Shown in pieces: positions 1 to 64,000 of a DNA stretch of 64,000 nucleotides. The notes beneath the pieces were generated by a model. The model ran no database searches, was not told where the DNA came from, and saw only the letters and a program-made list of their open reading frames with translations. Position 1 is the first letter of the stretch; each line of letters opens with the position of its first letter. The stretch comes from Brienomyrus brachyistius (taxonomy: Eukaryota; Chordata; Actinopteri; Osteoglossiformes; Mormyridae). The stretch spans positions 16,998,254 through 17,062,253 of the forward strand of contig NC_064555.1 in the NCBI RefSeq assembly GCF_023856365.1. The letters run 5' to 3'. The translations under genes were made by a program, and so were the position numbers.

Positions 1-590
1 CAAATTGTAACCCTTCTCTCTACTGCAAGTCACTCTGAAGAAAAAATGTCAGATAAATGCAAACTGGATGTAATGTAAACATTACGTACAGTGAACATTA
101 CTATGAGTATATGATGCTTTGTAAGAATTTAACCCAAATCGAAATATTGCCCATTAATGAAGCTGCTGATGTTCCTGTACTGACAGGTTGGGCCCTCTTG
201 GGCTTGAAGCAGTAACCGTCAAATTACTAAGCCCACAATCATTACCACAAACAAAAGACAGTGTGCTAGTGAACTGGCAAAAATACCACGAAATATCCTT
301 CTGAAATAAGCTGCAAAACAAATCATTATATTTTACATTGCAAAAAAACATATGGAAGTAAATCGGACAAAAATGAAGTATTATGTGATAATAGTGATGT
401 GATGCATGTACTGCATTTTAGCCAAATTCTAAATCTGAGCCAGAGAGGGAGACTGAACTGAGGCAGCTATAACAGACACTTGCGCCATAGTATCAGTTCA
501 AATCCGTTTCTGCTACATTCCCAAGGAATGCATTTAGCCAGCGGCTCGCATGGCGGGAGGAAGCGGCGGGAGCGAGAGGCGCCCACTCAC
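1..590 (-). other. Intron of zmym4 (no exon seen)
   Basis: This stretch follows the GTGAGT donor at 590-585 on the minus strand. I find no frame resembling the missing ZMYM4 C-terminus on either strand. It is AT-rich and looks like ordinary intron; the last coding exon must lie outside the window. Confidence 0.7.
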
Positions 591-1758
591 CACTTGGAGA
601 GGTAGAATTCATAGAGCCTGACAGGACATCGCAGAGGGTTCTCCGTGTTTTCCGGCATCTCCATCACGTCCTCTTCCTCCTCATCCTCCATCTTCCTCTT
701 TCCTTGAACCGCCTTATCTGCAGGAGGCCCGTGTGCAAGTTAACATGTAAGAGGGCGCACACAGCATCAGCACACGCAGACACCCAAACACACAGCAGGC
801 ACGCAAAGCACACACAAACTCAGAGTTTTACTTACACAATTACCGGATGCGGTAATTATTCATTATTACCACTTACACTTATGCGTGTCTGTAAAACACA
901 TGATGCGCTATCATTCTCAGATGCACTACATCGCACATGAGAGTTATCCTTACACAAACATGTTATGAGAGCAGAATGAAGAATGATTGGTTCAGAATGA
1001 TAACCAATCAGATTGTAGAGAAGGTAGGTCCAAGCAACTGGAGTGAGAGCAACTTGGTCCCACCTCTAGTTGCTCTAGTTATCACTCTGAACAAATCATT
1101 TTTTCTTTTGCCCTCAGAACATTTTTGCGCAAGTAAAGCTCCCATGAGCCGAACGCACACACAATCGCGTTCACACGCACCTGGGCTGCCTCCGTCCTTT
1201 CTGGGCACCGGTGGGTAGAAGCGCAGGAAGTTGCGCTTGTTGTTGTTCTTAAGGGTGCGGGTGCAGCGCACAACGCTGGCGAAGGAGAGGCGGCCGTGCT
1301 GGGCCAGATTTTTCAGACGGAAGAGCTTGGTGCTGAAGAAGAGCAGCGTGTTGAGCAGTACGATGGGTGAGTAGGCACCCAGCTGCTTGCACTCCCACAG
1401 GTACCCCTCCTCCACACGCGAGTGCACGTAGCCTGGGGGCACGGGGCCGAGGGAAGACTGCATTCACGGCTACGTTCACAGCGAGCACACCGCCACATTT
1501 CCATACCGGAAAGCCAAGTAAGTTTTACAGCAACCGTGTGTGTGTGTGTGCACATGTCTGGGAGTCTCACCACTGGGAAGGATGGTGGGTCTCCAGTCTC
1601 TCAGCATCTTCGTGATCTCCTGGATGAACTTGCTGTAGAACACATCTGTGAAGATGTTCTCCATGCGGCCATTTTCAAACAGGTACTGAGGGCGACAAGG
1701 AGAGAGACTGTCAGCTGGACTGTCTGACAGTGCAGGTTCATGAACATGGAGACGTGTG

Positions 1759-1855
<97 letters not shown>

Positions 1856-2389
1856 CACATCCCAAGTGATACCTGCTGGAGTCCCAGGCAAAGGTAGAAT
1901 ATGCTGTCGGGGCTATACAGCTCTCCACCAGGGCGGCGCACCTCACCGATGAAGTGGCACAGGCCGAAGCTGAGCTCTGTTGTGCTGCACTGTAGCACAT
2001 CCTCCTTCAGCACCGTGGTGCGAACTGGGGGAAGCAGGCAGACACACACACACACGTTTAAACTGAGAGCCACAAACTGGAGCTAAACTCCAGCAGACCA
2101 AGCCATGTAAACGGCATTTTGCATGAATTAAAAAGAGAGGTTGGAAATATGAAATGGAATGAAGAAAAGACTCACTGCCGAATTTGGGCTTCTCCAAGTC
2201 AGGCTGCTGGTTCCTCCATTGGACCCATGCCCTCCAGGCATTAACCCCGTACATGTGCAATAGCTTTGCACCGCCATCAGGTGGCATCGCCTTGCGAGAC
2301 ACATCCGACCCCACCACAGCGGCCGCACGCTTGCGTCCCTGCAGGGCATGGATGAGGACATTCACATACACGTGCCTGTCAGGGACAGA
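591..2389 (-). other. zmym4: DUF3504 (Crypton-recombinase-derived) C-terminal domain of zmym4
   Basis: The last five exons in view (2389-2176, 2024-1873, 1685-1571, 1432-1181, 717-591) encode the region with YGVNAWRAWVQW, LYLCLGLQQYLFENGR, HSRVEEGYLWECKQLG, PIVLLNTLLFF and CPVRLYEFYLSK, which is the conserved C-terminal block of ZMYM2/3/4. The family literature derives this block from the tyrosine recombinase of Crypton DNA transposons. The final stretch, expected to begin with Cys and contain the RNDVFYLQPE-like segment, is missing because it lies beyond the window edge: exon 27 ends in split codon TG at 591 with a GTGAGT donor. Confidence 0.85.
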
Positions 2390-5300
2390 CTACCAGGAGG
2401 AGGGAGAAGCAGTCAGTGAGGACGGAAGCCCAACCCGTTTGCGAGGGGGGAAACCTTCTCGGGGTCTCCTGCGGCCTCTGTGCCTGGTGGCTATCGAGCC
2501 CCGTCCCTTCGCCAGCAAGGGATCAAATGACTCTGGCAAAGATAAAACAGAGACTGTGTCTACAAATGGAATATGGAAATCTACTTGGACAGATAATATT
2601 CTTAACAATTGAGGCGAGCGGTAGGCAAAGCAGGAAATTTCTAGATGACTGGATGGATCACTTGGAAATGTAAAAAAAGTCAATAAACGTGTTTTTTCCC
2701 CAAGTCCATGTCACGAAATACAGGTTATTGCAGATTCTGACAATTTGCTTTGATATACGAGTGCTTTGGATTACGAGCACGGTTCCGGAACGAATTATGC
2801 TCGCAATCCGAGGTTTTATGTGTATTTCCCCATCAATTATGTTTAAATATTTATAATCTATTTCTCTTTTGCACTATGACCATCTTTCGTGACCAATGTA
2901 AGAACTGCAACAGATACACTAACAGTGAGGTGGATATTTGTGAACTAGAACAATTTTTTTAATTTTACTTTCTCGCTTTAAAAATAAGATCCTAATTATA
3001 AATTTTAAAACATAAAAAAATACTGCAAGCTAAATAAGTGAGACCTCACTTAATCTGAGGTTAATAGATCTCAGAGGCATAAAGACAGAGTATCAAACAT
3101 TCAAGTGTCCCAATTTACCCTCTGTCCCAGCTAACCAATATTCACTCCATATACCACAGGTATTCAAACTGGTGAAGGTGAGGGAAACAAGCAGGGCAGT
3201 GTGAGGGTTAGGGTTTGAGCTGTGGGCAGGCAGATTTATTTCAAAATTGCAGCTTTCAGGAATATTAAAAGTAACGTGAATACATTATATGCTGGCCCAC
3301 TTTATATGATGCCCACAGATAGTTAAAATGGGCTTCCCCCCTTCCCTTTGCTGCTACTAAGCACAGTCGCTTCAGTTTTAGGGCGATTTGTCTCTGTCCA
3401 GTTTGACATCCATACAGTGTCTCTGGAACCTTTGAGAAAGATCCGTCAACAACTTAGTCATCCTCTGGACGGGAGCAGGTGCCAAAACGGCCCTTTTTTG
3501 GCATCAGCATATGGCGCAACCTCAATTCAGGGGCAATCAGTCTCAGAATGTTATCAGTTCCATACCGCCGTCCCTGTGATGCCTCTGCAAGGCTTCAGTA
3601 ACATCCATCAAGCAGTTACTGAGTTACTGTCTTAACGGGATCAAGCGCAAAAACTGCTCCTATTTCTGCATCACTATGTGGGGCTTCTTCAATTCAGGGA
3701 CGGGCTCTCCAGATTTGATCAGTTTCAGTTCCTCAGCCAAGCAATGCCTGTGCAAAGTTTGAAGAAGATCCATCAAGCAGTTATTTGTTTCGCATACTGA
3801 AGCGTCTGCGGGAGTGGCGGAGCAGTGCCAGGATGGCTGGGAAGGCCACTCGCTCGCGGGATTATGCGATAAAGACCGTCACAGATCTGTAAGTGCAGAA
3901 GTACAGGAAGCACCGATTCTGCGGGAGGTCTCCTTACGGGTAGGGAAGTCAGCCTCCAGGTCGAGCATTGGGCTGAAGGAGTGCTCAGCGGGGGGTGCAG
4001 GAGCAGGGGGAGCAGGAGCCAGGGGGTGCGGCACAGACTCATCCTCCCAGCTGTGTAGGGGGGACACAGTCTCGGACTCCAGGTCCACACTGTAGGTGCT
4101 GCCCTGGTCTGGGGGAACCATAGTGACAGCGATGCGTTGTGACCTCACAGCAGATACTCTGTCTCACACACACACACACACACACCTCAACATAACCCTA
4201 AAGGCCAGTTCATACTGTATTTTTCCACGTGCATTTTCAGGCTTTGGATGTTAATGGTGCATTAGGTTGCAGTCAGTGCTGCATACAGCAGTGACATTCC
4301 ACCAGAGGGCAGATGTATTGAAACAAGCACAAAAACAAGCAGTATAGTGAAACAGTTTGTGAACATTTGTACACTAAATTAGTCAAGGCTTGGGCAGTAC
4401 TTAAGACAAAATTAGCCCCCCAGTTGTTTGGTGAATTTTAAATCGCCAAGATTTCAAAATGCCAGAGTAGTACTGCTTTTTAGAATACTATATATATACC
4501 TTGGTATAATGCCTGGACACTATGAAAATTTAGAAACATACATACCTGTGACCCTCCTCATACAGCTGTTCACTATAACTATTACTACTACTACTCCCTT
4601 CATCGTTGACCGCTGATTTGTGAAAGTCCACACTACCACCTACCAGAATTACCCAATCAATCATTATGCACATGTGCGGTCAACCATCGCTGTCCACACC
4701 CAACCCCCGATGGTGAAATTTACATCACCCCTTGTCTGCATGCGAAAGCACATGCTGAAAAATATGAACCGGCCGTAACCTTGCAGCACCTCCTGCACCT
4801 CCTCACCTCCATGGGAGACCGGCTTCTTCCCCGCTTCCTGGCCCTCCTCCTGGGCGACCATGTCAGCCATGAGGATGATGTCGGCCTCGTATGGGTCGGA
4901 TGGGATCTTCTCCTTGATGTCCTGGATGGTCTCCATGATGCGCTCAGCGCTGTCCAGTGTCGTAGGCAGGATCATGGGCACTGGCAGCTGGGGAAGGGGG
5001 GGGGGGCACTCAGGATCAGCAGGGGGGGGCAAACGGCCTAAAAGCGACAGGATCTGAGGGGCCTAGCGTACCGGGACGGGCAGGCCCATCGGAAAGGGCG
5101 TGTACTGGCTGTAGAGGTGCAGCGGTACGGGCACAAATATGGGCACAGGAACAGGCACAGGTAGGATGATCACCTTGGGCTCCACCTCATCTGTAGGTGG
5201 GGCACAGAAAGGCTGATCAGAGCTGACAGACACCCCCAGAGGGAACACAGCGCCCCCTGCTGGTAGCCGACGGCACGTACCTGTCTGCGTCTCGGCAGTC

Positions 5301-8300
5301 TGCGTGTGAGGCTTACACGAGGTGCCCTTGTTCTGGCTCATGGGTTTGCACAGTAGCGCCTTGTTCTTCAGCGAGCGAACGGGGGCCACTGGGGGGGGCC
5401 GCAGGGCATCGGTCTGCGTACTGGCCTGGCAACGGGGACGGGCAGCATGAGCGATCCCTTAATGAGGGCGATTTACACGCGCGCACATGTGCACACGCAC
5501 ACACTTACGTGTTCAGTGACCTTAGCCTGCGTCGTGGGAACCGCTCCTGAAAAGGCAAAAAGCCGGCGAGATCAGAAATGAATGAGAAGAGATCAGAATT
5601 CCTGCCCGCGAGTCCCACCCCCCCGTCATGCAGACGGCCCTGCTCACAATGACACGACCATTCGCACTTCCTGTTGGCACGACAGTCACCTTGTAGAGCG
5701 GTGTTGGCATAGGGGTTCGGCTGCCCGCCTGGCACGCTGGCCAACGACACCACGTTGGCGATGATGGGCGTGGCCTCAGTCGGGGGCAAGGGGGACAGGC
5801 GGGTCGCTGTGGATGCAGTGGTGGAGGGAGGCGGTGGGGCAGCGGGGGCAGCAGGGGCGGCGACTGCAGCGAGGGGAGGGGGAGCAAGTGAGCAGACAGA
5901 GAGCAGAGAGGAGCACGAATGCTGCCAGACATTTGTTCCGGCTTTTACAGCAGCCCACTGTGTCTATAGCCGCCCCCCCCCCCCACAGGCCCCACGTACC
6001 CGGCAGCGGCGCAGATGCCATGACACCACCGGTGGCAGGAGGCACTGCGGGAGCCCTCTGGCTGCAGAAGTGCAGCAGGCACTGCAGGTTGCAGAAATGC
6101 CTCATCTCGCCCATCCAGCGCAGCGACTCTATCAGCTTGCCCTGACGCCGGCACGCGTCGCATTTGGACATCTGTGGGGGGGGGGGGGGGGGGGGGGGGA
6201 GCAGCCCGTGGGTGTAGGCGGGACACGGTACTGGCCAACAGCGTTTGAGGGGCACCAGTTGTGTAGGACATTCAGAACAAAGACGCTCCTTCATGATGGT
6301 CCAGCTAAAGACGTATGATGGTGATGGTGATGCACATTTGGTCACTGAACACCGAATTCTGAACTGGACTATCAACATGCCATAAGACACCTCGGCAGCA
6401 TCCATGCTTCTGGTCTCCAGAGATCGCGAGCATCTCATACATCGTTTAACACTGCATCATATGGTGTATTGTTCGCTGGATTTTATCAAATAGATCGATA
6501 AATACAAGTTTACTTTTCAATTACTGGTATTTCATTAAACACTCAGTGACAGGAATTACTGATATACCTATTTATCATATGACAATCGTATCAGACTTAT
6601 TATTTTCAATATTACAATATTTTCATCTTACGACGGGTTCATCAGACCTAAACTTCATCGTAAGTGGAGGAACACCAGTGATGTGTGGGGTCGCAGCCTG
6701 CTGGCCCGGGCCGCCTCTGACCTGATAGAAGAGCACGGTGTACTGGGACATGCAGATGTCGCCACAGAACTCCTCCAGCTTGCCGGCGAAGTGGTTGTGC
6801 ACGACGCGGTGAGTCATGTTGCCGCAGTAGGCACAGGCGTGACAGTGCTTTCCCCATCGCTTGGCCATGTCGTGCTTGTAGAGCAGCTTGCAGCCTAAGG
6901 GAGGCGACGTGCTGGGCGTGAATATGAAGAGCACAGACGCGAGACGACACCCCCGCGTGAAGGCGTGCCCACGGGGGCCTCACAGCTCACCCTCGCTGCA
7001 GAAGGAGCAGTCATGCTGGTTAATCCTCTTCACCTCCTTCACCACCTTGTCGATCTTGCAGTACTCGCAGCGCGCCATGATGAAGTTGACCTTCTTGAAC
7101 TCCTCGGAGCACGTCTTGCCGCAGAACAGGACCACGTCGCCCTGCGGACACACAGCCACTAGAAGGAGTCACATTACAGGGCTGCAAACTCGCCTTCGAT
7201 GAGGCTCACGTGGCAGTCTGACAAGCATGTACATTCACACAGAAACCAGTGGGGAGAAAAATACACCAGGATTCTTCTAGAAAGCAAGCAAGCAGGGCTA
7301 ACATGCAAGTGTTGTAGACCTCCAGCAGACCGACACACACAGGGAAAGATACCTTGAACTCAAAGAGTTCCGGCTTGGAGGCAAAGAGCCGACAGCAGTG
7401 CCTGCAGGTCAGTTTGACCGGCCCGCGGACAGCAGGGGTGGGCCCTACACGGGTGTTGGCCCCGGTGGCTCCAGGGGCCCCAGCGACACCAGCTTCGGGG
7501 GCAACTACGGTGGGCGTCACAGGCTGAGGGGCAGGAGGGACAGGTCCGGGGACAGCAGCGCCTGGGGGAACCACGCTGAGCTGGGACTGTGGGGCCGCTT
7601 TGTTAAACACAGTCTGGGGGGGGGGGGGGGGGGGGAGAGGGGTCATAGGTCAGAATGCCCCAATCTCAGATCCTCCATCATGCATCATCATCAGACTTAA
7701 GACTAAAAGTCAAACCTGGAAGTTCACGACGCAGTTGTAAGAGCAGAAGTGGCGCATAGACGAATCGGACATGGCCAAGTGATACTGGGGCACGGCCGTC
7801 ACCCTGCACTGGTTACACTGGACCGCCCTCTCTGTGGGGGGAGGGGAAGAGTGGGCGGGTCACATGGTGCGAGTGTGAAATGAGCATGTGCGGGCACGTG
7901 GAGGCGGAGCGTACTGGAGGAGCAGACGTTGTTCACTTTGTGGGCCGTCACGCAGCCAGCAGAGCAGAAGAGCTCGGTCCGACCCTGACTACTGACGCTC
8001 TCCACCATCTCGGCCGAAGACCGCAGTGTGAAGCACATGGCGCAGGGCGTCACCTTGGCACTCTTCTGCGGGGGGTCAGGATAGCGAAAAACGTCCAGAT
8101 GTGACTGGAGGGGGCACGACTGATAACAGGCCAACAAGCAGCGAGCTCTCGGCGGCACATCCGTACGGGAGGGCGGGCGGGGGGAGCATGCCTGTTTGAA
8201 TGCAGTGATGCAGCTGGGACTGCAGAACTTCTTGGTGGCGCCCTCTATCTGCAGCATGTGGCTCTGCCCGTTGGCGCTGTAGCAGTAGCTGCCGCAGTTC

Positions 8301-11300
8301 TCGCAGCAGTTCATGGTCAGGCGGTGGGTGGTGCGGAAGCGCGAGAAGCAGACATCACTGCACAGCTTGTGCACCACGCCCTGGTATTTCACCTCGTGGC
8401 GGATCTGAGACGGAGAGAGCAAGGAGAGTGGGAGGAAAGAGGGATGAAGGAGAGCAGGAGGGAGGAGAGAGAAACCAGCAGAGCTTTACAGGCACTCCGT
8501 CTTTACAGCTCAGTGCTACAGTGCAGACAGACAACCAGACACTAACAAAGATCCAGTGAGTGAAAAAAGCCATAATTAAACAGCTTATTTCAGTAATATG
8601 AGCACAAAGGTTATTACAATAATAACTACAATAATGGAAGCTAGACCCCATTTTTCTTAAAAAAATAATGCTACAAAAATCGATCATTATCGCTGTCACT
8701 ATGAAGCAGTTCACAAATTCCATGCGGCGCATGCCAGCTCATGACCCTTGACCTCAAAGGGAGCATGTGCCGTGAAGCCCCGCCTCTCCTCACCACAGCG
8801 GTCTTCTGGCACATGCCGCACTTGATGGTCGAGCCGTCGGTCACCGTGGACGCCGCTGCCTTCTTAAGCACGTCAAACTCGGTGAGGCAGTTATGACTAC
8901 AGAAGTCCTTCATGTTGCCCGTCGAGTCCACGGGAGCCATGATCACATCCTTCGGGTTCTTGATTTCCCTAAGGGGGGACAGGAACCAGCAGGGTTTGGG
9001 GGGGAGTGGCTATTTCCAGGATGCCTCTGTGCATGATCAAGACATCTGATTGGTTGCTTTGACCCACCTCCTCCACAATCTGATCGGTTCATAGAGAGAA
9101 CCAATTATTTTTCATTCAGCTCTCAGAACATTTTTGCGCAAGCAAAACTCCCATGAGCCACTACATCAACTTCCTCTGCGGGTGTTGGAGTATGGGTTTA
9201 AAAAATTTAACCGTCAGTGCCGCCCCCCCCAAGTCGGCAACAAGCATCACAAATTATATGCACATCCGATTTTTTCTCCCCTCTCTCGGTTTTCTTTTGG
9301 ATAACCGAAATTTTTAAAATTTAGGGCATGACTTAATGATGAAGGAAAAATGTGGGTCCTGAGGCTACCCCAGCTGCTCCATAATCCAGGGGGGTTTCTA
9401 GGGCAGCGCTTCCCAGCCCAGTCCTTGGGAAACCCCAGACATTCCACATTTTTACTCCCTCCCACCTACCAGCAAATTGTATAGGGAGCTGGGAGGGAGC
9501 AAAAATGTGGACTGTGAGACTCCCTGAGGACTTTGATGAGAAACACTGCGCTAGAGGAAACCTGTCATAAATCTGTTAATGTGTCACTCATAGTGTGTCT
9601 GACGTGTCCCTCAGGACACCACAGAGCCACAGTTCAGAAGCAAGTTAAGGTGAGCAGCAAACAATGATGCAGCAGACTCTAGGATTCAAACCAACAACCT
9701 GCCAGTTACAGGTCTAATAAGGTTTACCGCTGGCTAAAAGTGTGAATGATATTTGACATCCTGACCTACAGGGGGTCCAGAGATAAAACACAATGGTTAC
9801 TTTTGACAGGAGTGGCATGTCTTCTTGGCCACAGACTGGACAGCTGGTACGTTGTAGCCCGTGAGGCAGATGGTGGAGCAGAAGAGCTGGGAGGAGCCCT
9901 TGCGTTGGTAGGCCGTCTGGCCCTTCAGCAGAACCTTCCGGCACCCTGAGCAAGAAACGCGCACTCCACCCGTGGGGGTTGGAGCTGCGGGAGTCAGAGG
10001 TGTCACAGGGGGGGCTGCACTCATGGTCACCATCAGAGTCTTGGGAGGGGCGGCGGCCACCATCTGCACGGGTTGGGCTGCTGATACGGGCACTGAGGGC
10101 GGAGCGGGAGGAGAAAGCCAGGACAGGAAGGGAAATAAGACAAACGAGAGACTGACACCGGAACAAAGCAAAAGGCCAACGAACATGGAGCGAAACCCAA
10201 CTCCAGAGCATCCTGCCCAAATCCGAAAATACTTCTTCTATGTAGCAGGCTGACATATTAAATTTTACACATTTAGAGTCAGTCAGCCGGAAGGTTACCA
10301 ACTTCTGTAGGACCCTTTCAGAAAACCTGGAAACCTTCTCGGCGCTCACCAGTGGGGTTGGAGTTTCCGCTGACGGAGAAGACGGCGCTGATCCGCAGCT
10401 CCTCGGAGTTCTGCTGTAGGCCAAGCTCCTGCGGATCGCAAAGCGGTACCCTCATCACCAGGACCCTCATTTGCGGTCACCCTACTCCAGACCCGTAGGC
10501 CGCTAACACGCCACAACATACAGGGGCTTCACGGCACTTAAGGAACGGCAGCTGCCAGAATAAGAAAGGTTGGGTGGTTGCGATGCTGACCTCTGAGACT
10601 TCAGGCTCATCCTTGATGCCCCCTACAGGGGGGTGCACTCCGAGAGCGCGGTCGTACTCCTCGTCCACCGGCTCATCTTTGATCTGCACGGGCGGCGTGT
10701 GTACCTCATGTACTTTCTCCGCGTTGCCATCTGTAATAAAGCAACAGATAAGAGTGTAAACATCGGTATTGTCACTGTGCAGAGCAGCGAAATGTCATTC
10801 AACAGCACACTGGCCTGCAGCACAGCTTACGCAAGATGCTCAAGTGCCCAACAGTGACATCACTCTACCAACCCTGGGATTTGAACCAGCCACCATCCGA
10901 TCGCAGTCACAACGTCCAAACCAACTGATCCACATAAATGCTACTTTCAGTACAAACGAACCAGCACAGCTTACGCAAGATGCTCAAGTGCCCAACAGTG
11001 ACATCACTCTACCAACAATAATACTTTAATAATCCCCATGGGGAGATTCTCTTAACGCCTCCCCCAGTTTTCAAGCTGGTTGCAACACTCAGGAAGAAGG
11101 GGGGGGGGTTAAAGGTTGAACCTGCAACCATCCAATCACAGACACAGAGGCTGAGCCACACACTACCCCCAGCTAAGTGGCACATGCAGGTTCTTGGCAA
11201 ACTGGTATTTATGAAGGTTTTCATGTCACATCCAAATGGCACATTTACACTCGGTAAGGTCAAGGTTCTGCACGTCTATCTTCAAAGATGATTTGCCAAA

Positions 11301-14300
11301 CAAAACGCATCTTCCAAGTTTGAGTCATGCCAAGTCACACCAGAAAATGAGACCACGCAAATATGCTTCCTTCTCGCTTACTTATAGTGTTGGTCCGAGA
11401 ATAGGCCCACGTCGTCACCGTGAGAGAGCCTCTGCTAACCTGGGCCCCCTTAAAAGCAGCTGATATGATGCTTGTGTCTTCGTTTGTGACAGCGGGGCCG
11501 CCTGCGGGGGAACACGGACGGACGACACTCAGTCTCAAAGTAGCAGGGCCTGATTTCTCTGGCCTACTGCTGTAAACCTTAAATGTTAAATGTTCATGGT
11601 CAAAAACTCCAAGTGGAGAGATGACAAAGTACAAATAACGGGGGGGGGGGGGGGGGGGGGGTGGACCCGCAGTGACCCTTCAGCAAGATCGTCTACCTCT
11701 CTCACACTACAATAAGCAGCCAAGGTGCAGAGAGCTAAATACTAACCGACAAGATACTGGATGGCTGAGCCTTACCGAAGCTGCAGTCGTTGGGGTCAGG
11801 CCTGGGTACCGAGGCAGGGGGGAGGGAGGAGGGGGCCCTGCTGGGGGCTTCCTGCTCCACCTGCTCAGGACCCTCCACAGACTGCATCACAAGGTCCATC
11901 TCTTCTTCCACCAAGAGTGGCAGGTTCACATCCCCTAAGGATAAAGGTGCAAAAAAAGGCAGCTGGACTGAACACCACACAGCGTCAAACCACGCAGTTA
12001 CTAAACTCAAACATCCACCGCCATTTTGGCTCAGGAACATATTTAACATTCACCTCAAAATCCCAAATGAAAAATTACAGCTCAGCGGAGACCCTGACGG
12101 ACTGAAACCTTCCACACTAGTCACTATGTAAATCAGATAATACCACCACAAATAAATTCAGGACAGGCGTGTTTTCCAAACGTCGGAGGAAAATGACAAA
12201 AACCTTCCCGGGGTAACTGGGGCATTTGTCCGTGGACGGATGCAGTCGGCATGTGCATATGGCAGTGATGTTCCACCAGACCAAGAGGGCAGACATATTG
12301 CAACAAACACGAAAACAAGCAGTATAGTGAAATTGGCAAACTTATGAAGTTGTAAAGTTCCTACTTAGCTTGGACGACAAAATTCAGTTCAAAATAACTA
12401 TTTGTCTCCGAGGGGCAAATAAATTAGCCAGGACCTCACTACCCCCAGCTCAACAAATTTTAATTTGCCAAGAATGCCAAATTCTGAAACATACCACATA
12501 ATGCAGTATAATGCTCTATTCGTTGCCCAGTGTTTGGGCAATTTCTTACTACTAATTTGCGCAGCAGAATATATGTTTGTGCTCCTTCAATGATGAGTTA
12601 TATATACAGGTACCTCATCACACAGCTGCTTATTGAAAGTGTCAACAACTACAACTAAACTTCCTCTACTGCCACCTACTGGAAACACCTAGTCAGTTTC
12701 CTTGTACATGCGCAGGCAACATACAAACACTCAAAATGTCCGCCAGACACAAAAATCTGGGCTGCACTTGCGGTCGGCCGCACACCCCTGAGGTTGAGAT
12801 TTACGTTACACGCACCCTGTGAGAACTATAACGACGCATGGAAAAGGGAAATATGAACTGGGCTTTACCCAGCCTCCACGGATACAGCATATTTGCAGTT
12901 ACTAGCATCTTGAGGGACTGAAATTAAGGTCTCTGACATGTTAGAGTGAAGTTTGAGAGAGTTCACACAGAGTACATGCACAGAGACCTTCGTGTCTGAA
13001 CATTTAAACAAAACGTTAAATGCACTGTGACCTGAAGTGAATCCTGCATAATTCTGTACAACTCCCATGAACGATAATCTATCATTCAGTGATGCAAGCA
13101 AAGACGAGGTTTGGAACCTGCTGCTATGAGGCCTTGAACCTGCCATTTCTTCACGTTTAGCTGCAGGAACAGTCACACAGTGTTCAAAGCGTACAACATC
13201 CAGATACTGACTCACCAGCGCCCACTGCTGGGTGTGGGCTGTCGGCGCCATTCAACCCCAGCTTCTCTGAAACCTGTCCGCTGGAGGGACTTCCCGCTGG
13301 AGGAGATCCCTCCACACTGCTGGGCATCACCTCCATGTGGCCCTCTTCCTCTGCAGCACCATCCAGGCCCTCTTCCTCCATACTAGGCTCCACCACAGTC
13401 ATCTCACCGCCACTCCCATTCAGCTGCCACAGGAGGGCGCTCTTGCCACCACCAGCCCCACTCCCACTCCTGGTGTCCTGTTCCTCATCTCCCAGAGGTT
13501 CTGTGTGATCCTCACATGCCTCATTATCCTCTTGATTCTTCTTATCGCTGACATCCTGGGACAGGCCTGGGTCACAGTTCAAGGCCCCTGCACAACTATC
13601 CATGTCCTCCTCTGCCCGATGCTCGGTCACATCAGCAGCTGCAATTGCAAGAGCAGAGTGTTCAGTGCATTACGGTAATCTGCAGTCACCACACTGCGCT
13701 GCAGCCATCATCAACAGGCCCAGGCGTGGACTCACCTTGCCGAACGGCTCCCTCAGAAACCTCCACTGCCTCATCGGCCCACTGCAGCATCAAAACATAA
13801 TCTCACTCTTAATCATAAGGCCTGAAGTCTTTTTAAAAAAGCACACAAAACTTTTAAAAACAGATAAAGTACTAAAAAAAAAAAAAAAACTACCGCATGC
13901 AAAACACACTTGTGGAGGTTTACAAAATATAAGATGCAAGAACCCCTGTAAATTAACTCATGGCATGAATTATTTATAAATTGGTGACCCACTGGGCAGC
14001 ACGCAGTATAATAGGCTGCTTCTCTCACGCAGTCCAACATATGCAGTGAGGTTAAACAGCCTCTCCAAGCTGTCCGCATGGTACCATTCTGTACGCCCTG
14101 TGATCGCATGGCATCCCATCTAGAGCAGACCCCTCAGATGAGTGTCCTGTCCTGTCTGGGATAAGCTCCAGCCCCCCTCCCCTCCCCTCCCCTCCCCCAC
14201 CTTTACCACCCATCAAACAATTCAGAGCAGAGATTCACGCTTGCAGAAAACCTAGAAGTAAATTAAGTTCATTTAAAACAAATGACAGAGAGCTTTCTCA

Positions 14301-14859
14301 ACAGCTGTGTTGGATAAAGTAACATCGCGTTTTAGTGACATTTTAGTTCTGTCAGCAAGTTGATAAAGAATGAACCTGTCCGATTTTGCTCGTCACCGCT
14401 TGGATTACTACTCCAAGCATTCCGAAATTACCCTAAAATGTACTTTCACCATAATTAAGCAGAGATGGTTATGTAAAATCCCTACTTCTATCAAAATTTG
14501 CATGCACTTCGAAGTAAACATTAAGTAATTAATTCACCAAGACTTCACCATGCATGCATCGGCTCTCACATTTAACTTCACTAGCACGTGAAACTCACCC
14601 CATCGGGTGTCGTTAGCTAATTACCTGAAACTGGCAACTATGGCATAATTCCCCTAAACACCTGGTATTTCTCACGCACCTAGCAAGCTTATGCTCTGAC
14701 CATTCTGTAGCGGATACACAGCAGCCCAAAAACAGTTCAGAACACTGAATCAACATGCATTAACTAGTAAACTCAGTAGCCCCGCGTAAACAGCATGCAC
14801 TGGGCAGTCCGTCCCTCTGCACTCACCCCAGAATGCGTCGCTTCCTCAGGTTCCGCCAT
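591..14859 (-). CDS. zmym4: Zinc finger MYM-type protein 4 (27 coding exons, 3' end off window)
   Basis: Nuclear MYM-type zinc-finger protein of the ZMYM2/3/4 family, thought to act in chromatin and transcription regulation. Exons, 5' to 3': 14859-14827, 13781-13736, 13638-13216, 11934-11776, 10730-10591, 10428-10350, 10092-9801, 8968-8794, 8404-8192, 8065-7937, 7829-7716, 7613-7353, 7141-6991, 6894-6722, 6171-6000, 5863-5690, 5546-5509, 5425-5281, 5190-5072, 4987-4780 (or -4807), 4108-3938, 2532-2435, 2389-2176, 2024-1873, 1685-1571, 1432-1181, 717-591. All phases join, giving about 1457 codons; human ZMYM4 is about 1550. The order is an acidic N-terminus, KDEP SUMO-type motifs (exon 5), a run of Cys-rich MYM fingers (exons 7-15), a Pro/Val-rich linker (exons 16-19), and a DUF3504-like C-terminus. 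ZMYM4 rather than ZMYM3 or ZMYM2 is chosen from DQGSTYS, NKALLCKP, TRTLK and PENTENPLRCPVRLYEF matches and from linkage to sfpq. The start ATG lies in a GC-rich first exon. The last exon(s) are left of position 1. Confidence 0.94.
1765..1853. repeat. (CA)n microsatellite in zmym4 intron
   Basis: About 44 uninterrupted CA dinucleotides in the intron between zmym4 exons 24 and 25, starting about 80 bp upstream of the exon 25 acceptor region on the plus-strand map. Apparent ORFs here are only Cys-Val or Thr-His repeats. Confidence 0.97.
2740..2830. mobile_element. Fragment of an interspersed DNA-element-like repeat
   Basis: The short segment has an imperfect palindromic layout: 'gattacgagcac' near 2770 faces 'gctcgcaatccgag' near 2798, around 'ttccggaacgaa'. 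This arrangement is familiar from mariner-like MITE relics in fish genomes. It lies in the zmym4 intron upstream of exon 22. Only a fragment is visible and family assignment is uncertain. Confidence 0.4.
4203..4774. mobile_element. Non-autonomous TIR DNA element, copy 1
   Basis: The segment begins GGCCAGTTCATA and ends TATGAACCGGCC, an inverted repeat with one mismatch over 12 bp. The interior has no coding capacity. It is colinear with a diverged second copy at about 12225-12863: both share 'cagtgaYRttccacca', 'acaagcagtatagtgaaa' and a GATTT/GAAATTTAC block, and both end in TATGAAC. Flanks ATAACCCT and GTAACCTT could be a decayed 8-bp target duplication, as in hAT elements. The right end lies 6 bp from the donor edge of zmym4 exon 20. 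Confidence 0.6.
6000..10092 (-). other. zmym4: MYM zinc-finger cluster of zmym4
   Basis: Exons 7 to 15 encode successive Cys-rich modules of the MYM type. Each has paired CxxC motifs followed by an FCSxxC-like second half: VSCSGCRK...LFCSTICL, KTCHSCQK...DFCSHNCL, IKCGMCQK...LCSDVCF, MNCCENCG...KFCSPSCI, TPCAMCFT...LFCSAGCV, VQCNQCRV...HFCSYNCV, LTCRHCCR...LFCGKTCS, ARCEYCKI...SFCSEGC, and further modules in exons 14-15. Spacing and order match the nine to ten fingers of vertebrate ZMYM4. These fingers are treated as protein-interaction modules in family members. The cluster appears intact, with no stop or frame break. Confidence 0.88.
9120..9156. repeat. Short dispersed repeat shared with 1116-1152
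   Basis: The segment 'ctcagaacatttttgcgc' plus the following 'aagcaaaactcccatgagcc' is matched at 1116-1152 with two substitutions. Upstream of both copies is a loosely similar tract containing 'gattggtt' and 'accaat'. Both lie in zmym4 introns. They look like ends of a small old interspersed element; the family is not recognised. Confidence 0.5.
10818..10945 (-). mobile_element. tRNA-derived SINE, minus orientation
   Basis: Read on the minus strand, the segment has a tRNA-like head with an A-box-like GTGGATCAGTTGGTTTGG and a B box GGTTCAAATCC. It is followed by a tail in which 'GAGTGATGTCACTGTTGGGC' and 'ACTTGAGCATCTTGC' resemble common fish SINE bodies. It lies in zmym4 intron 4. It is not a functional tRNA gene. 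Confidence 0.6.
10962..11016. repeat. Exact 55-bp direct duplication of 10818-10872
   Basis: The 55 bp beginning 'cagcacagcttacgcaag' at 10818 recurs without a visible change at 10962, 144 bp later. The duplicated piece is the body of the adjacent SINE, so this is either a partial second SINE or a local segmental duplication. The identity suggests a recent event. Confidence 0.85.
11017..11165 (-). mobile_element. Second, degenerate tRNA-SINE-like segment
   Basis: On the minus strand the segment contains GTGTGTGGCTCAGCCTC, an A-box-like start, and GGTTCAACC, a B-box-like core, in tRNA-like spacing. It is interrupted by a C-run. It abuts the duplicated SINE body at 10962-11016. Degenerate and not transcribable as a tRNA by inspection. 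Confidence 0.4.
12225..12863. mobile_element. Non-autonomous TIR DNA element, copy 2 (left end degraded)
   Basis: This is the diverged relative of the element at 4203-4774, in the same orientation within zmym4 intron 3. Shared blocks include 'caagcagtatagtgaaa', 'tttgccaagaatgccaaa' against 'tcgccaagatttcaaaat', 'cctcatcacacagctg' and the terminal TATGAACTGGGC. A clear left terminal inverted repeat is not present, so the copy is truncated or eroded there. Confidence 0.5.
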
Positions 14860-15070
14860 GTTTACGCTCCGTACGCCCGGATCCCGCTGAAACGCTCACG
14901 GCGAGTGGGGACGATTCCTGATCCTTACTATAATAATTCGGCGCAAAACAAACCTAGAATCCCGTCGCAGCACCAACTTGCGCACGCCAGGCACTCCAAC
15001 TTCAGGCGCAGATAGCGGAGCCGAGTCACCGCGCGGGTCGGGGACCTGCACCTAAAGCCGAGCATCAATC
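14860..15070 (-). promoter_or_regulatory. zmym4 5' region / probable promoter
   Basis: The sequence just upstream of the zmym4 ATG is richer in G+C and CpG than the surrounding intergenic DNA, as expected of a CpG-type promoter. The start codon sits in GTAAACATGGCGGAAC, which contains the ATGGCGG core of a YY1-type site. No TATA box is evident. Transcription start is not determinable from sequence alone. Confidence 0.45.
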
Positions 15071-15639
15071 GGTGCGAATGTAGCTAGACTCCCGCATACA
15101 GTTACCGGTCTTGATTCAGAAGCCGGGTCACAGTGCATAAATGGTTGGAGTAGTTCGATGTGATGTTAGATTTATTTGGGTGTTTTTCATTTACTTTAAT
15201 GGAGGGTATAGACTACTGTCGTTTAACAATCACACCCTCCAGCGAACGCTCTCGGGAGGAAAATACTCTCTACCGCGTGCAGATACTGCGCACGCTCTAG
15301 CATTACCATTAGACTTTCTGCGTTTGCGCGTTAAAATCTTTTTTTTTTTTTTGTTCTTCAATGAGCATGCGTGAACACGCCCACATTCAGTGAACTGTTT
15401 AACTTATTATTGTAGCCCAGTGAATTAGGGGGAAAGAGCGCCCTCTATCAGATTCCTCCAAACCGTACATTTGAACTTTTTATTTTGACTTTTTACATTT
15501 TAATTTCTCATGAACGTGCTCTTCAGTTAGATTAAGGCAACCACTTTGCACAAAACATAAATTTTATATTGGCAATTGCAATTACTGGCAGATTAAAATA
15601 AACCATTCTCATTAATAGCAGGAAACTATCCATCCATTC

Positions 15640-15992
15640 ATCCATTTTCCAAACCACTTATCCTACTGGGTCGCGGGGGGTCCGGAGCCGATCCCGGAAG
15701 CAATGGGCACGAGGCACGGAACAACCCAGGATGGGGGGCCAGCCTATCGCAGGGCACACTCACACACCATTCACTCATGCCATGCACACCTACGGGAAAT
15801 TTAGCAATTCCAATTAGCCTCAGCATGTTTTTGGACTGTGGGGGGAAACCGGAGTACCGGAGAACTGGAGGAAACCCCACGACGACATGGGGAGAACATG
15901 CAAACTCCACACACATGTGACCCAGGCGGAGACTCGAACCCAGGTCCCAGAGGTGTGAGGCAACAGTGCTAACCACTGCACCAGCATACCAT
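15640..15992 (+). repeat. Interspersed fish repeat ('tccatccattttcc' family)
   Basis: A copy of a repeat I recognise as very common in teleost genomes: it starts with 'catccattttccaaac', continues 'ggtccggagccgatcccgg', 'ggggagaacatgcaaact' and ends 'gtgctaaccactgcacca'. Two more pieces occur in this window at 30965-31555 and 32930-33110. It has no coding capacity. The formal family name cannot be given without a repeat library. Confidence 0.75.
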
Positions 15993-16465
15993 ACCTTAAA
16001 TTTTTGATATGTCAATTGTGGATATGTGGACCTGGAATTCTTACCATCCATCCATCGCAGGAAACTATATGTAGTTTATTATTAGTATATATTAATAGTA
16101 GGAAATATAAACTGCTTTTACCCTTTATTAATGTGATTTGTGAGTGATGTCGGCTCCTTTATAATGTGCATTTTATGCATATTCGTAGTATCCAGGGAAG
16201 TAGGTGGAAATCAAAGGATAATGCGGCTGTATATTTCATACTGTCCTGCTGTACTTCTAAATATATTTGATTTTACATTTTTACCATTCAGAATTCATTA
16301 TTCATTTTGTTTTACAAGAACTTGGGTGTAAGTCTTTAGTAAATTTAGTAAATAGCTAAGTAAGCCTTCATATTGTAATAAACAGAGGCAGTTTTCTCCT
16401 ACTCAGTAACACCATGAGACAGCAGACAGTTTAGCTCAATAAACAAAGCTATTGCGGTTGTGTGA

Positions 16466-16466
<1 letters not shown>

Positions 16467-16552
<86 letters not shown>
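16467..16552. repeat. (CA)n microsatellite
   Basis: About 43 CA dinucleotides in intergenic DNA between zmym4 and sfpq, with no interruption seen. Confidence 0.97.
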
Positions 16553-16554
<2 letters not shown>

Positions 16555-17286
16555 GCACCCAGCACTTCCTCTTCCATGTGGGCTACAGGATAGATGGCTG
16601 TATGATGCATGTTAGGTTAAGCATGCACTGAAGACATGCAACTGTGCAGGCAGGTTCATTACAGCCTCAGTGAGACCCGATATTCTCAGGATCCAGGCCA
16701 AAATAATTTTCATTATTTTATTATTCATTAATTATGGACAGATACACTGTCTGAGACTCAGCATTCATTGCAAGAAGTATCTTACTGAATAAAGACCAGC
16801 TAAAAAGGAAATATCAATAAAGATAACTTATCTTTGAGCATAAAACGCAGGGTGGATGAATATAGAACTGCAGTCAGCAGTGTTAGAAAACGTTAAATGT
16901 CTTTGGCACCCCCTGGTGGGTTACTTTGTTGCAGTTCATCCGTGAAATCGTCCCCATCTTCCTCTGCTCTTTCCATGCAGCTGTGTGCTTTGAGGGGCAG
17001 ATGGACATGGAAGACGGTGCTTTCCTTGCACACAAAGAGCGCCACGTTGTGTTACGCGTTGGTACTGCACAGCCAAGGCTTGGTGCTTTTTTTTTTTTGA
17101 AGAACTGACCGGAATAGGGCCTTACAGCCTTTGAGATTGGTTTGATTGGGCTAGAAAAATGGGTGTATGTGGGTTGGTAATTGTTGTCCGAAACACACGG
17201 CATCTGAGGACATCTGGTATAGTAAAAGTGCAGTGTAAGAAGCAAGAAATATTACTTTATGGATCATGTCCTATTTTTACTTTTCT

Positions 17287-17477
17287 GGTACCACTTTACA
17301 GTAAGGCTCCCTTCTGCCACTTGTAAATGGTAGTAACCTTAACAGGTAGAAAACAGTGTTATAACTTGTTTAAAATTGTCTATTAATAATTTGCAAAGTG
17401 TTGCAACCTAATGAATAACCTGCTTATAAACCATTCATAAAGCCTTTATAAGGGTAGCCTTATTGTAAAGTGGCACC
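17287..17477. mobile_element. 191-bp MITE with 22-bp terminal inverted repeats
   Basis: The left end GGTACCACTTTACAGTAAGG and the right end, read in reverse complement, GGTGCCACTTTACAATAAGG match with two differences. The interior is AT-rich and non-coding. Flanks 'acttttct' and 'acttcccc' might be an eroded 8-bp target duplication. No transposase is encoded, so it is non-autonomous. Confidence 0.75.
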
Positions 17478-18527
17478 ACTTCCCCTTTTTAAAATGTATG
17501 CTATTCTTGGCTAATAATTCCATGTTTATTGCACAACGCACATCAGTAATATTTACATGAAATTTTTAAATCTAGGCGAAGGTCACCCAGAGACTACACC
17601 AGGACACAAAGCTGGGTACAGTGTGAACAGGATGTTAGTTCATTACAGGGCATTCAGACACTCGTGTGACACATTTTGTAAAATCTGAGGAACGTGATAA
17701 ACAGAACTATAATTCAAATTCCAAGCTATACTGTTGCCCCTGTAGTAAAATTGACATAATTCTAGCTCTAAATGGAGTCCAGATTCATTGGGAATAATTT
17801 TGCATTTGGTTCCAAATCATTTAATACCATAATTAGTATAATGCTTCCAAGTATTATGTATATTTAACTGTCATTGATTACACATTGAATTCCAACCAGG
17901 TTTATGTCCTAAAACCCGAGACCCTCAGAGCCAGTTCAGGTCCAGGGACCAGAAGGTAGGTGTGTGTGTCAGACTGCTACCTGAGCGGCATCCTAGCAGC
18001 CTGGTGCAGTCAGCGGATGCAGATGGAGAGGAGATCCAGTAAGTGGCTGAGGATGTGGAGCTCAGCAACAGCAGAAAGGTATGAATGAGGGCACAGCCCC
18101 CAGCAGTCAGAGACCCCAGGCCCACAAAGGACCTGCTGGCACTCATATCTCAAAGAGCCAAGCCACCCCCCTCCCTCCCAGTCCCACCCACAGAGCCTGC
18201 CGAATAATTAACATGCATTAAAGTTGCAGCAGTCTGGCCTGTCAATTGACTGCCACCTGCTTCACACCCCCCTGCTTCCTGTACTACGAAGCGGGGTGAC
18301 TGGCTTATCAGGGTAACCTGTCGGATAACAGGATCCCTAGGGGATTTCTGATTGTTGAGCTGAGAAACGAGTCAAACTTCTAGATGTCACTCAACATGCA
18401 AACAAAAACACAAATGTCACCTTAAGCAAGATGTCAAAAATATTTTTTTTGCAAAGGCTGGCATTTTTCAGGACTACCCAGAACACCCCAAACACACAAA
18501 ACCAAGACAGTTTAGTTATGAAATCAG

Positions 18528-19116
18528 TTTATTTGAAAAATGTACTGAATTCCTCCTCAGAAGTTCCCAGCATACCAAAGACTCCTTGTAGTTCCTCCTC
18601 TTGACGAAAGGCTATAGAACCTGGAAAAACACATTATGTAATCAATGGAAATTTCTAGCCAACAGTCAAGCAAAGGCAACGGTACGTGTCAAATTCCCAC
18701 CATCCCTCCACAGACTGATCCATCTCACATCTGGCACTCAGGGAAATCTATCCTGATATTCCATAATACAATCACACTGTCCATCTGTCACACCCCCACG
18801 ATTAACAAACCTTGGCCTGTCAATCCATCGTCTAGACTCAATGGAGCGATATACGATGTCCAGTGGCTCAGCCAGATCTGGATATGAACATGCTCAAATC
18901 GCTACACCTGGAGAGGGAAAAAGAAAAGTAATTGTCTCACGGATGCCAACGTGACATGCTACCGATATGCTACCACCTGCATTCACCCAAATTTTTACAG
19001 GTAAATGGAATGTGACACTACACATCTGTACAGCATGGTGGTTTCAGCACAGGGGCTCCTTACCTCGCATTAAGGCGGCACTTAGCCCCTCAGCCACCTG
19101 CCTCCAGGTAAGGCCC
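18528..19116 (-). ncRNA. Candidate spliced 3'-terminal exons downstream of sfpq
   Basis: Three consecutive minus-strand exons are framed by good splice signals. Exon A, 19116-19064, has acceptor TTCTTTTTGCAG and donor GCGAG|GTAAGG. Exon B, 18907-18811, has acceptor TTTTTCCCTCTCCAG and donor CCAAG|GTTTGT. Exon C starts at 18620 after TGTTTTTCCAG and contains AATAAA at 18533-18528. No long frame runs through them. They could be alternative 3' exons of sfpq, which is transcribed in the same direction 5 kb upstream, or a separate lncRNA. The evidence is splice-signal quality only. Confidence 0.4.
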
Positions 19117-22100
19117 CTGCAAAAAGAACAGGAGTGAGCACAGAGCAGCTTTCCCTCGGGGGTACTTCCTGTGTGGGGGCCTTCTGCACTGGCAGGGTTT
19201 ACTAATAAGCTGGAGGTTAAGGGATAAGCAGCATACCAGTTTAGAGAACTGACAGTTATCATGGCATTAAGACAGCCTGAAGCTAGACTGCAGTTCAACA
19301 GTGGGCTACTCAACTGCTTATGAAAAGGTTTACACCATTTACTTCTTTGGAATGAATATCTTTAATTTCTTTACAACCTGACTTGAGTCAAGCTCTCTTT
19401 CCATAACTAGGGACTGTTAAACCAGAGAGACAGCAAGACGGTAAAAAACCTTGCCTATGCTTCAGAAACACCAAATGAGCTGACGGGAATTATGCCACAA
19501 TACTGTACGGCTTCAGAGACAACAGGCTCAGACAAAAAGACTAAGGACGGTATAAAGGCAGACTTCCAGATCATGCAAGAAGCATCACATTTACTTACTT
19601 CACCGATACTACAGAGAAAACTGCTTGGCAAGCTAGGCTTGACCTAAAGCTTTTGGACTATCGGTGGCAGAGATATGAGGCAGCAGCTCAGTCCGAGTTT
19701 CACCTTTAAGAGCTACCGCCTGAACAGGCTGGCCCTTGGCACAGACCCCACAGAGTGACTGAGGGGAGGGCAAGCTGGTGCCATCCTGCAGGAGCCGCGG
19801 GGCCCGTGAGGGCCGGTTCTGGCATTACACTTCAAGAGAGGGTCAAGATTCATCAGAGGGGCCAAACGATATGCCTTCAACTCAGAGAATGGAAGAGGCA
19901 GGATGAATCACAGTGCAGAGACACACACACACACATACATACACGACGGTCGCCCTTGCGCTGGGCTGGTACACACGACCACCAGATCACACGGTACCAG
20001 AGATACCCCACACACTGCATTAGTGCTGGGATCAGCCGACGTGCTCACGCAATGCTGCTTCATCGCTTAGCCAAAAACGGACCAAGAGCAGTAGAGTACA
20101 AATGTACTTTACAGCACTTCAACATGGTTCACAAGCTGGTCACTGGCAAAAGACCATCATCTCCCCCCCCAACAGACAAAGCACTGCAAAAATGGTGCAA
20201 GTAGAAGCAAAAGGACAGAGAACCTCAAACCTGCTCTAGATTACGCATTTATAAGATTGAGCGATGGAGACATCAGTCCTGCAGGGTACCAGAATGGAAA
20301 TTCATTTTAAACGCTCAGTGTAATGATTCCATGTCTGCACCCACCCCAAACCATTCCTTTGTTTCAAATGTCCATTTTCTGGACAACAGTCACCCAAGCC
20401 CGCCCCCCCCCCCAACTAACCCTCTTCAACAAGTCATTCGGCAGCAGTGTTAAAAAATATAAAAATAAAAACAGGGCAAATGTGCATGAGGAATAACTCT
20501 GGATTCACACATGACCACACAAAGTCATTTCACTCGATGTGAGCCAACCTGAGTGCCACAGAAATGGCAAGCTAAGAGATGATTACATCACTCTCCAAGT
20601 AGATCACAAAGCCCCGTAAAAAACAGGTCACAAAGAACTCACAAAAATCAAGTATACAAGGAATAGATCTGCAAAGAGAAACTGCCAAGAAGTGACAAGT
20701 ACCGTTTTAGTTCAGCGTGACGGAATCACCAACGAAGTTTGTTTTTTTTTTTATTTGCATGTGACAAGACTGAGTTTTACTGCGAAGTCAAAGTACTTTC
20801 ACTTAAAACTTTACAAAAACCAGGTTGCTGGATGACAACCTTCCTAGCAGCTTGTGCCATAGATGCGAGCTACCCATCCCCAGCCACCCTCACAAAGCCA
20901 GCGACACGCCGCCACCACCCACCCCCCCAACCCACCCCGAGGCCCACAGGGGCGCCAGTGACACAGCGGATCGCAGCCGTCTGCACAGACCGCCACAGAT
21001 TCTGCTACACGCCAGGCGGGCAAAGTGCCGCGTATCAGTCGCTCCGAGACCGGCGTATCTGCCTCAGCAAAATCAAGTCAGCAAGGGGGTGGAGAGAGAA
21101 CAGCAGTAAGTTCTGCACTGTGATTCCATCCAAATGAGTGTGATGCCAGAACCTCCCTAGAAACTTGACAAGAGATCAGAAGGAAGGGTGGGGAGGGGGA
21201 CGTAAGCATTTTTGGTGAATGTAACAAAAACCTACTTACCTTCACTGCTGATCTGCAAGCACACCTCCTGAGGTATAAGTCCAGGCTTTACTGTCCACTG
21301 ATTTGCCGCAGAACTACCGATGCTCAATGCACTCAAACTGCTGGAGCCTCTACAGAGGGACGGGGGCAGGTAGGCGGGCGGGCCGCAGTCCCTGACCGTG
21401 AAGCTATCGCGTCCCAATGCGCTCGAGACGCGAACGAGCCGAGAGATCGGCGACCACAGGGACAGAGTCGTGTGATGACAGCAGGAGAACGGAGGGCTCA
21501 CTTGCGAAATGCACACGCTCCCCTTTCATGCCCTTTCTGCTTCACTTGATTCGTGAAGAACTTGTCAACCACCTGGTATCGATAATGCGTCCAAGGGCTT
21601 CTTGAAGAACTGGGACAATGCAGATGCCAGTGAAATTGGTCGATACCCATTTCCAACTTCAAAACACCTACAATAACTCCACTCACACAAAATTTCCAAA
21701 GTGTAGTTTTTTTTGGTTATCGGCAGCCATAGCCTTCCAAAATATGTAAATTATTAGTAGAGTAAATTCGTTATACGAATGATTGGAAAACCCTTTAAAA
21801 GAATGAGGGGAAAAATTTATCTAACACTGCCCAGTAGAACAGCTGAACGTAAAAAAAAAAAGAAAAAAAAAGTCATGCGCATCATCTCACCTCAAAAAAA
21901 TTAAATACCTAGAGTATTTTTTCAAAAGATGAAAATCAGGCAACTTTTCCAATATGTCACTCACTTCAGCGGTACAGTTGCTCACAAGTACTTAGGAAAA
22001 ATGCTCAGAAAACCAAATCCACAAACACACCCACTTAATACTAGGCACCACAAAGCGACGAGATTTGGCTAACTGTAGAGTAGTCAAGCTCTACACTTCT

Positions 22101-23931
22101 AAAGAGAGACACTACAGTGGCTCGTTGGGTACAGACAGACTATTTGCAAGTGCTCATTTAAATTTTTATAAAAAGCCCAGTAAGGCTGATTCTTGTAATT
22201 CAAGTATTTTTTTCTCCGCATTTAATCCTGGGGAAAAAAAACAGCCACAAAGAAATGGCTACCAAAGAATTCAGAGTGTGATCTTTCAAATATTCAACTG
22301 TTAAAAAACAGGGGCAGGTGGTTCTTCACTCGACATGGTTAATTTGATCTAGAAAGGCAACATCAATAATCACTAAGAAAGGATTTTTGAACTCCAGATG
22401 TGTCTCTCAAGTCTCATTTCACTATTTTTACTATTAGTGAAATAGTACAATTCATCATTTTCTTGCTCTTCCAGATTACAAATGGCATGCATCATTTAAT
22501 GCAGTCAGACAATCAAGGTCTCGCTTGAAGGGGGGGGGGGGTGTAGGCACTACTGGGTTGTCCTGCCAGCTTGTGGATTTAGACTGCCGTGAGTAAACCT
22601 GTCAGGAAAAAAAAACGCACAGCAAAACCAACACACTGACAAGACACACAATGTTGATATATCACTGGGATTTCTAAGATAATCGCAGCACCGTGTTCTG
22701 GGTGTGTTCAATCCCAGCATACTGGCAACGACTAGCGTTGACTCCTCCATGACCAGAGCCCACTGTCAACCAAAACAGGGGGGGGGTTCCATCCACATGC
22801 ACGAGTTGTTGAAACACAAAGAACCCAGAGAGTTATTGCGAATAAAATGGCCACATTAAAAACGGTAGATGTTTAGACCATAGAAAGATCAATAGTCACC
22901 AGTGTTGGGTCTACCAGTGCTCCTCCATATTTAATCAAAAATGTAAAATTCATTATTGGTGTTTGTGTAGAAAACAATGGGCATAAGCTGCACGACGCCG
23001 GACTTGAGAAGCCTGATGTTTCAAAGGGCCACTTAAAACGAGAAGCTGCATTTGCATTGCATTTGCTCAGGCATTACTAAAATTAATGTGTACATGGTTC
23101 AAGTCAATTTTGCAATATCATACCATAGTCACAGATTACACATCCGCTGCACAAACGCTGGAATTCATGTTTAAAATTCAGCGACAGATTCAGCTGTATG
23201 CCATCTTTTATAGTCAAAAGGCCAATTGAAACCAACTTCTGAAGTTTCAAATATTTACTCAGCCCATCATAGTAAAAATGACATTACACACTGAGCACAC
23301 TGAAATCACAGCAGCTTCAAAGGCTACTCAATGTACGCTGCCTGTGAAGTACCAGGCATCGGGGGCCACAGAAGTCACATAGCAAAATGGAAAACATTAG
23401 GGTGTTTCCATGTCCCCATGAAAAAGGCGCCTTGAAAACCCCAAAACCACATTAACCATAAGCCTATCAAGGGTCTTAAATTGCCCCACTTTCAAGTAAA
23501 TTCAAGTAGTAATTTCAAGCCAAAGATTTGCTGCCCATCAAAGTTTCAGTGCAAACTGGCTTTGTTGAATGCACATTGTACATTTAGGGCTCTCTTGATG
23601 ACCTTCGCTGCAATAAATGCATTAACCACAACTGAATTTTACACTGCACACAATCAAAGATATCCATTTTGGTTGTAACACTTCCTGGTAGCAATGCTTG
23701 TTGCTACTAAAATTTGAGGAGAAGTCCATCCTATTTGCACACACCTGCAAAAGGTGCAGTCATGAATGACAGATCGCAGAAAAAAGTAAATGATTAGAAG
23801 CCTAGTACTCTGCTGCTCACAGAGGACTGGTAGGTGACCTGCAAGTCTTAAGGCCTTTGTCAGGCCAAACATCGGCCAGGCTGCAAGAACCAACTCGTAG
23901 AAGGTTTGGAAACAAAGAACCAATTACAGTC
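19117..23931. other. Intergenic/3'-flanking DNA of sfpq
   Basis: No protein-coding gene was recognised. The region holds the candidate exon at 21240-21349 and other isolated minus-strand acceptor-like sites, for example TTTTTCCTGACAG near 22600 and TTTCTCTTTGCAG near 20670. It has no recognisable transposon. It may belong to longer sfpq transcripts. Confidence 0.5.
21240..21349 (-). other. Candidate alternative exon downstream of sfpq
   Basis: The 110-bp minus-strand segment lies between acceptor CGTCCCTCTGTAG (ending at 21350) and a near-perfect donor GTGAAG|GTAAGTAGG at 21240. If spliced from sfpq exon 9 (phase 0) it would add 11 residues and stop, giving an alternative short C-terminus. 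No transcript evidence is available here. Confidence 0.35.
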
Positions 23932-24272
23932 TTTATTGTAAAGTTACAGGTTTGAAAGTTAAATGGCACAAAAAACAAAACCAAAAACAGCCATAGAAAG
24001 TTGAGGCTAATTTACAATTTTCACCAAGACATGAGTCACAGAACATGATGACTGGACAGGAAATAATGTTTTGGTCGGGGAAAGAAGCATCTCCGCTTAC
24101 CAGGTTACCACTTTAAACACTACTTGAAATACAAAATAAAAAGAAATTAAATCCATTAACATCGCTGTAAAAAGTAGTCTTCTGGCTAAAAAGCAAGAAT
24201 GCTTCCATTTAAATACAACCTTGACTAGAGAGAAGCTACAAAGAAGCGCTGATTTCGAATCTGGCCACTGGC
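23932..24272 (-). terminator. sfpq 3' UTR and polyadenylation signal
   Basis: Downstream of the sfpq stop codon the first canonical AATAAA on the minus strand is at 23937-23932, about 335 nt after the stop. This predicts a short 3' UTR for the main transcript. Later signals, such as the one at 18533-18528, could serve extended forms. Confidence 0.65.
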
Positions 24273-27200
24273 TTAGAAACGGGGCTTCTTGGCCGGCCCA
24301 TCAAACTCCTCACGCACCCGGCCGAAACCCGGGTTCCCGGGACCCATTCCCCTTGGGCCTCCAGGGCCACCTTGGGGGAATCGCTCATTGCGCTAAGGGC
24401 GGCGAGAAAACGCCAGGTCCATAGAGGGCAGGCCAGCACGGAAAGGCAGCCACATTAAAACCCAACACAAAAAGATTTAAAAAGGAGGAGAGTCCGGTGC
24501 AATGGTTCGTCGAAAGTCCCAATATCGCAGATCCATGGGTTTCAACAGGCGACATACAAGAGAGAGAGAGGGCAAGGGATTCATTAGTTAGTCTGACCTG
24601 TAGTGCATGCCTGGGACGGAGCTAAAGCACTGACTGAGAGTTGAGGGCCCTTTCAATGGAGCACTGGGCTGAATGGATCAGGCAGCTGGTCAGGGTGAAT
24701 AGCACACATGGAGCAGCAGCAGGGGTAGGCCATAACTACCTAACTGGTACTTGGCTCGTGTTTGTCGACATGGATGAAGGTGGATGCGAGAGACACATGC
24801 CACACAACACAAGAGCGGCTCTAGGGCCAGAGACAGTTTAGAGGCTCGCAATTCGAAAACCCAGCACTGAAATTACAAATACACAAACAGGAAATTGTCC
24901 TGTGTAACTCTAGAATATAAAAATCAGATCTTCAATGTGTGCATTTCACATTGAGAGCAACATTAATGTAAAGAGAACTAAATGTTCTGTGGTGCGGCGA
25001 TGCCAAAACAGCCCACAACTTGAAATTCTGTTCATCTTGATGTAACACCTGTATTAAAGCTATCAAAAGCAGATGACGTCGCTGTATAGGCTGAAAAGGT
25101 TAGGTCACATGGCCCACCCCTGTGCAACCCTCTACCGCTCGCGCATCAGAACACGCCATTTCGGAAAGGTTCGGGAGCCCAGCACAGCCATACCTTTTGG
25201 ACCAGCAAAGTCCTTGTTTAGGGCACAGGTAACATTTCACAGTACCGGCGTCAACATATAATGCATTTACAGAGCATGCCACTGAGAAGCACTGAACTTC
25301 ACAATAAAGAATCGGGCAAACCGTGACTGCTTACACAGCATGGTCTGCATTTCATAATCGCACTAGTATTCACCGAGTATTTACTGTTTTAGCCAGTGAA
25401 GTCAGAAACGCAAACTGACTTAAGCAAGTAAAGCCAGTAGAGTTCTGCCAGACCTTTTCTTACAACGTTCATATACGCACAAAATACTTAGTACTGCTGC
25501 CAGGTAACAGGACACAAAATGTTAAAACCATATATGAGTACAAGTCAGTTTCCTCTAGTCACATGACAGCACTGTGTCATTTGAACGGCAACACCAGTGC
25601 AGTTAACCAACCATGAATTATTGCAGTCTTCTTGGGTAGATTTGGACAAACCACAAATTGCAACTTTCAGATAGTTGCAAAATAAGGTTGCTTCGTGTTT
25701 AGTGCCAAATTGTTTCAAAATAATCTGTACATTACTTTTGAGTAAAGCCAACAAATCTTTTATTGGTCAGTAGGAGAATCCTGCATGTCGCTCCACTGCA
25801 GAGAACGTAGGTCTCCCCAAAGACATGAGAACCAGCCGAAACGCATTGAACCGAGTGCCACCGAAGAGGAGATTCAAGAGGATGACAGCTATTCAAATAC
25901 ACTCCAACTGACACATCTGCCCAAGCATAAAACAGGGCCTACTAATTACCAGGATGCAGCCCTATTCAGGTGTTGGCAATGATTGACTTTCCAATTAAAA
26001 TTACAAGGACCCACAACTATTATAAGTGTCCAACTGCTGAGGTCTCGCAACAAGATATGTACGTAACTATGGCAAGGCATCAGTCTCACCCAAAAAGGGT
26101 AACACAGCATACTGCCAACAAAGCAAAGTCGACGTCACTAGCGGTTCATCCTTCCGAACGGCACTGCCTCGCCTTTCTGGTACCAGCAGCTTCATACCGC
26201 AATGGAGCCACACCTCCCTGGTCCCTCCCACTGATTCTCAATATAAAGTCCAAATCGTTGTTTGTAAAACATCAACTAGTACTAAAAGCCATTCTTTACA
26301 AAACCATACAAGTCGACAGAGCACGTGTAAAACCGTGCATGCCAATACACAAATGCCTGGATTACTGCCATCATGCAGCTACAATAAAAACCCTCCCCAC
26401 CCCATCCATTAGCACAACCTTAGGTTCTCAATGTTTCAAGAGAACATCTTATGCACAAGAATTCTGAATAGATGAAACTCTTAATAAAAATCACAAATAG
26501 GCTTCCATCAGTTGTTCCACAGCAATCGCACCACTTAAGTGCTTTCAGTATTATGGGATGCCTGTCTCTGACCAGCTAACACTTGAGACAGGACTTGCAG
26601 AAACCTCACCACAGAATGAGGAGAGGAGAACTGTTGGAATTTCTGGCTTAGTACAGGTTGACCATAAGGGAGGGAACCAGGGACAGGTGTGACAGGCTGC
26701 TGAATCCTTACTGGACACACTGACGTGCCAAACTAGTGACCCCGAACCCGGCATTAACGCCGGAAACCAGAATGATCCTGATGACCGACAGTAAAAATGA
26801 AGGGCAATAGAGAAATACAAAAAACAAGGCCTCCCCGTCCGTCTCAGGCATACGTTACCATTTCGCTGGGCATCATGCCACCGCCCATGCCACCAGCCGC
26901 AGGGGCACCCATGCCCTGGTGTCCCTCGAAGCCCATACCGCCCATGGGAAACTTCTGGGTGGGTGACCCAAAAGGCATGTCTGGGACAGAAAACAAGGAT
27001 GAGGCAAATGACTCAGAAGCCACACATTCGTCTGCAGCACAGGCCACACACACAGATCACACAAAAAATTGGGGGATTTCAAAACCGTGTCCAGAACAGC
27101 CAGAAGGACTCACCTGACATGCCCATGGACCCACCGCCGCTCATGCGCATGTCACGCTCCCTCTGCAAGGACATTGTAGGTAGGCAGCAATTAGCGAAAA

Positions 27201-30167
27201 TGCTAACAGACACAACCTACAACCACCTACTGCTCCAGGCACTCACATTATCCATGTAACCCCCCATGCGGTAGGACTCCTCCCGCTGGCGGCGCATCTG
27301 CTCCTCCATCTCCCTTTGGCGGAGCATTTCCTCCTCCCGGCGACGGCGTTCCTCCTCCTGCCTGGGGGGGGGAAATCAAAAATGCCTTCTGGGTTAATGG
27401 CAATTGCTACCACAGCAACATCTGTAGCGCATGAGAAACGACTGCGGTGAAGAACTTGCAGAAAGATCTAGCGGGAGCACACGCATGTACCTGAGCTGCA
27501 TCTCCTTGCGCTTCTGCATCTCCTGGCTGTGCAGCTCCTCCATGCGCCGCAGCTCTTCCTGACGCCTCAGCAGGTCTGGGGAAAGAGGTGTCGGATATCA
27601 GAGAGGTACTTCGGGCGGGTGCATGCGGAGGGCAGCATGCTGAGCAGGCAGCTCACCCTGCCGGAGCATGTTGGCCTGGTGCTCGTGGTAGGCGTCCTCC
27701 ATCTCACTCTCCAGCTTTTCCCGTGCCTCACGGATGTTCTTCTCCACCTGCTGCCTCTGTTGCTTCTCCATCTCATCCAGAGACTTCCAACGCTGCGAGT
27801 ATTCAAACTCAAAGCTGCCTGGGTGGGCAAAGCGAGGAGGCTGTTCCCGCTCCCTGGAGACGTGGCAGAGGGGCAATTCAATCCACATCCACCAGAACAC
27901 TGGAGCTGCAAATAACCACCACTATGAATACTACCGCCGACTAACTCACTTTTGGTACAGAGGGTTCTTCTGGGCCAGCTTCTCCGGGAGCCCATCCTCA
28001 TCGTCATACTGCTCCAGCGGTTCCACAACAACCGGGCGGGGAGAGCTGCAGGCCAGAGAACACAAAACATTATGTTTTTGTATAAAAATCCCAACATGTT
28101 TTAGAAGAATGTTTATTACAAGATCTGTCCTAAATATTAGATTGGACGCCCTTACGTGGTGAGCAGAAAGACCCCTTCGTTGCAGCGTTCCATCGCCTTA
28201 CGGGCAGCTGGCTTCGAGGCAAACTCCACGATGCCCTTGCCCAGGGAGCGACCACGGTCATCCACAATGACAACAGCGCGTTCCACCTGCCCGAACTGGG
28301 AGAAAGCCTCCTCCAGCAACTCGTTGGAGACATAGGGGGAGAGGTTACGCACTGAAAGGGCGGCAGAGTGCGTGGCGAAGCGGACCCTGAGCTGGCGGCC
28401 CTTCAGGGGCACGTCATCCAACTCTGCCTTGGCGATCTCGGCCAAAGCACGGGATTCCTGCAACGACCGAGAACCAAAGGCTTCAGAACAGGCACGGCCG
28501 CCAACATAACAGAACTCAGAAGCCGAGTTGACCGACTAAACGGACTCACTAGGCGAATGAAGCCGAAGCCTTTGTTCCTGTTGATGAAGATCTCGCTTGG
28601 CTCTCCATACTTTGCAAACAACTTCATGAACTCATCTTCGGTGATGTCGTTGGGCAGGTTACCCACGAACAGGCGGCATCGCTGCGTGTAGGTCTTCTCT
28701 CCAGGCTTTCGCAGGAGAGAGAGGGTCGCTTTCAATTCCTGCTAAATAATAAGATGATTATGTTAAGCTCACCACCTACATATAACTGGAATAATTTCCC
28801 CATTCGGATCTTGAATTTCACATATACAAACGGCAGAGAAAATGGAACATTTCGGGCATTACAAGATTCATCTCCCAAACCCCATCATAAGTAATATGGT
28901 TAGAGGGTCGCCAACTCTCACGCACGTGGCGAGACATTCAGGTTTTCAGATTATCATGTCTATGTAGGAAATCCTATAGCAAATGTATATTATTCCTTAA
29001 TAAACTGGGATACAGCCCCATACAGGTAAATACATGTCATACATGTAAAAGCGTCGGCATGTGTACAGACTTGTCTCAAATTTAGAATCTCACGCCAGCC
29101 GACTGGCCTAGCTGGCAGCCCTGTAGATACAGTATCATCAATAGACAGAGTAGTATCACACAATGGGAAGTTCAAAAGAAGCCTTTATCAAAAGTCAGAA
29201 AACGACACCGTTAAGTGTCACTGACTGCCAACAAGGCTGCGTCGCGGCAAAGCTGTATGGGGATCCGACAATGAAAGCACGAAGTGTATGGAGCGCATCG
29301 CTCGGATCGGCGCTGAAGGGCTCGCGACACAAAATGGCGGAAGGGCCTCGCGCTGCCTCACGAGGACGCATCCGAAATGGAGTCCGCGAGGACTGGAGAG
29401 CTGGAACACCGCGGCGCTCCACGTCGGCGCAGTCTTACAGTCCACAATAACCAGCTAACGGGCAGCTCAGTCACAACCTTTTTTGGTAATCAAAGAACCA
29501 AAAACGACACTTTTTGACATAATTTGACTGAACGTTATAAAACACTTCCAATACAATTATTTGCCAATTGTGCTAGGCTATCATATACTAAGTATTTCTG
29601 TCCAAGTGACGGGAGCTCCAAAAAAAGCCGGGAGGAGAGAGAAACAAAGCAGACGTGCAGCAAAGCCCCTACCTGCGGCGGCTCGGACAGCTCTTCTTCG
29701 GGTTTAACGTTAATCCTTTCCTGAGGAGGCGGTGGTAGCTTATTCGTTGTGTGCGGTGGTTGTTTCTGTCCATTGCCGAGGTCGGGGCTCGGTTGGGGTT
29801 TACTGGGTTGCGTCGGCGGAGATGTAAGGCCTTGTTTCGGCGGCGGTGATTGCAGTTTTGGACTGGGCTGAGCCGCAGCGGCCTGCTGCGGAGTCTTGTT
29901 CGGTTGTGCAGGGGGCGGCTGCGCTGCTGGCGAACCGGGCTGACCTACCGGAGCTACCGGAGGGGGTTGGGACTTCTGTGGTGTTACCGGTTTCGGAGGA
30001 GGGCCCTGGTTCGGCGGCGGGCCATGGTTCATGCCCGGCTGTGGAACTCGGTTCGGAAAAGGATGCTGGTTTTGATTTCTGAAGTTGGGGTTTCCCATTC
30101 CCCCTCGCATCCCACCTCCGCCTCTGCGCTGAAATCCGCCGCGGTTTCTAAATCGGTCCCTGGACAT
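24273..30167 (-). CDS. sfpq: Splicing factor, proline- and glutamine-rich (complete, 10 exons)
   Basis: DBHS-family RNA/DNA-binding protein (PSF) that dimerises with itself, NONO or PSPC1. It acts in paraspeckles, splicing, transcription and DNA repair. Exons: 30167-29673, 28738-28550, 28457-28156, 28045-27950, 27853-27657, 27575-27491, 27361-27247, 27162-27114, 26980-26859, 24392-24273; phases join to 589 codons plus TAA. Human SFPQ is 707 aa; the difference is a shorter Pro/Gln-rich N-terminus. Residues 1-165 are low-complexity and start MSRDRF. RRM1 ([18 protein letters not shown]) lies near 185-255, RRM2 ([19 protein letters not shown]) near 260-335, then the NOPS segment ([20 protein letters not shown]) and the coiled coil ([10 protein letters not shown]...[10 protein letters not shown]). 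The C-terminus is Gly/Met-rich and ends [13 protein letters not shown], a nuclear localisation signal. SFPQ, not NONO, is chosen from [24 protein letters not shown] and the KKPRF end. Intron 9, 2.47 kb, is the longest. Confidence 0.97.
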
Positions 30168-30405
30168 CTTATAACTAATTTAAATATAATGTAAAAGCAG
30201 TCTTAAAAGCAAATCGCGAAACGAATACTAGGATCGCAAATCGTGATACGAATATTAGTTACGTGTGTCGGCACAGCCACTCGCCAGTCACCACTGTTAC
30301 TCCACAAAATGGCGGCGAACAGCTCCCTTTGTCTCTTTGCTGGGTAATTTTGTGAACTCCGTCCCCGCCCAAAATCCGTGACGCAGTTTCACTGGCCAAT
30401 AGGAT
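30168..30405 (-). promoter_or_regulatory. sfpq promoter region
   Basis: Immediately upstream of the sfpq ATG the plus strand shows AAAATGGCGGCG (30306-30317), a YY1-type element, and a CCAAT box within GGCCAAT (30394-30400). There is also a GTGACGCAG motif and a CpG-containing GC-rich stretch. This is typical of a TATA-less housekeeping promoter. A second AAAATGGCGG occurs inside intron 1 near 29332. Confidence 0.55.
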
Positions 30406-30569
30406 TGTACCTTTATTATACATGTTGTTTCAGTGGCTACTCTGTATTCATGCCCCCAGGATCAGCGTTAAATTTAGGTGCGATACAGTACTTTACATTT
30501 TGTACATACATGCAGATTCGGATGTATAAGAGTCATTGTGACACATGACAGAAATACGAACATGGCACG

Positions 30570-30571
<2 letters not shown>

Positions 30572-30630
<59 letters not shown>
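30572..30630. repeat. (CA)n microsatellite upstream of sfpq
   Basis: About 29 uninterrupted CA dinucleotides followed by a short TA stretch, 170 bp beyond the sfpq promoter elements. Confidence 0.96.
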
Positions 30631-30635
<5 letters not shown>

Positions 30636-30964
30636 TTGTGCGCATTTTAGTCAAAATTACATTTATCCAATACATTCGTAACTTGTCTTGGCCTCTTGTT
30701 AGGTCATATAGATATTAATTTGTTACCTATATTGGTCCAAGTTCTAATTGTTTAGCATATTTATACCTTTATTTATTTAGAAAATTCTTTTCTCCAAAGC
30801 CATACACAAGTGAGAGAGCAGGTGCAGCTAGGTCAATGAAGGGTGAGGGGCCAAACAGTGAAATCAATATCTGACATATTCAGCATTCAGACCAGAAGCC
30901 TTCTGATCACAGGCACAAACTCCTACCCTGCAGAGCCACACCAATCCATCCTGAAACCACTTCT

Positions 30965-31555
30965 CCTATTCAGGGCCGTGGGGGTCCGGAGCCTATCCCA
31001 AAGGTAAACCCACGTACATCCCAGGTAATCACATTCCCAATGTATTGTGGGCAGTGGTGTCTTAATGGTTATGGATGCGCACTTGTGATTGTAAGATTGC
31101 TGGTTCAAATCCCCGACCAGTAAGACACCACTGAGGTACCCTGAGCACTGCTCCTCAGGTGCTGAATTAGCTGCCCCCTGCTATGTAAAGATGTCTCATA
31201 TGGATTAAATGCAGAGGACACATTTCGTTGTTGTGTGCTGTGGTGTGTCAACAATGACCAATGATCAAAGAAAAAAAAAAAGGCAGGAAACACCCAAGGA
31301 TGGGGCACCAACCCATTACAATGCAACCACACACACACGCCATTCGCTCACACCAATGAGCAATTTGGTAACTCCAATTAGCCTCAGCCTGTTTTTGGAC
31401 TGTGGGGATGGAACCAGAGTACGCAGAGGAAACCCCACACTGACACAGGGAGAACATGCAAACTCCACACACATGGAGCCATGGTGACTTGACTGCAGGT
31501 CCCGGAGGTGTGAGGCTACAGTGCTAACCACTACGCCATCATGCCACACACCACC
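30965..31555 (+). repeat. Fish interspersed repeat split by a SINE
   Basis: The left part ('gtgggggtccggagcctatc') and the right part from about 31280 ('ccaaggatggggcacca' to 'gtgctaaccactacgcca') are colinear with the repeat at 15640-15992. A tRNA-derived SINE at 31049-31262 interrupts them, with an A-rich run after it. The SINE must therefore be the younger insertion. Confidence 0.65.
31049..31262 (+). mobile_element. tRNA-derived SINE, plus orientation
   Basis: The head GGGCAGTGGTGTCTTAATGG is followed by a tRNA-like B box GGTTCAAATCC at 31102-31112. The body includes 'aatgcagaggacacatttcg' and 'tgtgctgtggtgtg', wording shared by a widespread fish SINE. Pol III internal promoter boxes are recognisable. 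It is a retroelement, not a tRNA gene. Confidence 0.75.
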
Positions 31556-32929
31556 CCAAAATAATTTTTGTATCTTCACATGTTTGAATAAAAGATGATA
31601 GTATGATCAACATGTTTTACGTCTAGTTAATTTGTTCTAGATTGTTATTTGTCATAGCAAATACATCATGGTTACATTAACCAAACCAGTCTCTGAATGG
31701 ACGTTCAATTAACCGTCACCTGCAGTTGTACTATCGACCAGAATTACAGGTGAACTATTGATAAACTCCCTCTACAATTATATTCTGCACTCTTGCACGT
31801 TATGCACACATACTGCTAACTCTGTATACATACTGCACTGTCACACATATAGAGTTAACTTGGCTGTTACTTAATAATTGCACTATTTAAGAGTTCTTTA
31901 ATTTATTATATCATATATAGTTTATATTCATATAGTTTTATATTTATACTACAATTATTACTACGTACATACATACACATACATAATTACGTTTTAATTA
32001 TATCACTATCATCATTTCTGCTAGTTAAAATTAATTACCATATAATTATCACATTACCCAATTGCCAATCTAGTATTTATTACTTTTCTGTACATACCTT
32101 TGCTAATTGTTGTATGTTTAATGTAATGTCTTCTAAACGCACCACCAAGGCATATTCCTTGTATGGAAACATACTTGGCTCATAAAAAGGATTCTGATTA
32201 CAGTATACATTATGGTTTCACATCAATGATTCAGTATGTCATCGGCATGAAAGAGTGAGGTGCTGAGGGGCAAAGTCTTACATTTCCAAAATTCACAAAT
32301 TAAAGCCATGCACGTAGTTAGCACTGCGGCGTGACACTGTCCCTATTTATTTCTAAGTAATATCACAGTTAAGGAGCACATTTGCACCGGCATCCTGTTT
32401 GAGCTGTACTCCTTCCTTCTGCTCTACGAATTTACATACCTATGGCAATGAATCTGAAAGAAACAGCAGCATTAAATGATTAGGAGTTGTGTCTCAGTAC
32501 CTTTGTCTGTATAGTGTATTCCTCATTGCTTGTATCCAAGTAAACATTCACAATAATTGCTAAAGAACAACTCTCACATCAAGATTCTACAAAAGAGGCG
32601 ATAGAAGGATAGCCTTGCAGCATTGCAGGGTTTGTAACAGAAATGTGCGTGTTTTCCTGATTCTGAGTGCCACTAGATGGCACCACACACAACCAACAAG
32701 CATTTTTAATGCACTTCAGTGTTTTTCAAAGACCACAGTAAGTCTTCCCATTAAAGATTAAGTCTTCAACATTATTCATTTAGTTGAGGAGTAAAACTCA
32801 GTCTAGTTACAACTCAGAATAAAGCAAAGCATCATACTTTAATACTGAATATACACCTGTATGTGAGTGATTCGTTATTCCATTTCAGTATGCCCACTTG
32901 TGTTTTATGTAATGACAAAATTGTCCATA

Positions 32930-33110
32930 GGTGTGAATGGTGTATGTGAGTGTGCCCTGCGAGGGGCAGGCACTCCATCCTGGATTATTCCCTAGCTTGT
33001 GCTTGTAGCTTCTGGGATAGGCTCCGGACCCCCCCCCCCCCCCAACCCAACCCTGAATAAGGTGAGCAGGTGTGGAAGATGGATGATTGGATGGATGAAC
33101 TGCTGCCACA
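32930..33110 (-). repeat. Fish interspersed repeat fragment, reverse orientation
   Basis: On the minus strand this reads ccggagcctatcccagaag and continues as the 5' part of the 15640-15992 repeat, ending in ccatccatctt. A long C-run replaces the usual centre. It is a truncated copy. Confidence 0.6.
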
Positions 33111-34500
33111 CATTTTGCAATTATTGTTCTGCACCAACAATAAATTAACAAGAAATAAAACGCTTTGACAGAGCTTCCAGAACACTGTTTTGTAAATTGT
33201 TTTTTGCACATAGGAAGTCATTCAGCTAATAGATGCTGACTTGTGAATGTTGTTATATTACTACTATTATTGTTGTGTTTTACTGACGTCAATAATGATG
33301 CACCTTTGCTAGCTATGTTAAAACTATACTCAGAAAAAGAGTGTTATTCTGCGAACCTAGGCATCAGTCCAAGGTTCTTGACGGAACCACACCCTTATCA
33401 GGAGAGAGCAGACACGAGGTAATGCACGTCAGAATATGTTTTAGCACCAAGTTCTGTAACTGCATTTGACAACACAGCAGATTGCCTGACATTTTCGCAT
33501 CTAATTAACTTTAAATTATGTGGCATAGACAGTATGACTAAAAAGGTAGAAGATGACTGTCAAACCAACCCACCTGACCACCTAGCAAGCCAGAAAAGAT
33601 TCGAAATATAAAAAGGTAATTTTTATGTTTATTCTTTGAAAAGTATATTATTTATGCAAACTGTGTGTACATACAAATGCACAACGCAGTTAAGGATAGT
33701 CTTGTTGACAAACATTTCAGGTGCTTCCTAGAGCCGCTTCTGACCTCAGGTTCATCTCGCGTTTTATCTTGCTTTTTCTGCGCTATCTAACTCTGCATTT
33801 TTCATTTTAATCCTGAATAAAGCAAGAAGTTATAAGGCATACATATTCTTTGAATTTTCTGTGAAAATAAATAATAAATATTTTAATACATTAAATAATA
33901 AACATTCTACTTTATCTTGTAAATGTTCTTCACCTATTTAATATGCAATGTTTTGGAATGACACTGTGACTAATTATTTACGATCATTATTAAATAATGG
34001 TGGTACTAGGTACATAGTATTTAAGAATGGCACTAGAGTAGTATTTTAAAATTATTTATAACTCTTTAAATTGATGCTGTTTTTAATTCGTATGTTTTGT
34101 TTATTACTGCAAAATTCTTTATTGTCAACTGAGTAAAAATGTTTAAATATTCTCAGTACCAATGTCCCACATGACAACTTAGTAAAAAAATTACACTTTG
34201 AAATTAGTCTATATATTATTCATAATATTCGAATTAGATTAAACAAGCAAATTTACATTTTGTAGTGGGACAAAAGCATAATAATACAAAGTGCTTATTT
34301 TGTTAAGGTTCTAAATTTGGAATACATAAAATAATCAGATATTATACTGTATACCAAACTATAAGAGCAACTGCCTGTATATGTGTATCTGTTTTACTCT
34401 GTTTTACTTGTTCACACTTATCTGAGTTGAATGCTTTGCTCCTCATTAATCCTCTAGGCCATCAGTTACCCAGACAACAGCTTACATTTAAGAACCAAAT
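33111..34500. other. AT-rich intergenic DNA upstream of the CARD gene
   Basis: There is no coding signal. The final 100 bp before the ATG at 34501 should contain the 5' UTR and start site of the CARD coiled-coil gene, but no TATA box or CpG island stands out. The ATGGCGGA at the start codon resembles a YY1-type core. Confidence 0.5.
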
Positions 34501-35125
34501 ATGGCGGAGTCCAGAAATTTCGGTACGTCTCTTCTATATGTGTTTTACAGCTGCTGCGGTGTGTGTTACTATGGACATGTGTTACTCTGCTTAATGCCTT
34601 TAGCTGGCATGTTTGTAAGGTTGCAGGTATGGTGATTTTTAAAAAAGGATGAACTTAAATGAACCAGGATTGCAGGGGAGGCGTGTAGCATAAGAGTAGC
34701 TTAGATAAAATGCAAGGCAAACAGATGAGAAATTATAGAAATGGAGAATACAAACACAGAAATGTAGAGCATGGCTATCAAAGAAAGATTATATTAATTA
34801 TTAATTCAGTCTCAAAGTATGTTCCGGAGTGCTGGGCCCATTCCTAACTCCATTTCTTTCCTTGGTGTGAGTGCAGCTCGCGACTTTCTGGAGGCAAACC
34901 GCGAGCGGATCATTTGGGGCGTGCAGGACAGCAGAGCTGTGGCGGAAGCCGCCGCTGCCCAGCGCCTACTCGATGACCGATGGACTGTGGAGGTGCGGTC
35001 TGCTCAGACCCCTCAGGAAGTGATGAGGACGCTGCTGCGCGGCCTGGAGTCAGACACCGCAGCGAAGATGTCAGCTTTCTACCAAATACTCAGACAAATG
35101 GAACCCAGGCTCATTGAACAACTGG
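34501..35125 (+). other. CARD domain encoded by exons 1-2
   Basis: After splicing (exon 1 ends at 34522 before GTACGT, exon 2 starts at 34877 after GTGAGTGCAG) the 90 residues show the CARD layout. Helix 1 has a Leu/Ile pattern (FLEANRERIIWGV), helix 2 is SRAVAEAAAAQRLLD, helix 3 is short (WTVEVRSAQ), helix 4 is PQEVMRTLLRGLE, helix 5 is TAAKMSAFYQILRQ, and helix 6 is PRLIEQL. The Thr-Pro before helix 4 and 'MEPRLIEQL' at the end are typical of ASC/NLRP1/caspase-type CARDs. Intronic sequence upstream of 34877 is not part of the protein. Confidence 0.78.
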
Positions 35126-38100
35126 GTGAGCCGTGTCACTTTTTACAGTGATTCATTAAAAGTGAATATACATTATAAATCATGTTAAGTCACAGTTTCT
35201 TGATTTTGTGACCATGAAGGCATTACTGTGATATTAGACTTGGTTTTATTGGGTCTGTTTTTACATTTGTATTACTTGTCCTGCTGCGCCAATTGCTTTG
35301 CTGAATATACATTTTGAAGGAACTCCGTGTCATTACAGTGATGTTGACATTTTCAGAAACAGGTAGTTCCAAGTTATTATACAGATGCTCCTCTACTTAC
35401 GAACAAGATACGTTACAAATAGCTGGTCGTAGCTTGAAATGTTCGTAAGTCGTCATTCAACATCATTTTAAGGGTATACACAAGTACAATGAACTAGGAT
35501 GCAGGGAGTACGCACGCTACGCCGCTGGGAGTACGCACGCTACGCCGCTGGGAGTACGCACGCTACGCTGCTGCACGGCGGGAGTAGCGGCCAGAAGTCG
35601 TACTGGGCGGAATTGGTGTGCAGAAAAAAACGATGTTGCGGACAGGAAACAGGAGCCCACGAACACAATTTGGACTTACAGTCCTCCTTGTTTATATGTC
35701 TGAAAGTTCGTAATTAGAGGAGCGTCTGTATTTTAAAAATAGAAATTTCCTCATAATTTTGTACGAATGGGGATACTTGGGTTTGTAGAGAGTGTCACAC
35801 ATAAGAAATCTCAAAATAAACTATTACTAAAGATTAAAAATGGCAGTTATTATGCATAAAGTCTCTATGGACTTAACCATTATGTCCACTACTGACAGAG
35901 CAAATGGACAGTGTGAAGGAAGAAATACACACAAAACTGGACCACACGGGTGCAGAGACCAAGCAAGATGTGGACAGAATAGAACATTTAAAGGCTGAGA
36001 TACAATCAAAAAGAGATGCCTTTCAGAAGAGGAAACGGGAGACAATGCAAGCCATAGATGAGATCGAAAAACTCTGGGAGGGAACAAAGAGAGAAAAGGA
36101 TGATATAGAAAACATGAGGGCTAAGATCCAGAAACAAAATAAAGATCTGGGACACATGATGGAAGAGAGGAGGCGACTAGAAGGCATGGTGGATCAGATG
36201 AAGGCTGATATACGGAAGCTGAGGAAAGAGCTAAGGCAAAACCGAGAAGAGATGAGACGTGAGAAGAACTCAACGGAAAAGATGAGAGCTGAACTGCAAA
36301 TGGAGAAGAGCTCCTTGGAGACAAGGAGAGAGGAGATCATGAAGGACAGGGAACAACTACAGCAGATGAGATTTTCAGTACTGAAAGAAAGAGAAGAAAT
36401 TGAACAAGCCCATGAATTTACAAATCAAGAGAAACTCAGGATGGAACAGATGAAAACTAACATTGAAAGACAAATCGAGGAAATAGAGATTCAGAAAGAA
36501 GAGACAAAGGTGGCAAAGGAGAGGATGGAACAGATCAGAACAGAGATACAGACAGAGAGAGACACTCTGGAGAGGACAAGGTCTGAAACAAAAAAACAGA
36601 AAGATCAGTTCGAACAGATCAAGTATGAGATCAATAAAGTCAAAGAAGAAATGGAGAAAAGGTGGTGTGAGACCCAGAATGAAGAACAAGAACAAAGGGC
36701 TGATTTACAAAGGCAAAGAGAGGAGCTGGAGAAAATGGTGGTTGAGTTAAAGAGAGAAAAAGAAGAGGTAAAAAATTATAGAGAAGAGGCAGAGAAAGAG
36801 AAAAGACAGACAGAACAAACGAAAGCAGAGCTACATGCAGACAAATACAGTTTACAGAAGGAAAGACAGGAGATGATCAGAGAAAGGAAGGAGTTGGAAC
36901 AGATGAAAAGTGAGATAGAGAGAGCTAAAGAAAGCATGGAACAAAGCAGGGAGATTACAAACAGGGAGAGAGAGAAGATGGAGAACATGAAGAGTGCGAT
37001 TCAGAGAAAGATGGCGGAGATAGAAGTCAAGATGGAGGAGGCAAAGCAAGCCAAAGACGAGATGGATAAGAGCAGGACAGACATACAGAAAGCAAAAGAC
37101 ATGCTGGAGAAACAAAGACATGAAACAAGACAAGCAAAAGAGGATCTAGAAAGGAGGAGGTATGAGACTCTGAATGAGGAGATGGAGCGGAGAGCAGAAA
37201 TACAGAAAGAAAGGGAAGGGCTGGAGAGGGTCAGATTGGGAATGCAGACAGAAAAAGAAGAAATGGAGAAAGCAATGAATGACATGGAGAAAGAGCTGAA
37301 CCAAATGAGAGAAGAGACAAGGCAAGAGAGGAATAAAGTAGAACAGAAGAAAGCAAAGATGCAAACTGAGAAAGATGTCTTAGAGAGACAAAGAAACGAG
37401 ATGAAAAAGGAGAGAGAAGAGTTAGAAGAGCTTAGGAAGGAGACGTTACAAAGAACAGATGACTTGGAAAAAAGCAGGGAACTGATGCAAAAAGAGAAGG
37501 ACAAGATAGAACAGCTTAAAACTGAGCTACAAGCCCAAATGGCGGAAATAGAAAACAAAATGGAAGATATACAGGTAGCAGAAGAAAACCTGAAACGGAT
37601 GAAGACAGACATTGAACGACAGAAGGATGACTTGGAAAGAAAAGAGAGTAAGGTGAAGAAGGATAAAGAACACTTCGAAAAGATCAAGAATGAGATAAAC
37701 CGACTTAAGGGAGAGATGGAGAAAAGGTGGACTGAGACAGAGAAAGAACATCAAGAACAAAGAGTTCAAATACAACAAGAGAAAGAACAGATAGAAGTAA
37801 TCAGGGCAGAGATACAACGAGAAAAGGAGAAGACAGAATGTGACAGAGAAGAAGCAAAGCAAGAAAAGAGGCAGATTGAACAAATGAAATCTGAACTGCA
37901 TGCAGAAAGAGACGTTCTGGAGAAAGGCAAAGAAGAGACTAAACGAAAGGAAGCAGAACTGGATTGGATTGGTTATGAAATAAAGAAGGCAACCGAAATC
38001 ATGGAGCAGAACAAATTAGTGACAGAGCAGGAAAAACATGAGATGGAGCAGACAAGAGTGGAACTAAAGAAACAAGTGGAAGAGATGGAAAAAAGAAATA

Positions 38101-41100
38101 GGGAGTTGATGCAGAAGAACGCTGAGCTAGAGCAAGCAAAAGCACAGACTCAAAGAGCAAAAGAAGTCTTGCAAGAGCAAATTGATGATTTCCAGCGAAA
38201 AACAGAAGATCTGGAGAGGAGAAGATATGAAATTGTCAAAGAGGAACTGCAGCTGAGAAATGAGATACAAAGGGGCAGACAAGAATTGGACTGGATCATG
38301 GTGGGGATTCAAAGGGCGAAGGAGGAAGCAGATAAACGGAATGATGAGAAAGAAAATGATGAATTAGAAGCTGTGATGAAAACAGGTAGAACTAGCATGA
38401 AGATAACATGGGAAGAATCAAATCTGGAAGAGCTCAAGATCACACAGATAAAAAGCATGATGCGTGCATATAGGGATACCCACGACACGGGAAGAGAGAA
38501 GGAAGAACAGCAGGTCAAATCTGAAATAGAACGAGCACTAGAAGTCATGGGACAAAATAAAAAAGCGATAGAGCAAGAAAGGCAAGAGCTGGAGCACATG
38601 AAAGCAGAGATACAGAGAGAGAACGAAGCAATGTGGAGGAGACGGAAAGAAACATGGGCTGAGATTGAAAAGCTAGAACAGATGAAAAGAGAGGTATTGA
38701 AGTCCAAAGAAGAGATAGGGAAAAGTACAACTGCAATGAAGAAAGAGAAGGACACAATGGAACAGATAAAATCTGAGATAAAAGGACAAATAGAAGAGAT
38801 AGAAAACAAGATTGAAGAAACAAGAAGAGCAAACTACAGGCTGGAACAAATGAAGGATGAGATAGTGAGAGAAAAGGATGAGTTGGAGAGTATAAGAGAT
38901 GTGAAGGACGAAGAACCATTTGAAAAGGTGAAATATGAGCTGCAAAGAATAAAAATTGAGATCGAGAAGCTCTGGGAAGAGACCGAACAGGCGGACTGTG
39001 AACTGAGAGCTAGGTTACAGAAAGAGGAAGAAGAACTGGAGAACAGGGTAGAAAAGATACAGAGGGAAATGTTGGAAATGGAGAAAGTCAAGGCAGAGAT
39101 AAAGAGTCAGACAGAAGAACTTCTGAATAAAAAAGAAAGGAACGAAAGAGAACTGGACGAGATTGAAAAAGCAAAGGCTGAACTAGAGAGGCAGAAAGAA
39201 GAAATTGAAAATAATATAGAAAAGGCAAAGAGCAATGCAGAAATGATGAGGACAGAACTTGAGAGACAGAAAGAAGACATTGAAAAAAGGCTAGAGAAGA
39301 CAAAGAGAGAGCGAGAGGCCATAGAGCAGATGAAAGCTGAGATCCAAAGTCAGAAAGATGAAGTGGAACACAAGTACAAAATGACAAAAAACGAAATGTG
39401 CAAGTTGGAGGAGATGAGGAATGAAATCCAAAGGAGGAGGAGTGAGCTGGAAGAGTGGTTACTGTTGTCATTGACGAACAAGGCGGAAATCGAGCTGCTG
39501 AAGGCGGGACTGCAAAGACAGAGGGTAGAGGTTGAAAGAATGCTGCTAGCAGCAAAGGCAGAAAATGACACGCTAGAGCGACAAAAGGCAGCTATCCACG
39601 GAGAGAGGGAGGAAACTGAAAAAATGAAGGCAGCCATAGAGAGGGAGAAAGATGCACTGGAGCAGATGAAAAATGATCTGAAGAAAGTGAAAGAGGAAAA
39701 TGAAAAGAAAATGGAGAAGATGACGAGTGACATGCGGAGCGTAATGCAGATGAGAACCGAAATAGAAAGCCAAAGCAGTGACATGGAGAAGAGGATCATA
39801 AACACACTGAAAGACAGACAAGAGGTGGAAACAATGAAGGTGGACATAAAAAGACAAAAAGAAGAGCTGGAAATGAAAATCGCTGAAGCAAATAAGGAAA
39901 AGGACAAGATAGACCGGATGAAGATGGAACTGCAGAAAACGCTAGATGAAATGAAAAAAACCAAAGAGGAGGAGAAAAGAATATGGAGATGGGAGGTATG
40001 TATCTGGGAAGACATTGGTCAGATAAAAATGTATATCTATGTTGTCACAATGGTGCTTTCAGGACCCGTGTTCAAATGCCAGTCCAGTCAATTGTCATCC
40101 CCTTTAGCACTCTGGATTAGTGGCCACATGTCAGTACTTCAGCATCCATGTTGTAAGTCAACATTCAGGCCACCCAGGCTAGGCCACGCCCCTTAATTCC
40201 ACCCCCATGGAAAACAGTAATTACTCCAGATGGCTCCACTCTCACCGGTGACTTTACGGAAGTAGAAAATGGCTACTGCCTGAATTTTTGTTCCCCAATG
40301 GCCAAATTCCATCAGAAGCATAATGCTAAGGGCCATCAAAAAATTTGCCAGGCAGGGGTGGGGAGGGTATTCCAATGATAGGCAGCCAGAGTATACAACA
40401 TGGTAGAGTAGTCCAAGAATCTAGCCACAGAGACAGTCTCCATGGCAAAACACATGACAGTTAGCCAATGGGCTAAATCACCAGTGGAACACAGGTCCCA
40501 GAGGCAGCGTGGTGACAATATGGAAAAAATATAATATATCATACACTGCATAGATGTGTGTGTTAAAACTGTTAGAAAAACAAAAACTATAAATGTGTGA
40601 AAACACTTGAAAACATTTCACATTTCAAAATCACAAGGAAATCACGACAATGGCTAAAAAAGAGGAAATAGGCAGGAGGACAGAAGCTGGCAGATACAAG
40701 GGGACTGAGACACAGGGAGAGAAAGAGGGGCCAAGGAAGACGAAGGGGAAGAGGGAAAGACATCTTGGAACATGGGTGATACAAAAAAAGAAACGAAGAG
40801 AGGAAAGGAATGAGGGCAACGTGGATATGAAAGAAAAAACAGAAAAGGACTTGGAAGAAATGAGGGGATCCACAGGTGACTTTGAAAAGATGGAAGAATT
40901 GCACGAAAGGAAAGATGATGTGGACGAATGGACAGAAAGAAGGAAATGGAAAATGGTGGAGCAGGTGAAAGCAGATGTGCAAAAAGAAGAAGTGAAACAC
41001 AATCAGTCCAGGGAAGACAGCATGACAGAGATGCTGACAATGATAGCTAGAAGAAGAGAGATGGAGAATGAGGAGGAGGATGTAGAAAAGGAATTGGAAA

Positions 41101-44100
41101 AAATAAACAGGGAGAAGGATGATATCAAAAAGCTGAAGGCTGCACTACAGAAACAGCAAAAGGAAATGGAGAACTGGATGGAGGAAAGGGAACGGGAGAT
41201 GATTAGGATTAAAGAGATGAGAACTGACCTTGAAAACAAGGAAGAGCACATTGAACAAATGAGAAATGACGTTATGAGTAAAATTAGCAAAATGGCAGCA
41301 ATTGAAGCTGGAAGGGATGGACAGACACAAGGAATAGAAATGCAATGGGATCTGATGAAGCAAGAGAAGGATGTCATTCGTCAGCTGAAAGCTGAGCTGC
41401 AAAAAGAGAAACAGGATATAGAGAAATGGATAGAGGAAAGACGGCGGGAAGGGATCAGTATTGAACAAATTAAAGCTGATATTCAAAATGAGAAACAGAA
41501 AATTGATCAAGCCAGAGATGACACTATGAGGGAGATTAGCAAAATGGAAACCATTAAAGCTGAGATGGATGGTCAGAAGGAAGGAATAAAAGAACAACTA
41601 GAGCAGATTAAGAGAGAAAAAGAGGATATTGAAGAAAGTAAGGCTGAGCTGCAGAAGAAGAATGAGGAATTGGAGAAATGGATACAAGAGTGGCAACAAG
41701 AGAAAGTCTTGACTGACGAACTAAAAGCAAACCTTGAAAAAGAGAAAGACAAAATTGATGAAACACTGGAAAGGGAAAGGGAGGTAATGGAAAAGCAATT
41801 GGAGCAGATGAAAAGGGAGAAAGAAGATATGGAAAAATGGAAGGTTAAGCTACGGAAAGAGAAAGGAAAAAAGGGGCGACAGAAAGAACAAATGAAAGAA
41901 CGACTGGACCAGATTATGAGGGAGGAAGACGATATTGAGAAAATAAAGGCTGAGTTACAGAAGCAAAAATTGGACATGGACAACTGGATACAAGAGAGGC
42001 AGCAAGAAAAAGACTTGATTGAACAGATGAAAACAGACCTTCAAAATGAGAAAGAAACATTTGATAAAGTAAGAAAAGAAACAAAACTTTTGGAATTCAA
42101 ATTGGAACAGATACAGCAGGAAAAGGACGATATTGAGCAACAAAAGTGTGAGATACAGAGACAGAGAGAGGAAATGGAAAACTGGATACAGGAAAGACAG
42201 CAGGAGATGACTAGGATTGAACAAATGAAAGAGGATATTGAAAATGAGAAAGAAAAAATTGATCAAGCCAGAGGTGATGTAATGAGGGAGACTGTCAAAA
42301 TGGAAGCCATTAAAGCAGAGATGGATGAACAGAAAAGAGAGATGGAGAAGGAACTGGACAATATTAAAAGGGAGAAAGATGAAATTGATCAAATGAAGTT
42401 GCAGCTTCAGAAACAAAAAATGGACATAGACAACTGGATAGAAAAGAGGCAGGAGGAAAAAGACAAGATCGAACAGCTGGCAACAGACCTTCAAAAGGAG
42501 ACAGAAACATCTGATCAAATAAGAGAAGAAACAAAACTTAAACAACTAAAACTGGAACAGATACAGCAGGAAAAGGACGATATTGAGCAACAAAAGCGTG
42601 AGATACAGAAACAGAGAGAGGAAATGGAAAACTGGATACAGGAAAGACAGCAGGAGATGACTAGGATTAAACAAATGAAAGAGGATCTTGAAAATGAGAA
42701 AGAAAAAATTGATCAAGCCAGAGGTGATGTAATGAGGGAGACTGTCAAAATGGAAGCCATTAAAGCAGAGATGGATGAACAGGAAAGAGAGATGGAGAAG
42801 GAACTGGACAATATTAAAAGGGAGAAAGATGAAATTGATCAAATGAAGTTGCAGCTTCAGAAACAAAAAATGGACATAGACAACTGGATAGAAGAGAGGC
42901 AGCAAGAGAAAGACTTGATTGAAGAAATTAAAGCAAACCTTCAAAAACAAAAAGGGAAAATTGATCAAACTCGAGAAGATAACTTAAGAGAAGCCAGAAA
43001 AATTGCAGATATCAAAGTTGAGTTGGACAGCGAAAAGGAAATAATGGAATATCGAATGGACCAGATTAAGAGGGAGAAAGATGATATGAAAGAATTGAAG
43101 GTTATGCTACAGAAAGAGAAAGAAGAAATGGAACGACAAAAAGAACAAATGGAAGAGCAATTAGGCCAGATTAAGAGGGAGAAAGAGCACATTGAGCAAA
43201 TAAAGGCTGAGCTACAGAAGCAAAAATTGAACATTGACAACTGGATACAAGAGAGGCAGCAAGAACTGATCAGAATTGAACAAATGAAAGAGGATCTTGA
43301 AAAAAAGAAAGAGAACATTGATCAAGCCAGAGATGCCACAGTGCAGGAGATCAGCAAAATGGAAGCCATGAAAGTGGACATGGATGGACAGAAAGAAATA
43401 ATGGAAAGGCAATGGGAAGAGATGAAGCAGGAGAAAGATGTGATTGATCAACTGACGGCAGAGCTAGGGAAACAGAAAGAGGACATGAACAACTGGACAG
43501 AGGAAATAGAGAAAGAGGTGATGAGGATTGAAGAAATGAAAGCTGATATTCAAAACAAGAAAGAGAAAATTGATCGAGACAGAGGTGATGTAATGAGGGA
43601 GATTCTCAAAATGGAAGCTGTTAAAGCTGAGATGGATGGACAGAAAAGAGAAATGGAGAAGGAACTGGACAATATTAAAAGGGAGAAAGATGAAATTGAT
43701 CAAATGAAGTTGCAGCTTCACAAACAAAAAATGGACATAGACAACTGGATAGAAAAGAGGCAGGAGGAAAAAGACAAGATCGAACAGCTGGCAACAGACC
43801 TTCAAAAGGAGACAGAAACATCTGATCAAATAAGAGAAGAAACAAAACTTAAACAACTAAAACTGGAACAGATACAGCAGGAAAAGGACGATATTGAGCA
43901 ACAAAAGCGTGAGATACAGAAACAGAGAGAGGAAATGGAAAACTGGATACAGGAAAGACAGCAGGAGATGACTAGGATTAAACAAATGAAAGAGGATCTT
44001 GAAAATGAGAAAGAAAAAATTGATCAAGCCAGAGGTGATGTAATGAGGGAGACTGTCAAAATGGAAGCCATTAAAGCAGAGATGGATGAACAGGAAAGAG

Positions 44101-47100
44101 AGATGGAGAAGGAACTGGACAATATTAAAAGGGAGAAAGATGAAATTGATCAAATGAAGTTGCAGCTTCAGAAACAAAAAATGGACATAGACAACTGGAT
44201 AGAAGAGAGGCAGCAAGAGAAAGACTTGATTGAAGAAATTAAAGCAAACCTTCAAAAAGAAAAAGGGAAAATTGATCAAACTCGAGAAGATAACTTAAGA
44301 GAAGCCAGAAAAATTGCAGATATCAAAGTTGAGTTGGACAGCGAAAAGGAAATAATGGAAAATCGAATGGACCAGATTAAGAGGGAGAAAGATGATATGA
44401 AAGAATTGAAGGTTATGCTACAGAAAGAGAAAGAAGAAATGGAACGACAAAAAGAACAAATGGAAGAGCAATTAGGCCAGATTAAGAGGGAGAAAGAGCA
44501 CATTGAGCAAATAAAGGCTGAGCTACAGAAGCAAAAATTGAACATTGACAACTGGATACAAGAGAGGCAGCAAGAACTGATCAGAATTGAACAAATGAAA
44601 GAGGATCTTGAAAAAAAGAAAGAGAACATTGATCAAGCCAGAGATGCCACAGTGCAGGAGATCAGCAAAATGGAAGCCATGAAAGTGGACATGGATGGAC
44701 AGAAAGAAATAATGGAAAGGCAATGGGAAGAGATGAAGCAGGAGAAAGATGTGATTGATCAACTGACGGCAGAGCTAGGGAAACAGAAAGAGGACATGAA
44801 CAACTGGACAGAGGAAATAGAGAAAGAGGTGATGAGGATTGAAGAAATGAAAGCTGATATTCAAAACAAGAAAGAGAAAATTGATCGAGACAGAGGTGAT
44901 GTAATGAGGGAGATTCTCAAAATGGAAGCTGTTAAAGCTGAGATGGATGGACAGAAAGGAGAAATGGAGAAGGAACTGGACAATATTAAAAGGGAGAAAG
45001 ATGAAATTGATCAAATGAAGTTGCAGCTTCACAAACAAAAAATGGACATAGACAACTGGATAGAAAAGAGGCAGGAGGAAAAAGACAAGATCGAACAGCT
45101 GGCAACAGACCTTCAAAAGGAGACAGAAACATCTGATCAAATAACAGAAGAAACAAAACTTAAACAACTAAAACTGGAACAGATACAGCAGGAAAAGGAC
45201 GATATTGAGCAACAAAAGTGTGAGATACAGAAACAGAGAGAGGAAATGGAAAACTGGATACAGGAAAGACAGCAGGAGATGACTAGGATTGAACAATTGA
45301 AAGAGGATCTTGAAAATGAGAAAGACAAAATTGATCAAGCCAGAGGTGATGTAATGAGGGAGACTGTCAAAATGGAAGCCATTAAAGCAGAGATGGATGA
45401 ACAGAAAAGAGAAATGGAGAAGGAACTGGACAATATTAAAAGGGAGAAAGATGAAATTGATCAAATGAAGTTGCAGCTTCAGAAACAAAAAATGGACATA
45501 GACAACTGGATAGAAGAGAGGCAGCAAGAGAAAGACTTGATTGAAGAAATTAAAGCAAACCTTCAAAAAGAAAAAGAGAAAATTGATCAAACTCGAGAAG
45601 ATAATTTAAGAGAAGCCAGAAAAATTGCAGATATCAAAGGTGAGTTGGACGGGGAAAAGGAAGTAATGGAAAATCAAATGGACCAAATTAAGAGGGAGAA
45701 AGATGATATGAAAGAATTGAAGGTTAAGCTACAGAAAGAGAAAGAAGAAATGGAACGACAAAAAGAACAAATGGAAGAGCAATTAGGCCAGATTAAGAGG
45801 GAGAAAGATGATATGAAAGAATTGAAGGATAAGCTACAGAAAGAGAAAGAAGAAATGGAACGACAAAAAGAACAAATGGAAGAGCAATTAGGCCAGATTA
45901 AGAGGGAGAAAGAGGAAATTGAGAAAATAAAGGCTGAGCTACAGAAGCAAAAATTGAACATTGACAACTGGATACAAGAGAGGCAGCAAGAACTGATCAG
46001 TATTGAACAAATGAAAGAGGATCTTGAAAAAAAGAAAGAGAACATTGATCAAGCCAGAGATGCTGCAGTGCAGGAGATCAGCAAAATGGAAGCCATGAAA
46101 GTGGACATGGATGGACAGAAAGAAATAATGGAAAGGCAATGGGAAGAGATGAAGCAGGAGAAAGATGTGATTGATCAACTGACAGCTGAGCTAGGGAAAC
46201 AGAAAGAGGACATGAACAACTGGACAGAGGAAATAGAGAAAGAGGTGATGAGGATTGAAGAAATGAAAGCTGATATTCAAAACAAGAAAGAGAAAATTGA
46301 TCGAGACAGAGGTGATGTAATGAGGGAGATTCTCAAAATGGAAGCTGTTAAAGCTGAGATGGATGGACAGAAAAGAGAGATGGAGAAGGAACTGGACAAT
46401 ATTAAAAGGGAGAAAGGTGAAATTGATCAAATGAAGTTGCAGCTTCACAAACAAAAAATGGACATAGACAACTGGATAGAAAAGAGGCAGGAGGAAAAAG
46501 ACAAGATCGAACAGCTGGCAACAGACCTTCAAAAGGAGAAAGAAACATCTGATCAAATAAGAGAAGAAACAAAACTTAAACAACTAAAACTGGAACAGAT
46601 ACAGCAGGAAAAGGACGATATTGAGCAACAAAAGCGTGAGATACAGAAACAGAGAGAGGAAATGGAAAACTGGATACAGGAAAGACAGCAGGAGATGACT
46701 AGGATTGAACAATTGAAAGAGGATCTTGAAAATGAGAAAGAAAAAATTGATCAAGCCAGAGGTGATGTAATGAGGGAGACTGTCAAAATGGAAGCCATTA
46801 AAGCAGAGATGGATGAACAGAAAAGAGAAATGGAGAAGGAACTGGACAATATTAAAAGAGAGAAAGATGAAATTGATCAAATGAAGTTGCAGCTTCAGAA
46901 ACAAAAAATGGACATAGACAACTGGATAGAAGAGAGGCAGCAAGAGAAAGACTTGATTGAAGAAATTAAAGCAAACCTTCAAAAAGAAAAAGAGAAAATT
47001 GATCAAACTCGAGAAGATAATTTAAGAGAAGCCAGAAAAATTGCAGATATCAAAGGTGAGTTGGACGGGGAAAAGGAAGTAATGGAAAATCAAATGGACC

Positions 47101-50100
47101 AAATTAAGAGGGAGAAAGATGATATGAAAGAATTGAAGGTTAAGCTACAGAAAGAGAAAGAAGAAATGGAACGACAAAAAGAACAAATGGAAGAGCAATT
47201 AGGCCAGATTAAGAGGGAGAAAGAGGAAATTGAGAAAATAAAGGCTGAGCTACAGAAGCAAAAATTGAACATTGACAACTGGATACAAGAGAGGCAGCAA
47301 GAACTGATCAGTATTGAACAAATGAAAGAGGATCTTGAAAAAAAGAAAGAGAACATTGATCAAGCCAGAGATGCTGCAGTGCAGGAGATCAGCAAAATGG
47401 AAGCCATGAAAGTGGACATGGATGGACAGAAAGAAATAATGGAAAGGCAATGGGAAGAGATGAAGCAGGAGAAAGATGTGATTGATCAACTGACGGCAGA
47501 GCTAGGGAAACAGAAAGAGGACATGAACAACTGGACAGAGGAAATAGAGAAAGAGGTGATGAGGATTGAAGAAATGAAAGCTGATATTCAAAACAAGAAA
47601 GAGAAAATTGATCGAGACAGAGGTGATGTAATGAGGGAGATTCTCAAAATGGAAGCTGTTAAAGCTGAGATGGATGGACAGAAAAGAGAAATGGAGAAGG
47701 AACTGGACAATATTAAAAGGGAGAAAGATGAAATTGATCAAATGAAGTTGCAGCTTCACAAACAAAAAATGGACATACACAACTGGATAGAAAAGAGGCA
47801 GGAGGAAAAAGACAAGATCGAACAGCTGGCAACAGACCTTCAAAAGGAGAAAGAAACATCTGATCAAATAAGAGAAGAAACAAAACTTAAACAACTAAAA
47901 CTGGAACAGATACAGCAGGAAAAGGACGATATTGAGCAACAAAAGTGTGAGATACAGAAACAGAGAGAGGAAATGGAAAACTGGATACAGGAAAGACAGC
48001 AGGAGATGACTAGGATTAAACAAATGAAAGAGGATCTTGAAAATGAGAAAGAAAAAATTGATCAAGCTAGAGGTGATGTAATGAGGGAGACTGTCAAAAT
48101 GGAAGCCATTAAAGCAGAGATGGATGAACAGGAAAGAGAGATGGAGAAGGAACTGGACAATATTAAAAGGGAGAAAGATGAAATTGATCAAATGAAGTTG
48201 CAGCTTCAGAAACAAAAAATGGACTTAGACAACTGGATAGAAGAGAGGCAGCAAGAGAAAGACTTGATTGAAGAAATTAAAGCAAACCTTCAAAAAGAAA
48301 AAGGGAAAATTGATCAAACTCGAGAAGATAACTTAAGAGAAGCCAGAAAAATTGCAGATATCAAAGTTGAGTTGGACAGCGAAAAGGAAATAATGGAAAA
48401 TCGAATGGACCAGATTAAGAGGGAGAAAGATGATATGAAAGAATTGAAGGTTAAGCTACAGAAAGAGAAAGAAGAAATGGAACGACAAAAAGAACAAATG
48501 GAAGAGCAATTAGGCCAGATTAAGAGGGAGAAAGATGATATGAAAGAATTAAAGGATAAGCTACAGAAAGAGAAAGAAGAAATGGAACGACAAAAAGAAC
48601 AAATGGAAGAGCAATTAGGCCAGATTAAGAGGGAGAAAGAGGAAATTGAGAAAATAAAGGCTGAGCTACAGAAGCAAAAATTGAACATTGACAACTGGAT
48701 ACAAGAGAGGCAGCAAGAACTGATCAGTATTGAACAAATGAAAGAGGATCTTGAAAAAAAGAAAGAGAACATTGATCAAGCCAGAGATGCTGCAGTGCAG
48801 GAGATCAGCAAAATGGAAGCCATGAAAGTGGACATGGATGGACAGAAAGAAATAATGGAAAGGCAATGGGAAGAGATGAAGCAGGAGAAAGATGTGATTG
48901 ATCAACTGACAGCTGAGCTAGGGAAACAGAAAGAGGACATGAACAACTGGACAGAGGAAATAGAGAAAGAGGTGATGAGGATTGAAGAAATGAAAGCTGA
49001 TATTCAAAACAAGAAAGAGAAAATTGATCGAGACAGAGGTGATGTAATGAGGGAGATTCTCAAAATGGAAGCTGTTAAAGCTGAGATGGATGGACAGAAA
49101 AGAGAGATGGAGAAGGAACTGGACAATATTAAAAGGGAGAAAGGTGAAATTGATCAAATGAAGTTGCAGCTTCACAAACAAAAAATGGACATAGACAACT
49201 GGATAGAAAAGAGGCAGGAGGAAAAAGACAAGATCGAACAGCTGGCAACAGACCTTCAAAAGGAGAAAGAAACATCTGATCAAATAAGAGAAGAAACAAA
49301 ACTTAAACAACTAAAACTGGAACAGATACAGCAGGAAAAGGACGATATTGAGCAACAAAAGCGTGAGATACAGAAACAGAGAGAGGAAATGGAAAACTGG
49401 ATACAGGAAAGACAGCAGGAGATGACTAGGATTGAACAATTGAAAGAGGATCTTGAAAATGAGAAAGAAAAAATTGATCAAGCCAGAGGTGATGTAATGA
49501 GGGAGACTGTCAAAATGGAAGCCATTAAAGCAGAGATGGATGAACAGAAAAGAGAAATGGAGAAGGAACTGGACAATATTAAAAGGGAGAAAGATGAAAT
49601 TGATCAAATGAAGTTGCAGCTTCAGAAACAAAAAATGGACATAGACAACTGGATAGAAGAGAGGCAGCAAGAGAAAGACTTGATTGAAGAAATTAAAGCA
49701 AACCTTCAAAAAGAAAAAGAGAAAATTGATCAAACTCGAGAAGATAATTTAAGAGAAGCCAGAAAAATTGCAGATATCAAAGGTGAGTTGGACGGGGAAA
49801 AGGAAGTAATGGAAAATCAAATGGACCAAATTAAGAGGGAGAAAGATGATATGAAAGAATTGAAGGTTAAGCTACAGAAAGAGAAAGAAGAAATGGAACG
49901 ACAAAAAGAACAAATGGAAGAGCAATTAGGCCAGATTAAGAGGGAGAAAGAGGAAATTGAGAAAATAAAGGCTGAGCTACAGAAGCAAAAATTGAACATT
50001 GACAACTGGATACAAGAGAGGCAGCAAGAACTGATCAGTATTGAACAAATGAAAGAGGATCTTGAAAAAAAGAAAGAGAACATTGATCAAGCCAGAGATG

Positions 50101-53100
50101 CTGCAGTGCAGGAGATCAGCAAAATGGAAGCCATGAAAGTGGACATGGATGGACAGAAAGAAATAATGGAAAGGCAATGGGAAGAGATGAAGCAGGAGAA
50201 AGATGTGATTGATCAACTGACAGCTGAACTAGGGAAACAGAAAGAGGACATGAACAACTGGACAGAGGAAATGGAGAAAGAGGTGATGAGGATTGAAGAA
50301 ATGAAAGCTGATATTCAAAACAAGAAAGAGAAAATTGATCGAGACAGAGGTGATGTAATGAGGGAGATTCTCAAAATGGAAGCTGTTAAAGCTGAGATGG
50401 ATGGACAGAAAAGAGAAATGGAGAAGGAACTGGACAATATTAAAAGGGAGAAAGATGAAATTGATCAAATCAAGTTGCAGCTTCAGAAACAAAAAATGGA
50501 CATAGACAACTGGATAGAAAAGAGGCAGGAGGAAAAAGACAAGATCGAACAGCTGGCAACAGACCTTCAAAAGGAGAAAGAAACATCTGATCAAATAAGA
50601 GAAGAAACAAAACTTAAACAACTAAAACTGGAACAGATACAGCAGGAAAAGGACGATATTGAGCAACAAAAGTGTGAGATACAGAAACAGAGAGAGGAAA
50701 TGGAAAACTGGATACAGGAAAGACAGCAGGAGAGGACTAGGATTGAACAAATGAAAGAGGATCTTGAAAATGAGAAAGACAAAATTGATCAAGCCAGAGG
50801 TGATGTAATGAGGGAGACTGTCAAAATGGAAGCCATTAAAGCAGAGATGGATGAACAGAAAAGAGAGATGGAGAAGGAACTGGACAATATTAAAAGGGAG
50901 AAAGATGAAATTGATCAAATGAAGTTGAAGCTTCAGAAACAAAAAATGGACACAGACAATTGGATAGAAGAGAGGCAGCAAGAGAAAGACTTGATTGAAG
51001 AAATTAAAGCAAACCTTCAAAAAGAAAAAGAGAAAATTGATCAAACTCGAGAAGATAATTTAAGAGAAGCCAGAAAAATTGCAGATGGCAAAGTTGAGTT
51101 GGACGGGGAAAAGGAAGTAATGGAAAAGCAATTGGAGCAGACTAAGAGGGAGAAGGATGATATGAAAGAATTGAAGGTTAAGCTACAGAAAGAGAAAGAA
51201 GAAATGGAACGACAAAAAGAACAAATGGAAGAGCAATTAGGCCAGATTAAGAGGGAGAAAGAGGAAATTGAGCAAATAAAGGCTGAGCTACAGAAGCAAA
51301 AATTGAAAATTGACAACTGGATACAAGAGAGGCAGCAAGAACTGATCAGTATTGAACAAATAAAAGAGGATCTTGAAAAAAAGAAAGAGAACATTGATCA
51401 AGCCAGAGATGCTGCAGTGCAGGAGATCAGCAAAATGGAAGCCATGAAAGTGGACATGGATGGACAGAAAGAAAGACTGGAAAGGCAATGGGAAGAGATG
51501 AAGCAGGAGAAAGATGTGATTGATCAACTGAAAGCTGAACTAGGGAAACAGAAAGAGGACATGAACAACTGGACAGAGGAAATGGAGAAAGAGGTGATGA
51601 GGACTGAAGAAATGAAAGCTGATATTCAAAACAAGAAAGAGAAAATTGATCGAGACAGAGGTGATGTAATGAGGGAGATTCTCAAAATGGAAGCTGTAAA
51701 AGCTGAGATGGATGGACAGAAAAGAGAAATGGAGAAGGAACTGGACAATATTAAAAGGGAGAAAGATGAAATTGATCAAATGAAGTTGCAGCTTCACAAA
51801 CAAAAAATGGACATAGACAACTGGATAGAAAAGAGGCAGGAGGAAAAAGACAAGATCGAACAGCTGGCAACAGACCTTCAAAAGGAGACAGAAACATCTG
51901 ATCAAATAAGAGAAGAAACAAAACTTAAACAACTAAAACTGGAACAGATACAGCAGGAAAAGGACGATATTGAGCAACAAAAGTGTGAGATACAGAAACA
52001 GAGAGAGGAAATGGAAAACTGGATACAGGAAAGACAGCAGGAGAGGACTAGGATTGAACAAATGAAAGAGGATCTTGAAAATGAGAAAGACAAAATTGAT
52101 CAAGCCAGAGGTGATGTAATGAGGGAGACTGTCAAAATGGAAGCCATTAAAGCAGAGATGGATGAACAGAAAAGAGAGATGGAGAAGGAACTGGACAATA
52201 TTAAAAGGGAGAAAGATGAAATTGATCAAATGAAGTTGCAGCTTCAGAAACAAAAAATGGACTTAGACAACTGGATAGAAGAGAGGCAGCAAGAGAAAGA
52301 CTTGATTGAAGAAATTAAAGCAAACCTTCAAAAAGAAAAAGGGAAAATTGATCAAACTCGAGAAGATAACTTAAGAGAAGCCAGAAAAATTGCAGATATC
52401 AAAGTTGAGTTGGACAGCGAAAAGGAAATAATGGAAAATCGAATGGACCAGATTAAGAGGGAGAAAGATGATATGAAAGCATTGAAGGTTATGCTACAGA
52501 TAGAGAAAGAAGAAATGGAACTACAAAAAGAACAAATGGAAGAGCAATTAGGCCAGATTAAGAGGGAGAAAGATGATATGAAAGAATTGAAGGATAAGCT
52601 ACAGAAAGAGAAAGAAGAAATGGAACGACAAAAAGAACAAATGGAAGAGCAATTAGGCCAGATTAAGAGGGAGAAAGAGCACATTGAGCAAATAAAGGCT
52701 GAGCTACAGAAGCAAAAATTGAACATTGACAACTGGATACAAGAGAGGCAGCAAGAACTGATCAGTATTGAACAAATGAAAGAGGATCTTGAAAAAAAGA
52801 AAGAGAACATTGATCAAGCCAGAGATGCCGCAGTGCAGGAGATCAGCAAAATGGAAGCCATGAAAGTGGACATGGATGGACAGAAAGAAATAATGGAAAG
52901 GCAATGGGAAGAGATGAAGCAGGAGAAAGATGTGATTCATCAACTGACGGCAGAGCTAGGGAAACAGAAAGAGGACATGAACAACTGGACAGAGGAAATA
53001 GAGAAAGAGGTGATGAGGATTGAAGAAATGAAATCTGATATTCAAAACAAGAAAGAGAAAATTGATCGAGACAGAGGTGATGTAATGAGGGAGATTCTCA

Positions 53101-56100
53101 AAATGGAAGCTGTTAAAGCTGAGATGGATGGACAGAAAAGAGAAATGGAGAAGGAACTGGACAATATTAAAAGGGAGAAAGATGAAATTGATCAAATGAA
53201 GTTGCAGCTTCACAAACAAAAAATGGACATAGACAACTGGATAGAAAAGAGGCAGGAGGAAAAAGACAAGATCGAACAGCTGGCAACAGACCTTCAAAAG
53301 GAGACAGAAACATCTGATCAAATAAGAGAAGAAACAAAACTTAAACAACTAAAACTGGAACAGATACAGCAGGAAAAGGACGATATTGAGCAACAAAAGT
53401 GTGAGATACAGAGACAGAGAGAGGAAATGGAAAACTGGATACAGGAAAGACAGCAGGAGAGGACTAGGATTGAACAAATGAAAGAGGATCTTGAAAATGA
53501 GAAAGACAAAATTGATCAAGCCAGAGGTGATGTAATGAGGGAGACTGTCAAAATGGAAGCCATTAAAGCAGAGATGGATGAACAGAAAAGAGAGATGGAG
53601 AAGGAACTGGACAATATTAAAAGGGAGAAAGATGAAATTGATCAAATGAAGTTGAAGCTTCAGAAACAAAAAATGGACACAGACAATTGGATAGAAGAGA
53701 GGCAGCAAGAGAAAGACTTGATTGAAGAAATTAAAGCAAACCTTCAAAAAGAAAAAGAGAAAATTGATCAAACTCGAGAAGATAATTTAAGAGAAGCCAG
53801 AAAAATTGCAGATGGCAAAGTTGAGTTGGACGGGGAAAAGGAAGTAATGGAAAAGCAATTGGAGCAGACTAAGAGGGAGAAGGATGATATGAAAGAATTG
53901 AAGGTTAAGCTACAGAAAGAGAAAGAAGAAATGGAACGACAAAAAGAACAAATGGAAGAGCAATTAGGCCAGATTAAGAGGGAGAAAGAGGAAATTGAGC
54001 AAATAAAGGCTGAACTACAGAAGCAAAAATTGAACATTGACAACTGGATACAAGAGAGGCAGCAAGAACTGATCAGTATTGAACAAGTAAAAGAGGATCT
54101 TGAAAAAAAGAAAGAGAACATTGATCAAGCCAGAGATGCTGCAGTGCAGGAGATCAGCAAAATGGAAGCCATGAAAGTGGACATGGATGGACAGAAAGAA
54201 ACACTGGAAAGGCAATGGGAAGAGATGAAGCAGGAGAAAGATGTGATTGATCAACTGAAAGCTGAACTAGGGAAACAGAAAGAGGACATGAACAACTGGA
54301 CAGAGGAAATGGAGAAAGAGGTGATGAGGATTGAAGAAATGAAAGCTGATATTCAAAACAAGAAAGAGAAAATTGATCGAGACAGAGGTGATGTAATGAG
54401 GGAGATTCTCAAAATGGAAGCTGTTAAAGCTGAGATGGATGGACAGAAAAGAGAAATGGAGAAGGAACTGGACAATATTAAAAGGGAGAAAGATGAAATT
54501 GATCAAATCAAGTTGCAGCTTCAGAAACAAAAAATGGACATAGACAACTGGATAGAAAAGAGGCAGGAGGAAAAAGACAAGATCGAACAGCTGGCAACAG
54601 ACCTTCAAAAGGAGACAGAAACATCTGATCAAATAAGAGAAGAAACAAAACTTAAACAACTAAAACTGGAACAGATACAGCAGGAAAAGGACGATATTGA
54701 GCAACAAAAGTGTGAGATACAGAAACAGAGAGAGGAAATGGAAAACTGGATACAGGAAAGACAGCAGGAGAGGACTAGGATTGAACAAATGAAAGAGGAT
54801 CTTGAAAATGAGAAAGACAAAATTGATCAAGCCAGAGGTGATGTAATGAGGGAGACTGTCAAAATGGAAGCCATTAAAGCAGAGATGGATGAACAGAAAA
54901 GAGAGATGGAGAAGGAACTGGACAATATTAAAAGGGAGAAAGATGAAATTGATCAAATGAAGTTGCAGCTTCAGAAACAAAAAATGGACATAGACAACTG
55001 GATAGAAGAGAGGCAGCAAGAGAAAGACAAGATTGAAGAAATTAAAGCAAACCTTCAAAAAGAAAAAGAGAAAATTAATCAAACTCGAGAAGATAATTTA
55101 AGAGAAGCCAGAAAAATTGCAGATATTAAAGTTGAGTTGGACGGGGAAATGGAAGTAATGGAAAATCGAATGGACCAGATTAAGAGGGAGAAAGATGATA
55201 TGAAAGAATTGAAGGTTAAGCTACAGAAAGAGAAAGAAGAAATGGAACGACAAAAAGAACAAATGGAAGAGCAATTAGGCCAGATTAAGAGGGAGAAAGA
55301 GGAAATTGAGCAAATAAAGGCTGAGCTACAGAAGCAAAAATTGAACATTGACAACTGGATACAAGAGAGGCAGCAAGAACTGATCAGTATTGAACAAGTA
55401 AAAGAGGATCTTGAAAAAAAGAAAGAGAACATTGATCAAGCCAGAGATGCTGCAGTGCAGGAGATCAGCAAAATGGAAGCCATGAAAGTGGACATGGATG
55501 GACAGAAAGAAAGACTGGAAAGGCAATGGGAAGAGATGAAGCAGGAGAAAGATGTGATTGATCAACTGACAGCTGAGCTAGGGAAACAGAAAGAGGACAT
55601 GAACAACTGGACAGAGGAAATGGAGAAAGAGGTGATGAGGATTGAAGAAATGAAAGCTGATATTCAAAACAAGAAAGAGAAAATTGATCGAGACAGAGGT
55701 GATGTAATGAGGGAGATTCTCAAAATGGAAGCTGTTAAAGCTGAGATGGATGGACAGAAAAGAGAAATGGAGAAGGAACTGGACAATATTAAAAGGGAGA
55801 AAGATGAAATTGATCAAATCAAGTTGCAGCTTCAGAAACAAAAAATGGACATAGACAACTGGATAGAAAAGAGGCAGGAGGAAAAAGACAAGATCGAACA
55901 GCTGGCAACAGACCTTCAAAAGGAGACAGAAACATCTGATCAAATAAGAGAAGAAACAAAACTTAAACAACTAAAACTGGAACAGATACAGCAGGAAAAG
56001 GACGATATTGAGCAACAAAAGTGTGAGATACAGAAACAGAGAGAGGAAATGGAAAACTGGATACAGGAAAGACAGCAGGAGAGGACTAGGATTGAACAAA

Positions 56101-59100
56101 TGAAAGAGGATCTTGAAAATGAGAAAGACAAAATTGATCAAGCCAGAGGTGATGTAATGAGGGAGACTGTCAAAATGGAAGCCATTAAAGCAGAGATGGA
56201 TGAACAGAAAAGAGAGATGGAGAAGGAACTGGACAATATTAAAAAGGAGAAAGATGAAATTGATCAAATGAAGTTGCAGCTTCAGAAACAAAAAATGGAC
56301 ATAGACAACTGGATAGAAGAGAGGCAGCAAGAGAAAGACAAGATTGAAGAAATTAAAGCAAACCTTCAAAAAGAAAAAGAGAAAATTAATCAAACTCGAG
56401 AAGATAATTTAAGAGAAGCCAGAAAAATTGCAGATATTAAAGTTGAGTTGGACGGGGAAATGGAAGTAATGGAAAATCGAATGGACCAGATTAAGAGGGA
56501 GAAAGATGATATGAAAGAATTGAAGGTTAAGCTACAGAAAGAGAAAGAAGAAATGGAACGACAAAAAGAACAAATGGAAGAGCAATTAGGCCAGATTAAG
56601 AGGGAGAAAGAGGAAATTGAGCAAATAAAGGCTGAGCTACAGAAGCAAAAATTGAACATTGACAACTGGATACAAGAGAGGCAGCAAGAACTGATCAGTA
56701 TTGAACAAGTAAAAGAGGATCTTGAAAAAAAGAAAGAGAACATTGATCAAGCCAGAGATGCTGCAGTGCAGGAGATCAGCAAAATGGAAGCCATGAAAGT
56801 GGACATGGATGGACAGAAAGAAAGACTGGAAAGGCAATGGGAAGAGATGAAGCAGGAGAAAGATGTGATTGATCAACTGACAGCTGAGCTAGGGAAACAG
56901 AAAGAGGACATGAACAACTGGACAGAGGAAATAGAGAAAGAGGTGATGAGGATTGAAGAAATGAAAGCTGATATTCAAAACAAGAAAGAGAAAATTGATC
57001 GAGACAGAGGTGATGTAATGAGGGAGATTCTCAAAATGGAAGCTGTTAAAGCTGAGATGGATGGACAGAAAAGAGAAATGGAGAAGGAACTGGACAATAT
57101 TAAAAGGGAGAAAGATGAAATTGATCAAATCAAGTTGCAGCTTCAGAAACAAAAAATGGACATAGACAACTGGATAGAAAAGAGGCAGGAGGAAAAAGAC
57201 AAGATCGAACAGCTGGCAACAGACCTTCAAAAGGAGAAAGAAACATCTGATCAAATAAGAGAAGAAACAAAACTTAAACAACTAAAACTGGAACAGATAC
57301 AGCAGGAAAAGGACGATATTGAGCAACAAAAGTATGAGATACAGAAACAGAGAGAGGAAATGGAAAACTGGATACAGGAAAGACAGCAGGAGAGGACTAG
57401 GATTGAACAAATGAAAGAGGATCTTGAAAATGAGAAAGACAAAATTGATCAAGCCAGAGGTGATGTAATGAGGGAGACTGTCAAAATGGAAGCCATTAAA
57501 GCAGAGATGGATGAACAGAAAAGAGAGATGGAGAAGGAACTGGACAATATTAAAAGGGAGAAAGATGAAATTGATCAAATGAAGTTGAAGCTTCAGAAAC
57601 AAAAAATGGACACAGACAATTGGATAGAAGAGAGGCAGCAAGAGAAAGACTTGATTGAAGAAATTAAAGCAAACCTTCAAAAAGAAAAAGAGAAAATTGA
57701 TAAAACTCGAGAAGATAATTTAACAGAAGCCAGAAAAATTGCAGATGGCAAAGTTGAGTTGGACGGGGAAAAGGAAGTAATGGAAAAGCAATTGGAGCAG
57801 ACTAAGAGGGAGAAGGATGATATGAAAGAATTGAAGGTTAAGCTACAGAAAGAGAAAGAAGAAATGGAACGACAAAAAGAACAAATGGAAGAGCAATTAG
57901 GCCAGATTAAGAGGGAGAAAGAGGAAATTGAGCAAATAAAGGCTGAGCTACAGAAGCAAAAATTGAACATTGACAACTGGATACAAGAGAGGCAGCAAGA
58001 ACTGATCAGTATTGAACAAATAAAAGAGGATCTTGAAAAAAAGAAAGAGAACATTGATCAAGCCAGAGATGCTGCAGTGCAGGAGATCAGCAAAATGGAA
58101 GCCATGAAAGTGGACATGGATGGACAGAAAGAAAGACTGGAAAGGCAATGGGAAGAGATGAAGCAGGAGAAAGATGTGATTGATCAACTGACAGCTGAAC
58201 TAGGGAAACAGAAAGAGGACATGAACAACTGGACAGAGGAAATGGAGAAAGAGGTGATGAGGATTGAAGAAATGAAAGCTGATATTCAAAACAAGAAAGA
58301 GAAAATTGATCGAGACAGAGGTGATGTAATGAGGGAGATTCTCAAAATGGAAGCTGTTAAAGCTGAGATGGATGGACAGAAAAGAGAAATGGAGAAGGAA
58401 CTGGACAATATTAAAAGGGAGAAAGATGAAATTGATCAAATCAAGTTGCAGCTTCAGAAACAAAAAATGGACATAGACAACTGGATAGAAAAGAGGCAGG
58501 AGGAAAAAGACAAGATCGAACAGCTGGCAACAGCCCTTCAAAAGGAGAAAGAAACATCTGATCAAATAAGAGAAGAAACAAAACTTAAACAACTAAAACT
58601 GGAACAGATACAGCAGGAAAAGGACGATATTGAGCAACAAAAGTGTGAGATACAGAAACAGAGAGAGGAAATGGAAAACTGGATACAGGAAAGACAGCAG
58701 GAGAGGACTAGGATTGAACAAATGAAAGAGGATCTTGAAAATGAGAAAGACAAAATTGATCAAGCCAGAGGTGATGTAATGAGGGAGACTGTCAAAATGG
58801 AAGCCATTAAAGCAGAGATGGATGAACAGAAAAGAGAGATGGAGAAGGAACTGGACAATATTAAAAGGGAGAAAGATGAAATTGATCAAATGAAGTTGAA
58901 GCTTCAGAAACAAAAAATGGACACAGACAATTGGATAGAAGAGAGGCAGCAAGAGAAAGACTTGATTGAAGAAATTAAAGCAAACCTTCAAAAAGAAAAA
59001 GAGAAAATTGATCAAACTCGAGAAGATAATTTAAGAGAAGCCAGAAAAATTGCAGATGGCAAAGTTGAGCTGGACGGGGAAAAGGAAGTAATGGAAAAGC

Positions 59101-62100
59101 AATTGGAGCAGACTAAGAGGGAGAAGGATGATATGAAAGAATTGAAGGTTAAGCTACAGAAAGAGAAAGAAGAAATGGAACGAGAAAAAGAACAAATGGA
59201 AGAGCAATTAGGCCAGATTAAGAGGGAGAAAGAGGAAATTGAGCAAATAAAGGCTGAGCTACAGAAGCAAAAATTGAACATTGACAACTGGATAAAAGAG
59301 AGGCAGCAAGAACTGATCAGTATTGAACAAGTAAAAGAGGATCTTGAAAAAAAGAAAGAGAACATTGATCAAGCCAGAGATGCTGCAGTGCAGGAGATCA
59401 GCAAAATGGAAGCCATGAAAGTGGACATGGATGGACAGAAAGAAAGACTGGAAAGGCAATGGGAAGAGATGAAGCAGGAGAAAGATGTGATTGATCAACT
59501 GACAGCTGAACTAGGGAAACAGAAAGAGGACATGAACAACTGGACAGAGGAAATGGAGAAAGAGGTGATGAGGATTGAAGAAATGAAAGCTGATATTCAA
59601 AACAAGAAAGAGAAAATTGATCGAGACAGAGGTGATGTAATGAGGGAGATTCTCAAAATGGAAGCTGTTAAAGCTGAGATGGATGGACAGAAAAGAGAAA
59701 TGGAGAAGGAACTGGACAATATTAAAAGGGAGAAAGATGAAATTGATCAAATCAAGTTGCAGCTTCAGAAACAAAAAATGGACATAGACAACTGGATAGA
59801 AAAGAGGCAGGAGGAAAAAGACAAGATCGAACAGCTGGCAACAGACCTTCAAAAGGAGAAAGAAACATCTGATCAAATAAGAGAAGAAACAAAACTTAAA
59901 CAACTAAAACTGGAACAGATACAGCAGGAAAAGGACGATATTGAGCAACAAAAGTGTGAGATACAGAAACAGAGAGAGGAAATGGAAAACTGGATACAGG
60001 AAAGACAGCAGGAGAGGACTAGGATTGAACAAATGAAAGAGGATCTTGAAAATGAGAAAGACAAAATTGATCAAGCCAGAGGTGATGTAATGAGGGAGAC
60101 TGTCAAAATGGAAGCCATTAAAGCAGAGATGGATGAACAGAAAAGAGAGATGGAGAAGGAACTGGACAATATTAAAAGGGAGAAAGATGAAATTGATCAA
60201 ATGAAGTTGAAGCTTCAGAAACAAAAAATGGACACAGACAATTGGATAGAAGAGAGGCAGCAAGAGAAAGACTTGATTGAAGAAATTAAAGCAAACCTTC
60301 AAAAAGAAAAAGAGAAAATTGATCAAACTCGAGAAGATAATTTAAGAGAAGCCAGAAAAATTGCAGATGGCAAAGTTGAGTTGGACGGGGAAAAGGAAGT
60401 AATGGAAAAGCAATTGGAGCAGACTAAGAGGGAGAAGGATGATATGAAAGAATTGAAGGTTAAGCTACAGAAAGAGAAAGAAGAAATGGAACGACAAAAA
60501 GAACAAATGGAAGAGCAATTAGGCCAGATTAAGAGGGAGAAAGAGGAAATTGAGCAAATAAAGGCTGAGCTACAGAAGCAAAAATTGAACATTGACAACT
60601 GGATACAAGAGAGGCAGCAAGAACTGATCAGTATTGAACAAGTAAAAGAGGATCTTGAAAAAAAGAAAGAGAACATTGATCAAGCCAGAGATGCTGCAGT
60701 GCAGGAGATCAGCAAAATGGAAGCCATGAAAGTGGACATGGATGGACAGAAAGAAAGACTGGAAAGGCAATGGGAAGAGATGAAGCAGGAGAAAGATGTG
60801 ATTGATCAACTGACAGCTGAACTAGGGAAACAGAAAGAGGACATGAACAACTGGACAGAGGAAATGGAGAAAGAGGTGATGAGGATTGAAGAAATGAAAG
60901 CTGATATTCAAAACAAGAAAGAGAAAATTGATCGAGACAGAGGTGATGTAATGAGGGAGATTCTCAAAATGGAAGCTGTTAAAGCTGAGATGGATGGACA
61001 GAAAAGAGAAATGGAGAAGGAACTGGACAATATTAAAAGGGAGAAAGATGAAATTGATCAAATCAAGTTGCAGCTTCAGAAACAAAAAATGGACATAGAC
61101 AACTGGATAGAAAAGAGGCAGGAGGAAAAAGACAAGATCGAACAGCTGGCAACAGCCCTTCAAAAGGAGAAAGAAACATCTGATCAAATAAGAGAAGAAA
61201 CAAAACTTAAACAACTAAAACTGGAACAGATACAGCAGGAAAAGGACGATATTGAGCAACAAAAGTGTGAGATACAGAAACAGAGAGAGGAAATGGAAAA
61301 CTGGATACAGGAAAGACAGCAGGAGAGGACTAGGATTGAACAAATGAAAGAGGATCTTGAAAATGAGAAAGACAAAATTGATCAAGCCAGAGGTGATGTA
61401 ATGAGGGAGACTGTCAAAATGGAAGCCATTAAAGCAGAGATGGATGAACAGAAAAGAGAGATGGAGAAGGAACTGGACAATATTAAAAGGGAGAAAGATG
61501 AAATTGATCAAATGAAGTTGAAGCTTCAGAAACAAAAAATGGACACAGACAATTGGATAGAAGAGAGGCAGCAAGAGAAAGACTTGATTGAAGAAATTAA
61601 AGCAAACCTTCAAAAAGAAAAAGAGAAAATTGATCAAACTCGAGAAGATAATTTAAGAGAAGCCAGAAAAATTGCAGATGGCAAAGTTGAGTTGGACGGG
61701 GAAAAGGAAGTAATGGAAAAGCAATTGGAGCAGACTAAGAGGGAGAAGGATGATATGAAAGAATTGAAGGTTAAGCTACAGAAAGAGAAAGAAGAAATGG
61801 AACGACAAAAAGAACAAATGGAAGAGCAATTAGGCCAGATTAAGAGGGAGAAAGAGGAAATTGAGAAAATAAAGGCTGAGCTACAGAAGCAAAAATTGAA
61901 CATTGACAACTGGATACAAGAGAGGCAGCAAGAACTGATCAGTATTGAACAAATAAAAGAGGATCTTGAAAAAAAGAAAGAGAACATTGATCAAGCCAGA
62001 GATGCTGCAGTGCAGGAGATCAGCAAAATGGAAGCCATGAAAGTGGACATGGATGGACAGAAAGAAAGACTGGAAAGGCAATGGGAAGAGATGAAGCAGG

Positions 62101-64000
62101 AGAAAGATGTGATTGATCAACTGACAGCTGAACTAGGGAAACAGAAAGAGGACATGAACAACTGGACAGAGGAAATGGAGAAAGAGGTGATGAGGATTGA
62201 AGAAATGAAAGCTGATATTCAAAACAAGAAAGAGAAAATTGATCGAGACAGAGGTGATGTAATGAGGGAGATTCTCAAAATGGAAGCTGTTAAAGCTGAG
62301 ATGGATGGACAGAAAAGAGAAATGGAGAAGGAACTGGACAATATTAAAAGGGAGAAAGATGAAATTGATCAAATCAAGTTGCAGCTTCAGAAACAAAAAA
62401 TGGACATAGACAACTGGATAGAAAAGAGGCAGGAGGAAAAAGACAAGATCGAACAGCTGGCAACAGCCCTTCAAAAGGAGAAAGAAACATCTGATCAAAT
62501 AAGAGAAGAAACAAAACTTAAACAACTAAAACTGGAACAGATACAGCAGGAAAAGGACGATATTGAGCAACAAAAGTGTGAGATACAGAAACAGAGAGAG
62601 GAAATGGAAAACTGGATACAGGAAAGACAGCAGGAGAGGACTAGGATTGAACAAATGAAAGAGGATCTTGAAAATGAGAAAGACAAAATTGATCAAGCCA
62701 GAGGTGATGTAATGAGGGAGACTGTCAAAATGGAAGCCATTAAAGCAGAGATGGATGAACAGAAAAGAGAGATGGAGAAGGAACTGGACAATATTAAAAG
62801 GGAGAAAGATGAAATTGATCAAATGAAGTTGAAGCTTCAGAAACAAAAAATGGACACAGACAATTGGATAGAAGAGAGGCAGCAAGAGAAAGACTTGATT
62901 GAAGAAATTAAAGCAAACCTTCAAAAAGAAAAAGAGAAAATTGATCAAACTCGAGAAGATAATTTAAGAGAAGCCAGAAAAATTGCAGATGGCAAAGTTG
63001 AGTTGGACGGGGAAAAGGAAGTAATGGAAAAGCAATTGGAGCAGACTAAGAGGGAGAAGGATGATATGAAAGAATTGAAGGTTAAGCTACAGAAAGAAAA
63101 AGAAGAAATGGAACGACAAAAAGAACAAATGGAAGAGCAATTAGGCCAGATTAAGAGGGAGAAAGAGGAAATTGAGCAAATAAAGGCTGAGCTACAGAAG
63201 CAAAAATTGAACATTGACAACTGGATACAAGAGAGGCAGCAAGAACTGATCAGTATTGAACAAGTAAAAGAGGATCTTGAAAAAAAGAAAGAGAACATTG
63301 ATCAAGCCAGAGATGCTGCAGTGCAGGAGATCAGCAAAATGGAAGCCATGAAAGTGGACATGGATGGACAGAAAGAAAGACTGGAAAGGCAATGGGAAGA
63401 GATGAAGCAGGAGAAAGATGTGATTGATCAACTGACAGCTGAACTAGGGAAACAGAAAGAGGACATGAACAACTGGACAGAGGAAATGGAGAAAGAGGTG
63501 ATGAGGATTGAAGAAATGAAAGCTGATATTCAAAACAAGAAAGAGAAAATTGATCGAGACAGAGGTGATGTAATGAGGGAGATTCTCAAAATGGAAGCTG
63601 TTAAAGCTGAGATGGATGGACAGAAAAGAGAAATGGAGAAGGAACTGGACAATATTAAAAGGGAGAAAGATGAAATTGATCAAATCAAGTTGCAGCTTCA
63701 GAAACAAAAAATGGACATAGACAACTGGATAGAAAAGAGGCAGGAGGAAAAAGACAAGATCGAACAGCTGGCAACAGCCCTTCAAAAGGAGAAAGAAACA
63801 TCTGATCAAATAAGAGAAGAAACAAAACTTAAACAACTAAAACTGGAACAGATACAGCAGGAAAAGGACGATATTGAGCAACAAAAGTGTGAGATACAGA
63901 AACAGAGAGAGGAAATGGAAAACTGGATACAGGAAAGACAGCAGGAGAGGACTAGGATTGAACAAATGAAAGAGGATCCTGAAAATGAGAAAGACAAAAT
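34501..64000 (+). CDS. CARD-domain giant coiled-coil repeat protein (3' end off window)
   Basis: I do not recognise a named orthologue. Exon 1 is 34501-34522 (ATG then MAESRNF), exon 2 is 34877-35125 and exon 3 is 35899-39995; GT/AG sites and phases (1, 1, 0) all agree. Residues 8-90 form a CARD-like six-helix death fold: RDFLEANRERIIWGV, then PQEVMRTLLRGLES, then AFYQILRQMEPRLIEQL. Exon 3 is 1365 codons of charged Glu/Lys/Arg/Gln/Met coiled coil with diverged long repeats (EKRW and ERRRYE motifs recurring). The next open frame, same phase, runs from 40612 to the window end; an AG at 40637 gives a phase-0 join, or the ATG at 40650 could start a separate gene. No stop interrupts it for 23 kb. 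If spliced, over 9,200 residues are visible. CARDs recruit partners by homotypic contact, so a scaffold or filament in inflammasome-like or CARMA-like signalling is plausible but inferred. Automatic pipelines would probably label it golgin- or trichohyalin-like. Confidence 0.82.
35382..35728. mobile_element. Tc1/mariner-like MITE in intron 2 of the CARD gene
   Basis: The 347-bp element has terminal inverted repeats of 23 bp: it opens CAGATGCTCCTCTACTTACG and closes CGTAATTAGAGGAGCGTCTG, with two mismatches. It is flanked on both sides by TA, the target duplication of the Tc1/mariner superfamily. It encodes no transposase and contains a 23-bp minisatellite. Confidence 0.82.
35504..35572. repeat. 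23-bp minisatellite, three units
   Basis: The unit GGGAGTACGCACGCTACG plus CCGCT is repeated three times head to tail; the third differs by one base. It lies wholly inside the MITE at 35382-35728, so it probably arose within that element. Confidence 0.92.
39996..40637 (+). other. Probable intron between exon 3 and the giant repeat exon
   Basis: The donor AG|GTATGT at 39996 is good. In-frame stops occur at 40194-40196 and again at 40591 and 40609, so the two open frames must be joined by splicing if they belong to one gene. The 3' end is unusual because the AG at 40636-40637 lacks a pyrimidine tract. The segment itself shows no coding signal. Confidence 0.55.
40650..42095 (+). CDS. Diverged coiled-coil segment leading into the repeat array (part of the CARD gene)
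   Basis: This frame opens at 40612 and contains an ATG at 40650 with a favourable context (ACAATGG). The first 80 codons are basic and low in coiled-coil character (TKGKRERHLG region). From about 41100 the sequence becomes regular coiled coil. Tryptophan motifs appear at 41175, 41427, 41679 and 41985, spaced 84, 84 and 102 codons, so the 84-residue periodicity is already present before the homogenised array. It is probably internal to the CARD gene; a separate gene starting here is the alternative. Confidence 0.75.
42096..42545 (+). repeat. Truncated 150-codon repeat unit at the head of the array
   Basis: This 450-bp piece equals the first 114 or so codons of the 437-codon unit fused directly to its last 36 or so. 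The missing 287 codons lie exactly between two copies of the MDIDNWIE motif. It sits immediately before the first full unit, in frame. It is either an ancestral short form or the product of recombination between the internal motifs. Confidence 0.85.
42546..64000 (+). repeat. In-frame tandem array of 1,311-bp (437-codon) coding units
   Basis: Unit starts: 42546, 43857, 45168, 46584, 47895, 49311, 50622, 51933, 53349, 54660, 55971, 57282, 58593, 59904, 61215, 62526, and a partial at 63837. Thirteen complete units are 1,311 bp; three (from 45168, 47895 and 51933) are 1,416 bp because a 105-bp, 35-codon block is duplicated. All stay in frame. Within a unit, tryptophans of NWIxERQ-type motifs fall at residues 30, 114, 233, 317 and 401, giving spacings of 84, 119, 84, 84 and 66. 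The units are nearly identical in DNA. The coding strand is overwhelmingly purine. The protein would be a continuous alpha-helical rod. Copy number depends on correct assembly. Confidence 0.96.

Follow-up and report, generated by a model that had tools for sequence, protein, structure and literature searches.

A candidate giant gene joining an inflammasome-type CARD to a tandem-repeat coiled-coil rod in Brienomyrus brachyistius

In proteins of the GBP, NLRP1 and ASC type, the CARD is located at the C-terminus of a GTPase, an NLR or an adaptor. CARD9 and the CARMA proteins (CARD10, 11 and 14) begin with a CARD, which is followed by a coiled coil, and are about 500 to 1,150 residues long. In golgins such as giantin, a coiled-coil rod of great length ends in a C-terminus directed to membranes, and no CARD is present. 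The AIG1 GTPase family is tied to immunity. For zebrafish Gbp4, the original report places the CARD at the C-terminus and describes entry of the protein into Asc specks via this domain, with an effect that needs Asc (PMC4932187). Zebrafish NLRP1 likewise needs ASC for recruiting its caspases, according to a review (PMC9978379), and snail proteins combining a CARD-type death domain (DD-CARD), AIG1 and a coiled coil are already described (PMC7053062). A literature search retrieved no recognised description of a giant coiled coil headed by a CARD.

The window analysed here is a stretch of 64,000 nucleotides of the B. brachyistius genome (RefSeq assembly GCF_023856365.1, contig NC_064555.1, positions 16,998,254 to 17,062,253). 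A CARD, long open frames, heptads, an array of repeat units and a distinct tail are read directly from this sequence and its continuation. We infer from them a four-exon gene whose conceptual product, if translated as modelled, would comprise 14,361 residues (1.753 MDa, pI 4.9).

Exons 1 to 3 and the type of the CARD

Exon 1 (34501..34522, plus strand) consists of seven codons including a start codon with A at -3 and G at +4 and ends in phase 1 before GTACGT. Exon 2 (34877..35125, plus strand) encodes the CARD (protein residues about 8-91) and also ends in phase 1, before GTGAGC; the intron behind it contains a 23-base tandem repeat (35504-35573, three copies, 97% match). Exon 3 (35899..39995, plus strand) encodes a 1,365-residue coiled coil and has a phase-0 end before GTATGT. 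Joined in phases 1, 1 and 0, the three exons give 1,456 codons without a single stop. The sequence-only reading, in which the splice phases carry the CARD into a coil of more than 1,360 residues, was thereby confirmed, and exons 1 and 2 are almost certainly joined to exon 3.

A CARD had been recognised in exons 1 and 2 from the letters alone, and this held at the level of both sequence and fold. In a phmmer search of residues 8-90 against the PDB sequences, the zebrafish structure 4irl was matched with an E-value of 3e-9, followed only by NLRP1 (0.99) and zebrafish ASC (1.2). The profile search proposed as a check gave a divided result: the Pfam CARD family (PF00619) was matched (E 2e-4), but with 21.7 bits the score lies below the cut-off of 23.9, and exon 2 alone reached 19.5 bits. 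AlphaFold2 predictions for exon 2 alone from the single sequence yielded a best model with a pLDDT of 91.6, while the others scored 69.4, 61.2, 57.1 and 53.3. The best of the five models has helices at 2-6, 8-14, 18-27, 33-41, 45-57, 61-74 and 76-80 and displays the six-helix death fold with a kinked first helix. A Foldseek search with this model returned 89 matches at E <= 10 and none at E <= 0.001, the top match being again 4irl (E 1.1e-3, TM 0.86), with a probability to CARDs of 1.00.

With a profile built from ten CARDs of the genome (nine others and that of the giant gene), the nearest PDB matches belonged to the same ASC/NLRP1/GBP subgroup. The CARD of the giant gene is nearest to the zebrafish GBP/NLRP1-like, NLRP1, CARD8 and ASC CARDs and is a member of this subgroup. 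The earlier choice of CARD9/CARMA for comparison thus pointed to the wrong family; membership in it was dropped on the CARD subgroup, and none of these proteins is named among the 44 profile matches or the best 50 of the 89 Foldseek matches.

The giant exon, its rod and its tail

Behind exon 3, an open frame extends from 40611 to 63998 (7,796 codons within the window) and, traced in this assembly beyond the window, runs for 12,914 codons without a stop. The stop was found at window-coordinate 79353-79355 (L010:5353-5355), downstream of which four AATAAA signals are located (79467-79562), the first about 110 bases after the stop. The giant coiled-coil exon, proposed as exon 4 (40638..64000 in the window, plus strand, running on outside it), comprises 12,905 residues in 38,715 bases as modelled. 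A chance open frame was ruled out, because stops number 578 and 725 in the two remaining forward frames of 40611-63998 and because the giant frame has a hydrophobic period of 3.496. The initial estimate of at least 7,780 further coil residues in the window agreed with the 7,787 codons counted there after the proposed acceptor, but underestimated the size, since the frame reaches 79352; the join to exon 3 is our proposal.

Proposed intron 3 (39996..40637, plus strand, 642 bases) ends with the acceptor CACAAG, and its upstream sequence has 60% pyrimidines. Fifteen in-phase AGs were listed for 39996-40900, and in the 20 bases upstream the pyrimidine fraction is highest for the AG that ends at 40637 (0.60; next 0.45). 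Training on exon 3 and 41501-43000 gave a codon score that mainly tracks composition; at the donor GTATGT (39996) it drops from +17.7 to -3.9, and it is positive again just past the in-phase acceptor ending at 40637. A wrong frame outscores the right one over the opening 120 bases of exon 4 and in some windows of exon 3, so that the score marks the borders of A-/G-rich, coding-like sequence and not the frame.

Exon 3 contains a 28-residue repeat and a diverged repeat with a spacing of about 355 residues. Compared with the exon 4 module, the ten best windows of exon 3 summed were matched by none of 300 heptad-preserving shuffles, and the single best window by 10 of 300; this test used an uncorrected position-specific score and supported exon 3 only. 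A composition-corrected HMM search (HMMER) for the exon 4 module in exon 3 found no similarity, 88 of 200 shuffles being as good.

The phase match, the coding-like borders, the absence of poly(A) signals between the exons and the shared 28-residue module all argue for the join, and exons 3 and 4 probably form one continuous protein. Our confidence in this was lowered slightly because, where exon 4 begins, the codon score gives no preference to the right frame. The locus might instead encode two proteins, one with the CARD and the 1,365-residue coil (exons 1 to 3) and a separate giant rod initiated at the ATG of 40650..40652 (plus strand), or two promoters might give rise to both forms. This start codon lies 12 bases past the proposed acceptor in a good context (A at -3, G at +4), the acceptor is modest with its pyrimidine content, the heptads are weak exactly at the exon 3/4 junction and the corrected search detected no exon 3 module. 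Such a separation is nevertheless rather unlikely given that a good phase-0 donor ends exon 3 and an in-phase acceptor opens the giant frame, that neither AATAAA nor ATTAAA occurs in the 642 bases in between (39996-40637), and that exon 3 has the module in the uncorrected test.

For the single protein that we prefer, sustained heptads and few helix breakers describe a coiled-coil rod. Only 13 prolines occur in 14,361 residues, and the interval from 1097 to 13512 contains just five of these. In exon 3 the hydrophobic period is 3.514. The exon 4 value of 3.496 equals 437/125, and the 437-residue units therefore keep the heptad phase. The tandem-repeat coiled-coil rod described in the sequence-only reading was thus recovered. 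Apolar residues occupy on average 61% of the a/d positions, and 21 of 503 windows fall below 50% (56-residue windows, with the best register picked for each). The longest run of weak heptads, at about residues 1437-1604, coincides with the exon 3/4 junction and contains the weakest heptads of the rod. With a coiled-coil helix rise of 0.1485 nm per residue, the approximately 13,900 rod residues would, if helical throughout, reach a length of up to about 2 micrometres, in accordance with the 'well over a micrometre' expected beforehand.

The last 45 residues have a net charge of +3 and six cysteines (14340, 14343, 14344, 14346, 14347 and 14348), a composition that suggests a membrane end. No other match to the last 149 residues was obtained in the same genome at E <= 0.1, and no Pfam family matched them at E <= 1. 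Furthermore, no Pfam match to PDZ, SH3 or GUK was found in exon 3, 40635-45002 or the last 149 residues, and neither AIG1 nor any enzymatic or sensor domain was detected in those parts of the giant gene that were scanned.

The unit array and its evolution

The array (43170..64000, plus strand, extending beyond the window) is composed of units of 1,311 bases (437 residues), some of which measure 1,416 bases. A nine-residue anchor occurs in 25 copies, with 24 intervals of 437 (20), 472 (3) and 724 residues (one). The 23 units of 437 or 472 residues are 96.7-100% identical at the DNA level and contain shorter repeats of 450, 252 and 105 bases. A 30-base repeat word (<=2 mismatches) has at least 56 matches in the 985 Mb genome, all 56 of which lie in this locus.

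The number of units rests on the assembly and might be inflated or wrong, leaving a true rod that is much shorter, as the copy number of units this similar is easily mis-assembled. We regard this as unlikely, since the 164 kb examined contain no N, the units differ in patches, three of them bear an extra 105-base block and both ends of the array grade into diverged coil. Moreover, the CARD-plus-coil architecture would stand even with one unit.

Recent unit copies differ almost neutrally, yet carry no stops. For the 15 units that lie in the window, pooled pN/pS was 0.64. Comparison of the 20 437-residue units revealed 66 distinct codon variants, 60 of them single-base changes: 45 non-synonymous, 15 synonymous and no stop. 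The same base-change spectrum would predict 43.8, 13.1 and 3.1, respectively (P of zero stops 0.03). The near-neutral differences count against the preferred single-gene explanation and the absence of stops counts for it. In older repeats selected at the DNA level, the third codon position differs most, for which the skewed codon composition may be responsible in part: differences at the three codon positions amounted to 0.329, 0.307 and 0.459 for exon 3 against itself (25 alignments) and to 0.264, 0.192 and 0.373 for one unit against itself (five alignments). Values of pN/pS in windows chosen by protein identity (lags 150, 287 and 355) are biased by this choice and were not counted as evidence.

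Relatives in the genome and in databases

The Pfam CARD model gave 38 matches in the whole genome, among which neither the giant-gene CARD nor its nearest relative is found. A direct genome search with the giant-gene CARD returned only itself and C4:1300517-1300756 (28% identity, E 0.008). In a comparison of thirty CARDs (29 of the 38 Pfam matches and this relative on contig C4), the relative scored 25.7 bits, followed by the C4 cluster near 2.0 Mb with up to 12.7 bits. This cluster (C4:1980107-2115545, five loci) and a second one (C25:6609912-6668008, four loci) consist of ASC/NLRP1-like CARD exons and are probably local expansions. Two further CARD exons, on a large and a small contig (C9:24650202-24650453 and C81:248765-249016), have an identical translation and may represent a recent duplicate or an unmerged haplotype.

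As read by eye, the relative (G000:C4:1294660-1300756, minus strand) opens with a short exon, and its CARD exon (L040 1501-1740) has phase-1 borders like that of the giant gene. Downstream, a coil-rich exon (L041 5783-6142) is followed by an AIG1/GIMAP GTPase exon (L041 3660-5051, E 1.1e-40) that continues into coil. The CARD, coil and AIG1 exons are likely to form one CARD-coil-GTPase immune gene, and the locus offers an ancestry for the giant gene. Neither comparison of its coil with the giant rod supported a similarity (17 of 300 shuffles as good without and 129 of 200 with composition correction). A filter for coil-like frames beside the other CARDs missed the relative's own coil in L041, and its negatives carry little weight.

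The AIG1 exon next to the nearest relative, from an immunity-tied family, and the inflammasome subgroup of the CARD also bear on a further explanation, in which the gene is real and the rod structural, as an epithelial, ciliary or egg-coat filament like trichohyalin or the giant cytolinkers, with the CARD as a mere oligomerising head and no immune signalling. Both observations speak against this explanation, which we consider unlikely, even though the coiled coil makes up nearly the whole protein and the scanned parts are free of enzymatic or sensor domains.

The protein databases were searched within set length ranges. Of 748 candidates for a CARD-bearing protein between about 800 and 2,550 residues long, none reached E <= 0.01; of 7,982 candidates between about 730 and 2,320 residues long, scored with a segment of the repeat, none reached E <= 1e-10. 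Neither range extends to very long relatives, such as a full-length one. As a control, an SFPQ stretch of the window retrieved 95 of 381 candidates at E <= 1e-30, including fish proteins; vertebrate proteins are hence covered by the searched set. The SFPQ gene adjoins the giant gene (window 26500-30200, minus strand) and is matched better by SFPQ structures than by those of PSPC1 or NONO. Further upstream (window 1-13000, minus strand), frames resemble by eye a ZMYM zinc-finger gene, and two adjacent elongation factor 1-alpha-like stretches, possibly a tandem duplicate, were noticed by eye on the minus strand at about window-coordinates 127800-135000.

A possible CARD-presenting tether and its comparison with known systems

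The explanation that we favour, tentatively and as a possible one, is a four-exon gene whose product of about 14,361 residues would act as a membrane-anchored, dimeric, CARD-presenting tether. The protein would be laid out with an N-terminal ASC/NLRP1/GBP-type CARD, a coiled-coil rod and a C-terminal basic tail with clustered cysteines. The rod, of about 13,900 residues, is probably a parallel dimer, in which the coil is weak at a joint near residues 1437-1604. The tail, probably S-acylated, would fix the rod to a membrane in the manner of golgin-type tethers. At the opposite end, the rod would show paired CARDs that might recruit ASC or another CARD protein. By analogy with the dependence of zebrafish Gbp4 and NLRP1 on ASC, a CARD pair at the end of the rod could recruit ASC. 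Such recruitment would seed a death-fold assembly, or position one, far away from the membrane and yet attached to it. The number of 437-residue units could be altered by unequal exchange, adjusting the reach with both ends unchanged.

Taken to its full extent, this would be a polypeptide of about 14,400 residues, encoded mostly by one 38.7 kb exon and forming a tether of about 2 micrometres with an inflammasome-type CARD and a lipid-modified membrane tip, in which the unit number sets the reach of a death-fold nucleator and whose ancestor was a CARD-coil-GTPase immune gene; in this complete form the proposal is doubtful. If translated as modelled, the product would rank with the largest vertebrate proteins, and its 38.7 kb coding exon would be unusually long (human MUC16 has a coding exon of about 22 kb). 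If the explanation is true, a cell-scale rod that probably ends at a membrane would carry an inflammasome-type domain and constitute a molecular tether of a new kind, and the question whether a death-fold assembly can be positioned over micrometres by a protein tether becomes directly testable. The near-identical units additionally provide a natural case for measuring the change of protein length by tandem exchange.

Compared with known systems, the CARDs of 4irl, NLRP1, ASC and CARD8 have the fold and the sequence subgroup in common with that of the giant gene. In contrast to GBP, NLRP1 and ASC, the CARD of the giant gene is located at the N-terminus of a giant rod, and no GTPase, NLR or adaptor domain was found. 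CARD9/CARMA proteins share the N-terminal CARD and the coil with the giant gene but have a different type of CARD, and the C-terminal PDZ-SH3-GUK of the CARMA members is absent from its scanned parts. Golgins including giantin, which resemble the proposed protein in a very long rod and, presumably, in a membrane-directed C-terminus, are several times shorter, have a different anchor and lack a CARD. The CARD-coil-AIG1 locus on C4 resembles the giant gene in the phase-1 borders of its CARD and in the coil-rich sequence following on the same strand, whereas it differs by the AIG1 GTPase, short coils, the lack of a giant array and a CARD identity of only 28%. Relative to the published snail proteins with CARD, AIG1 and coil, the giant rod is the new element.
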